Of a DNA stretch of 64,000 nt, positions 1 to 64,000 are shown piece by piece. Source of the stretch: Oscillospiraceae bacterium (GTDB lineage Bacteria > Bacillota > Clostridia > Oscillospirales > Oscillospiraceae); the NCBI GenBank assembly GCA_902779945.1, contig CACZDN010000013.1, positions 1 through 64,000 on the forward strand, written 5' to 3'. Positions within the stretch are counted from its first letter, which is position 1, and the number at the start of each line of letters is the position of its first letter. Made by a program: the position numbers and the translations under genes. The notes under the pieces were generated by a model. It saw only the letters and a program-made list of their open reading frames with translations. It made no database searches and was not told where the DNA came from.

Positions 1-194
1 GGGAAGTAGTCGATGCCGTCCTTGGGGCGGGCGGAGGCGGTGCAGGTGACGAGGACGGTGGTCTCGCCGTACTTGACGAGGACGGCGGCGTTGCAGAGCT
101 CAGCCAGCTTGCCGACCTCCATGCTCAGGGGGCGGCCCTCGTACATCATCTCAAACTTCCGGTAGTTGGGGAACTGCTTGTTGGTGATGATCAT
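1..194 (-). CDS. pnp: Polyribonucleotide nucleotidyltransferase (PNPase), N-terminal part only
   Basis: PNPase is the phosphorolytic 3'-5' exoribonuclease of bacterial mRNA decay. Only the first 64 codons are present; the gene leaves the left edge of the window. The frame starts M-I-I-T and carries the conserved opening of the first RNase PH domain, with YEGRPLSMEVGKLAEL followed by TTVLVTCTASARPKDG. The ATG at 194 follows GGAGAAAACAC, a good ribosome binding site. It lies downstream of rpsO on the same strand, the standard rpsO-pnp order. The 330-bp gap between them holds a terminator-like hairpin and a repeat, so pnp may depend on read-through or on a promoter I cannot see. Confidence 0.93.
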   Translation of the reverse strand, partial: MIITNKQFPNYRKFEMMYEGRPLSMEVGKLAELCNAAVLVKYGETTVLVTCTASARPKDGIDYF

Positions 195-241
195 GTGTTT
201 TCTCCTTTTTAGTCTTTTTTATCGCTGCATCCCTGCCCTCA

Positions 242-370
242 GTACTTGAAAAAACGTCCGGCGGGCTCTGCGTCATTCTGAGCGGAGCGAAGAATCGCCC
301 GATAAGACAGGATTCTTCGTCGCGCCGCTCCTCAGAATGACAGAGTTCTTTTCGGGCGCTTTTTCAAATA
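242..370. repeat. Palindromic element with GTCATTCTGAG core
   Basis: The inner arms GTCATTCTGAG (about 271-281) and CTCAGAATGAC (about 331-341) form a long stem with GAATC/GATTC inside. Outer arms TTGAAAAA and TTTTTCAA flank it, giving an element of about 130 bp. The same core recurs inside a different pair of outer arms at 49591-49729. It lies between rpsO and pnp. Confidence 0.65.
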
Positions 371-396
371 CCAACGGCGGGATGTTCGTTTACAGC

Positions 397-459
397 TTTT
401 TCGCGTAAGCGAAACAATTCAAATCCGTTTTTTGCGGGGGCATGTACCTCGCAAAAAAC
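397..459. repeat. Dispersed repeat, copy 1 (partner at 51362-51431)
   Basis: A small hairpin (TTTTTCGC...GCGAAA) is followed by ATTCAAATCCGTTTTTTGCG and GTACCTCG. The same order of motifs, with a few differences, occurs at 51362-51431. Part of this copy serves as the T-run of the rpsO terminator. No coding potential is seen. Confidence 0.55.
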
Positions 460-492
460 AGTCCGGGGACAGTATTCAATTGTCCCCGGACT
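450..492 (-). terminator. Rho-independent terminator after rpsO
   Basis: On the minus strand the stem AGTCCGGGGACA / TGTCCCCGGACT (460-471 with 481-492) is followed by GTTTTTTG. It lies 34 bp beyond the rpsO stop codon. Confidence 0.85.
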
Positions 493-525
493 TCAAAACC
501 TTCATACCCTTCAGAAAGCTGAGAA

Positions 526-792
526 TTACTTGCGGATGCCCAGCTTTGCAATGATCGCGCGGTAACGCTCGATATCCTTCTTCGCGAGGTAGTCGAGCAG
601 ACGGCGGCGCTTGCCGACCATCTTGTACATGCCCAGACGGCTGTGGTCGTCGTTGGGATGATTCTTGAGGTGCGCAGTCAGCTCACGGATGCGCTGAGTG
701 AGGATGGCGATCTGGACCTCGGGAGAGCCGGTGTCGCCCTCGTGAGTCGCGTTCTCGGAGATGACCTGGGTCTTGACTTCCTTGGTGATCAT
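526..792 (-). CDS. rpsO: 30S ribosomal protein S15
   Basis: S15 is a primary 16S rRNA-binding protein of the small ribosomal subunit platform. The 88-residue product starts [11 protein letters not shown] and has the family hallmarks [14 protein letters not shown] and a basic C-terminal half with [20 protein letters not shown]. An upstream TTG in the same frame lies inside the ribosome binding site AAAGGAG. The ATG at 792 is therefore the start, and it gives the usual family length. A strong promoter lies at 906-934, leaving a leader of about 100 nt that can fold, and a terminator follows the gene. pnp is next on the same strand. Confidence 0.97.
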
Positions 793-900
793 GGTGAAAA
801 CTCCTTTCAAATTTCGGCTATACCCTGCATCCGGGCTGTGGGGCGGAAAGGACGCCGCTTCGGCGGCATGACCCCAGAGCGCAGACTGCGGGCGCGGACT
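793..900 (-). promoter_or_regulatory. rpsO leader, possible S15 autoregulatory RNA
   Basis: The stretch between promoter and start codon contains a G/C-rich hairpin (GCCGCCGAAGCGGC on the minus strand, about 856-869) and other paired segments before the ribosome binding site. Leaders of rpsO in several bacteria bind S15 for feedback control. I see structure consistent with this but cannot assign a known S15-binding class. Confidence 0.35.
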
Positions 901-905
901 GTGTT

Positions 906-934
906 ATATTACCATCCGCGCCCGCCGTTGTCAA
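906..934 (-). promoter_or_regulatory. Promoter of rpsO
   Basis: On the minus strand TTGACA (934-929) and TAATAT (911-906) are separated by exactly 17 bp, a near-consensus sigma-A promoter about 115 bp upstream of rpsO. Confidence 0.8.
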
Positions 935-973
935 CAGGGAAAAGGAGAAATTACACGGAGCCGGTCCGCCGCC

Positions 974-2806
974 TCAGCTGATCTCCAGCTCGGGCAGCCA
1001 GATGGAGCTCTCGTCCAGGCCCGGGGCCAGGCCCGGATCGAAGCCGCCCGCATAATCGCCGTCCCCGGTGTCCGGCTCGTCGTACACGATCGGCTCAGTG
1101 CCGTAGACGTCCACCTGGTAGACGTTGTCGCTCGTGGGATAGTCGCCGTAGTAGTAAACGGTGCAGCCTGCGCCGATGGAGAGATCGCCCCAGACCACGT
1201 TGACAAGCTCCCGGCCCACATAAACGGAGTCGCCGCTGTCGAGCGTGACGGTCACGTAATTTGTTGTGCCGTCCGCGACAAAGCCGTCCATGGTGCCGTA
1301 GCTCGGCTCGGGCTCGCTGCCGTAGACGTCCACCTGATAGACATTGTTGTCCGTGGGATATTCACCGTAGTAGTAGACGGTGCAGGCCGCGCCGATGGAG
1401 AGGTCGCCCCAGACCACATTGACAAGATCGCGGCTGATATACAGTGTGCCGCCGTAGCCCAGGTCGATGGTCACATAGTTCGTTGTGCCGTCTGCGATAA
1501 AGCCGTCCATGGTGCCGTAGGAGGGCTCAGGCTGGGTGCCGTAGATATAGACGTAGGTGAGATTGCCGTTGCTGGGCGCCGCCCCCTGATAATACACGTC
1601 GCAGCGGCAGCCGATCTCAAAATTGCCGTCCACGCTGCAGATGTCCCACAGCGGCTGTACGGTCCTGCCGTTGTCGAGATAGATGGTGAGGGTGCTCATC
1701 ATCGCCTCCGTCACGGTGCCGGACATCTTTTTCGTCGGGACGGGCGCGGGCGTGGCTGAGACGTAGAGCCAGGCGGTGCTGGTGCGCGCCGTCTGCCCCT
1801 TGTAGCGGAACGTGCAGTAGACGCCGTAGCCGTCCATGTCCCGGGTGACCCCGGCGATGCTGAGCACGGTCCCGCCTGCGCCGCCCACCGTGCAGTTCGG
1901 GAAGCGGGCCGCGAAATCCGCCGCGGAGCACTCGGCCCCGCCCGGGGCGACGAAGGTCCAGGTCAGGTAATTCCAGACGTCCGCGCCGGAGACGAACCAG
2001 GCGGTATCGCCCTCCGAGTGGCTCTCGTTCGTGGGGTCCTTGGTGATGGTCATGAAGTTCCCGCCGGAGCCGGAGCCGCCGTCCCGCGTGCTCTTTGCCG
2101 GCTGCTTCTCCCCGTTGAAGACCGCGTAGCTGTCCGCCAGGCGCTCTGCGGACGCCTCGGCGGCGGAGAACCAGTCGAGGTTGGCGCCGCTCCGTTCCTT
2201 CCCGGCAAAGGCGTTCACGCCGGCGGCATTGTACTGGTCCAGACTGATCGCGCCGCCCGTCAAATCCAGAAATTCAACGGTCTGCCGGTCGCCGTCGGTT
2301 ACGACGTGCTCAAGGGCGTACTGCCTGTAGGAGAAGACGCCGTCTGTCAGATTGACGGAGCACTTGACGGCGTAGGCCTCCTGCTCGGAGAGAATGATGT
2401 TGTCGTAGAACAGGTAGTTCCAGGTGTCGGCGCCCGCGTCATAGAAGCAGTCGGCATTGTCGGAGACGATATCCGGGAAGGACTCGCCCTCCTGGATGTC
2501 CGCCGGGCAGGCGACAAGCGCGGTGCCGTCCGCGCTGACCTCCCAGGCAGCCAGGGTGGTGGTGCGGCTGACATCATGCTCGGACGCGGCAAGCAGCTCG
2601 AGCCGGCCGTTGCGGTCGAGGTCCGTGACCGCGTAGAACCAGGGCTTGCTGCTCTCGTCCTGCCTCAGTGTATCGAAATGAGAGAAGATCAGCGAGGTCT
2701 GCGCCTGCGCGTCTGCGGACGGGAGACGGACCGGCGCGGCCAGGGCGGCCGTGCCCGTGCTCAAAAGCAGAAGCGCGGTGAGTGCGAAAGAGACCAGTTT
2801 TTTCAT
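974..2806 (-). CDS. Secreted multi-domain protein with tandem beta repeats
   Basis: I do not recognise a named family. The 610-residue product has a clear signal peptide (MKKLVSFALTALLLLSTGT, cleavage near ALAAP). An N-terminal region follows, with a DLDRNGRLELL segment (about residue 63) like calcium-binding or VCBS-type loops. Next come a glycine/serine linker and an immunoglobulin-like stretch (about 250-350, ending YGVYCTFRYKGQTA). The C-terminal part holds one divergent and two near-identical repeats of 73 residues (GTMDGF...VVWGDLSIGA...VYYYG). No sorting signal or C-terminal membrane segment is visible, so it is probably released or held non-covalently. The ribosome binding site AAGGAGG is rather far (about 28 nt) from the ATG, so a nearby CTG start cannot be excluded. 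Confidence 0.7.
   Translation of the reverse strand: MKKLVSFALTALLLLSTGTAALAAPVRLPSADAQAQTSLIFSHFDTLRQDESSKPWFYAVTDLDRNGRLELLAASEHDVSRTTTLAAWEVSADGTALVACPADIQEGESFPDIVSDNADCFYDAGADTWNYLFYDNIILSEQEAYAVKCSVNLTDGVFSYRQYALEHVVTDGDRQTVEFLDLTGGAISLDQYNAAGVNAFAGKERSGANLDWFSAAEASAERLADSYAVFNGEKQPAKSTRDGGSGSGGNFMTITKDPTNESHSEGDTAWFVSGADVWNYLTWTFVAPGGAECSAADFAARFPNCTVGGAGGTVLSIAGVTRDMDGYGVYCTFRYKGQTARTSTAWLYVSATPAPVPTKKMSGTVTEAMMSTLTIYLDNGRTVQPLWDICSVDGNFEIGCRCDVYYQGAAPSNGNLTYVYIYGTQPEPSYGTMDGFIADGTTNYVTIDLGYGGTLYISRDLVNVVWGDLSIGAACTVYYYGEYPTDNNVYQVDVYGSEPEPSYGTMDGFVADGTTNYVTVTLDSGDSVYVGRELVNVVWGDLSIGAGCTVYYYGDYPTSDNVYQVDVYGTEPIVYDEPDTGDGDYAGGFDPGLAPGLDESSIWLPELEIS
1281..1720 (-). repeat. 219-bp tandem coding repeats
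   Basis: The segment beginning AAGCCGTCCATGGTGCCGTA occurs at 1281 and again at 1500, a period of 219 bp or 73 codons. A third, more divergent unit lies at about 1520-1730. The repeats stay in frame and encode the beta-rich C-terminal units of the secreted protein. Confidence 0.8.
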
Positions 2807-2955
2807 CGTCGTTTGTCGAGCAGGCAGACTCGACCTCCTTTTCGTGGTTTTGGGCAGCGCGCCTGGGCCTGCCTGTCACCCCTCTGCGCGTGTTCCGATG
2901 CGGTCCGGGTCCGGAGCCGCCGCGGGCAGTCTCCGGGACCGCATGTGATACCGGC

Positions 2956-2964
2956 ATTATAACA
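2956..2964 (-). promoter_or_regulatory. Extended -10 promoter for the secreted repeat protein
   Basis: The minus strand reads TGTTATAAT, an extended -10 box. No good -35 box lies upstream. It would give a leader of about 140 nt before the gene starting at 2806. Confidence 0.45.
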
Positions 2965-3150
2965 CAGAAAGTGTCACAGAACATCAAAATGAAGTTATGA
3001 ATTTTCTGTAAACTCCGCCCTGCGTGCTCTGACGGCGCAGCGGGCCCGTGTTCATCGGCCTCCGGCCCGCCTGCTGAGCCCCTGCGTCAGGGAGCTGCCG
3101 CATTTCAGCGCCCGGGCCGCGTCGGAATAACGCCGTTCCCTTCACGGACG

Positions 3151-3190
3151 AAAAACCGGTCAGCCCGTCCTTTTCAAACGGGCTGACCGG
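3151..3190 (-). terminator. Terminator of the yfmF-yfmH-lgt operon
   Basis: The stem CCGGTCAGCCCGT / ACGGGCTGACCGG (3156-3168 with 3178-3190) is followed on the minus strand by TTTTT. It sits about 70 bp beyond the lgt stop. Confidence 0.85.
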
Positions 3191-3261
3191 CGTTGTGCCG
3201 GATGTGTTCCGCGCGGGTACCTGGACGCCCGTGCGCGTATCCGATATAAGGCTCACAGTCC

Positions 3262-4107
3262 CTAACCGACCCGGTTGACGTACAGATCGTCCGGGGAGAA
3301 GGGGCGGCGGCGCAATGCAAGCAGCAGTGCGCCCGACGCCAGCACCAGCGCGAGACTGAGCGCCTGCGAGACCCGGACGCCCGTCGCGCCGAGGTAGAGG
3401 CTGTCGCTCCGAAGCCCCTCGATCCAGAAGCGGCCGAGGCCGTAGAGCAGAAAATAGAGCACCGCGCAGTGCCCGTCGAAGCGCCGCCGGCCGCTCTTCT
3501 CAAAGCGCAGCAGAAAGAGCAGCACGCCGAGATTCCACAGGCTCTCGTACAGAAAGGTCGGGTGTACGTAGATCGTCGTCCCGTCCGGCGAGGTCAGGCC
3601 CATGCGGCAGAAGATCTCCGTCTCCGCGCCGAAGGCCTCGCGGTTCAGAAAGTTGCCCCAGCGGCCGATGATCTGTCCGATCAGCAGACCGTAGCAAAGA
3701 TCGTCGAGCATGGCGGGCAGCGGCAGCTTCTTGCGGCGGCAGACCAGCGCGGCCGCGAGCGCCCCCGCGATCACGCCGCCGTAGATGGCAAGCCCGCCGT
3801 TCCAGACCGCAAGGAGCTCTCCCGGGTACGCAAGATAGTAGTCCAGATTGAAGGCCACATAGTAGAGCCGCGCACCGAGGATCGAGCACGGAATGAGCCA
3901 GAGCATCACGTCGTAGACGTCGTCCTCCTTCAGACCGAAGCGCCTGGCGCGTTTTGCGCAGAAGGCGATGCCCAGGAGAAAGCCCAGGCCGATGAGCACC
4001 CCGTAGAAATAGATGGGCCGGCCGAAGAGCGTAAAGTACGAGGGCGGGTCGAGGCGCAGTCCCCCCAGCATGGGGAAGGAGATGACGGAGGCGCGCTGCG
4101 CGCTCAT
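3262..4107 (-). CDS. lgt: Prolipoprotein diacylglyceryl transferase
   Basis: Lgt transfers diacylglycerol from phosphatidylglycerol to the lipobox cysteine of prolipoproteins, the first step of lipoprotein maturation in the cytoplasmic membrane. The 281-residue protein is multi-spanning and carries the family signature GRWGNFLNREAFG (residues 148-160), with the essential arginine, and WNGGLAIYGG (102-111). It is the last gene of a three-gene operon: its ATG overlaps the stop of the M16 peptidase gene as ATGA, so translation is probably coupled. A terminator follows. Likely clients within the window are the lipoprotein at 17852-18784 and the TRAP binding protein at 60642-61664. Confidence 0.96.
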   Translation of the reverse strand: MSAQRASVISFPMLGGLRLDPPSYFTLFGRPIYFYGVLIGLGFLLGIAFCAKRARRFGLKEDDVYDVMLWLIPCSILGARLYYVAFNLDYYLAYPGELLAVWNGGLAIYGGVIAGALAAALVCRRKKLPLPAMLDDLCYGLLIGQIIGRWGNFLNREAFGAETEIFCRMGLTSPDGTTIYVHPTFLYESLWNLGVLLFLLRFEKSGRRRFDGHCAVLYFLLYGLGRFWIEGLRSDSLYLGATGVRVSQALSLALVLASGALLLALRRRPFSPDDLYVNRVG

Positions 4108-5399
4108 CCCGCCGCCTCCGCCGCCTTCGGGCGGATCACCGAGAGGGCCATGCGCTCCGGCGTCAGGTTCTCCTCAACGAAGCGTCGGCAGTCCTCCGCG
4201 CTGATCCCCTCCAGAAGCGCAAAGGCGTCGAGGGTGCAGATGCCCTCAAACACCCCCTGTGCGAGGGACACGCACACGTTGTCAAAATCCTCAAGTCCTC
4301 GCAGCTTCGAGCCGAAGGCGGCGCGCTTTATGCGGGTGAAGAAGGCCTCGTCAAAGCCCTCCCGCGCGATGCGGGCGCACTCCTTCTTGAACTCGTCCTG
4401 GACCTTTTCGGGGTCCTTGCTCTCGCCGCCGGCGATGACCATGAAGGCGCCCGCGGGGGAGTCGATCTCGCAGCCGAAGTCCGCGGTCAGAAGCCCCTGC
4501 TCGTAGAGCCGCAGGAAGAAAGGAGAGGACGGGCCGCAGAGCATACGCATGGCGAGCTCCGCCGTGATGTAGCGGCGGTGGAAGGCCGGGCCGCCCTCGC
4601 CGGGCGCGAGCTTGAGCCCGATCAGAAACTGCGGGGCTGAGACCGCCATCTCTTCCATATGCAGGGCAGCGGAGGGGAGCAGGCTCTCCTCTTCGCCGAA
4701 GTCCGCCGTCGGGACGGGGGCCTTCTCCTTTGGCAGTACCTCCTCCGCAATACGGGCAACCGCCTCGGGGTCCACGTCCCCCTCCACGCACAGCACCATG
4801 TTGGACGGCGCGTAGAAGACGCGGTGGCAGTCGTAGAGCGTCCCGGCGGTGATCTCCGCGATGCTCTCCACGCTGCCCGCGACGCGGTCGCGGATCGGGT
4901 GGTGGTCGTAGAGCATTTCCAGCAGCTTATAGTAGACGACCATGCCGGGGTTGTCCTCCCCCATGCGGATCTCCTGGGCGATGATGCCCTGCTCCTTCTG
5001 TACGGTCTCGTCGGTGAAATACGGAGTGGAGACAAAGTGCAGCAGCATCCGGAGATTCTCCTCAAAGGCCTCGGTGCACTCGAAGTAATAGCAGGTCATC
5101 TCCGCGGAGGTAAAGGCGTTGGGGTCCGCGCCGTTCGCGGAGAGGATGCTGAGGGCGTTGTCGCCGTTCGGCAGGTCGAACATCTTGTGCTCAAGATAGT
5201 GGGCCACGCCCGCCGGGGTGTCGAGCCTGCGCCCGTCCACCGCAAAGCGCCGGTGCGCCCCGCCGTAGCGGGTGGCAAAGGCCGCGTAGTACGTGGAAAA
5301 ATCCTTCTTCGGGATCACGCGCACTTCAAGTCCGTTGTCCAGCGTGCCGGCGTACAGCGTCTCGCCGACACCGGGGTATTCATGCTTCGAAAGCTTCAT
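4104..5399 (-). CDS. yfmH: M16 family zinc metallopeptidase (YfmH/YmfH-like)
   Basis: Member of the pitrilysin/insulinase (M16) family. The inverted zinc motif HYLEH (residues 67-71) and a downstream ligand glutamate in AQEIRMGEDNPG (E143) are present, so this copy should be catalytically competent. The 431-residue length is normal for bacterial one-chain M16 subunits. The start at 5399 has GAGGG upstream; ATGs at 5414 and 5450 are possible but reach further into the upstream gene. It overlaps the preceding motif-less homologue by 20 bp. In Bacillus the corresponding active/inactive pair has been linked to maturation of elongation factor P; that role is carried over by homology only. Confidence 0.9.
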   Translation of the reverse strand: MKLSKHEYPGVGETLYAGTLDNGLEVRVIPKKDFSTYYAAFATRYGGAHRRFAVDGRRLDTPAGVAHYLEHKMFDLPNGDNALSILSANGADPNAFTSAEMTCYYFECTEAFEENLRMLLHFVSTPYFTDETVQKEQGIIAQEIRMGEDNPGMVVYYKLLEMLYDHHPIRDRVAGSVESIAEITAGTLYDCHRVFYAPSNMVLCVEGDVDPEAVARIAEEVLPKEKAPVPTADFGEEESLLPSAALHMEEMAVSAPQFLIGLKLAPGEGGPAFHRRYITAELAMRMLCGPSSPFFLRLYEQGLLTADFGCEIDSPAGAFMVIAGGESKDPEKVQDEFKKECARIAREGFDEAFFTRIKRAAFGSKLRGLEDFDNVCVSLAQGVFEGICTLDAFALLEGISAEDCRRFVEENLTPERMALSVIRPKAAEAAG

Positions 5400-6717
5400 C
5401 TTCACGTCCCTCATCTTTGTCGTCCTCGTCCTCGCCGTCCCCGTCTTCATCCCGCAGGAAGTACACGAGGTCGAGCTCCACGCTCCTTGCCACGGCCGTG
5501 ACGGCCTCCTTCGTCACATCCTCCACGAGCTCCGCAAGCTCCGTCGGCCCGTAGTCCAGCCCGGCGACGGCCTGGCTGAGCCAGAAGCTCTCCAGGTCAC
5601 TCTGGCTGTCGAGCGTTGCCCGCAGGTCGGAGGCCACCGCGCGCCTGGCGGCGTTGAGCTCCTCGTCGGTGATGTCGCCGTTTCGCACGGCCTCGAGCTG
5701 GGCGAGGATCTCCGCCTTCGCGGCGTCGAAGTTCTCGAAGGCGATGCCCGAGGACACGATCATCAGGCCCTTGCGCAGGACGACGGCGGAGCTCGCCGAG
5801 TAGCACAGCGAGAGCTTTTCGCGCACGTTCATGAAGAGCTTGGAGGTCACGCCGCTGCCATAGACGGCGTTGAAGACGTGGATGGCGGCCCTGTCCGGGT
5901 CCTCCATGCACTCCCCCAGGCGGAAGCCCAGCACGAGCCTGCCCTGCGTCACGTCCATGCGCTCTTCAAAGTAGCGGGGTTCGGATTCCAGGGCGTTCAT
6001 GCGCAGGTCGGTCCCGATCTCGTAGTCGATCTCGCCGCGCGGCATCCCGGAGAGCGCGTCGCGGAAGGCGTTCTCCACCTCGGCAAAGGGCGCGCGGCCG
6101 CAGTAGAAGAGCTCCACCGGGCTCTTGCGCAAGAGCTCACGGTAGTAGCGAGTGAGCTTTTTGTAATGGATCGCCTCGCAGTCCTCCACCGTGCCGAAGC
6201 GCGACACGGCGTAGTCCTCGCAGCAGCACATTTCCTCCAGGCAGCGTGTCACCGCGTAGCTGCGCTTGTCGTTGACGCGGCTGCGGATGAGGTCGAGCAG
6301 CTTTTCCTTCTCGCTGTCCACATAGGCCGGCAGCAGCAGGCCCCCGCGGGTGTTCGGGGACAGCAGCATCTCAGCCATGAGCGTCGTCATCTCTCCCAGC
6401 AGGGCCTCCCCGCCGGGGAGAAAGGCGGGCTCCGGAAAGCTCGCGAAAAAGCCGATGCAGTGCACCTCGCCCATGCGGCGGTTGATGGGCTCGACCGCGG
6501 CGCCGTAGAGCTCGTCAAAGCGGGCGAAGAGCTGCTCCAGATCGGGGTAGCGCGTCGTGCCGCGGGCCAGAACATTGGGGATCAGCGCGTTCATGGACGC
6601 GGTCTCCCGCTTGAGCTGGGACAGCAGCGTGGCGCTCATGCACGCGGTCTTGAATTTATCGGAACGCAGATGGCTCAGAAAAACGCCCGGCATCAGCTCC
6701 GACCGTGAATACTCCAT
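5380..6717 (-). CDS. yfmF: M16-like protein lacking the zinc motif (YfmF/YmfF-like)
   Basis: A 445-residue M16-fold protein that begins MEYSRSELMPGVFLSHLRSD. Where an active enzyme has HXXEH it has no such motif (the region reads LPNVLARGTTRYPDLEQL-like sequence), so it is probably the non-catalytic partner of the next gene. Its tail is strongly acidic (DEDGDGEDEDDKDEGREDE). The ATG at 6717 follows GGAGGTGCCCCC. Pairs of active and inactive M16 chains commonly form heterodimers; the 20-bp overlap with yfmH fits this. It is the first gene of the yfmF-yfmH-lgt operon. Confidence 0.88.
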   Translation of the reverse strand: MEYSRSELMPGVFLSHLRSDKFKTACMSATLLSQLKRETASMNALIPNVLARGTTRYPDLEQLFARFDELYGAAVEPINRRMGEVHCIGFFASFPEPAFLPGGEALLGEMTTLMAEMLLSPNTRGGLLLPAYVDSEKEKLLDLIRSRVNDKRSYAVTRCLEEMCCCEDYAVSRFGTVEDCEAIHYKKLTRYYRELLRKSPVELFYCGRAPFAEVENAFRDALSGMPRGEIDYEIGTDLRMNALESEPRYFEERMDVTQGRLVLGFRLGECMEDPDRAAIHVFNAVYGSGVTSKLFMNVREKLSLCYSASSAVVLRKGLMIVSSGIAFENFDAAKAEILAQLEAVRNGDITDEELNAARRAVASDLRATLDSQSDLESFWLSQAVAGLDYGPTELAELVEDVTKEAVTAVARSVELDLVYFLRDEDGDGEDEDDKDEGREDEAFEA

Positions 6718-6746
6718 GGGGGCACCTCCGTATTTGTGAATATCTC

Positions 6747-6770
6747 ATTATACCACCGCCGGAGAGAAAA
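6747..6770 (-). promoter_or_regulatory. Probable promoter of yfmF-yfmH-lgt
   Basis: The minus strand has a perfect TATAAT at 6752-6747, 30 bp before the ATG. The -35 region is pyrimidine-rich and poor in consensus, so only the -10 box is well supported. Confidence 0.45.
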
Positions 6771-6974
6771 GAAAAGAGTGGAGTTGAGGTGTGCCGCTTT
6801 GCGTCACGGATTGTATTTGGTTTCCTGCTTTCGCCGCAGGGGCCGACGCCCTCGGCGGCCCGCGCGGAAGGGCGCGAGTTTTGCGGATTCACCGGGCAAA
6901 CGCGCAGAACGCAGGTTTCCCCGCCGGGCGGTCGAGGACGCCCGCCCCAGCGGATGATCTGCCCCTTTACGCGC
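6771..6974. other. Spacer without recognisable feature
   Basis: About 200 bp of GC-rich sequence between the yfmF promoter and the hairpin element. I see no frame with coding character, no ribosome binding site and no strong hairpin. Confidence 0.5.
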
Positions 6975-7140
6975 TAAGGCAACACCACACAATCCGCCAT
7001 CGGCGCCTCCTGGAAAAATAGTGCCCTGACTTCGAGCCTTTTTCTTGCAATACACAAAGTATTCCTGCGAAAAACCGCCATCGCCAGAACCCAATTTTTC
7101 TCAGGATTCGCTCTCGCCGAATTGTGCGGTGCTGCCCTAA
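6975..7140. repeat. TTAAGGCAACACC hairpin element, copy A (full length)
   Basis: Ends are TAAGGCAACACCACACAATC and its near-inverse GAATTGTGCGGTGCTGCCC. The centre is AATACACAAAGTATT, so the whole 166 bp can fold on itself. Its right end contains the stop codon of the neighbouring glucan synthase gene (TAG at 7139-7137). Confidence 0.85.
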
Positions 7141-10100
7141 CCGATCTCCTCGCCGTGATACGCTTCTCCGTCCACGGTGATCGCCCCGTCTTTGACCTCG
7201 ATCCCGTGCGCCCTTCCCTGAAAATCGGTCCAGCGGATCGTGCGGTCGCCGGGGAGGGCGTCGGGGCTTGCGCGGAGCCTGCCGTCCCGCAGGCGCAGGC
7301 CCAGAAGCCCCTCACAGGCGGCGCGGAAGTACCAGCCCGCGGAGCCCGTGTACCAGGTCCAGCCGGAGAGCCCCTCGCGCCCCTTCGCCGCGCACACGTC
7401 CGCCGGGAGGACAAAGGGCTCGGCCTCATAGCGGGCGGGATCGCCGTTTTCGGGCAGGAGCATCCGCAGAATCTCCCGTCCCTGCGTCTCGCGCCCGCGC
7501 CGCAGGCAGGCCAGGGCCAGCCAGACCGCCGCATGGGTGTACTGACCGCCGTTTTCCCGGAAGCCCTCGCCGTAGCCGCTGAGATAGCCGGGACTGTCGT
7601 CGGCGGGATAGGGAGGGGCGAGGAGCCTGACAAGTCCGTGCTCCCGGTCCACAAGACGGCGCAGCGCGCTGTCGAGGGCGAGCTCCACCTTTTCGGGGCT
7701 CGCCCAGGGGCAGAAGGCCGCCCAGCTCTGGGCCACGGAGTCGATGCGCTCCCCGTCCCCGAGAGCCGTGCCGTCCTCGCGAAAGGCGCGCAGATACCAG
7801 CGCCCGTTGAAGGCGGCGTCGGCGGCGCGGCCCAGCTGCTCGGACAGCGCCCGGTAGTGCCCCGCGCGCCGGTCGTCCAGCCGGTCCAGCAGCTCGGCGA
7901 AGCGCAGGGCGCAGCAGGAGAGAAACCAGCCCAGCCATACGCTCTCGCCGCCGGCGCGGTCGAGACCGTCGTTCCAGTCGCCGCTGCCCATGCGCGGCAG
8001 CCCGTGGGGCCCGAAGCCGCGCTCCTCGCACCGGGCGAAGGCGCGGACCGCGTGCTCGAGCACCGGGGCGCGCTCCTCGCTCACGCGCGGCGTCTCGTAG
8101 CGGCCGCGCTCGTCGGGGCGCAGCGGGGGCGAGCTGACAAACGGCAGCTCGAGCGAGCAGACAGACAGCTCACCCGTGGCCTCGGTGTATTCACACAGCG
8201 CCCAGGGGAGCCAGAGCAGGTCGTCCGAGCAGCGGGTGCGCACGCCCCGGTCGCCCTCCGGGTGCCGGTGCCACCAGTGCAGCACGTCGCCCTCCGCGTA
8301 CTGGTGGCGGCAGCAGTCGAAAAGCTGCGCGCGGCAGAGGGACGGGTCGACGAGCAGGAGGTTCGCGCTGTCCTGGAGCTGATCGCGAAAGCCGACGGCC
8401 CCGCCGCTCTGGTAAATGCTGCTGCGGGCGAGCAGGCGGCAGGCGCAGGTCTGATAGACGGCCCAGGTGTTCAGATAATGGCACAGCGCCCCGTCCGCGC
8501 ACTTCAGCGAGAAGCGGCCCAGAAGGCCGCTCCACCAGCCGCGCGTGTCCGCGAGCAGCGCCGCCGTGTCGCCGGCCGAAAGCGTCCGGCGCAGCGCGCC
8601 CTCATCGCAGCCGAGCAGGAGCGCCGTCTCCTCTCCCGCCTCGAGCTCAATGCGCAGCGCCGCCGGGCAGAAGCCGCTCTCAACCCGGAAGGGGACCGAC
8701 GCGGCGGCGAAAAGCTCCGCACCGGGCAGCCAGCTTCCCGCGTCCCGGAGGCGCAGTAGCCCTTCGCACTCCTCAATGTGAAGCCCCGCCGCATCATCCG
8801 TCCCGAGGGCGGGCGAGAGCTCCCAGACCAGCGTGAGGCCCGCCGCGCCGCGGACCTGGAGCACGCGCAGGTCGACGCCCATGGGGATGAAAAGCGTCGT
8901 CTCGATCTCTCGCCCGTCGAGCTCCGTGCGCCAGAGCGCGGCGCCGGGCGCATAGCTTACCGTGCATCGGTCCCCGCCGCCGGCAAAGAGACTGCGCGCC
9001 CTGCCGCCGAGAAGGACGCACAGGCTCTCCGCCGAGGAGACGGCGCGGATGTCCGCCGGCGGCGGCAGCAGGCGCATTTCCCGCGCGTTTCTGAGCCAGA
9101 GCCCCGCCGGGCCGAAGTCGGCGGCGAAGGCGGAGAGACTGCCGTTGGTGAGAATGTGCTGCCAGATGCGCGGACCCGGCGCGCCGTCCACGGTGTAGGA
9201 AAAGCGCTCGCCCTGCCAGAAATGCGCAGGGATCGCCGCAGAGCGCGCAAGCGGCCTGTACGCGCTCCGAAGCGGCGGGGGCAGGCGCTTTTCCTCGCCG
9301 ATGATGACCGCGGCACGGCTTTTGACCGTCTCCGCCGCCTCCGTCGGCGCGCAGAGGACGCCGCCCCGCGCCCCCAGCAGGGCCTCCAGCCCGAAGGCGG
9401 CAAGGCGGCTCTCGAGCTCGCGCAGGCGGGGACGCAGATACTCGCCCTGCTCGTCGGAGAGGCAGACCAGCTCCGAATCCAGCCCGCAGCATTTGAGCAG
9501 GCAGAAGGCGCGCAGCAGCCCCTCGCTCTCCGCCGCCCCGGCCGGGCAGCAGAGCAGGGGGTAATCGCCGGACACGCCCCAGCGCCAGAGCTCGCGCTTC
9601 GGGGCTGCGCCACGGAGGCGGTTTTCCCACAGCGGCAGGCAGAGGGCCATCGCCTGTCCCACCTCGTCCCCGCTCATGCCGAGGCGCTGGGCGGCGGCTC
9701 TGACCATGCTGCCCGCCGCGCCCGGGCCGTTTTCAAGGATGCGCCCTGCCGCGTCAAAGGCGGCGCGCGCATCCCGGCCGAGAGCGAGGGCGACGCGCAG
9801 CTCTGTTTTCCGGCCCTTTACGGTGCTGAGCGCGAAGCGGGCCGTGACCCGGGGGGACAGAAGCGGCCCGAGACCGCCGCGCTCGTCTGCGTCGAAGACA
9901 GCGGGCCGGTCCGCGGCGAGACAGAGCCACAGCTCCTCGCCTCCGGATTTGGAGAGACGCCGCAGCAAGAGCCGCCCGCCGCGCAGCTCCGCCGTCAGGC
10001 CGAGCTGCCAGTAGGCCCGGTGGCTCTCCCAGTCGCGCTCGGCGGCGAGGACGGGCGCAAAGCCCAGCGTGAGCGTGCGCGCGCGCGTCCCGTCATCGTC

Positions 10101-13100
10101 GAGCGCGATGAGCAGCGCCTCGCCGAGCTCGCCCTCCGCACTCTGGCGGGTGAGCGTGCAGCCGGGCATCAGAAAACGGCAGCGCTCCTCGGAAAACTCC
10201 CGGCGGGCGGGAGCGGCGACCGGCAGCAGCGCCTTCCCATCCAGGGCGAGGATGAGTCCGGAGTCGTCCCCCTCCGCGCGATAGACGCAGGTCTCGCCGA
10301 GATACGCGGCGCTCTCGCCCGTGTCGCGCACGCGCAGGCTGTAGGCCCCGTTGGAGAGCAGGCAGGCAATCGTGCTTTCGCCGCAGACGGCGCGTTCCTC
10401 CCAGGGGCGGCGGGCGCGCTTGTCGGGCCGCTCCGGCGCGGGCGCGCGGTCCCGGCGGATCACGGCGGCGGAGTCCGGCAGCTTCTCCTGCAGGAGCAGG
10501 GTGAAGGCGGACATCTCCGGTTCGCTCATGAACAGGGCCCGGACGCTGCCGTTGTCAACGGCGTTGACCGCGGCGAGGATGCTCATGCCCACATGGTGCG
10601 CCATCCAGCAGCGCACCTGTTCGCCGTCGGGTCTCGAGCAGCGGCCCGGGGTGAAGTCCAGCGCCTCGATATAGCCCCAGCGCCCCACGGCTCCCAACTC
10701 CCGCAGGCGCCTGAGATTGCGTGCGGCGGCGCAGGGCTCCACCACCAGAGCCAGAAAGCTCGCGTACGGGGCGACGACCAGGTCCTCCTCCTGCCCGCGC
10801 TTGAGGGCGAGAGCGGGACAGCCGTGGGCCTTGTAGCGGTAGCTGAGAGACGCGTCCAGCGCGTACCAGGCGCTCTCAGACACGCCCCAGGGCTTGCCGG
10901 GGAGCTTGCGCCGCTTCTGGGCGTAGACGCAGAAGCGCGCGCTCTCGTACAGCAGGCTCGAGCGGTAGAGCGGCAGAAACAGCATGGGCATGAGGTATTC
11001 GAACATCGTGCCCGTCCAGCTTGCCAGGCCCCGGTAGCCGTCCTTCTGAAGCTGGGCGCGGCTCAGACGCTTCCAGTGGCGCAGGGGGACCTGCCCGCGG
11101 GCGAGGGCGATATAGCTCGTGAGCATGGCCTCGCTCGCCATCAGATCGTACCAGCCGCCCGCGCCGCGCTCCTTCTCCGCGTCGTAGCAGATATAGAAGA
11201 GCTCGCGCCGATGGTCGAAGAGCGGGGCAAAATCCATCGCGTCCAGCAGGGCGCGCAGGCGCTTTTCGAGCGCGTCCTCACCCCAGACTCTCAGCGCGGC
11301 GCAGGTGGTGACGAGGCCCGCGCAGAGGTTGCCGCTGTCCACGGTGGACACAAAGCGCGGGCGCAGGGGGCGGAGGGTGCGCGTGTCGTACCAGTTGAAA
11401 AAGTGACCGCGGCAGCGCTCCATGCTCTCGAGAGCGGGCAGCATCCGGGCAATATAGCCCAGGGCCTCCTCCCGCGGGATGACGCCGGCGCTGCCCAGGG
11501 CTGCCGCCGAGGCGAGGGCGAGGCCGATGTTCGTCGGCGAGCTGCGGTGCGCCGTGCCGACGGGCGGCTGCTGCTGAAAGTTGTCCGGGGGGAGAAAGTG
11601 GTCCTCCTCGCCGGAGAGCTCACGGTAATAGCCCCAGCACTCGGTGAGACTGCGGTGCAGAAGATCGCTGTCGCGCACGGAGAGGGTTGCGCCGCCGGAG
11701 GCGGGCAGGGCCAGGGCCGCGGCCGCCGCGGGGGACAGCAGCCACATGAGTCCCGCCGCCTTGCCGGACGGCAGCGGCGCAAAGCCCATCAGCAGCACGC
11801 CCAGTACCACACAGGGCCACATGGCGCGCACATGCTCGCCCAGAGCGGCCCCGGCGCGCACCTCGGCGAAGGTGGTCCACTGCAGGAGCCGCCGGTGGCT
11901 GACAAGCATGCGCCAGAGGGCCGTAAGGATCGCCGTGAGGGAGACCCAGGCCTCAAAGGGCAGCAGCCACAGGCGCATGAAGCTGCGGACGATGGCCCCG
12001 CCGAGCCCCGTGAGCAGCCGCGTGTGCCGGCGCAGGCGCACGCGCCCGTCCTCGCGCCGCAACCCCGTCTCCGCGAGAGCGAGCAGGATGTCCTGCAGGA
12101 GCGTCAGAAGCGCCGCCCCGCCCGCAAGCTTCAGGCCTGACCGCGTGCAGCACAGGCCAAGCAGCATCGCGGTCAGCGTCAGCGGCGCGACAAGACTGCG
12201 GCGCAGACTGTCGAGCAGGCGAAAGCGCTCCATCACCGGCAGACTGCCCCTGAAGATCCAGGGGGCGTTCTGCCAGTCGCCGCGTATCCAGCGGTGCAGA
12301 CGCCTGAACCAGGCCAGGGGCCTCGCGGGGAAGGCATCGACCGCGGCGGCGTCGCTCATATACGCCCCGCGAAGAAAGGCGCCCTCCAGCGCGTCGTGGC
12401 TCAGCACGCGCCCCTGGGGCAGCGCCTCCCCGCAGCGCATCAGGTATTCAGCGTCCAGAATGCCCTTGCCGGAGAAGCCGCCGGAGCCAAAGGCGTCCAT
12501 GTAGAGCTCCGTGCTGAGTCCCCCGTAAGGGTCGCTGCCGCCGGGCCCGGCGAAGATCAGGGCAAAGTCGGTGGCACCGGCGCTCTCCAGCTCCGTCTCC
12601 ACGCGGGGGTGTATGACGGCGTGGCCGGAGACCGGAAAGCCGTCCGGCCCCGGCTGCGGGGCGTTCAGGGGATGGAGCATCGCGCCGATGAGACTGCCCG
12701 GCGTGCCGGGCTGGACACGGGTGTCCGCATCCAGGGAGATGATGAAGCGCGTGCCGCCGAGCGCCTCCCGGTCCCCCGTGACCTCGAGCGTGGACGGACG
12801 CCCGCACACGAGCTTTGCCAGCTCCGTCAGCGCGCCGCGCTTGCGCTCGAAGCCGCTGTAGACCTCGCCGTCGAAGCTGCGCGGGCGCAGGAAGAGATAG
12901 AAGCCGCCGCCGTATTTGCGGTTGAGGCTTTCCACATACTCTCTGGCCTCGCGGATGAGCGCCTCATCGCCGGGGGCGCTTCGCGTCTTCGCGGCGGGCA
13001 GATCGGCCAGAAGCCCGAAGCGCAGCTCCTTCCCCTCGTGGACGGAGGCAAGGCGCAGCTCCTCAAGGCGCTTCAGCTCCACGCAGCCCAGAAGCGCCGA

Positions 13101-14141
13101 CAGCACGCAGATCGTCCGCCCCTCCGGCGGCACGCCCGCGGAGAGATCGAGGCGCGGCAGGGGGCGCGGGCGCAGAAAGCGCAGCAGCAGAAAATCCAGA
13201 AAGCCCTTGCCGAGAGACCACAGCGGCACGAGCAGCAGAAGCGCGGACAGGGCGTCTCCCAGATACGCGAAGGCCCCGAGACAGCCGAACACGCACAGCG
13301 CGGCCAGCGCCGTTATATATGCCCGCGCGCGCAGCTCCCCGGGCGGGGCGAAGAGATAAAAGCCCACGTGCCGGCCCTCCGCCCGCGCCGTCTCCACCAG
13401 CTCCCGCGCAAGCTCCTGCTCCTCCATGTCCCGCTTTTGCGCCAGCTCCGCGAGGCGGCGCAGATAGTCCTCCCGCGTGCAGCGGTCCATGCGCGGAAAG
13501 CTGCCCTCCGCCTCGTCGGCGAGGATGGACCCCGGCACGTCGGACGCGTCCAGCACGCGCTCCATGTCCATCGTGGACAGCAGGATCAGCGAGCGGAAGA
13601 GCGCCCCCATGGACTCGGACAGCGTCTCCGGCCGGGCCGAGGCGGAGAGCGTTTCGCACAGATGGGCTATGCTCTCGAGGATCACCGCCCGCAGGGCCGT
13701 GGGAAAGAGCGTGAGCTCGCGCCTTTGCAGGACCGTGACGCGCTGAAAGCCCCGGAGAAAGATCACGCAGCGCTCCTCGCTCACGCTGCCGTTGCCGGCC
13801 TGCAGCAGCGCGCGGCAGAGCTCCGTCATGAGAAGCCTGCCGCGGCTGGCGCGCTGGCGCTCGCAGTCTCTCAGGGCGCGGCGGGCGGCGGGGTACTCGC
13901 GCTGGACGAGATAGAAGTTATCCAGCAGCCATTCGCAGGCCGCCGGGACGCGCGCGGCCCCCTCATAGCGCCGTCGCAGCAGGCGGTGGCAGCGCTCGGT
14001 CGCCTGAAAGCAGCGCCGCAGGCTCTGCGCCGCCGCGGCGCCGTCCAGCGTCCCGCCGGGCCGCAGCGTGTGGGCGCAGGAGACGGCGTATTCCGCAAGC
14101 TTGTCGTCCTCGATGTACGGGATCAGATTCATGCTGTCCAT
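7137..14141 (-). CDS. Cyclic beta-1,2-glucan synthase-like protein (GT84 + GH94)
   Basis: A 2334-residue giant enzyme of the NdvB/ChvB type. An N-terminal cytoplasmic part is followed by membrane segments (about 265-305). A GT84 glucosyltransferase domain has DADTRVQPG (about 470) and SHDALEG (about 580), then more membrane segments (about 650-780). The rest is a glycoamylase-like domain (TVDSGNLCAG, FEYLMPMLFLP) and a C-terminal GH94 phosphorylase-type domain with the acid residue in SGDWNDGLD (about 2055). Such proteins build, control the length of and cyclise beta-1,2-glucans. GGAGGAGAGACAC precedes ATG 14141; a longer frame upstream would cross the ylxM promoter. The stop codon lies in hairpin element A. 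In Firmicutes the true product is untested, so substrate is inferred. Confidence 0.87.
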   Translation of the reverse strand: MDSMNLIPYIEDDKLAEYAVSCAHTLRPGGTLDGAAAAQSLRRCFQATERCHRLLRRRYEGAARVPAACEWLLDNFYLVQREYPAARRALRDCERQRASRGRLLMTELCRALLQAGNGSVSEERCVIFLRGFQRVTVLQRRELTLFPTALRAVILESIAHLCETLSASARPETLSESMGALFRSLILLSTMDMERVLDASDVPGSILADEAEGSFPRMDRCTREDYLRRLAELAQKRDMEEQELARELVETARAEGRHVGFYLFAPPGELRARAYITALAALCVFGCLGAFAYLGDALSALLLLVPLWSLGKGFLDFLLLRFLRPRPLPRLDLSAGVPPEGRTICVLSALLGCVELKRLEELRLASVHEGKELRFGLLADLPAAKTRSAPGDEALIREAREYVESLNRKYGGGFYLFLRPRSFDGEVYSGFERKRGALTELAKLVCGRPSTLEVTGDREALGGTRFIISLDADTRVQPGTPGSLIGAMLHPLNAPQPGPDGFPVSGHAVIHPRVETELESAGATDFALIFAGPGGSDPYGGLSTELYMDAFGSGGFSGKGILDAEYLMRCGEALPQGRVLSHDALEGAFLRGAYMSDAAAVDAFPARPLAWFRRLHRWIRGDWQNAPWIFRGSLPVMERFRLLDSLRRSLVAPLTLTAMLLGLCCTRSGLKLAGGAALLTLLQDILLALAETGLRREDGRVRLRRHTRLLTGLGGAIVRSFMRLWLLPFEAWVSLTAILTALWRMLVSHRRLLQWTTFAEVRAGAALGEHVRAMWPCVVLGVLLMGFAPLPSGKAAGLMWLLSPAAAAALALPASGGATLSVRDSDLLHRSLTECWGYYRELSGEEDHFLPPDNFQQQPPVGTAHRSSPTNIGLALASAAALGSAGVIPREEALGYIARMLPALESMERCRGHFFNWYDTRTLRPLRPRFVSTVDSGNLCAGLVTTCAALRVWGEDALEKRLRALLDAMDFAPLFDHRRELFYICYDAEKERGAGGWYDLMASEAMLTSYIALARGQVPLRHWKRLSRAQLQKDGYRGLASWTGTMFEYLMPMLFLPLYRSSLLYESARFCVYAQKRRKLPGKPWGVSESAWYALDASLSYRYKAHGCPALALKRGQEEDLVVAPYASFLALVVEPCAAARNLRRLRELGAVGRWGYIEALDFTPGRCSRPDGEQVRCWMAHHVGMSILAAVNAVDNGSVRALFMSEPEMSAFTLLLQEKLPDSAAVIRRDRAPAPERPDKRARRPWEERAVCGESTIACLLSNGAYSLRVRDTGESAAYLGETCVYRAEGDDSGLILALDGKALLPVAAPARREFSEERCRFLMPGCTLTRQSAEGELGEALLIALDDDGTRARTLTLGFAPVLAAERDWESHRAYWQLGLTAELRGGRLLLRRLSKSGGEELWLCLAADRPAVFDADERGGLGPLLSPRVTARFALSTVKGRKTELRVALALGRDARAAFDAAGRILENGPGAAGSMVRAAAQRLGMSGDEVGQAMALCLPLWENRLRGAAPKRELWRWGVSGDYPLLCCPAGAAESEGLLRAFCLLKCCGLDSELVCLSDEQGEYLRPRLRELESRLAAFGLEALLGARGGVLCAPTEAAETVKSRAAVIIGEEKRLPPPLRSAYRPLARSAAIPAHFWQGERFSYTVDGAPGPRIWQHILTNGSLSAFAADFGPAGLWLRNAREMRLLPPPADIRAVSSAESLCVLLGGRARSLFAGGGDRCTVSYAPGAALWRTELDGREIETTLFIPMGVDLRVLQVRGAAGLTLVWELSPALGTDDAAGLHIEECEGLLRLRDAGSWLPGAELFAAASVPFRVESGFCPAALRIELEAGEETALLLGCDEGALRRTLSAGDTAALLADTRGWWSGLLGRFSLKCADGALCHYLNTWAVYQTCACRLLARSSIYQSGGAVGFRDQLQDSANLLLVDPSLCRAQLFDCCRHQYAEGDVLHWWHRHPEGDRGVRTRCSDDLLWLPWALCEYTEATGELSVCSLELPFVSSPPLRPDERGRYETPRVSEERAPVLEHAVRAFARCEERGFGPHGLPRMGSGDWNDGLDRAGGESVWLGWFLSCCALRFAELLDRLDDRRAGHYRALSEQLGRAADAAFNGRWYLRAFREDGTALGDGERIDSVAQSWAAFCPWASPEKVELALDSALRRLVDREHGLVRLLAPPYPADDSPGYLSGYGEGFRENGGQYTHAAVWLALACLRRGRETQGREILRMLLPENGDPARYEAEPFVLPADVCAAKGREGLSGWTWYTGSAGWYFRAACEGLLGLRLRDGRLRASPDALPGDRTIRWTDFQGRAHGIEVKDGAITVDGEAYHGEEIG

Positions 14142-14233
14142 GTGTCTCTCCTCCGATAAAACGCCCGCCGGGGCGTATTCACCATGCAGTTTTTCCCATT
14201 TGCGGCGGGATATGCGCTGACAAGAAAAAACAC

Positions 14234-14262
14234 TTGACAGGCAGAGCCCGGGCGTGTATACT
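14234..14262 (+). promoter_or_regulatory. Promoter of ylxM-ffh
   Basis: TTGACA (14234-14239) and TATACT (14257-14262) with a 17-bp spacer, 36 bp before the ylxM start. Confidence 0.88.
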
Positions 14263-14297
14263 CTGTTAAGCTTGAATGCTTGACAGGGGGAAGCGCC

Positions 14298-14654
14298 GTG
14301 GCAGTGGGCAGAAGGACACAGATCATGCTGCTGGATTTCTACGGCGAGCTTTTGACCGACAAGCAGCGAGAGTGCTGTGATCTGCATTACAACGAGGACC
14401 TGTCCCTCTCGGAGATCGCGGAGCAGCTGGGCATCTCGCGCCAGGGCGTGTGGGACAACATCCGCCGCGCGGAGAGCGCCATGCAGGACATCGAGGAGAA
14501 GACGGGGCTGATCCGCCGCTTCGAGGAGACCCGGCAGACGCTGAAAAAAATCGCCGCACAGGCGGAGGAGATCGAGGGACTGACCGAAGGCAGGCCGCAG
14601 GAGATCGCCCGCGGAATCAGGCGGGAGATCGACCGGATTGAGGAATGGGACTGA
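14298..14654 (+). CDS. ylxM: YlxM/p13-like sigma-region-4 DNA-binding protein
   Basis: A 118-residue protein with a sigma-70 region-4-like helix-turn-helix (DLSLSEIAEQLGISRQGVWD), followed by a long charged helical tail. YlxM is nearly always encoded directly upstream of ffh in Firmicutes and is thought to act with the signal recognition particle. The start is GTG at 14298 behind GGGGGAAGCGCC; an in-frame ATG at 14280 lies before this site and is less likely. Its stop is 3 bp from the ffh ATG, so the two are co-transcribed from the promoter at 14234. Confidence 0.92.
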   Translation: MAVGRRTQIMLLDFYGELLTDKQRECCDLHYNEDLSLSEIAEQLGISRQGVWDNIRRAESAMQDIEEKTGLIRRFEETRQTLKKIAAQAEEIEGLTEGRPQEIARGIRREIDRIEEWD

Positions 14655-14657
14655 GCG

Positions 14658-16022
14658 ATGGCATTTGAGAGCTTATCCGAAAAACTGAACGAGGCGTTCA
14701 AGAAGCTGCGCGGCAAGGGCAGACTCACCGAGAACGACGTCAAGGAGGCCATGCGGGAGGTCCGTATGGCGCTCTTAGAGGCGGACGTGAGCTACAAGGT
14801 GGTGCGCGACTTTACCAAGTCCGTCACCGCGAAGGCCGTGGGCACGGACGTGCTCGAGGCCCTGAACCCCGCCCAGATGGTCATCAAGATCGTCGATCAG
14901 GAGCTCTGCGACCTCATGGGCAGCGAAAACCGCAGGCTCAACATCAGTGCCAGGGCCCCCAGCGTGGTGATGCTGGTCGGCCTGCAGGGCGCGGGCAAGA
15001 CCACAAACGGCGCAAAGCTCGCCGGCTACATGCGCAAGCAGGGCAAGCGCCCGCTGCTGGCCGCGTGCGACATCTACCGCCCCGCCGCCATCAAGCAGCT
15101 CGAGACCGTCGGCGCACAGCTCGACATCCCCGTCTTCCAGATGGGCACGTCGAACCCCGTGGACATCGCCAAGGCCGCGGTGGAGCACGCAAAAAAGCAC
15201 GGCAACGATCTGGTCTTCCTCGACACCGCGGGCAGACTCCATATCGACGCCCAGCTCATGGACGAGCTCAAAAACATCAAGGCCGCCGTGGAGCCCGCGG
15301 AGATCCTGCTGGTCGTGGACGCCATGACCGGTCAGGACGCCGTCAGCGCGGCCTCCGCCTTTGACGAGGCGCTGGACGTCACCGGCGTCATGCTCACCAA
15401 GCTCGACGGCGACGCGAGAGGCGGCGCGGCCCTGTCCATCACGGCGGCGACCGGCAAGCCCATCAAGTTCATCGGCGTGGGCGAAAAGCTCGATATGATC
15501 GAACCCTTCTATCCCGACCGCATGGCCTCCCGCATCCTCGGCATGGGCGATATGCTCACCCTCATCGAGAAGGCCCAGCAGACCTTTGACGAGAAGAAGG
15601 CCCTCGAGGCCGCCGAGAGGCTGCGCGCCAACCGCTTCACGCTGAACGACTATCTCGAGCAGATGAACCAGCTCAAGAGCATGGGCGATCTGGAGAGCAT
15701 CATGGGCATGATCCCCGGCCTCGACGCCAAGGCCCTCAAGGGCGCAAAGCTCGACGACAGGGCCATGGCCCGGCAGGAGGCCATCATCCTCTCCATGACC
15801 ATGGCGGAGCGCGAGAACCCCGGGATTTTGAATTCCAGCCGCAAAAAGCGCATTGCCGCCGGCTCCGGCACCACGGTCGTGGACGTCAACCGCCTCGTCA
15901 AGCAGTACGAGGCCATGCAGCAGATGACGAAGCAGCTCACCGGCAAGAACATGAAAAAGCTGCAAAAGAAGATGGGAAGAACGGGCGGCGGCGGTCTCTT
16001 CGGCGGCTTCCCCGGACTTTAA
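14658..16022 (+). CDS. ffh: Signal recognition particle protein Ffh
   Basis: SRP54/Ffh binds signal sequences of nascent membrane proteins and delivers ribosomes to FtsY. The 454-residue protein has the N domain, the G domain with P-loop GLQGAGKTT (residues 108-116), DTAGR (about 190) and TKLDGDARGG (about 248). A methionine-rich M domain runs from about 300, ending with the glycine-rich GGGGLFGGFPGL. Length and motifs are complete. It follows ylxM by 3 bp, the classic pairing. A GC-rich hairpin without a T-run lies about 70 bp downstream; transcription may continue into rpsP. Confidence 0.97.
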   Translation: MAFESLSEKLNEAFKKLRGKGRLTENDVKEAMREVRMALLEADVSYKVVRDFTKSVTAKAVGTDVLEALNPAQMVIKIVDQELCDLMGSENRRLNISARAPSVVMLVGLQGAGKTTNGAKLAGYMRKQGKRPLLAACDIYRPAAIKQLETVGAQLDIPVFQMGTSNPVDIAKAAVEHAKKHGNDLVFLDTAGRLHIDAQLMDELKNIKAAVEPAEILLVVDAMTGQDAVSAASAFDEALDVTGVMLTKLDGDARGGAALSITAATGKPIKFIGVGEKLDMIEPFYPDRMASRILGMGDMLTLIEKAQQTFDEKKALEAAERLRANRFTLNDYLEQMNQLKSMGDLESIMGMIPGLDAKALKGAKLDDRAMARQEAIILSMTMAERENPGILNSSRKKRIAAGSGTTVVDVNRLVKQYEAMQQMTKQLTGKNMKKLQKKMGRTGGGGLFGGFPGL

Positions 16023-16115
16023 AACGTGCCCCGCAGAGGCTGGCGCGTTTATCAGCTGAGATCCGGCTTGCTTTCGGGTCGATCGGGGGCTCGCCCCCCG
16101 CAATACGATTTGAGT

Positions 16116-16144
16116 GTTTATAAGATGCCGCGGCATTTTATAAT
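16116..16144 (+). promoter_or_regulatory. Possible promoter of rpsP-khpA
   Basis: A perfect TATAAT lies at 16139-16144, inside the palindrome TTATAAGATGCCGCGGCATTTTATAA-like region (16118-16143). The -35 side (TTTATA) is poor, so the call rests on the -10 box and its position 32 bp before rpsP. Confidence 0.4.
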
Positions 16145-16176
16145 AGAAACAAACATTAGTATGGAGGTGAATATAC

Positions 16177-16413
16177 ATGGTTAAGATCAGACTTCGCAGG
16201 ATGGGCGCCAAGAAGGCCCCCTACTACCGCATCATCGTCGCTGATTCCCGCAGCCCGCGCGACGGCCGCTTCATCGAGGAGCTGGGCGTTTACGACCCCA
16301 CGGCTGACGGCGAAAAGATCAAGGTCGATATGGAGCGCGCAAAGTACTGGATCGCGAACGGCGCTCAGCCCACCGATACAGTCCGCGGCCTGCTCAAGAA
16401 AGTTGAGGCCTAA
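16177..16413 (+). CDS. rpsP: 30S ribosomal protein S16
   Basis: A 78-residue protein starting [20 protein letters not shown] with the S16 continuation [20 protein letters not shown]. It is a small-subunit protein needed for 30S assembly. A good GGAGGTGAATATAC site precedes the ATG. In many Firmicutes the order is ffh-rpsP-khpA-rimM-trmD-rplS; here rpsP and khpA are present, but the rest does not follow. Confidence 0.97.
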
Positions 16414-16434
16414 TTTTAAGGAGTTCATGACCGC

Positions 16435-16665
16435 ATGAAAGAGCTTTTGACCTATATCGTACAGAGCCTGGTGGACAACCCTGACCAGGTCTCTGTGACC
16501 GAGCGCAAAGCCGACGGCGAGATCGTCTTTGAAGTCGACGTAGCCGACGGCGACAAGGGCAAGGTCATCGGCCGGCAGGGGAGGATCGTCAAGCAGATCC
16601 GCATCCTCATGCGGGCCGTCGCCCAGCGAAAGGGCAAAAAAGTATCCGTTGAGATCGTGGATTGA
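16435..16665 (+). CDS. khpA: KH-domain RNA-binding protein KhpA
   Basis: A 76-residue single KH-domain protein (YlqC/KhpA). The GXXG loop is IGRQGRIVKQIR (about residues 48-59). KhpA pairs with KhpB and binds RNA, affecting cell division and envelope homeostasis in other Firmicutes. It lies 21 bp behind rpsP, with AAGGAGTTCATGACCGC before the ATG. A hairpin element begins 2 bp after its stop codon, where rimM would be expected; the operon may have been cut short or rearranged here. Confidence 0.94.
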   Translation: MKELLTYIVQSLVDNPDQVSVTERKADGEIVFEVDVADGDKGKVIGRQGRIVKQIRILMRAVAQRKGKKVSVEIVD

Positions 16666-16667
16666 TC

Positions 16668-16834
16668 TTAAGGCAACACCGCACAATCCGCGTTCGGCGC
16701 CTCCCGGAAAATTCGCGCTCTGATTTTGTCACTTTTTTTTGAAATACACAAAGTATTCCTGCAAAAAAATGCCTTCATCAGAACCCAAATTTTCTCAGGA
16801 TTCGCTCTCGCCGAATTATGCGGTATTGCCTTAA
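16668..16834. repeat. TTAAGGCAACACC hairpin element, copy B (full length)
   Basis: The ends are TTAAGGCAACACCGCACAAT and ATTATGCGGTATTGCCTTAA, both closed by TTAA. The centre TTTTTTTGAAATAC-ACAAA-GTATTCCTGCAAAAAAA pairs, making one long imperfect hairpin. It starts 2 bp after khpA. Confidence 0.9.
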
Positions 16835-16840
16835 AAGATT

Positions 16841-16867
16841 CCCCCGGGAAACCGGGGGTTTTTTTGC
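16841..16867 (+). terminator. Terminator after rpsP-khpA
   Basis: CCCCCGG-GAAA-CCGGGGG followed by TTTTTTT, immediately beyond hairpin element B. A textbook intrinsic terminator. Confidence 0.92.
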
Positions 16868-17029
16868 TGCCTGAAGAGTCCAAATATCCGGCAAACCATA
16901 CCGCTTGACCGCAGGGGAGGGGCCTGCCGAACGGATTGATTTCACAGTCCGGTATGTGGAAGCCGCGAAAAATTCCTTTCGCAAAGAACGGTCCGGATCG
17001 CAGCGCGCCGCATCTGTTTTTCTCCCCGA

Positions 17030-17058
17030 TTGCGCCGGGGGCCGGAATGTGTTACACT
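17030..17058 (+). promoter_or_regulatory. Promoter of the YdcF-family gene
   Basis: TTGCGC (17030-17035) and TACACT (17053-17058) with a 17-bp spacer, 37 bp before the start codon. Confidence 0.6.
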
Positions 17059-17094
17059 GATGGCAGCACAGCCGACGGAGAAGGTGTTGAAACC

Positions 17095-17766
17095 ATGACA
17101 GAGCCCCTTGCACGCATATCCGGGCCGCTCCTCGCCGACGCGGAGCTGCTCTATGATTTTCTCTCTGAGTGTCCCCCTCTCCCGGAGCGGGCGGACATCA
17201 TCCTCGCGGCCGGGTCGCACGACTGCCGGGCCGCGGATCACGCCGCCGCGCTGTACCTGCGGGGCCTTGCGCCGCTGATCGTCTGTACCGGCGGCTTCGG
17301 AAAAATGACGGAGGGCATGTTCACAAGACCGGAGGCCGAGGTTTTCGCCGAGCGCTGCACGGCGGCGGGCGTGCCGGCGGGCGCGATCATCACGGAATGC
17401 CGCGCAAGCAACACCGGCGAGAACTTCGCCTTTACCCGTGAGAAGCTTGCCGCCCTGGGCCTCGCGCCGAAGATCGGGATCGCCGCGAGCAAGCCCTATA
17501 TGGCCAGGCGCGTATGGGCCACAGGGACCAGACAGTGGCCGGAGGTCCGGTGGTTTACGTCCGTTCCGGCGCTGTCCTTCGCGGAATATGTGACGCCGCC
17601 CATCACGCTGGAAAGTACCGTCCAGCTGATGGTCGGCGATCTGCAGCGCCTGCGGGTCTATGAGGAAAAGGGCTTTCAGGCCCATGTGGATATTCCCGCA
17701 CCCGTCTGGGAGGCGTACCGGCGCCTCGCAGACGGCGGATTTGACCGGTATGTCATCAGGGAATAA
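17095..17766 (+). CDS. YdcF family (DUF218) protein
   Basis: A 223-residue protein with the DUF218/YdcF Rossmann-like core: an early ADIILAAGSHDCRAADHAA, then PLIVCTGGFGKMTEG, EAEVFAERCTAAGVPAGAI, and the characteristic SNTGENFAFT before the second half. YdcF of E. coli binds S-adenosylmethionine, but the family function is not settled. The chosen ATG follows GGAGAAGGTGTTGAAACC; the frame is open further upstream but has no better site. The gene has its own promoter and terminator and appears to be a single transcription unit. It lacks the membrane helix that SanA/ElyC-type relatives have, so it should be cytoplasmic. Confidence 0.85.
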   Translation: MTEPLARISGPLLADAELLYDFLSECPPLPERADIILAAGSHDCRAADHAAALYLRGLAPLIVCTGGFGKMTEGMFTRPEAEVFAERCTAAGVPAGAIITECRASNTGENFAFTREKLAALGLAPKIGIAASKPYMARRVWATGTRQWPEVRWFTSVPALSFAEYVTPPITLESTVQLMVGDLQRLRVYEEKGFQAHVDIPAPVWEAYRRLADGGFDRYVIRE

Positions 17767-17777
17767 GACGCAGAAGA

Positions 17778-17822
17778 GCTCCGTACACAGGGCGCCAAGC
17801 CGCATGTACGGAGCCTTTTTCT
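17778..17822 (+). terminator. Terminator after the YdcF-family gene
   Basis: GCTCCGTACA (17778-17787) pairs with TGTACGGAGC (17805-17814), followed by CTTTTTC. It starts 12 bp beyond the stop codon. Confidence 0.85.
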
Positions 17823-17851
17823 GTCACATGTGTTCAAGACTTCAAAAGGCG

Positions 17852-18784
17852 TCAGTCAACCTTTTCCAATTCGATCGGAAAAGCGCTGCCGAAGATTGCC
17901 ACGTTGCTGTAGCCCGTCAGGGTCAGCCTGCCGCTCTCAAGTGTGCAGCTCACAAAGACATCCGGTGATACCGGCTTTTCCAGCGCGCCGGAGAGCAGGA
18001 GCTTTCCCTCTTCCACATCGTAATTGCCGAGTTCTTCTCCGGCCTCCTGAATGAGCTGGCCGAGACTGTCGCGCAGCATCTGAAGAATGTACTGGAGATA
18101 GGCGTTGAAATCCATGCCCAGCTCATTTGCCAGAAGGGTCTCAAACGGCATGCCCGTCGCATTGACCCAGGACTCGTCCGACCAGGGGTCCTCCAGCACA
18201 ATTCCCTGCGCCGCGAGCTCCGACGCGATGATCTCCCGCAAAAGGTCAAAATAATAGCGTCCAAGCGGGTCCATAAAGCTGTTGAGAAAAGCCTCTCGCT
18301 GCGCCTCGTCCGTGCCGATGCGGTAGGTGCCGTTTTCCAGCAGGCTGAACGTCTGCCGCAGCGCGATTCTGTCCACATAGTCCGCCATGTGAAGATCACC
18401 GTAACCCAGCACAGACTCCATCATTCTGTCGAGGAGCAGGCAGTACTCCCCGGTCACATCCTGGTTATATTCCCATTTTCCGATGAGAGAACGCCGCAGC
18501 GCCTCGTGACGTTCCTGCCGCTCCTGCTCCTCCTTCTCTTCAATTGCGCGCCGGAGAACCTCTTTTGCCCTTGTCAGGTCCGTAGCGTTTTTGACCTTTT
18601 CACGCTCCTTCCGGCTCAGCGCGTTCATGGCAGCCTCCGCCTCCTCGATCACAGGGCCGCTTTCCGCCGTCACGATACCGATTGAGGCAATCTTTTCCTC
18701 CGCACGGCGCACATCTCTCCCAAAACCGCACCCGCAGAGAAGCAGACACAGCAGGGCCAGCATCACAACAAAGGTTTTTCTCAT
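17852..18784 (-). CDS. Putative lipoprotein of unknown function
   Basis: A 310-residue exported protein. The signal sequence MRKTFVVMLALLCLLLCGC ends in a lipobox-like L-C-G-C (cysteine 19), so it is probably lipid-anchored by Lgt. A charged, helical segment follows (about 25-100, rich in E, K and R, likely coiled coil), then a globular part with GKWEYNQDVTGEY near 103. I recognise no named domain. GAGGAGAACGAG precedes the ATG. The gene is divergent from an XRE-type regulator. Its promoter (18829-18857) carries two copies of a 12-bp palindrome, one in the -35/-10 spacer, which suggests repression by that regulator. Confidence 0.72.
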   Translation of the reverse strand: MRKTFVVMLALLCLLLCGCGFGRDVRRAEEKIASIGIVTAESGPVIEEAEAAMNALSRKEREKVKNATDLTRAKEVLRRAIEEKEEQERQERHEALRRSLIGKWEYNQDVTGEYCLLLDRMMESVLGYGDLHMADYVDRIALRQTFSLLENGTYRIGTDEAQREAFLNSFMDPLGRYYFDLLREIIASELAAQGIVLEDPWSDESWVNATGMPFETLLANELGMDFNAYLQYILQMLRDSLGQLIQEAGEELGNYDVEEGKLLLSGALEKPVSPDVFVSCTLESGRLTLTGYSNVAIFGSAFPIELEKVD

Positions 18785-18809
18785 CTCGTTCTCCTCTATT
18801 TTGTTATTA

Positions 18810-18821
18810 ACCGATATTGGT
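18810..18821. promoter_or_regulatory. Operator copy 1 (ACCGATATTGGT)
   Basis: Perfect dyad arms ACC/GGT within a longer TTAACC...GGTTAA palindrome, just downstream of the lipoprotein -10 box. A related palindrome lies 26 bp away. Most likely bound by the adjacent XRE-family protein. Confidence 0.6.
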
Positions 18822-18828
18822 TAATATT

Positions 18829-18857
18829 ACTATACACCGTTTTCGGTTAACATGCAA
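18829..18857 (-). promoter_or_regulatory. Promoter of the lipoprotein gene
   Basis: On the minus strand TTGCAT (18857-18852) and TATAGT (18834-18829) with a 17-bp spacer that contains operator copy 2. Confidence 0.72.
18836..18847. promoter_or_regulatory. Operator copy 2 (ACCGTTTTCGGT)
   Basis: A 12-bp palindrome with arms ACCG/CGGT, inside the spacer of the lipoprotein promoter. It shares spacing and arms with copy 1, as expected for an autoregulated XRE control region. Confidence 0.6.
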
Positions 18858-18875
18858 GAGGAAAGCGGTGATGAA

Positions 18876-19118
18876 ATGATCTCTTTTGATAATCTCTGGA
18901 AAGTGATGGAAGAACGAGGCGTCACGCAGTACGCGCTGATTAAAAAATACCACGTCAGTCCGGCCCAGATCACGAGACTCAAGCGTAATGAGAGCGTCAG
19001 CACGCACACGGTGGAAATGTTCTGCCGCATCTTAAACTGCCAGGCAGGTGACCTCATGACCTATATCCCGGACGAGGACGCCCCGAACGAACAGGAGACG
19101 CAGTCCGTTCCTTCGTAG
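18876..19118 (+). CDS. XRE-family (Cro/CI-type) transcriptional regulator
   Basis: An 80-residue DNA-binding protein. The helix-turn-helix lies at about residues 15-45 (GVTQYALIKKYHVSPAQITR LKRNES region), followed by the usual HTVEMFCRILNCQAGDLMTY that closes the five-helix domain. There is no extra sensing domain. Start choice: ATG 18876 behind AGAGGAAAGCGG; an in-frame ATG at 18852 would overlap the control region. It is divergent from the lipoprotein gene with 12-bp palindromes between them. It likely represses that gene and perhaps itself. Confidence 0.85.
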   Translation: MISFDNLWKVMEERGVTQYALIKKYHVSPAQITRLKRNESVSTHTVEMFCRILNCQAGDLMTYIPDEDAPNEQETQSVPS

Positions 19119-19290
19119 GGGACGGCGTCTCTTGCCGCCCCCTGCGGTCATGTGCCGTGACCTTCCGGGTATTCCTGCTTTTTCGCACTTTTTGCGGAAA
19201 AAGGGTCGGTTTTTTCGGAGCGGCCGCCCTGTTCATTTTGCGGCGGAGCTTGTACAATACAATCACAAAGAGCATGGGAGGACTGTCAGC

Positions 19291-19665
19291 ATGAGAATAC
19301 TGTTAAACATCCTGTGGATCCTGTTCGGCGGGTTTTTCAGCGCGCTTGGATGGTGGCTCGCGGGCTGCCTGTGGTGCCTGTCGATCATCGGCATCCCGGT
19401 CGGGCTGCAGTGCTTCAAGCTGGCGAGCATTTCGCTGAACCCGTTCGGGAAGTGCATCCGCTATGAGGGCGGGGCGGTGTCTTTCCTGCTGAACGTCGTG
19501 TGGTTTCTGGTCAGCGGGCTGCCGCTGGCGCTGGGCAATTTCCTGCTCGGGGCGGTGCTGTGCGTCACGATCATCGGCATCCCCTTCGGAAAGCAGTTTT
19601 TCAAAATCGCCGGGCTCGCTCTGCGCCCCTTCGGCGCGATCGTGGAAAGGGTGCATGTTTTTTGA
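19291..19665 (+). CDS. YccF domain-containing inner membrane protein
   Basis: A 124-residue membrane protein made of two similar halves, each with a hydrophobic stretch followed by the YccF hallmark: SIIGIPVGLQCFKLASISLNPFG and TIIGIPFGKQFFKIAGLALRPFG. Function of the family is unknown. GGGAGGACTGTCAGC precedes the ATG at 19291; the frame is open further upstream, but that part lacks coding character. It is followed directly by a gene remnant. Confidence 0.88.
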   Translation: MRILLNILWILFGGFFSALGWWLAGCLWCLSIIGIPVGLQCFKLASISLNPFGKCIRYEGGAVSFLLNVVWFLVSGLPLALGNFLLGAVLCVTIIGIPFGKQFFKIAGLALRPFGAIVERVHVF

Positions 19666-19769
19666 ATGGGGAAGATCGGAAAGATCGGGCTTTCCCCGGC
19701 GGGATTCCTGTGGTATAATCAGCCCTGCAAGTCGGGATTTGCGGAAACGTCAGATCCCGTCACAAAAAT

Positions 19770-20282
19770 ACGCCGATCCTGCTGGGCTCCCTGCACAAGG
19801 ACGCGGCGGACGAGCTGGAGCCGCTGGCGCAGGCGATCCGGGATTCCAACATCCCCTCGCAGCTCTCCGAGGAGCTCGAAGAGGCGATCTGGGCCAAGAT
19901 GCTGTACAACACGACGCTGAACCCGCTGGGGGCGATCCTGAACATGAGTTACGGTGAGCTTGCGAGCTCGCAGCATCTGGTCGGCATCATGAACCGCATG
20001 ATCGAGGAGACCTTTGCGGTCATGGATGCAGCGGGATACAAGACGTTCTGGAAAAACGCACAGGAGTATCAGGAGGTATTCTACGGAAAGCTGCTGCCGG
20101 ACACCTTCGCGCACCGCTCCTCTACGCTGCAGGACATCGAAAAGGGCCACCGGACGGAGATCAGCACGCTGAACGGCTGCCTCATACGCCTCGGGGAAGA
20201 GCACCATGTTCCCACGCCGACGCATAAGATGATCGTGGAGCTCATCCGCGGGATCGAGGATATTCGCTGCGGGAAGGGATAA
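19770..20282 (+). pseudogene. Remnant of 2-dehydropantoate 2-reductase (panE/apbA), C-terminal domain
   Basis: From about 19779 one frame reads LLGSLHKDAADELEPLAQAI, then EEAIWAKMLYNTTLNPLGAI and ends with RTEISTLNGCLIRLGEEHHV and a normal stop. This is the helical C-terminal domain of the ketopantoate reductase family. The N-terminal NADP-binding Rossmann domain with its GXGXXG motif is absent, and no start codon with a ribosome binding site precedes the homologous part. A TATAAT lies at 19713-19718. It is best read as a gene decapitated by a deletion. Confidence 0.75.
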
Positions 20283-20380
20283 CAAATCTGCTCTGCCCCA
20301 TGGTGCTGAAAGCTTTCAGGCGAACAGGCTTGCCCGTGGTTTTTCAATTGATGAAGTCGTTGAACAAGGAGGACATGAAA

Positions 20381-20806
20381 ATGGCGGATTATAAAGACAT
20401 GCTCAACAGGCTCGCCGGGAAGGCGAAGGAGGCGGCCGATGCCAGCGGTGTGCTGGATGTGTACGCCCAGGGCGCAGGCCGCGCCAAAGCCCTCGGCCAG
20501 ATCGCGAAGCTCTCGCTCGAGCTCAAGGGCGAGCACGACGAGCTCCAGCGCATCTACGCCGAGATCGGCAGACTCTACTTCGAGCAGGCCCGCGAGACGC
20601 CCGAGGGCTTTTTCGTCCCGCTCTTTGAGCAGGCCGAGCGCGTGAGCCGGAACATCCGGGAAAAGCGTGCCCGCATCGACGCCCTGCACGAGACCTACGG
20701 CGCTTCCGGCCGGAACGACATCGACGTGGAGATCGGCGACTTCGACGACGTCGTCAGCGCCACCGAGGCAGACGGCATGACCGTGGAGATCAGGACGGAG
20801 GAGTAA
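20381..20806 (+). CDS. Hypothetical helical protein
   Basis: A 141-residue protein without a family I recognise. It is almost entirely helical and charged: MADYKDMLNRLAGKAKEAAD, a central KLSLELKGEHDELQRIYAEIG like a coiled coil, and an acidic tail (DIDVEIGDFDDVV). There is no signal peptide or membrane segment. AAGGAGGACATGAAA precedes ATG 20381; an alternative ATG 6 bp upstream lies too close to that site. It stands alone between the panE remnant and a structured non-coding stretch. Confidence 0.7.
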   Translation: MADYKDMLNRLAGKAKEAADASGVLDVYAQGAGRAKALGQIAKLSLELKGEHDELQRIYAEIGRLYFEQARETPEGFFVPLFEQAERVSRNIREKRARIDALHETYGASGRNDIDVEIGDFDDVVSATEADGMTVEIRTEE

Positions 20807-20847
20807 AAAAGCGCGTCCGAAATCGGGCAATATCGTCAACGGAAGAG

Positions 20848-21055
20848 GCTGTGAAAAAAGGTGATTCACGCCTTCTGTACTGTAGGGGCGGCTATTAGCC
20901 GCCCGGCAGAAAGCCAAATGATTTATAGGCAAAGTTGGGCAAATCCGCAACATTTTGCGAATTTACCCAACCTTTTTCAATCTTTATTGGTTCACAGCAC
21001 TGGCGGCTGATAGCCGCCCATACGGCTTAACCGGACTCTTTTCACAGCCCCTGTC
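20848..21055. repeat. Multi-hairpin element with GGCTGTGAAAA ends
   Basis: Outer ends GGCTGTGAAAA and TTTTCACAGCC (about 20849 and 21040) enclose three hairpins: GGGGCGGCTATTAGCCGCCC, the pair GTTGGGCAAATCCGCAA / TTGCGAATTTACCCAAC, and GGCGGCTGATAGCCGCC. No coding frame is present. It looks like a non-autonomous mobile element or a structured RNA locus. Confidence 0.55.
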
Positions 21056-21178
21056 ATGCTGAGCCTGCCGAAGCATCTTACCCTGGCAGGCAGAAACACA
21101 TTTCGATGTTTCGGCTTCGCTCCGCGCTCTGTCGGCCGCGCACAGTATCTCTCCTGCGCTCTGTCGAATAGAATGGAT

Positions 21179-21216
21179 CGGCGGCGGTTTTCACCGCCGC
21201 CGCTTTCATTTTTGTT
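21179..21216 (+). promoter_or_regulatory. Hairpin in the leader of the aspartate kinase gene
   Basis: GGCGGCGG-TTTTC-ACCGCCGCC followed by CTTTCATTTTTG, just before the ribosome binding site of the kinase gene. It could be a weak terminator or attenuator. No lysine riboswitch is apparent. Confidence 0.4.
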
Positions 21217-21229
21217 TGGAGGAGTGCAC

Positions 21230-22189
21230 ATGTTGCTTGTGCAGAAATTCGGCGGCAGCTCGCTTGCGGACGCGGAGCGGCTGCGCCATGTGGCGGAGCT
21301 CTGCCGGAAGGCCCGCGCGGGGGCGGAGCTCGTGGTGGTGGTCTCGGCCATGGGCGACACGACCGACAGCCTCACCGCGCAGGCGCGCTCGATCACCCAT
21401 GAGCCCCCGGCGCGCGAGCTGGACGCCTTTGTTACCACCGGGGAGCAGCAGGCCGCCGCCCTGCTTGTCATGAGCATGGAGGCGCTGGGGCTTCCCGCCG
21501 TATCGCTGACGGGCTGGCAGGCCGGCATTCTCACCGACGCGCGCTGGGGCGACGGGGAGATCCTGGCGGTCGATCCCCGGCGAATCCGTCGGGAGCTCAG
21601 CCGCGGCTGCGTACCGGTGGTGACGGGCTTTCAGGGCGTGTGCCCCGCGGGCGACGTCACGAGCCTGGGCCGCGGCGGCTCGGACACCACGGCGGTCGCG
21701 CTGGCGGCCGCGCTGGAGGCGGACGGCTGCGAGATCTTCACGGACGTCGACGGCATCTACACAGCCGACCCCCGCCTGCTGCCGGAGGCACGGCGGCTCA
21801 CGGCGATCGACACGCGGGATATGCTGGCCCTGTCGCGGGCGGGCTCGAAGGTGCTGCACCCCAAGTCGGTGGAGCTGGCCCTGGCCGGGAATGTGCCGCT
21901 GCGCCTCCTGTCCTCGTTTGCGCTGGGGGACGGCACGGAGGTCATGCTGCTGCCGGAGTCGGGACGGCCGCGTCTCGCAGGGCTCACGGGGCGGCCCGGC
22001 AGCGGAAGGATCACACTCGCCGGCAAAGGCGCGGACGCCGCCGCTCTCTCCGAGGCGGCGCTGCTCCTGTCGAAAGCCGGCGTCGCGGTCAAAGACGGCG
22101 CCCTCGGTGAAAACAGCCTTACCCTCACGGTCGCGCCGGAGGAGCAGAAAGACGCCATGCGCATCATACACAACGGGATGATCCTGTAG
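21230..22189 (+). CDS. lysC: Aspartate kinase, short form
   Basis: Aspartate kinase phosphorylates L-aspartate at the start of the lysine, threonine and methionine pathway. The 319-residue protein has the nucleotide and aspartate motifs KFGGSS (residues 6-11), FVTTGEQQAAALL, VTSLGRGGSDTTAVALAAAL and DVDGIYTADPR. Only about 85 residues follow the kinase domain, room for one degenerate ACT-like unit (ENSLTLTVAPEEQKDAMRII), whereas most bacterial enzymes have two ACT domains and exceed 400 residues. GGAGGAGTGCAC precedes ATG 21230. Feedback regulation is therefore likely reduced or different. No other pathway gene is adjacent. Confidence 0.9.
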   Translation: MLLVQKFGGSSLADAERLRHVAELCRKARAGAELVVVVSAMGDTTDSLTAQARSITHEPPARELDAFVTTGEQQAAALLVMSMEALGLPAVSLTGWQAGILTDARWGDGEILAVDPRRIRRELSRGCVPVVTGFQGVCPAGDVTSLGRGGSDTTAVALAAALEADGCEIFTDVDGIYTADPRLLPEARRLTAIDTRDMLALSRAGSKVLHPKSVELALAGNVPLRLLSSFALGDGTEVMLLPESGRPRLAGLTGRPGSGRITLAGKGADAAALSEAALLLSKAGVAVKDGALGENSLTLTVAPEEQKDAMRIIHNGMIL

Positions 22190-22252
22190 CGAAAGCATCA
22201 CGATCAAACGCGCAGAGCCCGCGCGGCGCTGCGAACAAGATACCGCAAAAAC

Positions 22253-22341
22253 GCGGTGAATTCGCAAATGCTTCGAATTCACCGCAAGTTTCTTCGTATG
22301 GGGAAGGCTGCCGGGCGATTCGTAAATCGCCCGGCAGCCTT
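22253..22341. terminator. Two strong hairpins between convergent lysC and rex
   Basis: GCGGTGAATTCG / CGAATTCACCGC (22253-22285) is followed by AAGTTTCTT on the plus strand. AAGGCTGCCGGGCGATT / AATCGCCCGGCAGCCTT (22304-22320 with 22325-22341) has no T-run. They lie between two convergent genes and probably end both transcripts. Confidence 0.55.
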
Positions 22342-22347
22342 CGTCTC

Positions 22348-23016
22348 TCACTTCTCGCCGCGCGCAGCCCTGGCTGCGGCCTCGTCGCTGCGTTCGGCCA
22401 CATAATAGCACAGGGACAGAAGGCTGTCGGAGAAGTGGACGTTCTCCACCAGAGTCCTGCTGCCCGGCTCCGTGAGCTCCACATTGGTGAAGTTCCAGAT
22501 CGCGTCGATACCGCGGGCGGTCAGGGTCCCGGTCACGCCGACGGCGACGGTCTTCGGTACGGTGAGCACAGCGATATCCACCTTGTTCTCGCTCAGATAG
22601 CGGTCCAGCTCGTCCATGCCGTAGATATGCACGCCGCGATACTCCGTGCCGATCAGGGCGGGCTTGATGTCGAACGCGGCGGTCAGACTGACGCCCCAGT
22701 CGGTGAAACAGAAGTTCTCCATCAGGGCGCGGCCGATGTTGCCCACGCCGAGCAGGATGGCGGTAAAGCCCCGGTCCATGCCGAGGATGGCCGCGATCCG
22801 CTCGCGCAGGGTGGCCACGTTGTAGCCGTAGCCCTGCTGGCCGAATTCCCCGAAGCAGTTGAAATCCTGCCTGACCTGCGAGGAAGTGAGACCGAGCTGC
22901 TCCCCGAGCTGCCGGGAGGAGATCTTGTCGACGCCGTTCTCGGCGAGCTCATCCAGCTTGCGCAGATAGCGCGGCATACGCCGGATCACATTGTTGGAAA
23001 CCTTGACTCGCTTCAC
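22348..23016 (-). CDS. rex: Redox-sensing transcriptional repressor Rex
   Basis: Rex senses the NADH/NAD+ ratio and represses fermentation and electron-transfer genes when NADH is low. The 222-residue protein has the winged helix (MPRYLRKLDELAENG, then SRQLGEQLGLTSSQVRQDF), the FGEFGQQGYGYNV linker, the nucleotide-binding LLGVGNIGRAL (about 95) and a Rossmann domain ending with the helix used for domain swapping. The start codon is GTG with CGAGGGG 9 bp upstream. It has its own promoter at 23084-23112, whose -35 box abuts a hairpin element. Confidence 0.95.
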   Translation of the reverse strand: MKRVKVSNNVIRRMPRYLRKLDELAENGVDKISSRQLGEQLGLTSSQVRQDFNCFGEFGQQGYGYNVATLRERIAAILGMDRGFTAILLGVGNIGRALMENFCFTDWGVSLTAAFDIKPALIGTEYRGVHIYGMDELDRYLSENKVDIAVLTVPKTVAVGVTGTLTARGIDAIWNFTNVELTEPGSRTLVENVHFSDSLLSLCYYVAERSDEAAARAARGEK

Positions 23017-23083
23017 GCCTGTTTACCCCTCGTTTCTGTCAGATATTCCGCCCTTCCGCGGGAGAAAGCCAATTATTGGGGAA

Positions 23084-23112
23084 AGTATAACACATCGTGA
23101 AGAAAATAGCAA
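23084..23112 (-). promoter_or_regulatory. Promoter of rex
   Basis: TTGCTA (23112-23107) and TATACT (23089-23084) with a 17-bp spacer on the minus strand. The first bases of the -35 box coincide with the end of hairpin element C. Confidence 0.7.
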
Positions 23113-23273
23113 GGGCAATACCGCATCATGCGGCAAGAGCAGATCCCGAGAAAGAACAGGTTCTGATGAAGGCAGTTTTTCGCAGGAATAGTTTTCGTAT
23201 TGCAAAAAAAAGACAAAATCAGGGCGCAAATTATCCAGGAGGCGCCGAAGGCGAATTGTGCGGTGTTGCCTTA
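23111..23273. repeat. TTAAGGCAACACC hairpin element, copy C (inverted, full length)
   Basis: Begins AAGGGCAATACCGCATCATG and ends ATTGTGCGGTGTTGCCTTA, inverted relative to copies A and B. One end contains the stop codon of the anti-sigma gene (TAA at 23273-23271) and the other abuts the rex -35 box. Confidence 0.85.
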
Positions 23274-24662
23274 GAGTTCAAGCTCCACATCGGCATAGGG
23301 GTCGGGAGTGGGGGCGGGCGTCGGCGTCGGGGCTGCGGAGAGGGTCTTGAGAAGGCCGTCCAGCTCCGCCAGCGAGCAGGACGCGCGATAGTCCGTGCTG
23401 CCGCCCTCCGGCGCGTAGAGCCGGTAGAAGACGAAGTCACCGTAGACATAGACGTCCAGCTTCTCCTCACCGCCGTAAGCATCCTCGGACACGAGCGTGA
23501 GACGGATGAGGCGGGTCAGCTCCGTCTCCTCCGGCAGGATCTCTTCGCTGCCGCCGAGCAGGGCCAGCAGCCTGCCGCGCGCCTCCTTGCCGCGGATCAT
23601 GAGCCGCTGCTCCTCCGCGCTTCCGGCCGCCGGCTTTTCGGACTCCTCCGGGGAGGCGGGCTCTTCGGGCTCCGTCCATTCAGGCCCGGCGCTCTCGATC
23701 CCCTCGTCCAGAGTCTCGTCATACGTCGTCTCCCACACGGGCGGCTCCTCAGACTCGACGTCTTCGCTCTCCTCCGGGGAGGCGGCAAAGATCCCCATGT
23801 CCGAGACAGAGCCCGGGAACATGTTCAAAACGATCTCTTCCTCCGGCTCCTCCACGGCGGCGGAGGCGGAGAATGCCTCCTCCGGGGAGGCGGGCGCGGC
23901 GCTTGCGCTGCGCTGGGACGCCGTGTTTTCCGTGACGGCAGGCGCTTCGTTCTGCGCCGGCGCGGGCTCATCGTAGACGGGCGCGGGCGCGTAGTAGACG
24001 AGCGCGGGGGTGTTGTAAACCGGCGCGGGCGGGTAGTAGGTTTCTCCCTGGGTCACAGGTTGGTAGATAATTTCCGGTACCGGCTGCGGCGTACTGTACT
24101 GTGCCTCATCGTTGCCGCTCTCCGCGAGATAGGCGTCGGGCTTCGTCCGGTCGGTATTCACGGTCGGCGCGGGCGTGTAGACGGGCGCCTCCGTATAGGC
24201 GGGCGTCTCCGCCGGGGCCGCGTACACCGGGGCCGCGGCGGGGCTTGCCGCCGGCTCGGCCGTGGCTGCCGCGGGTGCGGGAAGGCCCGCGGCCTCGCTT
24301 TCGCTGCGCACGGCGATGTTGTCCCGGCGCAGGTCGGGTCCAAAGCCGCTCGCCGCGAAGAGGACCAGCACCAGGCAGGCCGCGGCGGCAAGCGCCGTGC
24401 GCAGGCCGAGCTTGCACATACGGCGGTTTTTGCGGATCATGTCGCTGCGGCGGACGCCTGCCATGATGTTCTCATGCAGGCCCTCGGGCAGCTCCTCGCT
24501 CTCCTCGGACAGAATATCGGACAGGTCGTGAAAGACTGCGTACATTGCGTTGCAGCGGGAGCAAGTTTTCATATGGGCCATCAGGGCTTCATGCTCGTCA
24601 TGACTGATCTCGCCGTCCACGAGCCTGCTGATCAGCTCCTGACAGGATTCACACGAATTCAT
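23271..24662 (-). CDS. Anti-sigma factor with zinc-finger domain and long external region
   Basis: A 463-residue membrane protein. The cytoplasmic N-terminus is a zinc-binding anti-sigma (zf-HC2) domain with H-x3-C-x2-C (H30, C34, C37). A membrane segment follows at about 88-106, then a long external part rich in alanine, proline, glutamate and tyrosine. That part contains PAP-type repeats (YYAPAPVYDEPAPA) and a possible C-terminal folded domain (about 350-430, ending PTPAPTPDPYADVELEL). It should hold the adjacent ECF sigma factor inactive until a surface signal arrives. Its ATG overlaps the sigma stop as ATGA. Its own stop lies in hairpin element C. Confidence 0.85.
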   Translation of the reverse strand: MNSCESCQELISRLVDGEISHDEHEALMAHMKTCSRCNAMYAVFHDLSDILSEESEELPEGLHENIMAGVRRSDMIRKNRRMCKLGLRTALAAAACLVLVLFAASGFGPDLRRDNIAVRSESEAAGLPAPAAATAEPAASPAAAPVYAAPAETPAYTEAPVYTPAPTVNTDRTKPDAYLAESGNDEAQYSTPQPVPEIIYQPVTQGETYYPPAPVYNTPALVYYAPAPVYDEPAPAQNEAPAVTENTASQRSASAAPASPEEAFSASAAVEEPEEEIVLNMFPGSVSDMGIFAASPEESEDVESEEPPVWETTYDETLDEGIESAGPEWTEPEEPASPEESEKPAAGSAEEQRLMIRGKEARGRLLALLGGSEEILPEETELTRLIRLTLVSEDAYGGEEKLDVYVYGDFVFYRLYAPEGGSTDYRASCSLAELDGLLKTLSAAPTPTPAPTPDPYADVELEL

Positions 24663-25279
24663 TGCTTCTCACCGCCTTTCATTTTTCCTGACGTAGTAAA
24701 ATCAGGAATGTTCCCGTCCTCGATCAAAAAAGTACACAATCGTTTCCGCGCGCGGAAGATCCTGGATTTCACGGTGCCGACCTCAATTTGCAGCACGTCG
24801 GCGATCTCCTCATAGCTCAGGCCCTGGATCTCCCGCAGCAGCAGGATCTGCTTATAGTCCGGGGGCAGGGCCTGGAGCCCCCGGCGCACCGCGTCCCGTG
24901 TCAGGCCCCGCTCGAGCAGCAGCTCGGGCGACTGGCTCTCGTCCGCAATGTCCAGCTCCGTCTCCTCCCCCTCGTCATCCTCCACGGAGAGCGAGACCGC
25001 AGGCTTGCGGCTGCGGCTGCGCAGAAAGTCGAGACAGACGTTGCTCGCGATGCGGTAGAGCCAGACGGAGAATTTGCTGTCGCCCCGGAAGGACTGCAGG
25101 GAGTTATAGGCCTTGATGAAGGTCTCCTGCGTCATGTCCGCCGCATCCTCGGGGTTGCCGGTCATGCGCTGGGCGATGGCGTAGACGCCCTTCTCGTACT
25201 CCGTGACCAGCGTCTCAAAGGCGTTGACGTCGCCTGCCAGGACCCTGCGGACGATCTGTGCCTCCTGTTCTCTTGTCAA
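24659..25279 (-). CDS. ECF-type RNA polymerase sigma factor
   Basis: An extracytoplasmic-function sigma factor of about 206 residues. Region 2 contains EDAADMTQETFIKAYNSLQSFRG and FSVWLYRIASNVCLDFLR; region 4 contains LPPDYKQILLLREIQGLSYEE and IADVLQIEVGTVKSRIFRAR. I chose TTG at 25279, preceded by GGAGGTGAGAGC; a GTG 21 bp upstream would place that site inside the gene. The next gene is its membrane anti-sigma factor, with ATGA overlap. The start is only 31 bp from the dusB stop, so the pair seems to be co-transcribed with trmB-xth-dusB, an unusual partner set. Confidence 0.92.
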   Translation of the reverse strand: MTREQEAQIVRRVLAGDVNAFETLVTEYEKGVYAIAQRMTGNPEDAADMTQETFIKAYNSLQSFRGDSKFSVWLYRIASNVCLDFLRSRSRKPAVSLSVEDDEGEETELDIADESQSPELLLERGLTRDAVRRGLQALPPDYKQILLLREIQGLSYEEIADVLQIEVGTVKSRIFRARKRLCTFLIEDGNIPDFTTSGKMKGGEKQ

Positions 25280-25310
25280 GCTCTCACCTCCATGTTCCAC
25301 GCGTCCCTCT

Positions 25311-26282
25311 TTATTTCAAATCCCGCTTGATTCCCCTGCATACCCGGCGGATATCCTCCAGCGTGTCCACCTGCGTGAGCTCCTGGCGGTAGACGGCGGC
25401 GCAGGGGACGCCGTGGAGGTACCAGGGGAGCTGGTGCCTCGCCTCGAGACAGGCGCGGCGCTCTCCGATACGCTTTGCAAGCGTCTCGATCTGCCGCTGC
25501 GCAAGCTCGATACGCTCGCAAAGCGGGGGAAGCTCCGGGACCTCATGCCCGTCGATCGCCGCCTGGCCCTGCTGAAAGAGCCAGGGGTTGCCGAAGCTGC
25601 CGCGCCCGATCATCGCGGCCTCGCAGCCGGTATAGCGCAGGATGTGCGCCGCGTCCCCGGGGGTGAACACGTCGCCGTTTGCGATTACGGGGATCTGGAC
25701 GGCGCGCCGCACCTCGCGGATGATGTCCCAGTCGGCCCGGCCCGCGTACATCTGAGCCCGCGTCCGTCCGTGGACGGCGACGGCGTCGGCCCCCGCCTGC
25801 TCCATCAGCCGGGCAAAGTCCACGGCGTTCGCGCTGCCGTTGTCCCAGCCCTTGCGAAACTTCACGCTCACCGGCACGGGAACGGCCTTTTTGACGCGCT
25901 CGACAATACGCGCGGCAAGCTCCGGGTCCTTCATCAGCGCCGAGCCGTCGCCGGACTTGACGACCTTCCCGACAGGACAGCCCATGTTGATGTCCAGTAT
26001 GTCCGCGCCCGAGAGCTCCAGCGCCATCCCCGCCGCCTCCGCCATGATCTCCGGCTCGTGTCCGAAGAGCTGGGCGGCACAGGGGTGCTCGTCCTCCGGA
26101 ATATACAAAAGCTCCTTCGTCTTCTCGTCGTGATACACGAGCGCCCGGGCCGAGACCATCTCCGTCGTCGTCAGCGCCGCGCCGAGGGTCCGGCACACGC
26201 CGCGGAAGGCAAAGTCCGTCACCCCCGCCATGGGGCCGAGGGTCAGATTGCCGCGGAGCGCGACGCCTCCGATCCTCACCAT
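25311..26282 (-). CDS. dusB: tRNA-dihydrouridine synthase (DusB-like)
   Basis: A flavin enzyme that reduces uridine to dihydrouridine in tRNA D-loops. The 323-residue TIM-barrel protein begins MVRIGGVALRGNLTLGPMAG and has the catalytic cysteine in DINMGCPVGKVVKSGDGSAL, then AVAVHGRTRAQMYAGRADW and MIGRGSFGNPWLF. The start at 26282 overlaps the xth stop by 7 bp (ATGGTGA), so translation is coupled. The frame is open upstream but overlaps xth. Confidence 0.94.
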   Translation of the reverse strand: MVRIGGVALRGNLTLGPMAGVTDFAFRGVCRTLGAALTTTEMVSARALVYHDEKTKELLYIPEDEHPCAAQLFGHEPEIMAEAAGMALELSGADILDINMGCPVGKVVKSGDGSALMKDPELAARIVERVKKAVPVPVSVKFRKGWDNGSANAVDFARLMEQAGADAVAVHGRTRAQMYAGRADWDIIREVRRAVQIPVIANGDVFTPGDAAHILRYTGCEAAMIGRGSFGNPWLFQQGQAAIDGHEVPELPPLCERIELAQRQIETLAKRIGERRACLEARHQLPWYLHGVPCAAVYRQELTQVDTLEDIRRVCRGIKRDLK

Positions 26283-27031
26283 GCGAGGTCCAGCTCCACC
26301 GGGCAGTGGTCGGAGCCCATGATCTCCGGCAGGATGCAGGCGTCCTTTATTCTTTCCCGCAGGCGGTCGGACACGAGAAAATAGTCGATGCGCCAGCCGA
26401 CATTCCGTTCCCGCGCCCGCATCCGGTAGCTCCACCAGGAATAGGCGTCGGTCCGGTCGGGGTAGAGGTATCGGAAGCTGTCGGTGAAGCCCGCGGCCAG
26501 AAGCTCGGTGAACTTGCCGCGCTCCTCGTCCGAGAAGCCCGCGTTGCCGACGTTCTGCTTCGGATTCTTGAGGTCGATCTCCTCATGCGCCACATTCATG
26601 TCGCCGCAGACGATGACGGGCTTCTTTGCGTCCAGTGCGCAGAGGTAGGCGCGGAAATCGTCCTCCCAGCGCATACGGTAATCGAGGCGCCTGAGCCCGT
26701 CCTGCGCGTTCGGCGTATAGATGCAAACGAGGTAAAAGCCCTCGTATTCCAGCGTGACGGCGCGCCCCTCGTGGCTGTGCTCCTCCACGCCGATGTTATA
26801 GCTGACCGAGAGCGGCGTGTGCTTAGTGAAAATCGCGGTGCCCGAATAGCCCTTCTTCTCGGCGTAGCACCAGTAGCTCTCATAGCCGGGGAAGCGCAGG
26901 TCGATCTGCCCCTCCTGGAGCTTGGTCTCCTGAATGCAGAAGAAGTCCGCGTCCAGAGCGAGAAACACGTCCTCAAAGCCCTTGGACCGCGCCGCGCGCA
27001 GTCCGTTCACGTTCCAGGAAAGAAATTTCAT
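26276..27031 (-). CDS. xth: Exodeoxyribonuclease III
   Basis: A DNA repair nuclease cutting at abasic sites (AP endonuclease) and removing 3' blocks. The 251-residue protein starts MKFLSWNVNGLRAARSKGF and has FFCIQETKLQ (metal ligand glutamate), VCGDMNVAHEEIDL, and the C-terminal MGSDHCPVELDLAW with the catalytic histidine. The length fits the ExoA/Xth family. Its ATG overlaps the trmB stop as ATGA, and its stop overlaps dusB. Confidence 0.96.
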   Translation of the reverse strand: MKFLSWNVNGLRAARSKGFEDVFLALDADFFCIQETKLQEGQIDLRFPGYESYWCYAEKKGYSGTAIFTKHTPLSVSYNIGVEEHSHEGRAVTLEYEGFYLVCIYTPNAQDGLRRLDYRMRWEDDFRAYLCALDAKKPVIVCGDMNVAHEEIDLKNPKQNVGNAGFSDEERGKFTELLAAGFTDSFRYLYPDRTDAYSWWSYRMRARERNVGWRIDYFLVSDRLRERIKDACILPEIMGSDHCPVELDLAW

Positions 27032-27774
27032 GTCGCGTTCCTCCGGTTTGCTTCCAGGCTCTCCTCGTAGCCGCGTGCGTCCGTAAGCGAGGCGTTGCGC
27101 AGTCTCGGAACCGCGCCCGCGGCGGTCCCCTTCGTGGCCCCGGTCTTTGTCGCCACGAGGCGGTTGATCTTCATGCCCTGCTCAACGAATTTGGCCTCGT
27201 AGTCGGTCATGACGCCGACGGGGCCGTTTGCGTGCAGATCGTGGGTGATCTCCGAGAGCGCCCAGCCCTCGTCCTCAAGCTGCGTGATCGACCAGTCGAA
27301 CAGCGGCGTGTTGTCGGTTTTAAAATGAATCTGTCCGCCCTCCTGGAGCACATCGGCATACAGGCGCAGGAAGCCGGGCGCGGTCAGGCGGAGCTTCGCG
27401 TCCCGGCTCTTGGGCCAGGGGTCGCAGAAGTTGATATAGATGCGCGCGGCCTCGCCCTCTGCAAACATGGCGGTGAGGAGCTTCGCGTCGCCGTCGATGA
27501 AGCGGACGTTTTCGATGCCGCGGCGGTCGATCTTTTCCATCGCGAGGATCATGGCGTCCGGCACCCGCTCCACCGCGACGTACAGGGTGTCGGGCAGGGC
27601 CACGGCGGTGTCCGCGGTGAAACGGCCCTTGCCGCAGCCGAGCTCCACATACAGCCGCGCATGGCCCGGAAAGCGCGCCAGCCAGCGCCCGCGCAGGTTC
27701 TCGGGCTCTTCGATCAAAAATGCGGCGCAGCGCTCCATGCGCACGTCCAGATTTGCTCTTTTTCTCATTCTCAA
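27028..27774 (-). CDS. trmB: tRNA (guanine-N7-)-methyltransferase TrmB
   Basis: TrmB places m7G at position 46 of tRNA. The protein (248 residues from TTG 27774, or 246 from ATG 27768) has the SAM-binding VELGCGKGRF, FCDPWPKSRDAKLRL and FKTDNTPLFDW. About 30 extra residues at the C-terminus (TKTGATKGTAAGAVPRL...) exceed the usual length. GGGAGTG lies 10 bp before the TTG and 16 before the ATG, so TTG is slightly favoured. It opens the operon trmB-xth-dusB-sigma-anti-sigma. Confidence 0.94.
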   Translation of the reverse strand: MRMRKRANLDVRMERCAAFLIEEPENLRGRWLARFPGHARLYVELGCGKGRFTADTAVALPDTLYVAVERVPDAMILAMEKIDRRGIENVRFIDGDAKLLTAMFAEGEAARIYINFCDPWPKSRDAKLRLTAPGFLRLYADVLQEGGQIHFKTDNTPLFDWSITQLEDEGWALSEITHDLHANGPVGVMTDYEAKFVEQGMKINRLVATKTGATKGTAAGAVPRLRNASLTDARGYEESLEANRRNAT

Positions 27775-27796
27775 GGAAAATCACACTCCCTGCAAC

Positions 27797-27825
27797 AGCA
27801 TACCACAAGGCGGGAAAAACATCAA
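27797..27825 (-). promoter_or_regulatory. Promoter of the trmB operon
   Basis: TTGATG (27825-27820) and TATGCT (27802-27797) with a 17-bp spacer on the minus strand, 22 bp before trmB. Confidence 0.7.
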
Positions 27826-27877
27826 TCGTCAAACGCGCCCGAAAAAGAAAAAGCCGCCGCGCGGGAAAAGATTTTCC

Positions 27878-27906
27878 TTGCGCGCGGGCGGCGGATGATG
27901 TATAAT
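27878..27906 (+). promoter_or_regulatory. Promoter of tRNA-Pro
   Basis: TTGCGC (27878-27883) and a perfect TATAAT (27901-27906) with a 17-bp spacer, about 49 bp before the tRNA. Confidence 0.8.
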
Positions 27907-27954
27907 CAATAAGCTTTCCCCGCGGCTTCGTCCCGCCTGGAGAGCAGAGCAGAT

Positions 27955-28030
27955 CCGGGTGTAGCGCAGCTGGTAGCGCGCGTGGTTTGGGACCACGATG
28001 CCGCAGGTTCGAATCCTGTCACTCGGACCA
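27955..28030 (+). tRNA. tRNA-Pro (anticodon TGG)
   Basis: A 76-nt cloverleaf. The acceptor stem CCGGGTG pairs with CACTCGG, followed by A and an encoded CCA. The anticodon stem CGTGG/CCACG encloses the loop TTTGGGA with anticodon TGG, which reads CCN proline codons. The T-loop is GGTTCGAATCC. It has its own promoter and terminator. Confidence 0.97.
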
Positions 28031-28069
28031 TATTGATGAGGAATAAAGATACGTGTTCCTCGAAGCAAA

Positions 28070-28096
28070 AACCCCGTAGTTCTACGGGGTTTTGCT
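28070..28096 (+). terminator. Terminator of tRNA-Pro
   Basis: ACCCCGTAG-TT-CTACGGGGT followed by TTTGCTTTAT, 40 bp after the tRNA. Confidence 0.88.
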
Positions 28097-28164
28097 TTAT
28101 TTCTGACCTTTCGATGCTGGAAAACACTATTTGATACCCTTCAAGCCGATTAGTCTAATTTCAA

Positions 28165-28236
28165 AAATGACACATCGTTTCTCTCTTTTTTTATGATCCT
28201 CGGCATTTTACATTATTTGCAAACGTGTGTCATTAC
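28165..28236. repeat. Inverted repeat AATGACACA...TGTGTCATT
   Basis: AATGACACATCGTTT (about 28166) and AAACGTGTGTCATT (about 28222) are inverted copies separated by about 40 bp of AT-rich sequence. No gene is nearby. It could be a protein-binding region or the ends of a small decayed element. Confidence 0.45.
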
Positions 28237-28268
28237 CAGATTAAATCTGTAAAAGATCCGAAAAAGTG

Positions 28269-28300
28269 GAAAAGCCTGCGGTTCATCCCGCAGGCTGGTT
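28269..28300 (+). terminator. Terminator-like hairpin before the DUF2828 remnant
   Basis: AGCCTGCGG-TTCAT-CCCGCAGGCT followed by GGTTTTA. No intact gene precedes it, so it is probably left over from a lost gene. Confidence 0.55.
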
Positions 28301-28398
28301 TTATAAGGTTCCTGTAACAGTAACGCCGTCACACCACGTCTTATTGTAGCACTTCCGCCAGAGGAACGGTTTCTTCGCAACCATTCCGCAGGTGAAAG

Positions 28399-28656
28399 AT
28401 GATGTTTTTGTTGACAAACTTCAAAAACGCAAAGCAGCGTTTCGAGGCTGCGAGCTACCGCCTGCCGCAACTGGTGTTCTGGAATGTGGCCAGCCGCAGC
28501 CGGCAGCAGCCCGTCACGGTCAACGACCGGGGCGTGGCGCTGGTCTCCGGCTGCTCGCCGCGCATCTTCTCCGTGGCGATGGAGGGTGAACTCGATCCCT
28601 GGCGCTTTATGCTCAGCGTGATCGATACGGAGCGCTACGCCCCCATCGCGGCGTAA
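28399..28656 (+). pseudogene. C-terminal remnant of a DUF2828-family protein
   Basis: The 85-residue frame reads FKNAKQRFEAASYRLPQLVF, then WNVASRSRQQPVTVNDRGV and SGCSPRIFSV, and ends ERYAPIAA. This matches my knowledge of the extreme C-terminus of DUF2828 (TROVE/vWA-like) proteins, which are normally about 400-500 residues. The first 80 percent is missing and no ribosome binding site precedes the ATG. I read it as a truncated gene. Confidence 0.6.
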
Positions 28657-28716
28657 CAAAACGAGACAAACAGACTGCGCGACCCCTGCCCGATAGGGAA
28701 GAAGCAAGGTGAAGAA

Positions 28717-28893
28717 ATGAAATTGTTTGACGAGTTTGATGCCGTGAGATTTCCGGAAGAAAACCTGATCTTTGTTGCCGATAGCGGATATATTTACTAT
28801 ATATTATGCTGTCCCGGTCAAGAACTGTCTCGTGTTTTATGTGGTAATCGGACATGCGATGGAAGTGCGAACGCCTGTTTATGGCAGACGTGA
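28717..28893 (+). CDS. Small hypothetical protein (58 aa)
   Basis: ATG 28717 has AAGGTGAAGAA upstream and the frame runs 58 codons to TGA. The product starts MKLFDEFDAVRFPEENLIFV and has a cysteine pair (ILCCPG) and further cysteines near the end. No known domain is seen. A strong terminator hairpin lies 25 bp downstream, which supports a real transcript. Codon use is less GC-biased than in neighbours, consistent with acquired DNA. Confidence 0.4.
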   Translation: MKLFDEFDAVRFPEENLIFVADSGYIYYILCCPGQELSRVLCGNRTCDGSANACLWQT

Positions 28894-28915
28894 TCTGACC
28901 AGAATCATATAATAG

Positions 28916-28966
28916 TACGGCCCGAATCCGAGGAAATCAAGCTCTCGGATTCGGGCCGCTTTTGCT
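28916..28966 (+). terminator. Terminator hairpin after the small ORF
   Basis: CGGCCCGAATCCGAG (28919-28933) pairs with CTCGGATTCGGGCCG (28944-28958), followed by CTTTTGC. The stem is 15 bp and perfect. Confidence 0.75.
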
Positions 28967-29143
28967 TCAGTACACCCTTCCGTCGGCGGCGATGATCGTC
29001 AGGATACCCCGCCGCAGGATGTACTCGTTTTCCGCCTCGTCAAGGAAGCACTGATACACGTGCGTCGGCTCCAGCTCCCTGTGCCGAACCAGCGTCCCCA
29101 CGATGCGAAAGCCCATGCTCTCCGCCTGTGTCTGAATTCCCAT
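28967..29143 (-). CDS. Small hypothetical protein (58 aa)
   Basis: ATG 29143 is preceded by AAAGGGGTATGAGAT and the frame ends at TGA 28969-28967. The product starts MGIQTQAESMGFRIVGTLVR and continues with a compact mixed sequence (EPTHVYQCFLDEAENEYILR) that looks like a small folded beta-rich domain. No family is recognised. It is divergent from the WYL regulator, with about 75 bp between start codons, so the regulator may control it. Confidence 0.6.
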   Translation of the reverse strand: MGIQTQAESMGFRIVGTLVRHRELEPTHVYQCFLDEAENEYILRRGILTIIAADGRVY

Positions 29144-29165
29144 ATCTCATACCCCTTTCCGATCC

Positions 29166-29194
29166 TTGCGGCCTGACACTTCTTCTGCTATACT
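29166..29194 (+). promoter_or_regulatory. Promoter of the WYL regulator
   Basis: TTGCGG (29166-29171) and TATACT (29189-29194) with a 17-bp spacer. The start codon is only 25 bp further on. Confidence 0.68.
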
Positions 29195-29219
29195 GGCCTC
29201 GGAAAGTGAGGGATGCCCC

Positions 29220-30209
29220 GTGGCTGCGGGAGATAATCAGAAGCTCAAAATGCTCTATCTTGTCAAAATCTTCTCCGAGGAGACGGACGATTCCCATGCC
29301 CTGTCCCTGCAGGAGATCGCAGATCGCCTCGAAGCTTACGGCGTGAACGCGGAGCGCAAGACGCTGTACAAGGACTTCGGCGAGCTGGAGAAGTTCGGCC
29401 TCGAAATCCTCAGTGAACAGTCGGGACGGAATGTGCTCTATCATCTCGCCACGCGCCGTTTTGAGCTGCCGGAGCTGAAATTACTGGTGGATGCCGTGCA
29501 GGGCTCCCGTTTCATCACGGAGAAGAAGTCCCGCCAGCTCATCAAGAAGCTGGAATCCCTTGCCAGCATCCACGAGGCCCAGCGCCTTCAGAGGCAGGTG
29601 TTGATCACCGGGCGCATCAAGGCCATGAACGAGAGCATCTTCTACAACGTGGACATGCTGCATGAGGCCATCAACGCCGACCGGCAGATCCGTTTCCAAT
29701 ACTTTCAGTGGAACGTACACAGAGAACAGGAGCTGCGCCACGGCGGGGAGTGGTATTGCATCAGCCCCTGGTGCCTGCTGTGGGACGATGAGAACTACTA
29801 CCTCGTCGCCTACGACGCAAACGACCGGAAGATCAAGCACTACCGCGTGGACAAGATCCTGCGCCTGTCTATCACCGACGAGCCCCGCGAGGGCAAGCAG
29901 CAGTTCAAGGAGTTCGACGCCGCAAAATACACGCGCACTCTCTTCGGCATGTACGGCGGCAGGCTCACGCGCGTGACCCTTGAGGGCCGCAGCGACATAG
30001 TCGGCCCGCTGATCGACCGCTTCGGCAGGGACATCACGATCCAGCCGATCGACGACGATACCTTCACCGCGTCGGTCGAGGTCAGCGCCAGCCGCCACTT
30101 TATCGCCTGGATCATCGCGCTGGGCGACGGCGTGCGCATTACCGGACCCAAATCACTGGTGGAGGATATGCGCGCCGAGGCAAAGCGTCTTGCCGAACTG
30201 TACCCGTAA
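29220..30209 (+). CDS. WYL domain-containing transcriptional regulator
   Basis: A 329-residue regulator with an N-terminal winged helix (KLKMLYLVKIFSEETDDSHA then LSLQEIADRLEAYGVNAERK), a helical middle part, and a WYL ligand-binding domain (about 150-235, with WYCISPWCLLWDDENYYLVA) plus the C-terminal WCX extension. WYL proteins sense nucleic acids or nucleotides and often control defence or DNA-damage genes. The start is GTG 29220 behind GAGGGATGCCCC. Its neighbours are two very small genes on the opposite strand; no defence operon is present, so its targets are unknown. Confidence 0.88.
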   Translation: MAAGDNQKLKMLYLVKIFSEETDDSHALSLQEIADRLEAYGVNAERKTLYKDFGELEKFGLEILSEQSGRNVLYHLATRRFELPELKLLVDAVQGSRFITEKKSRQLIKKLESLASIHEAQRLQRQVLITGRIKAMNESIFYNVDMLHEAINADRQIRFQYFQWNVHREQELRHGGEWYCISPWCLLWDDENYYLVAYDANDRKIKHYRVDKILRLSITDEPREGKQQFKEFDAAKYTRTLFGMYGGRLTRVTLEGRSDIVGPLIDRFGRDITIQPIDDDTFTASVEVSASRHFIAWIIALGDGVRITGPKSLVEDMRAEAKRLAELYP

Positions 30210-30212
30210 AGC

Positions 30213-30323
30213 TTATGCGGCTTCGTCCTCCATCATCTCGTAATAATCGCTCTCGCTGCTGAACAGCACATAGCGCCCGTCCACATAACCGTAATACCCG
30301 TTGCCCGTATAATAACCTTTCAT
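30213..30323 (-). CDS. Tyrosine-rich small protein (36 aa)
   Basis: ATG 30323 is preceded by GGAGGCGCACAAAAA, an excellent ribosome binding site. The frame runs MKGYYTGNGYYGYVDGRYVL and ends in an acidic SESDYYEMMEDEAA. Seven tyrosines and repeated YYG/GY motifs are unusual for 36 residues. I recall similar very short proteins near recombinases and accessory regions of Firmicutes, but know no function. It is convergent with the WYL regulator, stops 3 bp from it, and is too short for most gene finders. Confidence 0.7.
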   Translation of the reverse strand: MKGYYTGNGYYGYVDGRYVLFSSESDYYEMMEDEAA

Positions 30324-30365
30324 TTTTTGTGCGCCTCCTTTTTCCTTTCTGTACGCAGTCTAACA

Positions 30366-30443
30366 CAAAACCTGTCCCAAAAATTTCCCCCAGTTGCCGA
30401 ACGGCATGAAATCGAGGGAAACTTTTGGGACAGGTTTTCTCGT
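30366..30443. terminator. Long inverted repeat, bidirectional terminator candidate
   Basis: ACCTGTCCCAAAAATTTCCC (about 30370) pairs with GGGAAACTTTTGGGACAGGT (about 30419), with A- and T-runs outside the arms. The arms are 18-20 bp. The loop region is 30 bp. It could also be a small mobile element. Confidence 0.55.
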
Positions 30444-30600
30444 GTAACAGAGGAGATCGCCCGGGGCTGCTTTGGGAGCGCTTCTCCCCGGCCTCCGCCG
30501 TGCGCCGGGAGGGTGAACCTCCCGGATTCTGTATGACAGTTCTGTGATGATCCCCTCTGTATAATCACAGAAGAAAACAAAAACAAGGGGGGACAACTCC

Positions 30601-30993
30601 ATGAAAAAAAGGATCCCTGTTCTGCTCATCAGTCTTCTGTTCGCCGTCCTGTTTTCCGCCGGCGCGTTCGCTGAAACACCCGATCCGACAGCGAAAACGC
30701 CGCAGGATGCCCGGGTCGGTTGGGGCGTCTTCTCCCTTCCGGGAGAGCTCAGGCCGCAGAGTTCCGCACCATCCGGCAGAAGTGACCCGACAGAAAATCC
30801 GCCCGCACCATCAAGCGGCCGTTTCTCCCGGCCGGATACGATCCGGAACGATTATCCGGCTGCAAGCGACAAGAGCCCCGATGAAATCGAGCAGGAAATC
30901 ATGGAACGGTCTCTCGACAGCGGTCCTGTTCCCCTGATCAGCAATGTTCCGATCCCGTATATACCGATCACGGAAATCGATACGAATTACTAA
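30601..30993 (+). CDS. Small secreted proline-rich protein
   Basis: A 130-residue protein with a signal peptide (MKKRIPVLLISLLFAVLFSA, cleavage near AFAET). The mature part is low in complexity, rich in proline and serine (PSGRSDPTENPPAPSSGRFS), with a C-terminal VPIPYIPITEIDTNY. There is no anchor or recognisable domain. GGGGGGACAACTCC precedes the ATG. A TATAAT lies at 30560-30565 but lacks a clear -35 box. Its stop codon TAA is formed by the first bases of hairpin element D, so the original 3' end may have been altered by the insertion. Confidence 0.6.
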   Translation: MKKRIPVLLISLLFAVLFSAGAFAETPDPTAKTPQDARVGWGVFSLPGELRPQSSAPSGRSDPTENPPAPSSGRFSRPDTIRNDYPAASDKSPDEIEQEIMERSLDSGPVPLISNVPIPYIPITEIDTNY

Positions 30994-31099
30994 GGCAGCA
31001 CCGCATCATGCGGCGAGAGCGAATCCCGAGAAAAACCGGGCTCTGATGAAGGCGGTTTTTCCGGGAGACGCCGACGGCGGATTGTGCGGTGTTGCCCTT
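30991..31099. repeat. TTAAGGCAACACC hairpin element, copy D (internally deleted)
   Basis: Starts TAAGGCAGCACCGCATCATG and ends GGATTGTGCGGTGTTGCCC, same orientation as copy C but only 109 bp; the central AATACACAAAGTATT part is missing. Its first three bases are the stop codon of the secreted protein gene. Confidence 0.82.
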
Positions 31100-31171
31100 G
31101 TTATTTTGCTCAAAAAAGCGGCCCCCGCGGGGTGCATGTTCGCTCCTCCTGACAAAATTTCGGAGAGGGGG

Positions 31172-31200
31172 TGGACAAAAGGCGCGCCCGGGAGTATAGT
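31172..31200 (+). promoter_or_regulatory. Promoter of the citrate operon
   Basis: TGGACA (31172-31177) and TATAGT (31195-31200) with a 17-bp spacer. The transcript would carry a leader of about 290 nt before the synthase gene, including hairpin element E. Confidence 0.72.
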
Positions 31201-31217
31201 TGCATACACTTATACAA
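31200..31217. promoter_or_regulatory. Candidate GntR operator TTGCATACACTTATACAA
   Basis: An imperfect palindrome with arms TTGCATA and TATACAA, directly after the -10 box, where binding would block transcription. FCD-type GntR regulators often bind TTGTATACAA-like sites, and such a regulator is the second gene of this operon. Confidence 0.55.
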
Positions 31218-31252
31218 GAATACAAAAGCGATCAGCCGACTGCGAAAAACGA

Positions 31253-31336
31253 AGGGCAGCGCCGCATTATGCGGTATTGCCCAAGAAAAAACGACAAAAC
31301 CAGAGCGCAATTTTTCCGCGGATCGTGCGGTGCTGC
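31253..31336. repeat. TTAAGGCAACACC hairpin element, copy E (degenerate)
   Basis: AGGGCAGCGCCGCATTATGC at one end and GATCGTGCGGTGCTGC at the other, about 84 bp. It lies within the leader of the citrate operon and seems to be a rearranged or decayed copy. Confidence 0.7.
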
Positions 31337-31499
31337 GGAAGAGGCATTTCCGTTCGTCTCTCCGACGGCCCCGATACAGCCTGAGCCGGACGACGCGAGG
31401 CCCCGCGCCCGCCGAACGTCCCGGCAGGCCGTGCGATGCGCGCGAGTTCCCGATTGCATAACGCAGCTTTGCAATCGAATGAAGAAAGGGAGAACCGCC

Positions 31500-32879
31500 A
31501 TGCTTGAAATCTCACCCAAGACCAATTTGCTGGAGGAGAACGACTACCGCTATTCCCTCCAGGATGTGAAGGACCCGATCCTGTACCGGGACGTATACAG
31601 CTATGACGAGGTGCCGAAGGTGGCGTTCAACCACCGGCGCGTGCCCATCAACATGCCGGAGGACATCTGGATCACGGACACCTCGTTCCGCGACGGGCAG
31701 CAGTCCATGAACCCCTACACGCCCGACCAGATCGTGGATCTGTTCAAGCTGCTCTCGAGGCTCGGCGGCCCCTACGGGCTGATCCGGCAGACGGAGTTTT
31801 TCATCTACAGCAAGCGCGACCGCGAGGCCATCGAGCGCTGCCGCGACCTGGGGCTCAAGTTCCCGGAGATCACCACCTGGATCCGCGCCAGCCGCGAGGA
31901 CTTCCGCGCGGTGCGCGAGCTCGGCATCCGCGAGACCGGCATCCTGGTCTCGTGCAGCGACTACCACATCTTCAAAAAGCTCAAGAAGACCCGCAGCCAG
32001 GCCATGGAGTACTACCTCGCCACGGTCAAGGACGCGTTCGACGCGGGCGTCATGCCCCGCTGCCACCTGGAGGACATCACGCGGGCCGATTTCTACGGCT
32101 TTGTGGTCCCCTTCGTCAACGAGCTCATGAAGCTCTCCGACGAGGCGGGCATCCCCGTGCGCATCCGCGCCTGCGACACCATGGGCTACGGCGTGCCCTA
32201 CACCGAGGTGGCCCTGCCCCGCAGCGTGCCGGGCATCATCTACGGCCTGCAGCACTACTCCGGCGTACAGAGCGAATATCTCGAGTGGCACGGCCACAAC
32301 GATTTCTACAAGGCGGTCTCCAACGCCGCCACCGCCTGGCTCTACGGGGCCAGCGGCGTCAACTGCTCGATGCTGGGCATCGGGGAGCGGACCGGGAACG
32401 TGCCGCTGGAGGCGATGGTGTTTGAATACGCCTCGCTGCGCGGCTCGCTGGACGGCATGGACCCCACGGTCATCACGGAGATCGGCGAGTATTTCAGGAA
32501 TGAGATCGGCTATACCATCCCGCCCATGACCCCCTTTGTGGGCCAGAACTTCAACGTGACGCGCGCCGGCATCCACGCCGACGGGCTTTTGAAGGACGAG
32601 GAGATCTACAACATCTTCAACACCGAAAAGCTCCTGGGCCGCCCGGCGACCGTGGCGGTCAGCAAGACCTCGGGCCTTGCGGGCATCGCCTACTGGATCA
32701 ACCAGAACTACCGCCTCCGGGGTGAGGCGCAGCTCAGCAAGCAGGACCCGCTGGTGGTTGCGCTCAAGGAGTGGGTGGATCAGGAATACGCGGACGGCCG
32801 CACCACCTCCCTGGCCACCGAGGAGCTGGAGGACAAGATCGCGGAGCTGTCCGGCGGCAGGCTCGGCCGCACGGTGTAA
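31500..32879 (+). CDS. HMGL-type synthase, probable (Re)-citrate synthase
   Basis: A 459-residue member of the isopropylmalate/homocitrate synthase (HMGL-like TIM barrel) family, with DTSFRDGQQSMNPYTPDQIV at about residue 60 (acyl-CoA/metal site) and WHGHNDFYKAVSNAATAWLY with the metal-binding HxH. It is followed by a GntR regulator, aconitase and isocitrate dehydrogenase. Enzymes of this family with this length and context act as Re-face citrate synthases in anaerobes such as Clostridium kluyveri, replacing ordinary citrate synthase. The ATG follows AAAGGGAGAACCGCC. Homocitrate or isopropylmalate synthesis is a less likely alternative, since no leu or lys genes are nearby. Confidence 0.78.
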   Translation: MLEISPKTNLLEENDYRYSLQDVKDPILYRDVYSYDEVPKVAFNHRRVPINMPEDIWITDTSFRDGQQSMNPYTPDQIVDLFKLLSRLGGPYGLIRQTEFFIYSKRDREAIERCRDLGLKFPEITTWIRASREDFRAVRELGIRETGILVSCSDYHIFKKLKKTRSQAMEYYLATVKDAFDAGVMPRCHLEDITRADFYGFVVPFVNELMKLSDEAGIPVRIRACDTMGYGVPYTEVALPRSVPGIIYGLQHYSGVQSEYLEWHGHNDFYKAVSNAATAWLYGASGVNCSMLGIGERTGNVPLEAMVFEYASLRGSLDGMDPTVITEIGEYFRNEIGYTIPPMTPFVGQNFNVTRAGIHADGLLKDEEIYNIFNTEKLLGRPATVAVSKTSGLAGIAYWINQNYRLRGEAQLSKQDPLVVALKEWVDQEYADGRTTSLATEELEDKIAELSGGRLGRTV

Positions 32880-32891
32880 GGAGGAGCAAAC

Positions 32892-33545
32892 ATGAAGGAA
32901 CACAGAAGCATTTCCATTGCGGATCAGATCTTTGAACAGCTCGAGCGCGAGATCCTCTCGGGCAAGTACGCCCGGGGCGAGCAGCTCAGCGAGCTGCGCC
33001 TGGCGTCCGAGCTGGGCGTCAGCCGCACGCCGGTGCGCGAGGCCATCCGCCGGCTCGAGCAGGAGAACATCCTGGAGGAGTCCGGCCAGGGCGTGGTCGT
33101 GGTCGGCATCACCCATGAGGACCTGATGGACATGTACGAGATCCGCCTCACGGTGGAAAGCCAGGCCGCGAGACGGGCCGCCGGGCGCATCACGGACGCG
33201 GAGCTCAAAGAGATGGGCAGCATCGTCGAGCTCCAGCGCTTTTACGCGGAGAAGGGCGGGACAGATGCGTCCAACAAGATCCGGGACCTGGACTCGCAGT
33301 TTCACGCGATGCTGTACCGCTGCAGCGGCAGCCGCGCGTATTACCAGGTCCTCGCCCCCCTGCACAAGAAGATCACCAAATACCGCATGGCCTCGGTCAG
33401 CAGGGCCGGCAGGGCCCTCAAATCCGTCGAGGAGCATGCGGACATCTATAAGGCGCTGGCGGCCCACGACGGGGACGCGGCCTATGCCGCGGCGGTACGG
33501 CACCTGAACTTCGCCAGGGACAGCATGGCGGGATTGGAGATTTGA
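32892..33545 (+). CDS. GntR family (FCD) transcriptional regulator
   Basis: A 217-residue regulator. The N-terminal winged helix includes LRLASELGVSRTPVREAIRR and LEQENILEESGQGVVVVGIT. The C-terminal all-helical FCD domain has metal-site histidines in DSQFHAMLYRC, EEHADIYKAL and AVRHLNFARD. FCD regulators usually sense organic acids, and citrate or a related acid is a natural guess here. TAAGGAGGAGCAAAC precedes the ATG. It lies 12 bp behind the synthase and 1 bp before aconitase, so it is part of the operon and probably autoregulates it. Confidence 0.92.
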   Translation: MKEHRSISIADQIFEQLEREILSGKYARGEQLSELRLASELGVSRTPVREAIRRLEQENILEESGQGVVVVGITHEDLMDMYEIRLTVESQAARRAAGRITDAELKEMGSIVELQRFYAEKGGTDASNKIRDLDSQFHAMLYRCSGSRAYYQVLAPLHKKITKYRMASVSRAGRALKSVEEHADIYKALAAHDGDAAYAAAVRHLNFARDSMAGLEI

Positions 33546-33546
33546 G

Positions 33547-35475
33547 ATGGGACTGAATCTTGCACAGAAAATCATCAAGGCGCACCTCGTGGGCGGCAGC
33601 ATGGAGACCGGGGCCGAGGCTGCCCTGCGTATCGACCAGACGCTGACCCAGGACGCCACCGGCACCATGGCCTATCTGGAATTTGAGGCCATGGGCATCG
33701 ACCGCGTGCGCACGGAGCGCTCCGTCGCCTACATTGACCACAACACCCTGCAGTCCGGCTTTGAGAACGCCGACGACCACCGCTATATCCAGAGCGTCGC
33801 GGAGAAGCACGGCATCTGGTTTTCCCGGCCGGGCAACGGCATCTGCCACCAGGTTCATCTGGAGCGCTTCGGCGTGCCCGGCAAGACCCTGATCGGCTCC
33901 GACAGCCACACCCCCACCGCGGGCGGCCTCGGGATGCTGGCCTTCGGCGCGGGCGGGCTGGACGTGGCCGTGGCCATGGGCGGCGGCGCGTACTATATCA
34001 ATATGCCCCGGGTCATCCGGGTGGAGCTCAGGGGGGCGCTGCGCCCCTTTGTCACCGCCAAGGACGTGAGTCTCGAGATCCTGCGCATCCTCACGGTCAA
34101 GGGCGGCGTCGGCCGCATCATCGAGTGGGGCGGTGAGGGCGTCAGGACCCTCAGCGTGCCGGAGCGCGCCACCATCACCAATATGGGCGCGGAGCTCGGC
34201 GCGACCAGCTCCATCTTCCCCTCGGACGAGATCACCCGCGCCTTCCTGAAGGCGCAGGGCCGCGAGCGGGACTATACGCCGCTGGAAGCGGACCCCGACG
34301 CCGGGTACGAGCGCGTCATCACCATCGACCTCTCGGCGCTCGAGCCGCTGATCGCCTGCCCGCACATGCCGGACAACGTGGTCCCGGTCGCAAGTCTCAG
34401 GGGGACGAAGGTGGACCAGGTCTGCATCGGCTCCTGCACCAACTCCTCGCTCTACGATATGCTCAAGGCGGCGGCGCTTTTGAAGGGCCGGACCGTGGCT
34501 CCTTCGGTGAGCATGTCGGTCTCACCCGGCTCGCGCCAGGTGCTGACCATGCTGTCGGACTGCGGCGCGCTCAGCGACATCCTCTCCGCCGGCGCGCGGC
34601 TTCTGGAGTGCGCCTGCGGCCCCTGCATCGGCATGGGCTTCTCGCCCAACTCCGCCGGCGTGAGCCTGCGCACCTTCAACCGCAACTTCGAAGGGCGCAG
34701 CGGCACCCGCGACGCGAAGGTCTACCTGGTCTCGCCGGAGACGGCGGTCGCCTCCGCGCTGACGGGGGAGATCACCGATCCCCGCACCCTGAGCCTTGCC
34801 GCGCTGGACGTCCGCCTGCCGGAGCGCTTCCGCGTGGACGACAGCGCCGTCCTGCCCCCGGCGCCCCCTGAGAGGGCGGCGGATGTCACGGTCCTGCGCG
34901 GGCCGAACATCAAGGCCATTCCGGAGGGGAAACCCGTCGGGGACGAGCTCGAGGCGGAGCTGACCCTGAAGGTGGGGGACAACATCACCACCGACCACAT
35001 CATGCCCGCCGGGGCGCGTATCCTGCCCTACCGCTCCAACGTGCCGAAGCTCTCGCAGTACTGCTTTGAGGTCTGCGACAGCAGCTTCCCCGAACGCGCA
35101 AGGGCGGCGGGGGAGAGCGTCGTCGTGGGCGGCGTGAACTACGGGCAGGGCTCCTCCCGGGAGCACGCGGCTCTCGTCCCGCTGTATCTGGGGGTGCGCG
35201 CCGTGATCGCCAAGAGCTTCGCCCGCATCCACGCGGCAAACCTGGTCAACGCCGGCATCATGCCGCTCACGTTTGCAAACCCCGACGATTACGAGAAGCT
35301 CACGCAGGGTCAGAAGCTCCGCATCCGGAATGTCCATCGGGGCATGGAGAGCGGGTGCATGACGCTCGAGGCGGACGGGACGGAGATCCCCCTCGTCTGC
35401 TCGTTTACCCCGCGTCAGATCGCGGTGCTCAAGGCCGGGGGCCTTCTCAACTATACGAGAGAGGAGAACGCGTGA
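33547..35475 (+). CDS. Aconitate hydratase
   Basis: Converts citrate to isocitrate through a [4Fe-4S] cluster. The 642-residue protein has DSHTPTAGGLGMLAFGAGGLD, the cluster ligands in GSCTNSS and CACGPCIGMG, and the swivelling-domain motif YGQGSSREHAALVP. This is the shorter, one-chain type common in Clostridia (about 640 residues rather than about 900). GGAGATTTGAG precedes the ATG. The stop codon overlaps the next start as TGATG. Position between citrate synthase and isocitrate dehydrogenase fixes its role in the oxidative branch. Confidence 0.95.
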   Translation: MGLNLAQKIIKAHLVGGSMETGAEAALRIDQTLTQDATGTMAYLEFEAMGIDRVRTERSVAYIDHNTLQSGFENADDHRYIQSVAEKHGIWFSRPGNGICHQVHLERFGVPGKTLIGSDSHTPTAGGLGMLAFGAGGLDVAVAMGGGAYYINMPRVIRVELRGALRPFVTAKDVSLEILRILTVKGGVGRIIEWGGEGVRTLSVPERATITNMGAELGATSSIFPSDEITRAFLKAQGRERDYTPLEADPDAGYERVITIDLSALEPLIACPHMPDNVVPVASLRGTKVDQVCIGSCTNSSLYDMLKAAALLKGRTVAPSVSMSVSPGSRQVLTMLSDCGALSDILSAGARLLECACGPCIGMGFSPNSAGVSLRTFNRNFEGRSGTRDAKVYLVSPETAVASALTGEITDPRTLSLAALDVRLPERFRVDDSAVLPPAPPERAADVTVLRGPNIKAIPEGKPVGDELEAELTLKVGDNITTDHIMPAGARILPYRSNVPKLSQYCFEVCDSSFPERARAAGESVVVGGVNYGQGSSREHAALVPLYLGVRAVIAKSFARIHAANLVNAGIMPLTFANPDDYEKLTQGQKLRIRNVHRGMESGCMTLEADGTEIPLVCSFTPRQIAVLKAGGLLNYTREENA

Positions 35476-36614
35476 TGGACGAGCTTATCAGGTCGGCGGC
35501 CGCGCAGTTTGAAACGCTCCTGCGCGAGCAGCTCCAGCGGCAGGAGCGCATGGAAAAGGGCGCCTTCACGAGAGACTTCAAGGGCGCGGACAGGATCGTG
35601 ATCGGCGTCATCGGCGGGGACGGCATCGGCCCCGTCATCGTCAGGGAGGCAAAGCGCGCCCTCGAAAAGCTGCTCGGGGACGAGCTCGCCTCCGGGCGCG
35701 TGGTGCTGAAGGAGATCGAGGGGCTGACGCTTGAAAACCGCATGGCCTGCGGCCAATCCGTGCCGGACGCGGTGCTCGCGGAGATCAAAAGCTGTGACGT
35801 ACTGCTCAAGGGCCCGACCACCACGCCCAAGGGCGGCACGATGGAGAGCGCCAACGTGACGCTGCGGCGGGAGCTGGACCTCTACGCCAACGTCCGGCCC
35901 GTGACCGTCCCGGAGGAGGGCATCGACTGGATCTTCTTCCGCGAGAATACCGAGGGCGAGTACGCGCTCGGCAGCCGAGGCATTGAGCTTCCCGGCCGGC
36001 TGAGCATGGATTTCAAGGTGACCACCGACGCCGGCACCCGCCGCATCGCGCGGGCGGCCTTCGACTATGCCCGCCTCAACGGGAAGACGAAAGTCGCGAT
36101 CGTGACCAAGGCGAACATCATGAAGAAGACCGACGGCATGTTCTCCCGCATCGCCCATGAGGTGGCGGCGGAGTACCCGGAGATCACGGCCGAGGACTGG
36201 TATGTCGACATCATGGCCGCGAACCTGGTCAACCCCGCCGTGCGCGGCGGCCTTCAGGTCTTCCTGACGCCGAACCTCTACGGCGACATCCTCACCGACG
36301 AGGCGGCACAGCTCCAGGGCGGCGTCGGCACCGCGGGCAGCGCCAACATCGGCGGCGCGTGCGCCATGTTCGAGGCCATCCACGGCTCGGCGCCCCGCAA
36401 GATCGCAAACGGCGAGGGGGATTACGCAAACCCCGCCAGCATCCTCAAGGCGGCGGAAATGCTGCTGCGCCACATCGCCATGCCCGACAGGGCGGACAGA
36501 CTGGCGCAGGCCATGCGGCTGTGCACCGAGACGGAGAAGCGCGTGGTCGTGACCGGCCACCGCGACGGCGCGACCTGCCGCGCGTTCGGGGATTACCTGC
36601 TGGAAAAGCTGTGA
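35475..36614 (+). CDS. Isocitrate dehydrogenase (isocitrate/isopropylmalate dehydrogenase family)
   Basis: Oxidatively decarboxylates isocitrate to 2-oxoglutarate. The 379-residue protein has VIGGDGIGPVIVREAKRAL, LKGPTTTPKGGTMESANVTL, FFRENTEGEYALGSRG, VTKANIMKKTDGMF and NLYGDILTDEAAQLQGGVG, and HGSAPRKIANGEG in the cofactor region. I cannot decide from the sequence alone between NAD and NADP use. An N-terminal extension of about 35 residues precedes the barrel. Its ATG overlaps the aconitase stop by one base. A strong hairpin follows. Isopropylmalate dehydrogenase is unlikely, given the operon partners. Confidence 0.9.
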   Translation: MDELIRSAAAQFETLLREQLQRQERMEKGAFTRDFKGADRIVIGVIGGDGIGPVIVREAKRALEKLLGDELASGRVVLKEIEGLTLENRMACGQSVPDAVLAEIKSCDVLLKGPTTTPKGGTMESANVTLRRELDLYANVRPVTVPEEGIDWIFFRENTEGEYALGSRGIELPGRLSMDFKVTTDAGTRRIARAAFDYARLNGKTKVAIVTKANIMKKTDGMFSRIAHEVAAEYPEITAEDWYVDIMAANLVNPAVRGGLQVFLTPNLYGDILTDEAAQLQGGVGTAGSANIGGACAMFEAIHGSAPRKIANGEGDYANPASILKAAEMLLRHIAMPDRADRLAQAMRLCTETEKRVVVTGHRDGATCRAFGDYLLEKL

Positions 36615-36630
36615 CATAAGCCAGGCGGCT

Positions 36631-36685
36631 ATAAAAGACGTACGGCAAATCCACAAAAGCTGTGGATTTGCCGTACGTCTTTTAT
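36631..36685. terminator. Perfect 25-bp hairpin between convergent genes
   Basis: ATAAAAGACGTACGGCAAAT at 36631 is exactly mirrored by the sequence ending at 36685, with a 5-nt loop; A- and T-rich ends serve both strands. It can end both the citrate operon and the Nudix gene transcript. Confidence 0.85.
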
Positions 36686-36752
36686 GATACGGGACCGCGC
36701 GGGCCTTCCGTGAACGGCCCACGCCTGCCGGGGAGCGGCATAAAGCTCCGCC

Positions 36753-37292
36753 TCACGGCTTTTCGTTCACGATGTACGCCAGATCCTCGAACGCGAAGAA
36801 TATGCCCTCGTCGTTCAGACGGCGTATCTGCCTTGTGTCGGCGAGCGTCCAGGCGCAGGTCTCGCCCGGCTGCAGGACGATCTCCTCCGGGGCAAAGTCC
36901 GTCCGAAAGCGCCACACGTCGCAGTGAAAATGGTCCCCGGAGAAGCGAAACAGAAGCTCGCCGCAGGCGGGATCCGGGCGCAGCCCGGTCTCCTCGCGCA
37001 GCTCGCGCAGGGCGGCGGTGAGACTGTCCTCGCCCAGAAGGGCGCTGCCGCCGGTGCACTCCCAGAGCCCCGCCATGCTCTTGCCCGGCGCGCGCTTCGT
37101 GAGCAGGTATTCGCCGCGGCTGTTTCGGACCCAGACGTGTACGCAGAGGTGGCAGTCGCCGGGGGCGAAGGCGTCGCCGCGGCGCTGGGTGCGGCCGGTT
37201 CTGCCCCCGGCCCTGTCGTAGACATCCCAGAGCTCCTCCGGCGCGTCCATGCGGATGAGCTCCGCCAGTCTGTCATGATCGGCCGTCTGCAT
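36753..37292 (-). CDS. Nudix hydrolase (IPP-isomerase-like/YfcD subgroup)
   Basis: A 179-residue Nudix protein. The Nudix box is GSALLGEDSLTAALRELREE followed by TGL, with all catalytic glutamates. The preceding part, EELWDVYDRAGGRTGRTQRR and LCVHVWVRNSRGEYLLTKRA, resembles the isopentenyl-diphosphate isomerase-like subgroup found alone in many bacteria. The exact substrate cannot be read. GGGGAAAAC precedes the ATG, and a strong promoter lies upstream. Confidence 0.88.
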   Translation of the reverse strand: MQTADHDRLAELIRMDAPEELWDVYDRAGGRTGRTQRRGDAFAPGDCHLCVHVWVRNSRGEYLLTKRAPGKSMAGLWECTGGSALLGEDSLTAALRELREETGLRPDPACGELLFRFSGDHFHCDVWRFRTDFAPEEIVLQPGETCAWTLADTRQIRRLNDEGIFFAFEDLAYIVNEKP

Positions 37293-37337
37293 GTTTTCCC
37301 CGCCTTTCCGCCCCCCGCAGAGCGGGGGCCGGAACCA

Positions 37338-37366
37338 GATATACCAGAGCCGGCGCGCCTTGTCAA
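37338..37366 (-). promoter_or_regulatory. Promoter of the Nudix gene
   Basis: TTGACA (37366-37361) and TATATC (37343-37338) with a 17-bp spacer on the minus strand. Confidence 0.75.
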
Positions 37367-37391
37367 CGGCAAATTGTTCACAAACTCCCGC

Positions 37392-37419
37392 TTGATTTCA
37401 TCCGGCGTTTTGATAAAAT
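37392..37419 (+). promoter_or_regulatory. Promoter of the ABC exporter pair
   Basis: TTGATT (37392-37397) and TAAAAT (37414-37419) with a 16-bp spacer. It is divergent from the Nudix promoter, 26 bp away. Confidence 0.55.
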
Positions 37420-37501
37420 AAAATTTACTGCTGTTATTTTCCAACGCTGTCATGGCTTCGCAAAGCGAAGGGTGACAGAGGATTCATTTATCGGAAAGGA
37501 T

Positions 37502-39256
37502 GTGAAAGCGGCTGTGATCAAAACCCTTGCCGGGAGCCTGCGGGAGTTCAAAAAGCCCGCGCTGCTCACACTGCTGTTAATCGTGGGGGAGGTCTTTTTT
37601 GAGGTCCTGATCCCCTTTTTCACCGCCGATATGGTCAACATGATCAAGGCGGACGCGCCGCTGGCGGAGGTGAGCGCGCTGGGCGGCAGGCTCGCGCTGA
37701 TGGCGGTGGCGTCGCTGCTGTGCGGCGCGGCGGCGGCCCGCACCTGTGCGGACGCCTCCACCGGCTTTGCGCGCAATCTGCGCGATGACATGTTCACGCG
37801 AGTGCAGAGCTTTTCCTTCGCCAACATCGACCGCTTCTCCTCCGCGTCCCTCGTCACGCGTATGACCACCGACGTCACAAACGTCCAGATGGCCTTCATG
37901 ATGGTCATCCGCATCGCCGTGCGCGCCCCGCTGATGTTCGTCTTCGCCATCACCATGGCCTTTATCATGGGCGGGAAGCTGGCGCTCAGCTTCGTCGTGG
38001 TGGTGCCGATCCTGGCGGCGGGCCTCATCCTGATCGCCAGACACGCCATGCCCGCGTTCCGCTCGGTCTTCCGCAAGTACGACAAGCTCAACCAGTCCAT
38101 CGAGGAGAATGTGCGCGGGATGCGCGTCGTCAAGGGCTTTTCGCGCGAGGAGCACGAGAAGACGAAGTTCGCTTCTGCGGCGGACAGCATCTGCGTCGAC
38201 TTCACGAAGGCGGAGCGCATCGTCGCGGTCAACTCCCCGCTGATGCAGCTGTGCATGTACTTCAACATGCTGTTCATCCTCACGGTCGGGGCGCGCATCA
38301 TCGTCTCCACCCGCGGCACGGTCATCGACGTGGGACAGATCTCCGCCATGCTGAACTACGGGATGCAGGTGCTCATGAGTCTCATGATGCTGTCCATGAT
38401 CTACGTCATGATCACGATCTCCGCCGAATCCGCCAAGCGCATCAGCGAGGTGCTGGCGGAGACGCCCTCGCTCACGAGCCCCGACGCCGCCGTGACCCGG
38501 GTGTCCGACGGCAGCATCGACTTTGAGGGCGTGTCCTTCAAGTATTCCGAGAGCGCCGAGAACAACGCGCTCTCCGACATCGACCTGCATATCCCCTCGG
38601 GCGCAACCGTCGGCATCCTCGGCGGCACCGGCTCGGGCAAGACGACGCTGGTCCAGCTCATCCCCCGCCTCTACGACGTGACGGAGGGCTCGGTCAAGGT
38701 CGGCGGTACGGACGTGCGCTGCTACGACACGGACGTGCTGCGAAACGCGGTGTCCATGGTCTTGCAGAAAAACCTCCTCTTCTCCGGCACGATCAGCGAA
38801 AACCTCCGCTGGGGCAGCGAGAGCGCGACGGACGAGGAGCTTCAGGAGGCGTGCAGGCTTGCCCAGGCGGACGACTTCGTGCGCGCCTTCCCCGACGGGT
38901 ACGAGACCCACATCGAGCAGGGCGGCACCAACGTCTCCGGCGGGCAGAAGCAGCGCCTGTGCATCGCGCGGGCCCTGCTGAAAAAGCCGAAGATCCTGAT
39001 CCTGGACGACTCCACCAGCGCGGTGGACACGAGGACCGACGCCCTCATCCGCGCCGGCTTCAAAACATACATCCCCGAGACCACCAAAATCATCATCGCC
39101 CAGCGCGTGGCCTCGGTCATGGACGCGGACATGATCCTCATCATGGACAACGGCCGCATCGTCGACCGCGGCAGACACGAGGAGCTGCTCGAGCGCTGCG
39201 GGATCTACCGCGAGATCTATGAGCAGCAGACGAACGGAGGTGAGGACCATGCCTAA
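37502..39256 (+). CDS. Heterodimeric ABC exporter, subunit with degenerate ATPase site
   Basis: A 584-residue half-transporter with six membrane helices (about 1-310) and a nucleotide-binding domain. Walker A is GGTGSGKTT and the signature is VSGGQKQRL. Walker B reads ILILDDSTSAVD, where the catalytic glutamate is aspartate, and the switch reads IIAQRVAS, glutamine in place of histidine. This pattern marks the non-hydrolysing half of heterodimeric exporters (TM287/288, BmrCD type). Start is uncertain: GTG at 37472, 37502 or 37514 are possible; GGAAAGGAT lies next to the latter two. It overlaps the second subunit by 8 bp. Confidence 0.9.
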   Translation: MKAAVIKTLAGSLREFKKPALLTLLLIVGEVFFEVLIPFFTADMVNMIKADAPLAEVSALGGRLALMAVASLLCGAAAARTCADASTGFARNLRDDMFTRVQSFSFANIDRFSSASLVTRMTTDVTNVQMAFMMVIRIAVRAPLMFVFAITMAFIMGGKLALSFVVVVPILAAGLILIARHAMPAFRSVFRKYDKLNQSIEENVRGMRVVKGFSREEHEKTKFASAADSICVDFTKAERIVAVNSPLMQLCMYFNMLFILTVGARIIVSTRGTVIDVGQISAMLNYGMQVLMSLMMLSMIYVMITISAESAKRISEVLAETPSLTSPDAAVTRVSDGSIDFEGVSFKYSESAENNALSDIDLHIPSGATVGILGGTGSGKTTLVQLIPRLYDVTEGSVKVGGTDVRCYDTDVLRNAVSMVLQKNLLFSGTISENLRWGSESATDEELQEACRLAQADDFVRAFPDGYETHIEQGGTNVSGGQKQRLCIARALLKKPKILILDDSTSAVDTRTDALIRAGFKTYIPETTKIIIAQRVASVMDADMILIMDNGRIVDRGRHEELLERCGIYREIYEQQTNGGEDHA

Positions 39257-41189
39257 GATGCCCGTCGGACATCGCGGCGCTCCTGCCGGCATGAAGGGCG
39301 GCAGGCCGAAGGCGGACTTTTCCGCCCTGGGCCGCGCGATCAAAAAGCTCTTCCGGTACTACCCCCGCCTCGCCCCGCTGACCGTGGTGTGCATCCTCTT
39401 CTCCGCCGGCGTGTCGGCCACCCCGTCGCTGTTCATCCAGAACATCGTCGCCGTCATCGAGCGCTGGTACAAAACCGGCGACTGGGCCTCGGCAAGACCC
39501 GAGGTGCTGCGCTATGTGTCGCTGCTGGCCGTGCTCTACGTCCTGGCGCTTCTGAGCTCGACCGCCTACACCCAGCTCATGGCGGTCATGACCCAGGGCT
39601 TCCTCAACAAACTGCGGCAGGAGACCTTCGACCACATGCAGGACCTGCCCCTGCGCTACTTCGACACCCACCAGCACGGCGAGATCATGAGCTACTACAC
39701 CAACGACATCGACACGCTGCGTATGCTTGTCAGCCAGTCCCTGCCGACCTTCATCCAGTCCGGCGCGATCGTCCTGGTGGTGTTCTCGATCATGCTGTAT
39801 TTCAGCTTCTGGATGACGCTGGTGCTCATCGCGGGCGTGGTGGCCATGTTCTATGTCACCAAGGTGGTCGGCGGCGGCTCCGCGCGCTACTTTATCAAGC
39901 AGCAGAAATCCCTGGCCGAGACCGAGGGCGTCATTCAGGAGCTGATGAACGGCCAGAAGGTCGTCAAGGTCTTCTGCCACGAGCAGCAGAGCATCGAGGC
40001 CTTCCGGAAGCGCAACGACGAGCTGCGCGAGAACAGCCGCAAGGCCAACGCCTACGCGAACCTCCTCGGCCCCGTCATGAACAATCTCGGCAACATCCTC
40101 TATGTGGCCATGGGCCTTGCAGGCGGCATCTTCCTGCTGACAGGCGTCCGGAACGTGTCGCTCTCGGGAATGCCCTTCTCCATCAGCGTGCTGGTGCCCT
40201 TCCTCGGCATGGCCAAGCAGTTCACCGGCAACGTCAACACCCTGGCGCAGCAGATCAACAACATCGTCATGGCCTCCGCCGGCGCGGGCCGCATCTTCAG
40301 CCTCATGGACGAGCCGCCCGAGACGGACGATGGCTACGTCACGCTGGTGAACGTGAAGGAGCTGCCCGACGGCAGCCTTGAGGAGACGGACGGGCGCACC
40401 GGCAAATGGGCCTGGCGCCATCCCCACGGGGACGGCACCCTGACCTACACCCCCCTCCGGGGCGACGTACGGCTCGTGGAGGTGGACTTTGCCTACGAGG
40501 AGGGCAAGGACGTTCTGCACGACGTCTCGGTCTACGCCGAGCCCGGCCAGAAGGTTGCCTTCGTCGGCGCGACAGGCGCGGGCAAGACCACGATCACAAA
40601 CCTCATCAACCGCTTCTACGACATTGCCGACGGCAAGATCCGCTACGACGGCATCAACGTCAACAAGATCAGAAAGAGCGACCTGCGCCGCTCTCTCGGC
40701 ATCGTTCTGCAGGAGACCAACCTCTTCACCGGCACGGTGCTCGACAACATCCGCTACGGCAGGCTGGACGCCAGCGACGAGGAGTGCCGCGAGGCCGCCA
40801 GGCTCGCGGGCGCGGACGACTTCATCACGAGGCTGCCCGAGGGCTATGGCACCATGCTGACCAACAACGGCACGAATCTCTCCCAGGGCCAGCGCCAGCT
40901 CATCGCCATTGCCCGCGCCGCCGTCGCCGACCCGCCGGTCATGATCCTGGACGAGGCCACCTCCTCCATCGACACCCGCACCGAGGCCATCGTGCAGCGC
41001 GGCATGGACAAACTCATGGAGGGCCGCACGGTCTTCGTCATCGCGCACCGCCTCTCCACGGTCAAGAACGCCGACGTCATCATGGTCCTCGACCACGGCC
41101 GCATCATCGAGCGCGGCAGCCACGAAAAGCTCATCGCCGAGAAGGGTACCTACTACCAGCTCTACACCGGCGCCTTCGAGCTGGAATAA
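39249..41189 (+). CDS. Heterodimeric ABC exporter, catalytic subunit
   Basis: A 646-residue half-transporter starting MPKMPVGHRG. An N-terminal cytoplasmic leader precedes six membrane helices. Between the membrane part and the ATPase is an insert of about 40 residues (EETDGRTGKWAWRHPHGDGT). The ATPase has Walker A GATGAGKTT, Walker B MILDEATSSID and the histidine switch VIAHRLST, all canonical; the signature is LSQGQRQLI, slightly altered. The two subunits together form one canonical and one degenerate site. GGAGGTGAGGACC precedes ATG 39249. The substrate is unknown: lipids, drugs or peptides are all possible. Confidence 0.93.
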   Translation: MPKMPVGHRGAPAGMKGGRPKADFSALGRAIKKLFRYYPRLAPLTVVCILFSAGVSATPSLFIQNIVAVIERWYKTGDWASARPEVLRYVSLLAVLYVLALLSSTAYTQLMAVMTQGFLNKLRQETFDHMQDLPLRYFDTHQHGEIMSYYTNDIDTLRMLVSQSLPTFIQSGAIVLVVFSIMLYFSFWMTLVLIAGVVAMFYVTKVVGGGSARYFIKQQKSLAETEGVIQELMNGQKVVKVFCHEQQSIEAFRKRNDELRENSRKANAYANLLGPVMNNLGNILYVAMGLAGGIFLLTGVRNVSLSGMPFSISVLVPFLGMAKQFTGNVNTLAQQINNIVMASAGAGRIFSLMDEPPETDDGYVTLVNVKELPDGSLEETDGRTGKWAWRHPHGDGTLTYTPLRGDVRLVEVDFAYEEGKDVLHDVSVYAEPGQKVAFVGATGAGKTTITNLINRFYDIADGKIRYDGINVNKIRKSDLRRSLGIVLQETNLFTGTVLDNIRYGRLDASDEECREAARLAGADDFITRLPEGYGTMLTNNGTNLSQGQRQLIAIARAAVADPPVMILDEATSSIDTRTEAIVQRGMDKLMEGRTVFVIAHRLSTVKNADVIMVLDHGRIIERGSHEKLIAEKGTYYQLYTGAFELE

Positions 41190-41240
41190 AAACGGGCTTC
41201 CCCATGACGGGCCCCGTAAAACGACGAACCGCATTTGACG

Positions 41241-41270
41241 GCAGGGGAGGGGCTTGCACCCCTCCCCTGC
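41241..41270. terminator. GCAGGGGAGGGG hairpin, copy 1
   Basis: GCAGGGGAGGGG (41241-41252) pairs with CCCCTCCCCTGC (41259-41270) and is followed by GGCGATATAC. The same hairpin and the same trailing bases recur at 42951-42980. It lies between convergent genes and has no T-run. Confidence 0.6.
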
Positions 41271-41288
41271 GGCGATATACGGACTATC

Positions 41289-41552
41289 TCACAGCAAAAA
41301 CATCGCGCCCATGATGATCAGCAGCTCCTGGTCGCCGCTCTCGCGGTACATGAGATAGAGGATCAGCAGCAGGAGCAGGTCCTCGATTTCGAGACCGCCC
41401 AGACTGTCCGGCAGCAGGCGGCGCAGATCCGGCAGCGCGGGCGGCCTTTGGCCGCCCGGCGGGCGCGGCGGCGGGGGCGCGGGGGGACGCAGGTCCTTTT
41501 CCTCCGGCAGGCGGGTCACGCGCCCGGTGTTGCCCTCATAGCGGTTGATCAT
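41289..41552 (-). CDS. Small hypothetical protein, third gene of a three-gene operon
   Basis: An 87-residue protein starting MINRYEGNTGRVTRL. A proline-rich stretch (RPPAPPPPRPPGGQRPPAL) is followed by a hydrophobic C-terminus (LEIEDLLLLLILYLMYRE and LLIIMGAMFLL) that may insert in the membrane. No named domain. GGGAGGCGGCG precedes ATG 41552, which overlaps the upstream gene by 17 bp. I recall similar gene trios in Oscillospiraceae, but no function is known to me. Confidence 0.68.
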   Translation of the reverse strand: MINRYEGNTGRVTRLPEEKDLRPPAPPPPRPPGGQRPPALPDLRRLLPDSLGGLEIEDLLLLLILYLMYRESGDQELLIIMGAMFLL

Positions 41553-41883
41553 CGCCGCCTCCCGTCTCGCCCATGACCAGGCGCGCGATCCGGGCAAAGC
41601 GCGCGAGCTTCATCGCCCTGTCGAGCTTGCCCCGCCGCCTGTCGGAGAGGTAGGGCTCCATCGCCGACAGAAGCGCCTGCTCCCGGCCGCCCCCGCCGCC
41701 GCCCTTCATCGCGCGGCCCAGCCTCTGCAGAAGACCCGCGTCGATTCCCGCCTCCCCGGGCGGAGAGGAGGGCGGCGTCTCCTGCGCCTCCCCGCCCATG
41801 AGCGACCGGGCCAGCCCCGCGATCTTCTCCATCTGCGCGGGATCGGAGAGTATGCTGTTGAGTTGGTCCTCCAGTTCGCCCAT
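41536..41883 (-). CDS. Small hypothetical protein, second gene of a three-gene operon
   Basis: A 115-residue protein starting MGELEDQLNSILSDPAQMEK. A helical start is followed by a proline/serine linker (TPPSSPPGEAG), a glycine run (MKGGGGGGRE), and a basic helical end (LDRAMKLARFARIARLVMG). No known domain or signal peptide. GGGGGTG lies 8 bp before ATG 41883; a GTG 9 bp upstream overlaps that site. It overlaps the next gene by 17 bp. Confidence 0.68.
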   Translation of the reverse strand: MGELEDQLNSILSDPAQMEKIAGLARSLMGGEAQETPPSSPPGEAGIDAGLLQRLGRAMKGGGGGGREQALLSAMEPYLSDRRRGKLDRAMKLARFARIARLVMGETGGGDDQPL

Positions 41884-41909
41884 GCGTTTCACCCCCAGCC
41901 GGATGTTTT

Positions 41910-42146
41910 TTATTTCATCAGATTGCGTATCCCCTCGGCGAGCCGGCGCCCCTCCTCCGTTTTGAGCGCCGCGCCCAGCATCCTGCGCAGGGCCTCGCCG
42001 TCGCCGGCCTTCGCCGCCTGTTCGAGCCTGTCGGTGTCCAGCATCTTCGCAAGGCGCGCTCCGTCCTCGGACTCGGCCAGGGCCCGGAGCTCGCGCGTCT
42101 TCCCGCGGCGCTCGAGCTCCCTGCCGAGCTCTTCAAAATTCTGCAT
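41910..42146 (-). CDS. Small hypothetical protein, first gene of a three-gene operon
   Basis: A 78-residue, entirely helical charged protein starting MQNFEELGRELERRGKTREL and ending EGRRLAEGIRNLMK. No family is recognised. GGAAGTGATTTGCA precedes the ATG. It is divergent from the metallophosphoesterase gene and leads the operon of three small genes. All three share a simple, charged or low-complexity make-up, which suggests they work together. Confidence 0.65.
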   Translation of the reverse strand: MQNFEELGRELERRGKTRELRALAESEDGARLAKMLDTDRLEQAAKAGDGEALRRMLGAALKTEEGRRLAEGIRNLMK

Positions 42147-42212
42147 TGCAAATCACTTCCATTCGCCCTATTATATTCACCGACAGACAAAATGATGAAC
42201 GGAGGCGGAAAA

Positions 42213-42686
42213 ATGCTGAAGGCGGCGGTTTTTTCGGACACCCACGGCAACAACTTTTCCATGCTGGAGGCGGCGCGGAGCTCCGGGGCGGACGTGTTCA
42301 TCCACCTGGGCGACCATGACCGGGATGCGGTGCTGCTGCGCGAGACCTTCCCGGAGACGCGGGTCTACTCGGTCTGCGGCAACTGCGATCTCTTCCCCCT
42401 CGCGCCGGAGCGGCTTACGATCCGACTCGGTCCGGTCAGGGCCTTTCTCACCCACGGGCATCTGTACAATGTGAGATGGCAGACGGATTCGCTGGTCTAC
42501 GCCGCGCAGGAGCAGGGGGCGAGTCTCGCCCTCTTCGGCCACACCCACCGGGCGGCATACGAAGAGCTTGGCGGCGTGACGCTCATCAACCCCGGCACGG
42601 CGGGCCGCGGCCGGGAGCTGAGCTGGGCTCTCGTCACGGTCTTCGACAACGGCGCCGTCGCCTGCGAGATCAAAGCGCTCGCATAA
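42213..42686 (+). CDS. YfcE/MJ0936-family metallophosphoesterase
   Basis: A 157-residue phosphodiesterase. All metal motifs are visible: FSDTHGN (about 8), LGDHDRD, CGNCD, LTHGHLY and FGHTHRA. The family hydrolyses phosphodiester bonds, in some members of 2',3'-cyclic nucleotides; the natural substrate is unknown. GGAGGCGGAAAA precedes ATG 42213. A small gene follows, whose ribosome binding site is locked in a hairpin. Confidence 0.93.
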   Translation: MLKAAVFSDTHGNNFSMLEAARSSGADVFIHLGDHDRDAVLLRETFPETRVYSVCGNCDLFPLAPERLTIRLGPVRAFLTHGHLYNVRWQTDSLVYAAQEQGASLALFGHTHRAAYEELGGVTLINPGTAGRGRELSWALVTVFDNGAVACEIKALA

Positions 42687-42692
42687 AAAACG

Positions 42693-42719
42693 CCTCCCCG
42701 GACAGACTATCCGGGGAGG
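42693..42719 (+). promoter_or_regulatory. Hairpin hiding the ribosome binding site of the next gene
   Basis: CCTCCCCGGA (42693-42702) pairs perfectly with TCCGGGGAGG (42710-42719). The right arm includes the GGGGAGG that serves as ribosome binding site for the ATG at 42727. It may limit translation, or serve as terminator of the upstream gene, although no T-run follows. Confidence 0.6.
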
Positions 42720-42726
42720 TGAGCTT

Positions 42727-42906
42727 ATGAACGGCAAAAAGAAGCAAAAGACGGAGAAGAAGCGGGAGGCAAACCCACGCCTCGATCCCGAGACGCGCCT
42801 TGCGCCCAGGTTTGACAGCGCGGCGATCGCAAAATTCCCGGTCGCAAGGCCCGGCGAGATGGGCTTTCGCGTCCTCGACGATTTCACCGAGGAGCATATC
42901 CAGTAG
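42727..42906 (+). CDS. Small basic hypothetical protein (59 aa)
   Basis: The frame starts MNGKKKQKTEKKREANPRLD, continues PETRLAPRFDSAAIAKFPVA and ends MGFRVLDDFTEEHIQ. The start is strongly basic and the end acidic. GGGGAGGTGAGCTT precedes the ATG. No domain is recognised; the ordered second half suggests a real conserved protein. It follows the phosphoesterase by 40 bp and may be co-transcribed. Confidence 0.6.
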   Translation: MNGKKKQKTEKKREANPRLDPETRLAPRFDSAAIAKFPVARPGEMGFRVLDDFTEEHIQ

Positions 42907-42950
42907 ACAGAAAACAAAAGTCCGGCCGTCCGGCAAACACAGCGCAGGAA

Positions 42951-42980
42951 GCAGGGGAGGGGCACAGGCCCCTCCCCTGC
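42951..42980. terminator. GCAGGGGAGGGG hairpin, copy 2
   Basis: GCAGGGGAGGGGC (42951-42963) pairs with GCCCCTCCCCTGC (42968-42980), followed by GGCGATAAAC. It matches copy 1 at 41241. It again lies between convergent genes. Confidence 0.6.
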
Positions 42981-43045
42981 GGCGATAAACATACAGCGCC
43001 GGAATCGTCCGGAACGAACGGAAACATGGGGGAACGCCGGGCGGC

Positions 43046-44317
43046 TTATTCCTTCCCGCCCGCGTCCGCAGCGCGCCTGACGAGGACCTTGTCCACCCGT
43101 CGCCCGTCGGACATCTCCAGCACGGTGACGCTGAGACCCTCGCGCTCGAAGCTGTCGCCCGCCGCGGGGAAGCCGCCGAAGCACTCGATGGTCCAGCCGC
43201 CGACGGTGCTGCTCTCGGCCTCGATGCTGTCCTCGGGCAGGCCCAGCAGCTCCTCCATCTCAAAGAGCATCATCGCGCCGTCCAGCTCGTACGCGCCGTC
43301 ACGGCGCTCGACGACCTCGGGCTCAACCTCGTCGTTGTCGTCCCAGATGTCGCCCACGATCTGCTCCAGCACATCCTCCATCGACAGCACGCCCAGCGTG
43401 CCGCCGTATTCGTCGGTCACCACGGCCAGATGCTGCCGCGCGCGGCGGAGCTGGCTTAAAACCGCGGGCAGCTTCATGGTCTTGTAGATATAGCAGGGCG
43501 GCATGAGAAGGCTGCGGATGTCGGTCTCGTCCCCCTCGGCGAGGGCCTTGAGATAGCGGTTGAGGTACAGCACGCCGATGATGTTGTCGATGCTGCCCTC
43601 GTACACCGGCAGTCGGGAGAACGACGCCCTCTCGATCTGCTCCAGAATCTCGTCCCGCCCGTCCTCGATGTCCAGGGCGATCACGTCCACGCGGGCGGTC
43701 ATCACGTCCAGCGCGGAGATCTCGGAGAAGTCGATGGCGGAGCGCAGCAGCTCCGACTGGTCCTCGTCCAGGACCTCCTCGTCCTCGGCGGTCTCGATGA
43801 TGGAGTGCAGCTCCTCCACGGCCTCCTCGCCGCTGTCGTCCTCGTCCTCGCTGAGCCAGAAGGTCAGCAGCCAGACGAGCCTGACCACCAGCCAGATCAG
43901 GGGCGTCAAAAGCAGGGTCAGCGCGCGGATCGGAAAGGCGTAGCGCAGGGAGAGGCGGTTGGCGCTCTTCTTGGCGCAGATTTTCGGGATGGTCTCACCG
44001 AAGACGATGATGACCAGCGTCAGAATCAGGGTACCGACCCAGGTGAAGCGGTCCGACCCCGTCAGCACGATCACCAGCACCGACACCAGCGCCGACGCGC
44101 CGATGTTCACGAGGTTGTTGCCGATGAGGATGGCGCTGAGCGCGTCGTCGAAGCGCTCCAGGATCTTCACCGCAGCGGCGGCGGGCCTTGAGCCCTCGTC
44201 CCGCAGGTTCTCCATGCGGAGACGGCTGCAGGAGGAGAAGGCCATCTCCGAGCCGGAGAAGAACGCGGACAGGCACACGAGCGCGAGGATGCCGAACACG
44301 ATCATCAATACGCTCAC
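43046..44317 (-). CDS. CNNM/HlyC-CorC family membrane protein (second of pair)
   Basis: A 423-residue protein of the hemolysin C / CorC group, linked to magnesium or other divalent cation transport. A DUF21 membrane domain (about 1-150, with FFSGSEMAFSSCSRLRMENL and FGETIPKICAKKSANRLSLR) is followed by an acidic linker and two CBS domains (about 200-325, with MTARVDVIALDIED and RQHLAVVTDEYGGTLGVLSM). A CorC_HlyC domain closes it (about 345-420, WTIECFGGFPAAGDSF). It overlaps the upstream homologue as ATGA. The two probably form a heteromer. Confidence 0.92.
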   Translation of the reverse strand: MSVLMIVFGILALVCLSAFFSGSEMAFSSCSRLRMENLRDEGSRPAAAAVKILERFDDALSAILIGNNLVNIGASALVSVLVIVLTGSDRFTWVGTLILTLVIIVFGETIPKICAKKSANRLSLRYAFPIRALTLLLTPLIWLVVRLVWLLTFWLSEDEDDSGEEAVEELHSIIETAEDEEVLDEDQSELLRSAIDFSEISALDVMTARVDVIALDIEDGRDEILEQIERASFSRLPVYEGSIDNIIGVLYLNRYLKALAEGDETDIRSLLMPPCYIYKTMKLPAVLSQLRRARQHLAVVTDEYGGTLGVLSMEDVLEQIVGDIWDDNDEVEPEVVERRDGAYELDGAMMLFEMEELLGLPEDSIEAESSTVGGWTIECFGGFPAAGDSFEREGLSVTVLEMSDGRRVDKVLVRRAADAGGKE

Positions 44318-45594
44318 GCCGTCTCACCCCCTTCGTCCTCGGGGAGGAGGGTCACGCGCAGCTTGAGGATGCGGTTGTGCTCCATGCCCGCCACGGTGAC
44401 GGACACGCGGTGATAGCGGAAGCTGTCGCCGGGCTGGGGGATGGCGGGGAACTGCTCGTAGGCCCACTCGCCCATGAGGGTGTTGACGAGCTCGTCGTCC
44501 CCCTCCGGGTCCTCATAGCCCAGATGCTCGAATACATCGCTCACGGACTCGTCCGCGTCGACCTCATACACGCCGTCGGAGAGCTCGACAATGGGCTCCT
44601 CGACCACGTCCTCCTCGTCCCAGATCTCACCGACGAGCTCCTCGAGAATATCCTCCACGGTCACGATGCCGAGGGTGCCGCCGTAGTTGTCGGTCACGAC
44701 GGCGAGATTGTGCTTGCGCTTGGACATGACGGGCAGCAGCTCGTCGATCTTGGTGCTCTGGTGGATGAACAGGGCCTCGTCCACCAGCGGGCGAAGGTCC
44801 AGCTTCTCCCCCTCGCGGAGGTAGGCCTTGATGTATTTGCGGATCTGCAGCACGCCGACGATGTTGTCGATGCTGCCGTCGTAGACGGGCAGGCGGCTGT
44901 GCGTGCAGGATTTGATCACGTCCAGAATCTGGGCGCTGTCGCTGTGCATGTCCAGCGCCACGAGATCCACGCGCGGGGTGAGGACGTTTTCGACCGTCAC
45001 GTCCCCGAACTGCAGCGCGGAGGAGATCAGATCCCCCTGCTCCTCGTCGAGACTGCCCTCCTCGGTCATGTCCTCGATGATGTCATAGAGCTCATCCTCG
45101 GTGACGGATTTTTCCACATCCCCGGGGATACTGCGCGCCGCGGCCTGGCCGACGGCGGTCAGCACCCTCGACGCGGGTCTGAAGAGCTTCATGAAAAAGA
45201 CCAGCGGCCCGGCGGTGGAGAGGGCCAGCTTGTCGCTGTATTTTTTGGCGACGCTCTTGGGCAGCATTTCGCCCACGAAAAACACCACGCCCGTGGTGAT
45301 GAGCGTGCTGACGGAAACCGCGCTCAGCCCCCACCGGCGCGTGACCGCGAGGGTGACAAGGGCCGCCACGGAGATATGCACAATATTGGTGCCGATGAGG
45401 ATCGCACTGATGGCGAGGTCAAAGTTGTCCAGCACATAGAGAGCGTCCCTGGCCCGCGCGTCCCCCCGGTCCTCCGCAAGCCGCATACGCATACGCGAGG
45501 TCGAGGCAAACGCCGTCTCCGCGACGGCGAAGAACACCGCGAAAACCAGCAGCAGCACCGCGGAAACAAGTGGCAATCGACTGCCGTCGTCCAT
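44314..45594 (-). CDS. CNNM/HlyC-CorC family membrane protein (first of pair)
   Basis: A 426-residue homologue of the next gene with the same order: DUF21 membrane domain (VAETAFASTSRMRMRLAEDR, VGEMLPKSVAKKYSDKLAL), two CBS domains (LTPRVDVVALDMH, KHNLAVVTDNYGGTLGIVTV) and a CorC_HlyC domain. AAAGGAG lies 13 bp before the ATG, a rather long spacing. The promoter at 45767-45795 is separated from the start by hairpin element F, so the mRNA leader carries that element. Confidence 0.92.
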   Translation of the reverse strand: MDDGSRLPLVSAVLLLVFAVFFAVAETAFASTSRMRMRLAEDRGDARARDALYVLDNFDLAISAILIGTNIVHISVAALVTLAVTRRWGLSAVSVSTLITTGVVFFVGEMLPKSVAKKYSDKLALSTAGPLVFFMKLFRPASRVLTAVGQAAARSIPGDVEKSVTEDELYDIIEDMTEEGSLDEEQGDLISSALQFGDVTVENVLTPRVDLVALDMHSDSAQILDVIKSCTHSRLPVYDGSIDNIVGVLQIRKYIKAYLREGEKLDLRPLVDEALFIHQSTKIDELLPVMSKRKHNLAVVTDNYGGTLGIVTVEDILEELVGEIWDEEDVVEEPIVELSDGVYEVDADESVSDVFEHLGYEDPEGDDELVNTLMGEWAYEQFPAIPQPGDSFRYHRVSVTVAGMEHNRILKLRVTLLPEDEGGETA

Positions 45595-45617
45595 AAAGGA
45601 TCAACAACTCCTTTGTT

Positions 45618-45754
45618 ATAAAGGCAACACCGCACAATCCGCCATCGGCGCCTCCTGGAAAAATAGTGCCCTGACTTCGAGCCTTTTTCTTGCAATACAC
45701 AAAGTATTCCTGCGAAAAAGATTCGCTCTCGCCGAATTGTGCGGTGCTGCCTAA
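45618..45754. repeat. TTAAGGCAACACC hairpin element, copy F (internally deleted)
   Basis: Nearly identical to copy A over its first 95 bp and its last 35 bp, with the part between (CCGCCATC...CAGG) missing, 137 bp in all. It lies wholly in the 5' leader of the CNNM pair. Confidence 0.87.
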
Positions 45755-45766
45755 AAAGTAACCTGT

Positions 45767-45795
45767 AGTATACCACGCCGGAAACATTTCGTCAA
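45767..45795 (-). promoter_or_regulatory. Promoter of the CNNM pair
   Basis: TTGACG (45795-45790) and TATACT (45772-45767) with a 17-bp spacer on the minus strand. Confidence 0.75.
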
Positions 45796-45827
45796 TCATG
45801 GCGTGAAAAGCTGCTCGGCCGAATCCC

Positions 45828-45856
45828 TTGACATCCGCCGTAATAATTGGTACGAT
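45828..45856 (+). promoter_or_regulatory. Promoter of the gtrA-glycosyltransferase operon
   Basis: TTGACA (45828-45833) and TACGAT (45851-45856) with a 17-bp spacer. It is divergent from the CNNM promoter. The leader is about 240 nt and includes element fragment G. Confidence 0.62.
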
Positions 45857-46030
45857 AATCCAGACATTACGTATATGAAGGACAGCGGAGTCTATGGAAA
45901 GTATGGTTTGGATCGGCTGTACCCCTGTAAGGTGCTGTGTCCCTGAACGGAAACTCAATATCGTCATATGGGTTTCCTGCAGAGAAGAGACGAGCTGTCA
46001 GCGGCAGACACAGGCATTGCGGGCATGGCG

Positions 46031-46067
46031 GGAAGCGCCGATGGCGGATTGTGCGGTGTTGCCTTAA
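46031..46067. repeat. TTAAGGCAACACC hairpin element, fragment G
   Basis: One end of the element only (GGAAGCGCCGATGGCGGATT then GTGCGGTGTTGCCTTAA), 35 bp upstream of the GtrA start. Confidence 0.72.
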
Positions 46068-46101
46068 CAGAATGAATGAGCGTTTACGGGAGAAGGCCGG
46101 C

Positions 46102-46632
46102 ATGTTTTACCTGAAAAAGCTTGATGCCCGCTTCGGCGACAGTACCCTCTGGCAGTTTATCAAATTCAACCTGGTATCCTTCAGCATCACCGTGCTGCAG
46201 CTTGCCCTTGCCAATCTGCTGCCCCTGGCGCTGGACGGCGTGAGCGCAAAGCTGCCCCCGTTTCTGCGTCCGGTCTTTCGGCCGGAGACCCTTTTTGAAG
46301 GGCCGTCCCCCTATGTGGTCGACGGGGTTGTGACCTGGGGATATGTGCTGCCCTTCTTCCTGTCAAATTTCATTGCCAATATTTACGGCTATTTCATGAA
46401 CATGAAGACCACCTTCCGCGGAAAGGGAAGCCGCGGCGGCCTCGCGGCGTATCTGGTGATCCTGACGGCATTGATTCTCTTTTCCACCTGGCTTCAGGGA
46501 TGGATCACCGCCAGGCTGTCTGCAACTGCCTTTGCGGTGCTGGCCAGGACCATCGCCGCCATGGCCGCGGGACTCGTGCAGGTTGCGGTCCTGTTTCCGC
46601 TGGAAAAATTTGTGCTGTTTAAGAAGGGATAG
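46102..46632 (+). CDS. GtrA family membrane protein
   Basis: A 176-residue protein with four membrane helices (around FIKFNLVSFSITVLQLALAN, FFLSNFIANIYGYFMNMKTT, YLVILTALILFSTWLQGW and ARTIAAMAAGLVQVAVLF). GtrA proteins flip or present lipid-linked sugars (such as undecaprenyl-phosphate-glucose) for cell-surface glycosylation. The C-terminal helix ends LEKFVLFKKG, as usual for the family. GGGAGAAGGCCGGC precedes ATG 46102; an ATG at 46072 is possible but lies next to the element fragment. A family-2 glycosyltransferase follows 3 bp later. Confidence 0.88.
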   Translation: MFYLKKLDARFGDSTLWQFIKFNLVSFSITVLQLALANLLPLALDGVSAKLPPFLRPVFRPETLFEGPSPYVVDGVVTWGYVLPFFLSNFIANIYGYFMNMKTTFRGKGSRGGLAAYLVILTALILFSTWLQGWITARLSATAFAVLARTIAAMAAGLVQVAVLFPLEKFVLFKKG

Positions 46633-46635
46633 AAA

Positions 46636-47952
46636 ATGGAAAAGGTCAGTGTCATTGTCCCCGTTTACAACGGGGAGAAGAGCGTGAAACGCTGTGCCGA
46701 CAGCATTCTGAATCAGGATTACCCCGAGCTGGAGCTGATCCTGGTAGACGACGGCAGCCGGGATCGCTCCTGGGAGATCATGCAGGGCCTTGCCGCTGCG
46801 GACAGCAGGGTGAAGGCAATCCACCAGGAAAACGGCGGCGTATCGTCTGCCCGCAACCGGGCCCTTAACGAGGCGGGCGGAACATATGTGCAGTTTGCGG
46901 ACGTGGATGACTGGCTGCCGATGGACGCCACAAAGCTGCTGGCGCGGGAGATGGAAGCCCGGTCGGCAGAGCTCGTGGTAGGGGATTTCTATCGCGTTGT
47001 AGACGGAAATGTTTCCGAAAAAGGGTCCATCGAAACAGGCGGGACGCTCTCTCTCCAGCAGTATGCCAATGAGATGATGCTTGCGCCGGCGGATCTCTAC
47101 TATGGCGTCCTGTGGAACAAGCTGTACCGCAGAGACATCATTGCGCGTTACGGCATCCGCATGGACGAGAATATCAGCTACAGCGAGGATATGATCTTCA
47201 ATCTGGAGTATCTGCTCCATGTCAGGTCCGTCGCGATCCTGAAGGCGCCTGTTTATTACTACCAGTACACCAGAGGCTCCCTGGTTGACCAGAGCCTGAA
47301 TCTGAGCAGTACCGTCAAAATGAAGAAAAACGTCATCGGCTACTATAACGAGTTTTTCAGGAAGACCTTTGATGCCCCTGCCTATCAGGAGCGGCTGCCG
47401 GTGATTTACGGCTATCTCCTGGCCGTGAGTCACGACAGTCTGGCGCTGCCTTTCGCGCCGGGAACAAAGAAGCTGGATGAAGGAGAGGCGCTGTCTGCCC
47501 TGTCCGGCGAGGGCGGGACCGGCTTCCCGATGCGCAGCGCGATCCTGGAGGCGCGCCTGCTCGGACGCTATATGGAGACGCTGGGCCGCAGACACGGTAT
47601 GGATGAGGCCAGGATCAGGCTCCTCTACTGCATGGAAAAGCTGAAGGAGCCCTGCGGCGTTGAGCGCCTGTGCCTGCTGACCGGAATGGGAAAGCCCGCC
47701 GTGATCGTCGGGCTGGCCCGGCTTCTGGCGGACGGTCTGGTGAGGCGCGAGGCCCCGCTCGGAGGAAAAGAGCACTTCTCCTTCCGGGCGCCGGAGCTCG
47801 GCGAGGAGCTGCGGCAGCTGGACCGGGATCTGGACGCGGTGTGTTTTGCCGGATTCACAGAGGAAGAGCTGCGGCAGTACCGCGGCATGGAGGAGCGGAT
47901 CGGCAGCAGCATCCTCCGCCGTCTGCAGGCCGAGACCGCGAAGGGATCGTGA
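46636..47952 (+). CDS. Family 2 glycosyltransferase fused to a MarR-like winged-helix region
   Basis: A 438-residue protein. Residues 1 to about 230 form a GT-A domain with VSVIVPVYNGEKSVKRCADS, LILVDDGSRDRSWEI and the DXD-like FADVDDW. After about residue 265 the sequence changes character. A stretch like a MarR winged-helix follows (RIRLLYCMEKLKEPCGVERL, then LTGMGKPAVIVGLARLLADG and LVRREAPLGGKEHFSFRAPE, ending FTEEELRQYRGMEERIGSSI). Such a fusion is unusual. The frame is continuous and the composition uniform, so it does not look like a sequencing artefact. It probably acts with GtrA on surface glycans; the tail may be regulatory. Confidence 0.8.
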   Translation: MEKVSVIVPVYNGEKSVKRCADSILNQDYPELELILVDDGSRDRSWEIMQGLAAADSRVKAIHQENGGVSSARNRALNEAGGTYVQFADVDDWLPMDATKLLAREMEARSAELVVGDFYRVVDGNVSEKGSIETGGTLSLQQYANEMMLAPADLYYGVLWNKLYRRDIIARYGIRMDENISYSEDMIFNLEYLLHVRSVAILKAPVYYYQYTRGSLVDQSLNLSSTVKMKKNVIGYYNEFFRKTFDAPAYQERLPVIYGYLLAVSHDSLALPFAPGTKKLDEGEALSALSGEGGTGFPMRSAILEARLLGRYMETLGRRHGMDEARIRLLYCMEKLKEPCGVERLCLLTGMGKPAVIVGLARLLADGLVRREAPLGGKEHFSFRAPELGEELRQLDRDLDAVCFAGFTEEELRQYRGMEERIGSSILRRLQAETAKGS

Positions 47953-47964
47953 ATCAAAGGCTTT

Positions 47965-47995
47965 CAAAGTATTCCTGCGAAAAACTGCCATCGCC
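47965..47995. repeat. TTAAGGCAACACC hairpin element, fragment H
   Basis: CAAAGTATTCCTGCGAAAAA then CTGCCATCGCC matches the apex and one inner arm of copy A. It lies 13 bp after the glycosyltransferase stop. Confidence 0.65.
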
Positions 47996-48030
47996 CCTTC
48001 AAAAGAGATTATCAAAGGAACGGAGAGCGT

Positions 48031-48441
48031 ATGAAGACGGTACAGGTTGTCGCCGCCGTCATCCGGGACGGCGACCGGATCTTTGCCACCCAGCGCGGAT
48101 ACGGAGAGCAGAAGGACGGCTGGGAGTTTCCCGGCGGGAAGATCGAAGCGGGGGAGACGCCGCAGCAGGCCCTCGTGCGCGAGATCCGGGAGGAGCTGGA
48201 CACGGGCATCACGGTCGGCGACTGGCTCACGACCGTCGAATACGACTACCCCGCGTTCCATCTCAGGATGCAGTGCTTCTGGGCGACGATCTGCGGCGGG
48301 GAGCCTGTACTGAAGGAGCACGAAGCGGCAAAATGGCTCCGCGCGCAGGAGCTCGACAGCGTCCCCTGGCTCCCGGCGGATCAGACGATCATCCCGCTTG
48401 TCAGGGAAGGGCTGTCGGATTTCCGTCAGGGGACAGTATAA
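48031..48441 (+). CDS. mutT: MutT-type Nudix hydrolase, (d)NTP pyrophosphohydrolase
   Basis: A 136-residue Nudix protein starting MKTVQVVAAVIRDGDRIFAT with the box GGKIEAGETPQQALVREIRE followed by ELD; the last glycine of the box is aspartate. It resembles MutT/NudG enzymes that remove oxidised or modified nucleotides from the pool. GGAACGGAGAGCGT precedes the ATG. It is 79 bp behind the glycosyltransferase and may be read from the same transcript. Confidence 0.87.
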   Translation: MKTVQVVAAVIRDGDRIFATQRGYGEQKDGWEFPGGKIEAGETPQQALVREIREELDTGITVGDWLTTVEYDYPAFHLRMQCFWATICGGEPVLKEHEAAKWLRAQELDSVPWLPADQTIIPLVREGLSDFRQGTV

Positions 48442-48533
48442 CAGTATACAATACCCGGAACAGGAATCAAACCGTTCCGGGCTATTTCATGGCTCAAGCT
48501 GCATCGTCACGGGCAAGCGCGTATTCGATGCAC

Positions 48534-49289
48534 TCATTTCGCTTTCAAATCCCCGCTCAGATCCTCCGGGACGCCGCGCGGACCGCGGACGGCAAAGATG
48601 CGGTATCGCTCGTTCAGTACCGCAAAGGTGAAGCGCGTGGGATCGTAGCGTTTCAGCAGGCGAAGCTTCATCAGACTCCTGATCGTCAGCCCCTCGCGCC
48701 GGAACTGATAAGGGATGTCCGTCTCGGTCACCCTGCACTTGTACAGGATCGCGGAGACGGGCGCGCCGACATACATGAAAACGATGTCGCCCTTCCTGAT
48801 GCCTGCGCCCTGCTTCCAGTTGATCTCTTTTTTGTCGTCGAAGGCGTGGACAATATCAAAGTACTTCGGATTGGAGGGGATCAGCCATTCCTTCGGCGGG
48901 CGGGTTGCCCGCTTCGTTTTGGCGGAGGCCGTGACCTGATAGCTCCTGTCGATCCAGGAGCAGATCTCGTCCGGCGCCACCGTACCGTCGAGCAGGATGG
49001 AGACCCAATTGCCCCGGCTGATATGATAGCCGGGGAAAAAGCCGTCCTCCCGCGCCAGCATATCGACCAGCAGGGGACTGTCGAGCTTCACGTTGAGAAC
49101 GTCCACGATCTCCTCCCCGCTGAGGCCGAGCCTGGAGCGGGGGATGTCCATCACAAGACCGTACCACTTCCGGTTGTCCCGATGGCGAAAGACCGCGTAG
49201 TTCGGGGCGCTGAGCCAGAGATATTCGATCTCGCTTTTATATTTCTTTCGGACGTACCGAAACACGTCCTCGCGCAAAGACTCACCCAT
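48534..49289 (-). CDS. MmcQ/YjbR family protein with a C-terminal EVE/PUA-like domain
   Basis: A 251-residue two-domain protein. The N-terminal part (about 1-120) matches MmcQ/YjbR (DUF419), with YAVFRHRDNRKWYGLVMDIP, VDVLNVKLDSPLLVDML and YHISRGNWVSILLDG. The C-terminal part (about 135-250) looks like an EVE domain (WLIPSNPKYFDIVHAFDDKK, WKQGAGIRKGDIVFMYVGAP), a fold that binds modified bases in nucleic acids. The fusion suggests a DNA or RNA modification reader. The start ATG 49289 has AAAGGGTGAG upstream; a GTG 9 bp earlier overlaps it. Confidence 0.8.
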   Translation of the reverse strand: MGESLREDVFRYVRKKYKSEIEYLWLSAPNYAVFRHRDNRKWYGLVMDIPRSRLGLSGEEIVDVLNVKLDSPLLVDMLAREDGFFPGYHISRGNWVSILLDGTVAPDEICSWIDRSYQVTASAKTKRATRPPKEWLIPSNPKYFDIVHAFDDKKEINWKQGAGIRKGDIVFMYVGAPVSAILYKCRVTETDIPYQFRREGLTIRSLMKLRLLKRYDPTRFTFAVLNERYRIFAVRGPRGVPEDLSGDLKAK

Positions 49290-49318
49290 ATCGCTCACCC
49301 TTTGATTTGTTTGGGTTC

Positions 49319-49347
49319 AGTATAACGCATTTTCCCGCCGTTCTCAA
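49319..49347 (-). promoter_or_regulatory. Promoter of the MmcQ/EVE gene
   Basis: TTGAGA (49347-49342) and TATACT (49324-49319) with a 17-bp spacer on the minus strand. Confidence 0.75.
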
Positions 49348-49359
49348 CAAAAACAATGC

Positions 49360-49478
49360 TTAAGGCAACACCGCACAATCCGCCTGCGGCATCTCCTGGA
49401 AAATTTGCGCCCTGATTTCGAGCCTTTTTCTTGAGGTACACAAAGTACATCTGCGAAAATTATGCGGTATTGCCTTAA
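49360..49478. repeat. TTAAGGCAACACC hairpin element, copy I (internally deleted)
   Basis: Both ends are complete and closed by TTAA (TTAAGGCAACACCGCACAAT and ATTATGCGGTATTGCCTTAA), but the arm between the apex and the right end is missing, 119 bp in all. Confidence 0.87.
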
Positions 49479-49590
49479 TCCTGTGATCATAATAACGGCT
49501 GCATCACGATGATACACCCCGGGGGCGCGGACGTCTCCCCTCTCCGGTCCGCTTCCTTCATGATGGCAGGCGCCGCCGAACAGTTGGAAG

Positions 49591-49729
49591 GGGCTGTCTC
49601 AAAACTCCGTGTCATTCTGAGCGAAGCGAAGAATCTTTGTCGGAAAGTTTGCGAAAACCTTCAAAAGAAAGATCCTTCGTCACTTCGTTCCTCAGGATGA
49701 CAAAACGGTAAACGTTTTGAGACAGCCCC
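49591..49729. mobile_element. Non-autonomous element with IS1182-type ends around a palindromic core
   Basis: Perfect 15-bp terminal inverted repeats GGGGCTGTCTCAAAA and TTTTGAGACAGCCCC bound 139 bp. The interior is a palindrome starting GTCATTCTGAGCGAAGCGAA, the same core as at 242-370. The same outer ends bound the transposase remnant at 57491-58085. No coding frame lies inside. Confidence 0.75.
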
Positions 49730-49786
49730 ATTGTCTGCCTTCTGTCAAGATTTACTATGAAAGCTGACGCTTCCGCAGTAAAAATC

Positions 49787-49905
49787 TGATTCAAACGCGT
49801 CATTCTCGCCCCTGACGGGGAAAGCGAATGACATGCGTAAAAATCCCCATGCCGGCAGGGCTTTCCTTTATCCTGGTGCGGCTTTGCCGCATGGGGATTT
49901 GCTTT
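49787..49905. other. Structured non-coding stretch
   Basis: AAATCCCCATGC (about 49845) pairs with GCATGGGGATTT (about 49889), enclosing a smaller hairpin GTGCGGCTTTGCCGCA-like. A further imperfect pair, ACGCGTCATTC / GAATGACATGCGT, lies just upstream. I see no gene; it could be a small RNA, a terminator for the acyltransferase gene or another repeat. Confidence 0.45.
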
Positions 49906-49978
49906 GAATTTGAGCGGGCGGGCATTTATCATGTCTGACACGGCGGCCCGGCGTGTATCCCCCCGGGTGTCGAAGCGC

Positions 49979-51256
49979 TCACTGCTTCGGGAGCCGGATC
50001 TCCGGCAGCCAGCGAACCAGCCGTTCAGAGACGGTGTAGGGCAGCCCCTCTTCATCCAGCACCGCGCAAAAGGCGTTGACCGCGTCGGGTCTCTTCACGT
50101 AGCGCTGGAAGCTGATGCAGAACTTGTCCGGCAGGGCGTTGACCTCCAGCATGAGGTCCCCGTCCGTGATGGTGTATATCCCCCTGATATGCGCCGCCAT
50201 ACCGCCCCAATCCGTCTTCCCCACATAGCTTACGGTATAGACATCCCGCACATCCGTACGATAGGGGCTGTTTCTGGAGGCATAGGCCTTCTTCGACTTC
50301 AGATCGGGCAGCGCGTCTATCGCGTCATGAAGCTGCTCACGATGGCGAAAAACCTCGCAGCTCAGCTCCGGCTGATTTTGACTGATGAGGGCGCCGCGGG
50401 TGCGCATATTCAGCTTTTCGATGGGCTCATCCTTCAAATCCCAGTCGTATTTCACATGGATATAGCGGACAAAGTCGCGGTACGAATCCGGGCAGCCGAT
50501 GTCGTCACGGAAGTCGGCCGGGATGCGGGCCGCAAGGTGCGGCCCGTCCTTCGGCGTAAAGAGGCGGGTGCAGACCTTGTACATGATCGAGGCAATGATA
50601 GAGTTGGGACTTGCGTCGATACCCTTGTTATAGGACAGCAGAGCGTCCGCGGTAATCTCGATCTGATAATAATAGCAGTCTCTGGCAAAGGGGTTGAGTA
50701 TGTATTTCAAGGTGTCCATCAGGGCGACCTTGGTGCTGGTGCCCGTATACCGGGATATGGGCTCATCCCTGGGAAGCTGCTCCGGATCGGGATAGTACAG
50801 CTCGCTTTCGGCTACGGGTGTGTCTATGCGCTTCAGATCCGCCGGAGCCGTGATTTCGCCGTATTTTTTTGTCATGTACTGGTACAGCGTGGTTTTGATC
50901 CAGCGTATGGCCCCGAAGGCGCCGCAGATACTGTGAGCCCAGTTGAAATAAACCGTGTCATCCCGCCAGGTAATGGCGAAGAGGTGTCCGTTCGTCTTCT
51001 CGGAGCCCAGCATCAGACGGCTGTCCTCCTCCGGGAGCACAGGCAGCGGTCTGTCATTCGGCGACAGGGTGTAGTTTCCATGCGTATCCAGTCCGAGACA
51101 CACGGAAAAATAAGGGAAGCGCTTGATCGCCTCCTGCGCGGCCTGATTCAAGAGCTTTGCATCTGCCGGTTCATCCAGGATAACCTTGATGCGCACAGTG
51201 AAGGATACCCTTTTCATGTACTCATACAGGAGGAAAATATCGGGATTTGATTTCAT
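49979..51256 (-). CDS. Condensation/acyltransferase-fold protein, degenerate active site
   Basis: A 425-residue protein starting MKSNPDIFLLYEYMKRVSFT, resembling the chloramphenicol acetyltransferase-like fold of condensation domains and alcohol acetyltransferases: a first half with NQAAQEAIKRFPYFSVCLGL and a DFRDD-type segment in the second half (AARIPADFRDDIGCPDS). The expected HHxxxDG reads NWAHSICGAFG, keeping one histidine but losing the aspartate. Catalysis by this site is possible, but structure-only roles are also. GAGGAGTGACCAGT precedes ATG 51256. No natural-product genes are adjacent. Confidence 0.68.
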   Translation of the reverse strand: MKSNPDIFLLYEYMKRVSFTVRIKVILDEPADAKLLNQAAQEAIKRFPYFSVCLGLDTHGNYTLSPNDRPLPVLPEEDSRLMLGSEKTNGHLFAITWRDDTVYFNWAHSICGAFGAIRWIKTTLYQYMTKKYGEITAPADLKRIDTPVAESELYYPDPEQLPRDEPISRYTGTSTKVALMDTLKYILNPFARDCYYYQIEITADALLSYNKGIDASPNSIIASIMYKVCTRLFTPKDGPHLAARIPADFRDDIGCPDSYRDFVRYIHVKYDWDLKDEPIEKLNMRTRGALISQNQPELSCEVFRHREQLHDAIDALPDLKSKKAYASRNSPYRTDVRDVYTVSYVGKTDWGGMAAHIRGIYTITDGDLMLEVNALPDKFCISFQRYVKRPDAVNAFCAVLDEEGLPYTVSERLVRWLPEIRLPKQ

Positions 51257-51295
51257 ACTGGTCACTCCTCGCACGTTTAATATCACCTTTTTGGT

Positions 51296-51323
51296 AGTTT
51301 ATCACGTTTTTGCCGGAATGCAA
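51296..51323 (-). promoter_or_regulatory. Promoter of the acyltransferase-like gene
   Basis: TTGCAT (51323-51318) and TAAACT (51301-51296) with a 16-bp spacer on the minus strand. Confidence 0.55.
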
Positions 51324-51361
51324 GCATAATATACAAATCCACATGGGCGTTCCCCCCTCTG

Positions 51362-51431
51362 ATTTTTCGCCTCGCAAGGCGAAAATCGATTCAAATTCGT
51401 TTTTTCCGGGGGCGTGTACCTCGGCAAAAAC
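51362..51431. repeat. Dispersed repeat, copy 2 (partner at 397-459)
   Basis: TTTTTCGC...GCGAAA, then ATTCAAATTCGTTTTTTCCG and GTGTACCTCGGCAAAAAC, parallel to the copy near rpsO. About 50 kb separates the two. Confidence 0.55.
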
Positions 51432-51467
51432 TCTTCTCAGCCTGCATGTTTGGTCTTTGCTTTCGCT

Positions 51468-51593
51468 GTTCAAAAGTTGGATGAGCTCACGAACGAAGAA
51501 CTGGTTTTGTACGCGGCGGGAGGCTGTGACCGCGCGCGTAATCTGATGATGGAGAAGAACGAGGGACTTGTTGTTTCAAAGGCAAAGGTCTAA
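51468..51593 (+). pseudogene. Fragment resembling the start of a sigma factor gene
   Basis: A 41-residue frame reads VQKLDELTNEELVLYAAGGC and DRARNLMMEKNEGLVVSKAK before a stop. This is the pattern of the region just before and at sigma-70 region 2 (for example LTDEELV...GD..A...L.E.N.GLV...A). No start codon with a binding site precedes it, and nothing follows in frame. It is probably a scar of a lost sigma gene, perhaps carried on a mobile element. Confidence 0.4.
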
Positions 51594-51656
51594 CTCACTA
51601 GACCTTGCGAGCAAGGTCGTTCGCCAAAGGCGGGCAAGGCCCTCCCTTGGAACCCT

Positions 51657-51718
51657 CCCGAATACCGGCAAAGTGTGGCCACACTTCATGACACTTTGCA
51701 TTTTTGCCGGTATTCCTT
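51657..51718. repeat. Inverted repeat GAATACCGGCAAA...TTTGCCGGTATTC
   Basis: GAATACCGGCAAAGTGTGGC at 51659 pairs with TTTGCCGGTATTC ending at 51716; a second small palindrome (TGTGGCCACA) lies in the loop. It is followed by another hairpin (TTTTTCAAAAACTC / GAGTTTTGCAAAAA). The series looks like a mobile-element end or a transfer-origin-like scar; no mobilisation gene is present. Confidence 0.45.
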
Positions 51719-51773
51719 TTCGTCCATTTTTTCAAAAACTCAAAAAATGAGTTTTGCAAAAACGAACGAAAAG

Positions 51774-51828
51774 AAAAAACGGACCGGAGCAGCACATCAA
51801 AAATGTGTTGGCATCGGTCCGTTTTTTA
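51774..51828. terminator. Bidirectional terminator at the end of the surface operon
   Basis: AAAAAACGGACCG (from 51774) pairs with CGGTCCGTTTTTT (ending 51827), with an inner AGCACATC / GATGTGCT-like stem. On the minus strand it is 41 bp past the last gene of the surface operon and ends in a T-run. Confidence 0.85.
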
Positions 51829-51868
51829 TCGCGGGGGGTTCACAAATTGGTCTTTCGCGGTTAATCTG

Positions 51869-52474
51869 TTAATTGCGCTTCTGTGCCTGATCTGTGTGCG
51901 GCTTATGGATTTTTCGGGAGAGTACCAGAAGAGCTGCTGCACTGACAAGCAGCAATGTAGCCCATGTGCCTACAGTGTTCTCGTCGCCGGTCTTGGGGCC
52001 GTAAGGCGGTGTCACCTGCCACGGCGGAGTCGTGGGAACGGGCGTCGTCCACGGGGAAGGAGTCGAGGTGGGCCAGAGAGTTGGAATCGGACTTGGCGTC
52101 GGCGTCGGGCTTGGCGAAGCAGGTTTTCCGAAGCGCACGACCAGCGTTTCGTTATGTTCGATAACGGTGCCGTACAAGCCGTAGCGCAGGCCATCGCGCA
52201 CGTCCCTGCCGGAGAGCGTCAGCACATTGACCACATAGCCCGTGTCCGGGGTAATCAGAAAGCTCACCCGCGTGCCGGGCCAGACCTGAAAGGAACCAAT
52301 GCTTGGGCCGATCCAGGTTGTGCTGTTTGAGTAGACCTTGCCGTACTCGCCCACGTCCACAGTCACGGTGCAGGGGATGCTGAGGGAAACCTGCTGCACC
52401 CCGTCGGCAAAGGCGTCAGGCATCAGCGCACACAAAAGGCTGCAAAGGAGCAGGGCGCACAGTATTCTTTTCAT
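51869..52474 (-). CDS. Sortase-type anchored surface protein (last gene of surface operon)
   Basis: A 201-residue protein with a signal peptide (MKRILCALLLCSLLCALMPD, cleavage near AFAD) and a beta-rich domain (about 30-115, VQQVSLSIPCTVTVDVGEYG, ITPDTGYVVNVLTLSG). A Pro/Thr/Ser spacer (PSPTPTPSPIPTLWP) follows, and a sorting signal: GPKTGDE, a hydrophobic helix (GTWATLLLVSAAALLVL) and a basic tail (RKIHKPH). PKTGD-type motifs are typical sortase sites in Clostridia. No sortase lies in the window. It probably fixes the operon's products to the cell wall. AAAGGAG lies 12 bp before the ATG. Confidence 0.83.
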   Translation of the reverse strand: MKRILCALLLCSLLCALMPDAFADGVQQVSLSIPCTVTVDVGEYGKVYSNSTTWIGPSIGSFQVWPGTRVSFLITPDTGYVVNVLTLSGRDVRDGLRYGLYGTVIEHNETLVVRFGKPASPSPTPTPSPIPTLWPTSTPSPWTTPVPTTPPWQVTPPYGPKTGDENTVGTWATLLLVSAAALLVLSRKIHKPHTDQAQKRN

Positions 52475-52504
52475 GGGGCATCCCGCTCCTTTCGCAAAAG
52501 CAGC

Positions 52505-53047
52505 TTAACTGCGGTCGGTGCCGCCGTCCGCCGGGTCAACGATATGATCGACCAGCTCAGAGGTATAGGTGACGGGTGTGGTGTAAGTACCGCCCTGTTC
52601 CGCGCTCTTCCAACTGTCCCTGGAGATCACAATATTGAATTCGGCGTAGCAATGGTTGACTCTTGTGTCGCTCCAATACTGGGAGACAATTACCGGCGTG
52701 CCCGCGGCGACATCTGCGTCGAAGGCATTGAGCGTGAAGGGGATGGTCTTGCTTTCGTCCGTTTTCAGGGTAAAGTTCCCGGTGTGTGTGAGCGAGGCGT
52801 TGATGGTGCAGTCGGCCGGGATATGCTTTGGATTGTCTATTGAGCAGTCGTGATGGACAATATCGGTCTCTTCGGCCATAAATTCGATGGTCTGATCCGC
52901 GGGGATCACCAGCACCCAGGAGGGATCGCCGGTGATGTGCGCATTAACGGTCTGATTTCCCCCGGTCGACTCCCCGTCGGCAAAGGCGATGACGCTCAGG
53001 CCGGACAGGAGCGCAAGAGCCAAAAGGAAGCTGAGTAGTTTTTTCAT
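52505..53047 (-). CDS. Secreted beta-sandwich-like protein, paralogue 3 of the surface operon
   Basis: A 180-residue protein starting MKKLLSFLLALALLSGLSVI with cleavage near AFADG. The mature part begins with NQTVNAHITGDPSWVLVIPA, continues with a cysteine-bearing stretch (HHDCSIDNPKHIPADC) and ends with ISRDSWKSAEQGGTYTTPVT plus YTSELV. The two other paralogues share the order: N-terminal W-x-L-x-I-P strand, and near the end a W-x(2-3)-A-x-G-x-Y-x(2)-T/P-V/I-x-Y strand. No anchor. GGAGAACACA precedes the ATG. Confidence 0.78.
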   Translation of the reverse strand: MKKLLSFLLALALLSGLSVIAFADGESTGGNQTVNAHITGDPSWVLVIPADQTIEFMAEETDIVHHDCSIDNPKHIPADCTINASLTHTGNFTLKTDESKTIPFTLNAFDADVAAGTPVIVSQYWSDTRVNHCYAEFNIVISRDSWKSAEQGGTYTTPVTYTSELVDHIVDPADGGTDRS

Positions 53048-53063
53048 TGTGTTCTCCTTTCCC

Positions 53064-53627
53064 TTATGCGTCCGTTTCGACAAGCTTGGAAGAATAGACG
53101 ACCGTTCCCGCGTAGTCTCCGCTTTCCGCCGCGTCCCAGGTGTCCTCTATGACCCATGCGTCCGGGGCGTTATAGGTTTCGGCGGTCTTCGTTTTTGTGC
53201 CCACAACGTAGGCTTTGCCGGTTTCCATTGCGGTTTCTTCGTATTCGGGCTCGGCGTTTTTATCGCTGAGCAGATAGTTGATCTTAATGTCGGTGTTATC
53301 CGTATCGGTCAACACACCGTCATAGGTCAGCGCGGCTTCGATCTTCTGCTTGTCCGACAGCTCTCCGCTGTCCACGGTAATCTTAACATTTCCGAGGCTC
53401 ACGCGGCCGTTGTAGCCGCCTTGGTTGATGGTGATGTCGGACGGGATTTCCAGATACCATGTGAGCTTGTTGTCCGGGATGGTGGTGGTGATCGTCTGCT
53501 CCAGGGAAGTATGATCGTTTACGGGATCTGTATAAGTGTGGCTGTCACCCGTGCCTTCCGCCAGGGCCGCGCTGCCGAGACTGAGCAAAAGCGCCAGCGC
53601 CAGCAGCAGGGAAATGCGTTTTTTCAT
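53064..53627 (-). CDS. Secreted beta-sandwich-like protein, paralogue 2 of the surface operon
   Basis: A 187-residue protein with a signal peptide (MKKRISLLLALALLLSLGSA, cleavage near ALAEG). The mature part has EQTITTTIPDNKLTWYLEIP, GRVSLGNVKITVDSGELSD, and ends IEDTWDAAESGDYAGTVVYS followed by SKLVETDA. It shares the W-Y-L-E-I-P strand and the Y-A-G-T-V-V-Y-S end strand with its two neighbours. AAAGGAGACCACAAC precedes the ATG. Confidence 0.78.
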   Translation of the reverse strand: MKKRISLLLALALLLSLGSAALAEGTGDSHTYTDPVNDHTSLEQTITTTIPDNKLTWYLEIPSDITINQGGYNGRVSLGNVKITVDSGELSDKQKIEAALTYDGVLTDTDNTDIKINYLLSDKNAEPEYEETAMETGKAYVVGTKTKTAETYNAPDAWVIEDTWDAAESGDYAGTVVYSSKLVETDA

Positions 53628-53674
53628 GTTGTGGTCTCCTTTCGTGTGGGTGGTCTATACAAAGAACTGTGATG

Positions 53675-54238
53675 CTAAAACCATGTCCCGTATTGGGAGC
53701 TATATGTAATCGTTCCCGTATAATTTTCACCGGGAATAGCCACCTGCCAGCTATCCTCAGAAATCTGGATATACATATCAGCCCATCTATATTCTGTATT
53801 CGAATGGTAAGTTACCGGAGGGTTTCCGTCTTCCCCTGGATGCTCGAAACTGCTAAGCATTTCTTTACCCTGTGTGTGAGGCGTCTGTGTATGATATTGA
53901 CACCTAAGATCGAAGAGAATAGCGCTATTCTTCTTTGCGTTAATCAATTCCCTTGCAAAGCTCATATTGACAAAAATAAAGTTACTCGCAGGAAGTGTGG
54001 TCCAAGATACGTCAGAGATTTTTAGATTTCCCATCTTTATTAGATCCGTATTGCCAAATTCAATTTCAAGATTCGCAGGAATCTCGAGTGTCCAGGTCAG
54101 AGCCGGCGCGTTCACGGTGATGGTTTGCGTGCGTGATTGTGTGTTGTCGATCCCTTCCTCGTAAGTGTCCGCAAATGCCGTGACACCCAGACTCAGCAAA
54201 AGCGCCAGCGCCAGCAGGAATGCAAGCAGTTTTTTCAT
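53675..54238 (-). CDS. Secreted beta-sandwich-like protein, paralogue 1 of the surface operon
   Basis: A 187-residue protein starting MKKLLAFLLALALLLSLGVT with cleavage near AFADT. The mature part begins RTQTITVNAPALTWTLEIPA, continues FGNTDLIKMGNLKISDVSWT and ends ISEDSWQVAIPGENYTGTIT plus YSSQYGTWF. Codon use is more AT-rich than in the flanking paralogues. GAAGGAGAAAAGCTT precedes ATG 54238. Confidence 0.78.
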   Translation of the reverse strand: MKKLLAFLLALALLLSLGVTAFADTYEEGIDNTQSRTQTITVNAPALTWTLEIPANLEIEFGNTDLIKMGNLKISDVSWTTLPASNFIFVNMSFARELINAKKNSAILFDLRCQYHTQTPHTQGKEMLSSFEHPGEDGNPPVTYHSNTEYRWADMYIQISEDSWQVAIPGENYTGTITYSSQYGTWF

Positions 54239-54265
54239 AAGCTTTTCTCCTTCTTTGTACAATTA

Positions 54266-54886
54266 TTATTCCACCGCTGCGCGGTAATTGATCGTCGCGG
54301 CGTAAGGGCCGAGGGCCGCGCGGGCCCAGTCCTCCGCACTGACATGAATAAAGAGCTCCACCGTCCGCTCTCCTGTGAATTCATCCCAGAGGCAGATCAC
54401 GTTGTTTCCCTCCGCGTCGGTGATGGAGAGCGGGATGGTCTCGTCCGGGGTGTCCAGATTCACAAAGGCGGGGCTGTCGATATAGAGCATGATGCGCGCG
54501 CCCTCGGGCATGTCGCTCACATCCGACACGGACGCGAAGCCGACGGACTGCGTCTCCACGCCGAAGGTGATGGACATGTCCTCCGGCGGATGGAAGAGGT
54601 AGGACGGTCCGTTTTTCTGTTTAGGCTCCGGCTCCGCATCGCGCTCCGATTCTGCCACGAGCTCCGATTCTGCTTCCGGCTGGGGTTCGGGCTCCGTTTC
54701 AAAGGGTTCATCCGCTGAAAAAAACACTTCTTCCAGCAAGACTTCCTGCTCAGCCGGAGGGGCCTCTTCCAGAAGCTCCAGCTCGATCTCCGCCTCCTCT
54801 ATAATTTCTTCGGCGAAAACCGCGGGCAGTCTCATGCACAGCGCCGCCGCGATCAGGGCACAGGCAATTGGCTTTGTCCTTTGCAT
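54266..54886 (-). CDS. Secreted protein with acidic repeat region (surface operon)
   Basis: A 206-residue protein with a signal peptide (MQRTKPIACALIAAALCMRL, cleavage near VFAEE). A long acidic, glutamate/proline-rich stretch follows (about 25-90, for example PFETEPEPQPEAESELVAES), then a domain like the C-terminal part of the three paralogues: MSITFGVETQSVGFASVSDV and ISAEDWARAALGPYAATINY-like ending. The acidic part may span the wall or bind cations. The start is 1 bp past the upstream stop (TGAGATG), so translation is coupled. Confidence 0.78.
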   Translation of the reverse strand: MQRTKPIACALIAAALCMRLPAVFAEEIIEEAEIELELLEEAPPAEQEVLLEEVFFSADEPFETEPEPQPEAESELVAESERDAEPEPKQKNGPSYLFHPPEDMSITFGVETQSVGFASVSDVSDMPEGARIMLYIDSPAFVNLDTPDETIPLSITDAEGNNVICLWDEFTGERTVELFIHVSAEDWARAALGPYAATINYRAAVE

Positions 54887-54887
54887 C

Positions 54888-55367
54888 TCACTCCACCACC
54901 AGTCTGACAGGGCTTCGCGCCCCGTTGAGGGTCTGTGTCCCCTCTGCATCGGAGAAGCAGGCGTAACAGAGCTCGATCTGATACTCGCCTGCCGCGAGGG
55001 GCTTGGAGAGTACCACGGGCTTCGAGGTCTCGCCCGGGGCCAGCAGTTCGGACTCCCACAGCGTTTCCCCATCCAGCACGAGCGAAACACGGAAATGGGC
55101 GAAGTTTCGCTGCGGGTTATCAAAGGTCAGCGTCTGCTCGGTGGTGTCCGCCTTCAGGTTCAGCCACGCAAACTGCGGCAGGGCGATGGTCTTCGTCAGC
55201 GGCTCCTCCGTCGGTGTCGGCTTCGGGGTGAGGCGCGGCGCGGGCGCCGGAGCGGCACTCCGCGTGGACAGTGCCCAGACCGCCACCGCGATTGCCGCGG
55301 CGGCTACGATAATGAGCACGATCATGATCGCGTTGCGCGGGTCACGTTTTTTCTTCTCATTTTCCAT
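54888..55367 (-). CDS. Membrane-anchored beta-sandwich protein (first gene of surface operon)
   Basis: A 159-residue protein starting MENEKKKRDPRNAIMIVLII: short basic cytoplasmic start, one membrane helix (about 12-33), a proline-rich linker (APAPAPRLTPKPTPTEEP) and one external domain of about 95 residues (WLNLKADTTEQTLTFDNPQR, VVLSKPLAAGEYQIELCYAC). The domain looks like an Ig or PapD-like fold that could hold or fold the other secreted proteins. GGAGGGAATGCAGG precedes the ATG. It leads the six-gene operon from the promoter at 55522-55550. Confidence 0.75.
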   Translation of the reverse strand: MENEKKKRDPRNAIMIVLIIVAAAAIAVAVWALSTRSAAPAPAPRLTPKPTPTEEPLTKTIALPQFAWLNLKADTTEQTLTFDNPQRNFAHFRVSLVLDGETLWESELLAPGETSKPVVLSKPLAAGEYQIELCYACFSDAEGTQTLNGARSPVRLVVE

Positions 55368-55521
55368 CCTGCATTCCCTCCCTCATCATTACAAAAAAGT
55401 GGAGAGCGGCCCATACACGGGACCACTTCATCTGTTTTATTGTCAGGGAAAAAGGGCGGATATAAGAGCCCCTTGTGCCGCGGGCTGTACTTGCCTGCTC
55501 TTTCCCAAAATTTATGAATAT

Positions 55522-55550
55522 ACTATATCACAGAGGCCCCAAGATTTCAA
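55522..55550 (-). promoter_or_regulatory. Promoter of the surface operon
   Basis: TTGAAA (55550-55545) and TATAGT (55527-55522) with a 17-bp spacer on the minus strand; the leader is about 150 nt. Confidence 0.72.
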
Positions 55551-55579
55551 GAATAGATAACCTAAAATGATGCATATTC

Positions 55580-55631
55580 ATTGATGATGGGCTTGAATGC
55601 CGGGGATTGATGATGGGCTTGAATGCCGGGG
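55580..55631. repeat. Two tandem copies of a 26-bp unit
   Basis: The unit ATTGATGATGGGCTTGAATG plus CCGGGG is repeated exactly at 55580-55605 and 55606-55631. It lies between the two divergent promoters. Two copies only. Confidence 0.75.
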
Positions 55632-55637
55632 ATGCGC

Positions 55638-55666
55638 TTGCATATTTGTGAAAGGCATGATAAAAT
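55638..55666 (+). promoter_or_regulatory. Promoter of the two membrane protein genes
   Basis: TTGCAT (55638-55643) and TAAAAT (55661-55666) with a 17-bp spacer, 78 bp before the first start codon. Confidence 0.62.
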
Positions 55667-55743
55667 TATCTCGACAACTCGGTTTTTAACAGACTTGGCC
55701 TCCGGTACCGAAACGACGGCAAAGAGAGGAGACGATACGCATA

Positions 55744-56388
55744 ATGAAAAGTAAGAGACTCTCCTTAGGCAACAGATATAAACGATTTTTCTTAGACGAA
55801 CGCACCGCCCTGATCGCAGCGCTGGTGAGCATCCTGATTCTGCCGGTGAATTATTATTTTGGCGTTCGTTCGGGGGGCATCGACGTTGTCGGCTTGTATG
55901 ACTTGCTGATGCGCCTTGTGCTTGTCTGTACCCTGTTGTATTCACTGAAAACCCATAAGCTGCTTCTGATGCAGGCGGCTACCGTGGGGCTGCTGTTCTG
56001 CATGCTCTGCGCCCAGTCTCAGTATGCTTTGGGAAAGCTTGCCAGGCAGGACTCGGAAACCTATATCACAATGGGTCTGCAGGGATTCATCTTTCTGGCA
56101 GGCGAACGGATGATCCTGTTTATCCAATCCTTTGTCTGTGTCAGTCATTTTGTCATCCATGCGATACGGCGGCAGGAAGCCATCCGGGTGTCCATCAATC
56201 AGGTCTCCCTTCTATTTCTGCTGACGCTTCTGATCGTTCAGCTGATGATTGCGCCCAGCCTGTCTTTTGAGCGCGACTACATTCTTTATATCTGGACGCT
56301 GCATTTGGATGAGCTGTTCATCTTCATTCTGGTGGCATGTGCGGAATTGATCCTCATGATCGACCAGCGGGAATACACGGGAGGATGA
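55744..56388 (+). CDS. Multi-spanning membrane protein of unknown function
   Basis: A 214-residue protein with about five or six membrane helices (for example LIAALVSILILPVNYYFG, LLMRLVLVCTLLYSL, LLFLLTLLIVQLMIAPSL, LDELFIFILVACAELILMI). No named family. GAGGAG lies 14 bp before the ATG, rather far. It overlaps or abuts the next gene (GGATGA around its stop), so the two form one unit divergent from the surface operon. Confidence 0.68.
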   Translation: MKSKRLSLGNRYKRFFLDERTALIAALVSILILPVNYYFGVRSGGIDVVGLYDLLMRLVLVCTLLYSLKTHKLLLMQAATVGLLFCMLCAQSQYALGKLARQDSETYITMGLQGFIFLAGERMILFIQSFVCVSHFVIHAIRRQEAIRVSINQVSLLFLLTLLIVQLMIAPSLSFERDYILYIWTLHLDELFIFILVACAELILMIDQREYTGG

Positions 56389-56393
56389 GGCAA

Positions 56394-57371
56394 ATGAGCA
56401 AAAACAAGCATTGGGCGATATGGTACCTGTTTACGACCATGCTGTCCATTTTCAGCATCTGCACCATCCGAATCTTTGACGGATTCAACTGGCCGTTTTA
56501 CGCCGTGACTGTGAATGCCCTCATATCGCTGGGCGGGCTGGTTTTCCATATCCATATGGAGGAGCACGCCCGGAAAAGCCCCGGGGTGCTCGCGGCACGT
56601 ATTCTCCTTCTGCTGAATTCCGTTTCCGTTTTTGTGATGATCGGCTTCAGTCTCTTCATTTTAAGCAGCCAATACCATAACCCGCTCGAACCGGACGGGA
56701 CCTTCTCCTCCTCTTTGACGATCGATCATCAGCTCGCTGAGTCGGGGAAAGACGTCCTTTTGCTGGAGACGGACGATTTATACATCTATTACGCGGACTA
56801 CCGCGATCTCTCTCTTGCAGCGGGCAAAAGGCCCTCCAAGCGCGACCAAAGCATTCAGATCTGCGTGGCGGCTGCCTTTCAGTCCTCCTATCAGCTGGGC
56901 TTCAGTCACGACAATATCGTAGGGTGGCACACTTCGGAGGGACAGCTTGAGCGCGGAAAACCGCAGGAAAATCTGGGGGCCTTCACCTATGTGAACGGAA
57001 CAGCCCGTATCTGGAACACCGAAGAAGCGGAAGAAGCGATTCGCAACGCCGCCGCTCAGGGCGGGATGGGATTTCAGCAGTTCATTGTCCTCTGCGACGG
57101 GCAGCGGGGCGGCCATGGCAGCGATGAGTTCCGGTGCTATCGTGTGCTTGCGCTCATCGATGGAAAAGCATGCATCATTGATTCCCGCACCCAAATGCAT
57201 TACGACGACTTTATCCGCGCCCTTCAGGATCTGGGCGTCCGGGACGCGCTGTACTGCGATATGGGAAGCGGATGGAACTATTCCTGGTATCGGGGAGAAA
57301 ACGGGAAACCCGTTGATATCATCGGCATTCCATGGCCGTTCTCTCACAACTGGCTCGTATTCCGAAAATAA
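56394..57371 (+). CDS. Membrane protein with phosphodiester glycosidase (NAGPA-like) domain
   Basis: A 325-residue protein with three membrane helices in the first 110 residues (AIWYLFTTMLSIFSICTI, YAVTVNALISLGGLVFHI, LNSVSVFVMIGFSLFILSS). An external domain follows, with QICVAAAFQSSYQLGFSHDN and the ending THYDDF-like MHYDDFIRALQDLGVRDALY and CDMGSGWNYSWYRGENG. This matches the N-acetylglucosamine-1-phosphodiester glycosidase (NAGPA) family, which cleaves sugar phosphodiesters in surface polymers. GGAGGATGAGGCAA precedes ATG 56394; ATG 56385 overlaps the previous stop and is also possible. Confidence 0.72.
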   Translation: MSKNKHWAIWYLFTTMLSIFSICTIRIFDGFNWPFYAVTVNALISLGGLVFHIHMEEHARKSPGVLAARILLLLNSVSVFVMIGFSLFILSSQYHNPLEPDGTFSSSLTIDHQLAESGKDVLLLETDDLYIYYADYRDLSLAAGKRPSKRDQSIQICVAAAFQSSYQLGFSHDNIVGWHTSEGQLERGKPQENLGAFTYVNGTARIWNTEEAEEAIRNAAAQGGMGFQQFIVLCDGQRGGHGSDEFRCYRVLALIDGKACIIDSRTQMHYDDFIRALQDLGVRDALYCDMGSGWNYSWYRGENGKPVDIIGIPWPFSHNWLVFRK

Positions 57372-57582
57372 TTCCCTCCGCCCGATTGCGGAGGGAGGAA
57401 GCATGACTGCCTGACCTTCACAGCTGCCCGCAGCAGTCATGATCGCAAGCAATCTGCGCAGCCATGCACAAGCTCATAACAGCACCGACAGGGGCTGTCT
57501 CAAAATACAGCCCCTGAAGAAAGAGCAAAATAACGGCAGCCGTCCCTTGAAAAAGGGGCGGCTGTCGGCTTAATATTAGGTT

Positions 57583-57897
57583 GTGAAGCACAATACAAAG
57601 CAGGTAGATTATACTCTGCGCTTTGCCAGACAGAGAGAAACGATGGAAGAACGCATCAGCACTTACGAAGGAAAGCTGATCCGAGTGAATCGCAGCATCC
57701 AGGCAGAGGGGGTTTTTGCTATGACCAAGGAAGACATGGGCTTCCGCAGAGTTCTTCTGCGCAGCGCGGTCAAGGTTGAGGTGGAATGGACTTTGCTCAG
57801 CCTGGCATACAACATCCTCAAGCTCCATCATAAGATTCAAAAGCAGCGCTTGGGAACGGGCCTTGTGATTCCTAAGAGCTTTCCGGCAGGGCTGTAG
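57583..57897 (+). pseudogene. IS1182-family transposase, C-terminal fragment
   Basis: The frame reads ETMEERISTYEGKLIRVNRS, IQAEGVFAMTKEDMGFRRVL and VEVEWTLLSLAYNILKLHHK, then a stop. This is the last third of DDE transposases of the IS1182 group (normally about 450 residues), including the R-S-I-Q-A-E-G-V-F segment with the catalytic glutamate. The front part with the catalytic aspartates is missing, so it cannot act. Confidence 0.82.
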
Positions 57898-57923
57898 ATT
57901 ACAAGGCAACTGAATATGGAAAA

Positions 57924-57972
57924 ACCATCCGGGAGCGCTGCTTATTTGTGGCACTCTCCGGATGGTTTTGCA
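57924..57972 (+). terminator. Terminator of the transposase remnant
   Basis: AAACCATCCGGGAG pairs with CTCTCCGGATGGTTT, followed by TGCAC; it lies just after the transposase stop inside the IS ends. Confidence 0.7.
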
Positions 57973-58143
57973 CATTTTGGCCTTGATGAGGTCAATATGC
58001 TATGCCTTTTTCAACATACTATGACTAATTAGAGAGACGTTGCCTCTCAATAGCTCCTTTTGCTATTTTGAGACAACGCCTGTGTCCTGTGTATCCAGAT
58101 TCACTTGCCGATCAACGGACCTGTTTTCCGCTGCCAGGCCGTA

Positions 58144-58716
58144 TTACAGGTAGCGGACGATATCCTCTGTCTCGTATTTCGGCACATAGTAATCGCCGTT
58201 GGAATCACGCCAGTAGTTCTTCTGTCCGTCCTTGAGCGGCACCACCGTGCTGCGGTGCGCCGGATAGCCGAAAGCGATGCCGGTGTGCACCTGCAGATTC
58301 TCGGGCAGACCCAGAAACTCCGCCGTCTTCGAGCGGTGAAGGGTGCCGATAATGCAGCTGCCAACACCATGGGCCCAGGCCGCCGTGGTCATGCTCGCCA
58401 CCGCGATGCCCACATCCATATCACTGTGGCCGGGGACCGAGCTGTCCTGCAAAACCACGATGTACAGGGTAGGGCGCTGCTCCGGCTTCGGGGTTCCGGC
58501 CCCGTTCGGAATGGCGGCCGCCCATTTGGTCAGCTCGCAAAGCGCCCCCACATCCTCCGGCTTCTGCGCCACGACAAAGCGCAGGCTCTGTCTGTTTGCG
58601 CCGCAGTTTGCAAGCCGTCCGGCCTCCAGAATGTCCTGAACGACCTCCCGGGGCACCGGCTCTTGGGTGAAGGCCCGGAATGTGCGCCTCGTGCGCAGAA
58701 CCTCCATCATATCCAT
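58144..58716 (-). CDS. Nitroreductase family protein
   Basis: A 190-residue FMN-dependent oxidoreductase fold protein starting MDMMEVLRTRRTFRAFTQEP. Flavin-site features include RTRRTFR and GRLANCGANRQSLRFVV at the front, and MTTAAWAHGVGSCIIGTLHR with IAFGYPAHR near the end. The natural substrate is unknown. GGGAGGTAAGGAT precedes the ATG. It is the last gene of the TRAP operon, 18 bp after dctQ, so it may act on the imported acid or on stress linked to it. Confidence 0.88.
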   Translation of the reverse strand: MDMMEVLRTRRTFRAFTQEPVPREVVQDILEAGRLANCGANRQSLRFVVAQKPEDVGALCELTKWAAAIPNGAGTPKPEQRPTLYIVVLQDSSVPGHSDMDVGIAVASMTTAAWAHGVGSCIIGTLHRSKTAEFLGLPENLQVHTGIAFGYPAHRSTVVPLKDGQKNYWRDSNGDYYVPKYETEDIVRYL

Positions 58717-58734
58717 ATCCTTACCTCCCGTTTC

Positions 58735-59226
58735 TCAGTTCTTGCCGCTGCGCAGCTCTTTGAACGCGACGACGATGTCGCGGATGCTGTAGATAAAGAG
58801 CAGCAGACCGCCGATGACGATGCTGGCGTAGGGCACCTGGCGCGGCGCGCGCAGGATGATGGTCGGGGCCTGAGCCTTGCTGAACAGCTCCCACGCATAG
58901 TAGAAGAACACCGCAAAGAAGACTGCGTTGAAGATCGTGATGCAGAAATTCAGGATGCGGATGAATCTGGTGTCCTTGAATTTCTGCTGCAGAAGATCGA
59001 CCCGGAAGTGTGCGCCGTCGCGCATGATGAGGGCGCTCGTCAGAAAGATCATATATGCCATGCTCCACTCGACCACCTCGTCCGTCCAGGACAGGGAAAT
59101 GTTGATGGGCGTAAAGCGGATGATGACGCGGAACATCAGGATGATCGCAATGAGGGCCAGGCAGCAGACCACAATGATCTTCAACGCCTGCGCGACGATT
59201 TTGTCAAGCTTTTTCAGAAATTCCAT
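58735..59226 (-). CDS. dctQ: TRAP transporter small permease (DctQ)
   Basis: A 163-residue protein with four membrane helices and the DctQ hallmark pattern ISLSWTDEVVEWSMAYMIFL followed by SALIMRDGAHFRVDLL. It links the binding protein to the large permease in a sodium-driven uptake system for organic acids. Order here is dctP-dctM-dctQ; the more common order is P-Q-M. It follows dctM by 12 bp. Confidence 0.92.
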   Translation of the reverse strand: MEFLKKLDKIVAQALKIIVVCCLALIAIILMFRVIIRFTPINISLSWTDEVVEWSMAYMIFLTSALIMRDGAHFRVDLLQQKFKDTRFIRILNFCITIFNAVFFAVFFYYAWELFSKAQAPTIILRAPRQVPYASIVIGGLLLFIYSIRDIVVAFKELRSGKN

Positions 59227-59238
59227 GGCAGCCCCCTC

Positions 59239-60522
59239 TTAGACCAGTATGGACGGCAGCCATGTACACAGGGGAGGAATAAAGGTACACAGCAGCAGGA
59301 CGATAATAATACCGATTACGTAAGGTATGACTTCTTTTGACAGCTCCAGCATTGGCACATCTGTCACCGATGACACCGCGTACAAACTCATGCCCACCGG
59401 CGGCGTCAGCAGACCGATCATGGAGGCCAGAACCATGATCACGCCGAACTGAAGCTGGCTCATGCCCATCTGGGCAATGATCGGCAGAAAGATGGGGGCA
59501 ACGATCAGGATGACCGCTGTGCCCTCGAGGAACATGCCCAGCACAAGCAGGATGAAAATGATCATCAGGATGAGCGCGGTGGGGTTTGCGGTGATGGAGA
59601 GCATACCCTCAATGACCTGGTTCGGCACGCGCTGGTGCGTCATGAAGTAGGCCAGGAAGTTTGCGATCGCGATGATGAAGAGGGTCTTGCAGCTTGTGAC
59701 GATGCTGTCATACACGATCTTGAACAGGTCCTTGAACTTGACCTCGCGATACACGACGCAGCTTAAAAACAGGGCATAGAAGCAGGCGACAATGGAGGCC
59801 TCGGTGGCGGTGAACCAGCCGCTCCAGATGCCGCCGACGATAATGACGATGGTCATCAGGCTGGGGATAGCGTTGATGAAGTATTTCCAGCGGATGCTCC
59901 AGGGCATCCTGGGCTCGATGGGGTAGTGGTGCCTTACGCTGGTATAGTAGACCCACACGCCCATGGCCACGGCCATCATGAAACCGGGGATGAAGCCGGC
60001 CGCAAAGAGCTTGCTGACCGAAGCCTCAGTGGCGCAGCTGGAGTAAACGACAAAGGCGATGGAGGGCGGAATGACGGGGCCGATGGTCGAGGAGCCTGCG
60101 GTGATGCCGGCACTGAAACGGTGGGGGAAGCCGGCGTCGTCCATGGCCTTCATCTCGATCATGCCGAGACCCGCCGCGTCCGCGACAGCCGCGCCGGACA
60201 TACCGGAAAAGATGACGGAAGAGACGATGTTCACCTGACCCAGACCGCCGGGCCAGTGGCCGACCATGGCCTTGGCGAAGTTAAAGATACGGTCGGTGAT
60301 ACCGCCGGTATTCATGAGGTTGCCGGCGAGAATAAAAAACGGGATGGCCAGCATGGTGAAGCTGGTGGTTCCGTTGTAGATACGCTGTGCCATGACGGCC
60401 AGTATGTTGCCGTAGCCGAGGCCTGCGAACATGGCGGCTGCGGTGCCGCCCATGGCCGCACATACAGGCACGCCGAGAAGCATCAGCCCGATCAGCACAA
60501 CGCAGGTAATCAATGCAATCAT
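59239..60522 (-). CDS. dctM: TRAP transporter large permease (DctM)
   Basis: A 427-residue, about 12-helix transport protein. It has the family's GGTAAAMFAGLGYGNILAVM start, GMSGAAVADAAGLGMIEMKA, and IGPVIPPSIAFVVYSSCATE in the sodium-site region. It carries substrate in symport with sodium. It lies 119 bp behind dctP, the longest gap in the operon, with no terminator. Confidence 0.95.
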   Translation of the reverse strand: MIALITCVVLIGLMLLGVPVCAAMGGTAAAMFAGLGYGNILAVMAQRIYNGTTSFTMLAIPFFILAGNLMNTGGITDRIFNFAKAMVGHWPGGLGQVNIVSSVIFSGMSGAAVADAAGLGMIEMKAMDDAGFPHRFSAGITAGSSTIGPVIPPSIAFVVYSSCATEASVSKLFAAGFIPGFMMAVAMGVWVYYTSVRHHYPIEPRMPWSIRWKYFINAIPSLMTIVIIVGGIWSGWFTATEASIVACFYALFLSCVVYREVKFKDLFKIVYDSIVTSCKTLFIIAIANFLAYFMTHQRVPNQVIEGMLSITANPTALILMIIFILLVLGMFLEGTAVILIVAPIFLPIIAQMGMSQLQFGVIMVLASMIGLLTPPVGMSLYAVSSVTDVPMLELSKEVIPYVIGIIIVLLLCTFIPPLCTWLPSILV

Positions 60523-60641
60523 CAGACTATCTCCTTTTATAAAGACAGCATCCTCCTTAGCCCGCAGACGGGGATCCGAAAGATGCTGTCACAAGCTATG
60601 CTATTGCTGGATCACGTCACTGCCCAAGGGCGGGAGACGTT

Positions 60642-61664
60642 TTACTGACGAGCGTTTTCGACGATCTCCATCATGCGGTCAACCTGCTCCTGCGTCACGG
60701 CGCCGGTGGAAACCATCTTGTCGTACGCATACTGCATGTTCTCGCGGAATTCGTCGATGTTGACCTCGATGATCTGCATACCCTCGGCCGCCAGCTTCTC
60801 AAGATAGTCGGCCTCGGAATCCTGAACAGTCTGGCGCATGAAAGCGGAAGCCTCCGCGGAAGCCTTCTCGATGGCCTCACGCTGGGTGTCGCTCAGCTTC
60901 TCCCAGAGTCTGTTGTTGATGCAGAGGTTCATGGACTCCCACTCGTGTCTGGTGAGGGTGAGGTACTTCTGCTCGCACTCCCAGAGGGCGTTGTTGTAGA
61001 TGGTGGAGATGGGGTTTTCCTGGCCGTCAACGGTCTTCTGCTTGAGGGCGGGGATCAGCTCGCTGAAAGCGACCTGCTGGACGTTTGCACCCAGAGCTTC
61101 CATGCAGAAGATGAGCTGCTGCTCGGACGGGGTACGGATGAGCAGACCCTTGATCTGATCGGGGTGCTCAACGGGAACCTTGGAGTTGGTGAGGCTGCGG
61201 AAGCCATACTCCCAGCTGCCGACGTCGTGGATGCCCTTGGACTCGAGCGTGCCGTCGTTGACCCAGTCCTTGAACTCACCGTCAACCACGCGGTAGGCGT
61301 GGGCGTAGTCGTCGTACAGGTAAGGCATGGCGACGAGGTGGTAGCGGCTGTCGTACTCGCCCAGGGTGGCCTCGCAGATCAGGCAGGCGTCGATGGCGCC
61401 GATGGAAACCTGCTCCGCCATCTCGGGGGCGTTGCCGAACTCGGAGTTGTTGTGCACCTCGACGGTGATGGTGCCGCCGGAGTACTCGTTCGCCAGCTCG
61501 GCGAACTTCAGGGAAGCCGCCTGGCCGGGCTCGCCGTTGGCGTTGAAGTTGCCCAGACGGATGGTCACGGGCTTGTCATCGGCGAAGGCAAAGGCCTGGC
61601 CGCAGCCAAGGATCAGCGTGCAGACCAGCGCAAATGCAAGGATTGCGGAAAGTGTTCTTTTCAT
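60642..61664 (-). CDS. dctP: TRAP transporter solute-binding protein (DctP)
   Basis: A 340-residue exported protein. The signal sequence (MKRTLSAILAFALVCTLILG) ends in L-I-L-G-C, a lipobox, so it is probably a lipoprotein; cleavage near AFADD is an alternative. The mature part has the family's IRLGNFNANGEPGQAASLKF and GLLIRTPSEQ with the arginine that binds the substrate carboxylate. The ligand cannot be read from the sequence. AGGAGGAACACGC precedes the ATG. It leads the operon with a near-perfect promoter and a palindrome next to it. Confidence 0.94.
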   Translation of the reverse strand: MKRTLSAILAFALVCTLILGCGQAFAFADDKPVTIRLGNFNANGEPGQAASLKFAELANEYSGGTITVEVHNNSEFGNAPEMAEQVSIGAIDACLICEATLGEYDSRYHLVAMPYLYDDYAHAYRVVDGEFKDWVNDGTLESKGIHDVGSWEYGFRSLTNSKVPVEHPDQIKGLLIRTPSEQQLIFCMEALGANVQQVAFSELIPALKQKTVDGQENPISTIYNNALWECEQKYLTLTRHEWESMNLCINNRLWEKLSDTQREAIEKASAEASAFMRQTVQDSEADYLEKLAAEGMQIIEVNIDEFRENMQYAYDKMVSTGAVTQEQVDRMMEIVENARQ

Positions 61665-61724
61665 GCGTGTTCCTCCTGTAAATCATTTTTGGGTATCCCA
61701 TCCAACCGGGATAATACTGGAAAA

Positions 61725-61753
61725 AGTATAGCCTTGCACAGGACATTTGTCAA
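61725..61753 (-). promoter_or_regulatory. Promoter of the TRAP operon
   Basis: TTGACA (61753-61748) and TATACT (61730-61725) with a 17-bp spacer on the minus strand. Confidence 0.85.
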
Positions 61754-61771
61754 TGTTCCAATCTGGACATT
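61752..61771. promoter_or_regulatory. Palindrome at the TRAP promoter
   Basis: AATGTTCCA and TGGACATT form an imperfect palindrome that touches the -35 box, a good place for a regulator. No regulator gene is adjacent. Confidence 0.45.
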
Positions 61772-61892
61772 TTATAGGGGTTTTATGGGCATTTCACAAA
61801 ACGGGGTTTACATAACAACCAACAATACAAAAAAAGACTGCATTATTCACAGAGAGCGGAGAGGAAATACGTCCCGAAAAAACCCGCCGGCT

Positions 61893-62828
61893 TCAACAGA
61901 AGAGATACTGAAAAACGATCAGCATCACAGGCATCGTCAGGACACAGAGAGCCATACTGATTACACTGTATACACTTGTTTCATAGGCTTTGTTATTATA
62001 CAGAACCGCAAGCTGCGATATGGTGGACGCCGTCGGTGTGCACAAAGCAATGAAGCAGACCTGAAACACCGGGATCAGCGACGGATTTCCATTGAAGATG
62101 CCCGTACCCAGAAACAGGAGCAGCAGGCTCACAGGCATAGCGATCAGTCTCCCAAATGTGATGGCATATGCCCTCCCGTTTGTAAAGACCTTTCTCAGAT
62201 CATTTCCGGTGATAACCATGCCGATCACCAGCATGGAGCAGGGACCGACCATACTCCCCAGGCTATCCATCGCAGTATAAAGCACATCCGGAAGCCTGAT
62301 TCGGAGAGATGTCAGGAAGAGTCCCGCGGTCATTGCGAGCACATTCGGATTGAGTATGATTTTTTTGAAGTGAAGACGCTTTTCGCCGCTGATGACGCTG
62401 TCCCCGTGCGTCCAGATAAATGCGTTGAAGGGCACCTGCAGCGCGCTTGCGTAAAAAACATATTCACTGCCCATGATCATGTTGATGAGCGGCAGGGCAA
62501 GGTTGCCGACATTGCTGTAAATCATGCTGCACTGGTCAATTGCGTCCAGCTTCAGCGGTTTTTTCAGGATTTCCAACGACAAGATCCAAATCGTGTATGT
62601 ACCGAAGCCCAGTGCGAGCGCACAAAGAAAACCGTGTAATCTCTCCGGCGTCAAGTCGATCTGAAATGACCGACAGATCAGGCAGGGCTGGAGGATATAC
62701 ACGATCAGTCTGGACAGCGTTTTGCTGTCGTTGCTCTCGATTACACGGAATTTAACGGCCCCAAATCCGACAATGACCATGAGCATCATGGCGGCCAGCT
62801 TGCTCATCAGTATAAGCCCAGGATTCAT
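61893..62828 (-). CDS. AEC family transporter (auxin efflux carrier-like)
   Basis: A 311-residue membrane protein with about ten helices. Family features include GFGAVKFRVIESNDSKTLSR and LIVYILQPCLICRSF at the start, an IYSNVGNLALPLI segment, and TPTASTISQLAVLYNNKAYE near the end. Bacterial members export or import organic acids such as malate. AGAGAGGGAGAGCAG precedes the ATG. It has its own promoter, separate from the TRAP operon, but the neighbouring acid transporters could serve one pathway. Confidence 0.9.
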   Translation of the reverse strand: MNPGLILMSKLAAMMLMVIVGFGAVKFRVIESNDSKTLSRLIVYILQPCLICRSFQIDLTPERLHGFLCALALGFGTYTIWILSLEILKKPLKLDAIDQCSMIYSNVGNLALPLINMIMGSEYVFYASALQVPFNAFIWTHGDSVISGEKRLHFKKIILNPNVLAMTAGLFLTSLRIRLPDVLYTAMDSLGSMVGPCSMLVIGMVITGNDLRKVFTNGRAYAITFGRLIAMPVSLLLLFLGTGIFNGNPSLIPVFQVCFIALCTPTASTISQLAVLYNNKAYETSVYSVISMALCVLTMPVMLIVFQYLFC

Positions 62829-62867
62829 CTGCTCTCCCTCTCTGTCTTCCGCTTGTTAACGCGACCT

Positions 62868-62896
62868 ATCATAAGTTGAACCGTATCCGATGTCAA
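62868..62896 (-). promoter_or_regulatory. Promoter of the AEC transporter gene
   Basis: TTGACA (62896-62891) and TATGAT (62873-62868) with a 17-bp spacer on the minus strand. The first TT of the -35 box is the end of hairpin element J. Confidence 0.8.
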
Positions 62897-63059
62897 GGGC
62901 AACACCGCACAATCCGCCTTCGGCATCTCCTGGAGAATTTGCGCTCTGATTTCGTCACTTTTCCTTGAGGTACACAAAGTACATCTGCAAAAAAGTGCCT
63001 TTATCAGAACCCAAATGTTCTCAGGATCTGCTCTTGCCGAATTATGCGGTATTGCCCAA
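62895..63059. repeat. TTAAGGCAACACC hairpin element, copy J (full length)
   Basis: AAGGGCAACACCGCACAATC at one end, ATTATGCGGTATTGCCC at the other, and TACACAAAGTACATC at the apex. One end abuts the AEC -35 box and the other the broken gene at 63063-63392. Confidence 0.87.
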
Positions 63060-63062
63060 GCT

Positions 63063-63392
63063 CTTTGAAGTCCTGAACGGCCTGCCTCATTTCGCCGCAG
63101 TTACAGGGCGCGCCCTGCTCGGCCGATTGCCGGAGCCGATCCCGCACGGCCTCCGGGTCGATCCCCATGCTGCAAAGCCGCGCCGCTGACACGATAAGCA
63201 ACTCCTTGCTGTCCGTACGCTGTCCAGCTCAAACCCGATTTCAGGCTGTACACAGCCCAAATAGTGCACGCATAGCTCTTCTCCACGCCTGAGTCTGATG
63301 CGCTGGAGCAGGAAATCAAATGAAGCGCCGGGCGGGGCATCCATGCGGCCCACAGGGCAGGCGAAAGGACGGTTCCTGAATCCTGCTGCCAG
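63063..63392 (-). pseudogene. Frameshifted remnant of an unrecognised gene
   Basis: On the minus strand one frame reads FRNRPFACPVGRMDAPPGAS, then FDFLLQRIRLRRGEELCVHY and VQPEIGFELDSVRT. At about 63205 the sensible sequence shifts by one base to DSKELLIVSAARLCSMGIDP, then RQSAEQGAPCNCGEMRQAVQ. The second frame runs on into hairpin element J, so the original end is gone as well. The family is not known to me. It follows the mtnN terminator. Confidence 0.55.
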
Positions 63393-63394
63393 AT

Positions 63395-63437
63395 AAAAAA
63401 ACGGCCCATCTCTGCCTGCCGGGCAGAAATGGGCCGG
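63395..63437 (-). terminator. Terminator of mtnN
   Basis: CGGCCCAT / ATGGGCCG (63402-63409 with 63429-63436), with an inner CTGCC/GGCAG stem, followed on the minus strand by TTTTTTT. Confidence 0.87.
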
Positions 63438-63469
63438 ACTTTTCTTCTGTTGGGCGCTCTGTCCCGTTG

Positions 63470-64000
63470 TCAATGGGCGATCATGTAGCGCGTGATGGCG
63501 GCGCAGTTTTCCGCGGCGGCCTGTACGAATTCGACATAGGACATCTCTTCCGAATCGTCCGCCTTATCCGAGATCGCGCGGATGATCACAAAGGGCATCC
63601 CGTTCAGACTGCAGACCTGCGCAATCGCGGCGCCTTCCATTTCGCAGCACAGCCCGCCGACGGAGGAGAGAATAAACTCCTTCTGCTCCCGGGAGGCGAT
63701 GAACTGGTCGCCGCTGCACACGCGGCCCTCAAAAGCATGGACATCGGGCGCGGCAGCCCTGACGGCTTCCAGTGCGCTTGCGCGCATCGCTTCGTCCGCG
63801 GGGAATACCGACGTCTCTGTGTACGGGATCTCGCCGCGCGCATAGCCCAGCGGCGTCACATCCATATCATGCTGCACGGCCTCTGTGGACACGACGATAT
63901 CCCCGATATCAATGGCGGCGTCGAGAGAGCCGGCAACACCGGTATTGATGATCCGGTCAACTCCAAAGCGGTCGATCAGGATCTGGGTGCAGGCTGCGGC
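63470..64000 (-). CDS. mtnN: 5'-methylthioadenosine/S-adenosylhomocysteine nucleosidase, C-terminal part
   Basis: The enzyme cleaves adenine from methylthioadenosine and S-adenosylhomocysteine (methionine salvage and methyl cycle). The gene enters from the right edge; about 176 residues of the C-terminal part are visible. They include the family motifs INTGVAGSLDAAIDIGDIVV, GRVCSGDQFIASREQ, CCEMEGAAIAQVCSLNGMPF and IIRAISDKADD with the catalytic aspartate. The frame ends YMIAH. A terminator follows. Confidence 0.95.
   Translation of the reverse strand, partial: AAACTQILIDRFGVDRIINTGVAGSLDAAIDIGDIVVSTEAVQHDMDVTPLGYARGEIPYTETSVFPADEAMRASALEAVRAAAPDVHAFEGRVCSGDQFIASREQKEFILSSVGGLCCEMEGAAIAQVCSLNGMPFVIIRAISDKADDSEEMSYVEFVQAAAENCAAITRYMIAH

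Follow-up and report, generated by a model that had tools for sequence, protein, structure and literature searches.

The repeat copies scattered over the 64,000-nucleotide stretch of DNA analysed here (the window) are non-autonomous DNA transposons (MITEs) that are in all likelihood moved in trans by transposases of the IS5 family; both the label and the proposed mode of movement follow from the finding that IS5-family insertion sequences (ISs) of the same genus have the same ends and obey the same target rule. Sequence comparison across related genomes further shows that the core of these elements is kept while the type of their ends changes. We consider it very probable that such IS5-moved MITEs carry a core that is selected for itself as a folded single strand.

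All ten places that a sequence-only reading of the window had assigned to the family proved to be real, since each of them matches the copy at 16668-16834 in blastn comparisons. Four are near full length (6975-7140, 16668-16834, 23111-23273, and 62895-63059), three are fragments (31260-31336, 46029-46067, and 47965-47992, the last one being a weak match with an E value of 5e-5), and the proposal that the copies at 30991, 45618, and 49360 are internal deletions was borne out by matches at 30991-31096, 45621-45755, and 49360-49478 (Table 1). A covariance model of the inner domain finds seven of the ten places. The best copy (16668-16834) possesses the centre AATACACAAAGTATT and the full-length hairpin that had been described for it, and the element indeed lacks a transposase because its 159 bp leave no room for one. 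Open reading frames touch some copies in the window: the stop codon of a 2416-aa frame (7137-14387, minus strand) lies within the target duplication of copy 6978-7136, and a 176-aa frame without a Pfam match (16156-16686, minus strand) begins inside copy 16672-16830, so that its start may come from the element.

Table 1. Repeat elements and element parts in the window.
Feature	Position	Strand	Remarks
Near-full element	6978..7136	+	Target duplication CTAA at 6974-6977 and 7137-7140
Full 159-bp element	16672..16830	+	Target duplication TTAA at 16668-16671 and 16831-16834
24-bp core of the best copy: apical hairpin and flanking GCA / AA internal loop	16739..16762	- (better-folding strand)	Unchanged in other genomes
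Near-full element	23114..23270	-	Flanks CTAA / CTTG; duplication imperfect (2 of 4)
Internal-deletion form	30994..31096	-	blastn, end-pattern search, covariance model
Rearranged element fragments, mixed orientation	31260..31336	.	blastn
Internal-deletion form, right arm short by about 30 bp	45623..45751	+	blastn, end-pattern search, covariance model
Left-end fragment	46029..46063	-	blastn, end-pattern search
Weak core-only match, 28 bp	47965..47992	+	E 5e-5, without a model match; may be chance
Internal-deletion form	49364..49474	+	blastn, end-pattern search, covariance model
Near-full element	62898..63056	+	Target duplication CAAG at 62894-62897 and 63057-63060

Similarity between aligned copies ends at the borders of a 159-bp element, GGCAACACCG...CGGTGTTGCC, whose termini are short inverted repeats complementary to each other. 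The next four bases vary among copies and tend to agree across the two sides of one copy. The earlier description of the ends as closed by TTAA therefore had to be revised: TTAA is a common target duplication that lies outside of the element, and the flanking words vary (TTAA, CTAA, TTAG, CTAT, CAAA, ATAG, and others) and are duplicated. In a first set of copies, whose ends were placed by the terminal motif alone (three of 44 copies without both ends were left out), a perfect 4-bp duplication was present in 25 of 41 (permutation mean 4.5, maximum 12 among 20,000 permutations). When this set was extended by 40 more stretches, 44 of 66 near-full copies carried a perfect duplication (permutation mean 7.7, maximum 17 among 10,000). 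An earlier duplication count over core matches (15 of 135 left out at contig edges), for which the duplication itself had helped to place the ends, does not enter this evidence. The duplicated words (TTAA, CTAA, TTAG, TTAT, TAAA, and similar ones) approximate YTAR; among the 41 copies of the first set, the commonest letters at the four positions are Y, T, A, and A/G, with exceptions. Eight of the 44 perfect duplications overlap a coding stop. A preference for insertion at stop codons was considered and rejected, since 7.7% of the YTAR sites per strand (about 15% on both strands) end a coding frame, so that no enrichment is evident.

The whole-genome search proposed on the basis of the window revealed many further copies. 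In the source genome, an assembly of 2.87 Mb in 39 contigs that is 85.8% complete, the end pattern has 379 matches at no more than two mismatches, and the reversed pattern has none. As both ends of one copy can match and fragments are counted as well, these matches probably correspond to roughly 200 to 300 copies. In the first DNA search, the best 40 of 288 candidates were scored and all were strong. A second end type, GGAANCGCT, coexists with the main one in the same genome (L052 near 1868-1892, G000:C27).

Relatives without the element were found when empty and filled sites were compared at two loci, and the copies hence do not sit at identical places in all relatives. On contig G000:C5, near 224.9 kb, an element lies between two tandem genes at a TTAA overlapping the first gene's stop codon; the same two genes are 15-21 bp apart (stop to start) in G093, G075, G096, and G110, with no element between them. 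The corresponding locus contains other DNA in G078, and in G094 and G080 the spacing is too short for an element. At window locus 6978-7136, the covariance model finds no element in any of the seven relatives whose fetched stretch covers both flanks; compared with the window, their spacing is 143-396 bp shorter in six and equal in G110, base-exact junctions being unreadable here because the spacer has diverged. In G094, this locus yields a cut match at a contig end. At the level of these two loci, the family thus displays what is expected of MITEs, namely many copies, sites that differ among relatives, and empty sites.

A full-length IS with the same ends and the same target rule, as the sequence-only reading had suggested looking for, is present in the same genus, although none was found in the source genome. 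Partner ISs were located by searching for the termini of the element itself. Among the 102 genus genomes, 14 have a relative of the transposase of genome G012; all 14 carry one or more matching termini next to it, and both ends are on one contig in seven. Ends of the GGCAAYACCG type enclose the transposases in G012, G050, G071, G046, G091, and G072, and GGAAACRCTGA ends (the GGAAACRCTG type) enclose that in G015. The ISs are about 1.1-1.8 kb long. Among the six with readable flanks, perfect duplications were found in four (G050, G071, G046, and G015), and three of four letters agree in G012 and G091. The G012 and G015 transposases belong to the IS5 family (NF033581, PF01609) and are 46% identical to each other. 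Termini common to the repeats and to an autonomous element, a further property expected of MITEs, are hence provided by the IS5-family elements of the genus. The end pattern itself is present in 40 of the 102 genus genomes, and across the genus the matches per genome range from 0 to 264. Collectively, the target duplications, the empty sites, and the genus ISs with the same ends give good support to the initial proposal of a MITE-like family that is probably mobilised in trans. Since neither a DDE_5 (PF13546), nor a DDE_Tnp_1, nor a G012-type transposase was found in the source genome (85.8% complete), the mobiliser is deduced from the relatives. IS701, suggested as a mobiliser by the YTAR rule, was discarded, with DDE_5 (PF13546) giving zero matches in the source genome. 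Matches to RNA families were observed in G012: group II intron matches (RF02005 and RF00029) lie in its IS5 element, where they separate the left end from the conserved transposase part (L191 496-1093, G012:C59), and an S10-Clostridia ribosomal leader (RF03136) lies near an element (L065 1636-1717).

The 24-bp centre is unchanged in at least 112 stretches of other genomes, and the 80 matches listed for it come from uncultured Clostridia or Bacillota, mostly Oscillospiraceae. The arms and ends around the unchanged centre differ and still pair in most of the cases shown. The covariance model that had been called for was built from the inner approximately 110 positions and defines a superfamily present in many related genomes: with at most 12 candidates scored per genome, it matches at least 93 of the 295 genomes sampled from the order, representing at least 51 of 149 genera, and at least six of 299 genomes in a phylum-wide sample, four of them outside of the order. 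In an alignment of 41 elements (41 of 45 representatives were used), 42 of 50 pairs show double changes. Among 56 distinct rows, double changes are seen in 31 of 32 pairs, and 94.5% of the cells are paired; the rows were aligned by fitting them to the model, an approach that leans towards the model structure and permits G.U pairs. Its covariation score is 0.741, compared with 0.179 for shuffled alignments (none of 500 reached the observed value) and 0.107-0.167 for slid ones. Two internal loops are conserved: GCA faces AA beneath the apical stem, and AAGGC faces a purine-rich AAC-G stretch further out. Over 46 members, six of which are secondary or weak matches and among these L253 read on the wrong strand, some loop columns are 72-96% conserved and others much less. 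Rfam gave no match at any element (the window at the gathering score; five loci at E<=0.5). In phage and plasmid collections, the window copy had no match and a second subtype none in phages; the 24-mer matches one viral contig.

One of the two strands folds better than the other. For the best copy (16668-16834), the minus strand reaches -89.1 kcal/mol (z -12.5) and the plus strand -52.3 kcal/mol (z -6.0). In all 28 non-redundant elements, the better fold is that of the complement of the printed strand (mean -78 vs -56 kcal/mol), and with DNA parameters the same strand is the more stable one in 27 of 28. Inner domains of the 40 non-redundant primary matches are likewise all better on one strand, with 85 G.U and 12 A.C cells. 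When near-copies are included, this holds for 51 of 52; the exception, L253, which had been left out of the 40-member set as a near-copy, is slightly better on the other strand (-38.0 vs -40.1). In the arms, where G.U and A.C were scored symmetrically, the better strand has 115 G.U and 46 A.C, and its mismatches are purine-purine in 215 cases vs 19 (Y.Y 215 and R.R 19 on the plus strand); these counts come from 23 elements (24 of the 28 representatives were of fitting length, and one of these without the core motif was removed). As the members are related, none of the strand counts represents independent events. Rare transitions in 66 copies from the source genome show no strand bias (C>T 1.20% vs G>A 1.05%, P 0.77; T>C 0.94% vs A>G 0.67%, P 0.40). 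Unequal numbers are found for the rare transversions A>T and T>A (14 vs 4 in the 66 copies); neither of these makes G.U or A.C. A covarying structure on one strand, one of the features expected of a functional RNA, is hence present in the core. The sequence-only reading had mentioned a repeat RNA as the other option, and the fold kept on one strand in many lineages gives this idea some ground; it is not an idle one.

The ends behave differently from the core. On a core tree of 53 elements, which remained of 105 typed ones after removal of near-copies, untyped elements, and odd lengths, 15 or more changes of end type are required; the least possible number is 5, and shuffled labels give 28.4. 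Some of the end types lie no more than a few bases apart, and many of the 15 changes may therefore reflect stepwise drift instead of exchange. GGCAAYACC, the most distinct large class, is separated from the rest by three changes, at least two of which are forced by well supported branches, and the sister pairs L068/L127 and L098/L145 differ in end type (support 99 and 98). In the best pair of GGCAAYACC- and GTAAAC-ended elements, identity is 92% in the interior and 56% in the ends. One lineage, genome G390, has 3-bp TNA duplications (TTA, TAA, TCA, TGA) in all 11 fetched copies, which are 161 bp long and nearly identical. A TNA target rule belongs to other IS5 subgroups, and the G390 duplications fit it. 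No pair of ends at IS spacing was found in G390; its close end matches are 14 pairs 161 bp apart and three degenerate single ends. The elements of this genome (L276-L286) have GAACC ends and an apical stem altered to CGGGC-TTTCG-CCCG, and they look like a recent burst.

Copies are intergenic: three of 107 in the source genome overlap a called gene, as judged with a home-made gene caller. Their orientation relative to neighbouring genes is even in this genome (25 sense, 23 antisense), so that no role in host mRNA is indicated. An orientation bias in an earlier mixed set of 157 (28 sense, 47 antisense, P 0.037) vanished when more copies from the source genome were added and was dropped.

Much of the paired appearance could in principle arise in an ordinary MITE with a neutral interior. 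Template switching between the arms converts imperfect palindromes into perfect ones and would produce double changes in the arms, and since a single transposase reads both ends, linked changes are expected in the terminal pairs. Such correction, however, should be strand-symmetric, yet G.U exceeds A.C by 85 to 12 in the inner domains and by 115 to 46 in the arms; it would erase mismatches, yet these persist with one polarity (215 vs 19). Conservation over the 46 members reaches 72-96% in a number of loop columns and is much lower in others, and the rare transitions in the copies lack a strand bias. We therefore regard a purely neutral interior as unlikely. A repeat used by the host as a regulatory RNA, be it a terminator, an mRNA stabiliser, or an RNase site, and kept for the benefit of the host would account for the intergenic position of the copies (three of 107 overlap a called gene), and precedents exist in the descriptions of CREE/NEMIS and ERIC as elements that act on mRNA (PMC2649163, PMC10969869). 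The even orientation in the source genome (25 vs 23), the sites that differ between species, and the 0 to 264 end matches per genome within one genus nevertheless make host benefit quite improbable. That the elements arose simply by internal deletion of an IS5 element is still less likely. The ends do match those of the genus IS5 elements, but only the outer 15-18 bp or so are common to both by eye, and the core model finds no match at E<=1 in the 11 loci carrying the ISs, from which we conclude that these MITEs are not plain deletions of the genus ISs.

What remains is the reading in which IS5-moved MITEs carry a core selected as a folded single strand. An IS5-family transposase, known to us from relatives, would have bound the termini and moved the elements, with insertion into a YTAR-type 4-bp target that is duplicated on both sides; the core would be selected for itself, working as a folded single strand, either as an RNA transcript or as single-stranded DNA, and the folded core may help the element to spread or to be tolerated. 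In the DNA version of this reading, the hairpin would extrude on one strand, for example during replication, and join both ends for the transposase. The same strand is the more stable one with DNA parameters in 27 of 28 elements, and the whole element is one hairpin that pairs its two ends; on the other hand, G.T pairs are expected to gain little stability in DNA, and a pairing of the ends alone would need no conserved internal loops. We see single-stranded DNA as a serious possibility, though not as the one we would favour. A bolder view, which we put forward with considerable doubt, is that of a new mobile class of structured RNA, whose transcribed purine-rich strand with two non-canonical loops would aid its own spread, could for example bind the transposase or a host factor, and might have ridden different Bacillota IS5 transposases by changing only its ends.

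Several known systems resemble the present family in part, and the comparisons refer to their published outlines. Correia elements (CREE/NEMIS) of Neisseria are small, MITE-like elements with over 120 copies, inverted repeats, a conserved core, and a connection to RNase III (PMC2649163), and stem-loop transcripts are described for NEMIS (PMC2229807). Our elements share with them the small, MITE-like format, the inverted repeats, and the conserved core; in contrast to CREE, the core is common to an order and beyond and is combined with different end types, a distinction drawn from the published descriptions. RUP of Streptococcus pneumoniae is a tightly folded 107-bp repeat with ends like those of the resident IS630-Spn1 (PMC3049150). 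The likeness lies in the folded repeat and in ends that resemble those of an IS; however, the partner proposed for RUP is an IS630 element, whereas here it is IS5, with a 4-bp (in one lineage 3-bp) duplication and a core that outlives the end type. REP/REPIN sequences are small palindromic mobile repeats with many copies per genome (PMC3116915, PMC2817692), as are ours, but REPs are described as associated with tyrosine transposases (PMC2817692), whereas a DDE transposase of the IS5 type and target duplications are found here. IS5-family ISs, for which YTAR is given as the target motif (PMC10359306), share with our elements the termini of the genus representatives and the YTAR target; unlike these ISs, the element has no gene, and its core was not found in the ISs (11 loci). 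No description of the present family was found among the open-access papers listed, as judged by titles and the starts of abstracts and, for a survey of 92 stem-loop families, by abstract and outline (PMC2267715). According to these descriptions, MITE-like repeats with a partner IS (RUP), those in which a conserved core goes with effects at the RNA level (CREE), and REPINs are already known; the new point here is that a MITE keeps its structured core through changes of end type.

MITEs are often seen as leftovers in which the ends matter and the middle does not. Here, conservation lies in the middle, which persists across a bacterial order and outside of it through the turnover of the ends and shows the signs of a fold on one strand. 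Whether a non-coding element depends on a structured RNA or DNA for its spread thereby becomes directly testable. Hundreds of intergenic repeats in some Oscillospirales genomes are explained by this family as well, and they can be annotated with the model. Compound arrangements occur as well. At L029 2001-2274 (G000:C21), two copies form a composite with CTAA bracketing the whole; taken initially as a nested insertion that could serve as an empty site, it was set aside because the rest of the first copy is missing. Adjacent head-to-head matches to the model were observed at L287 1892-2109 and L289 1887-2113 (G270 and G245), as if some members were double hairpins.
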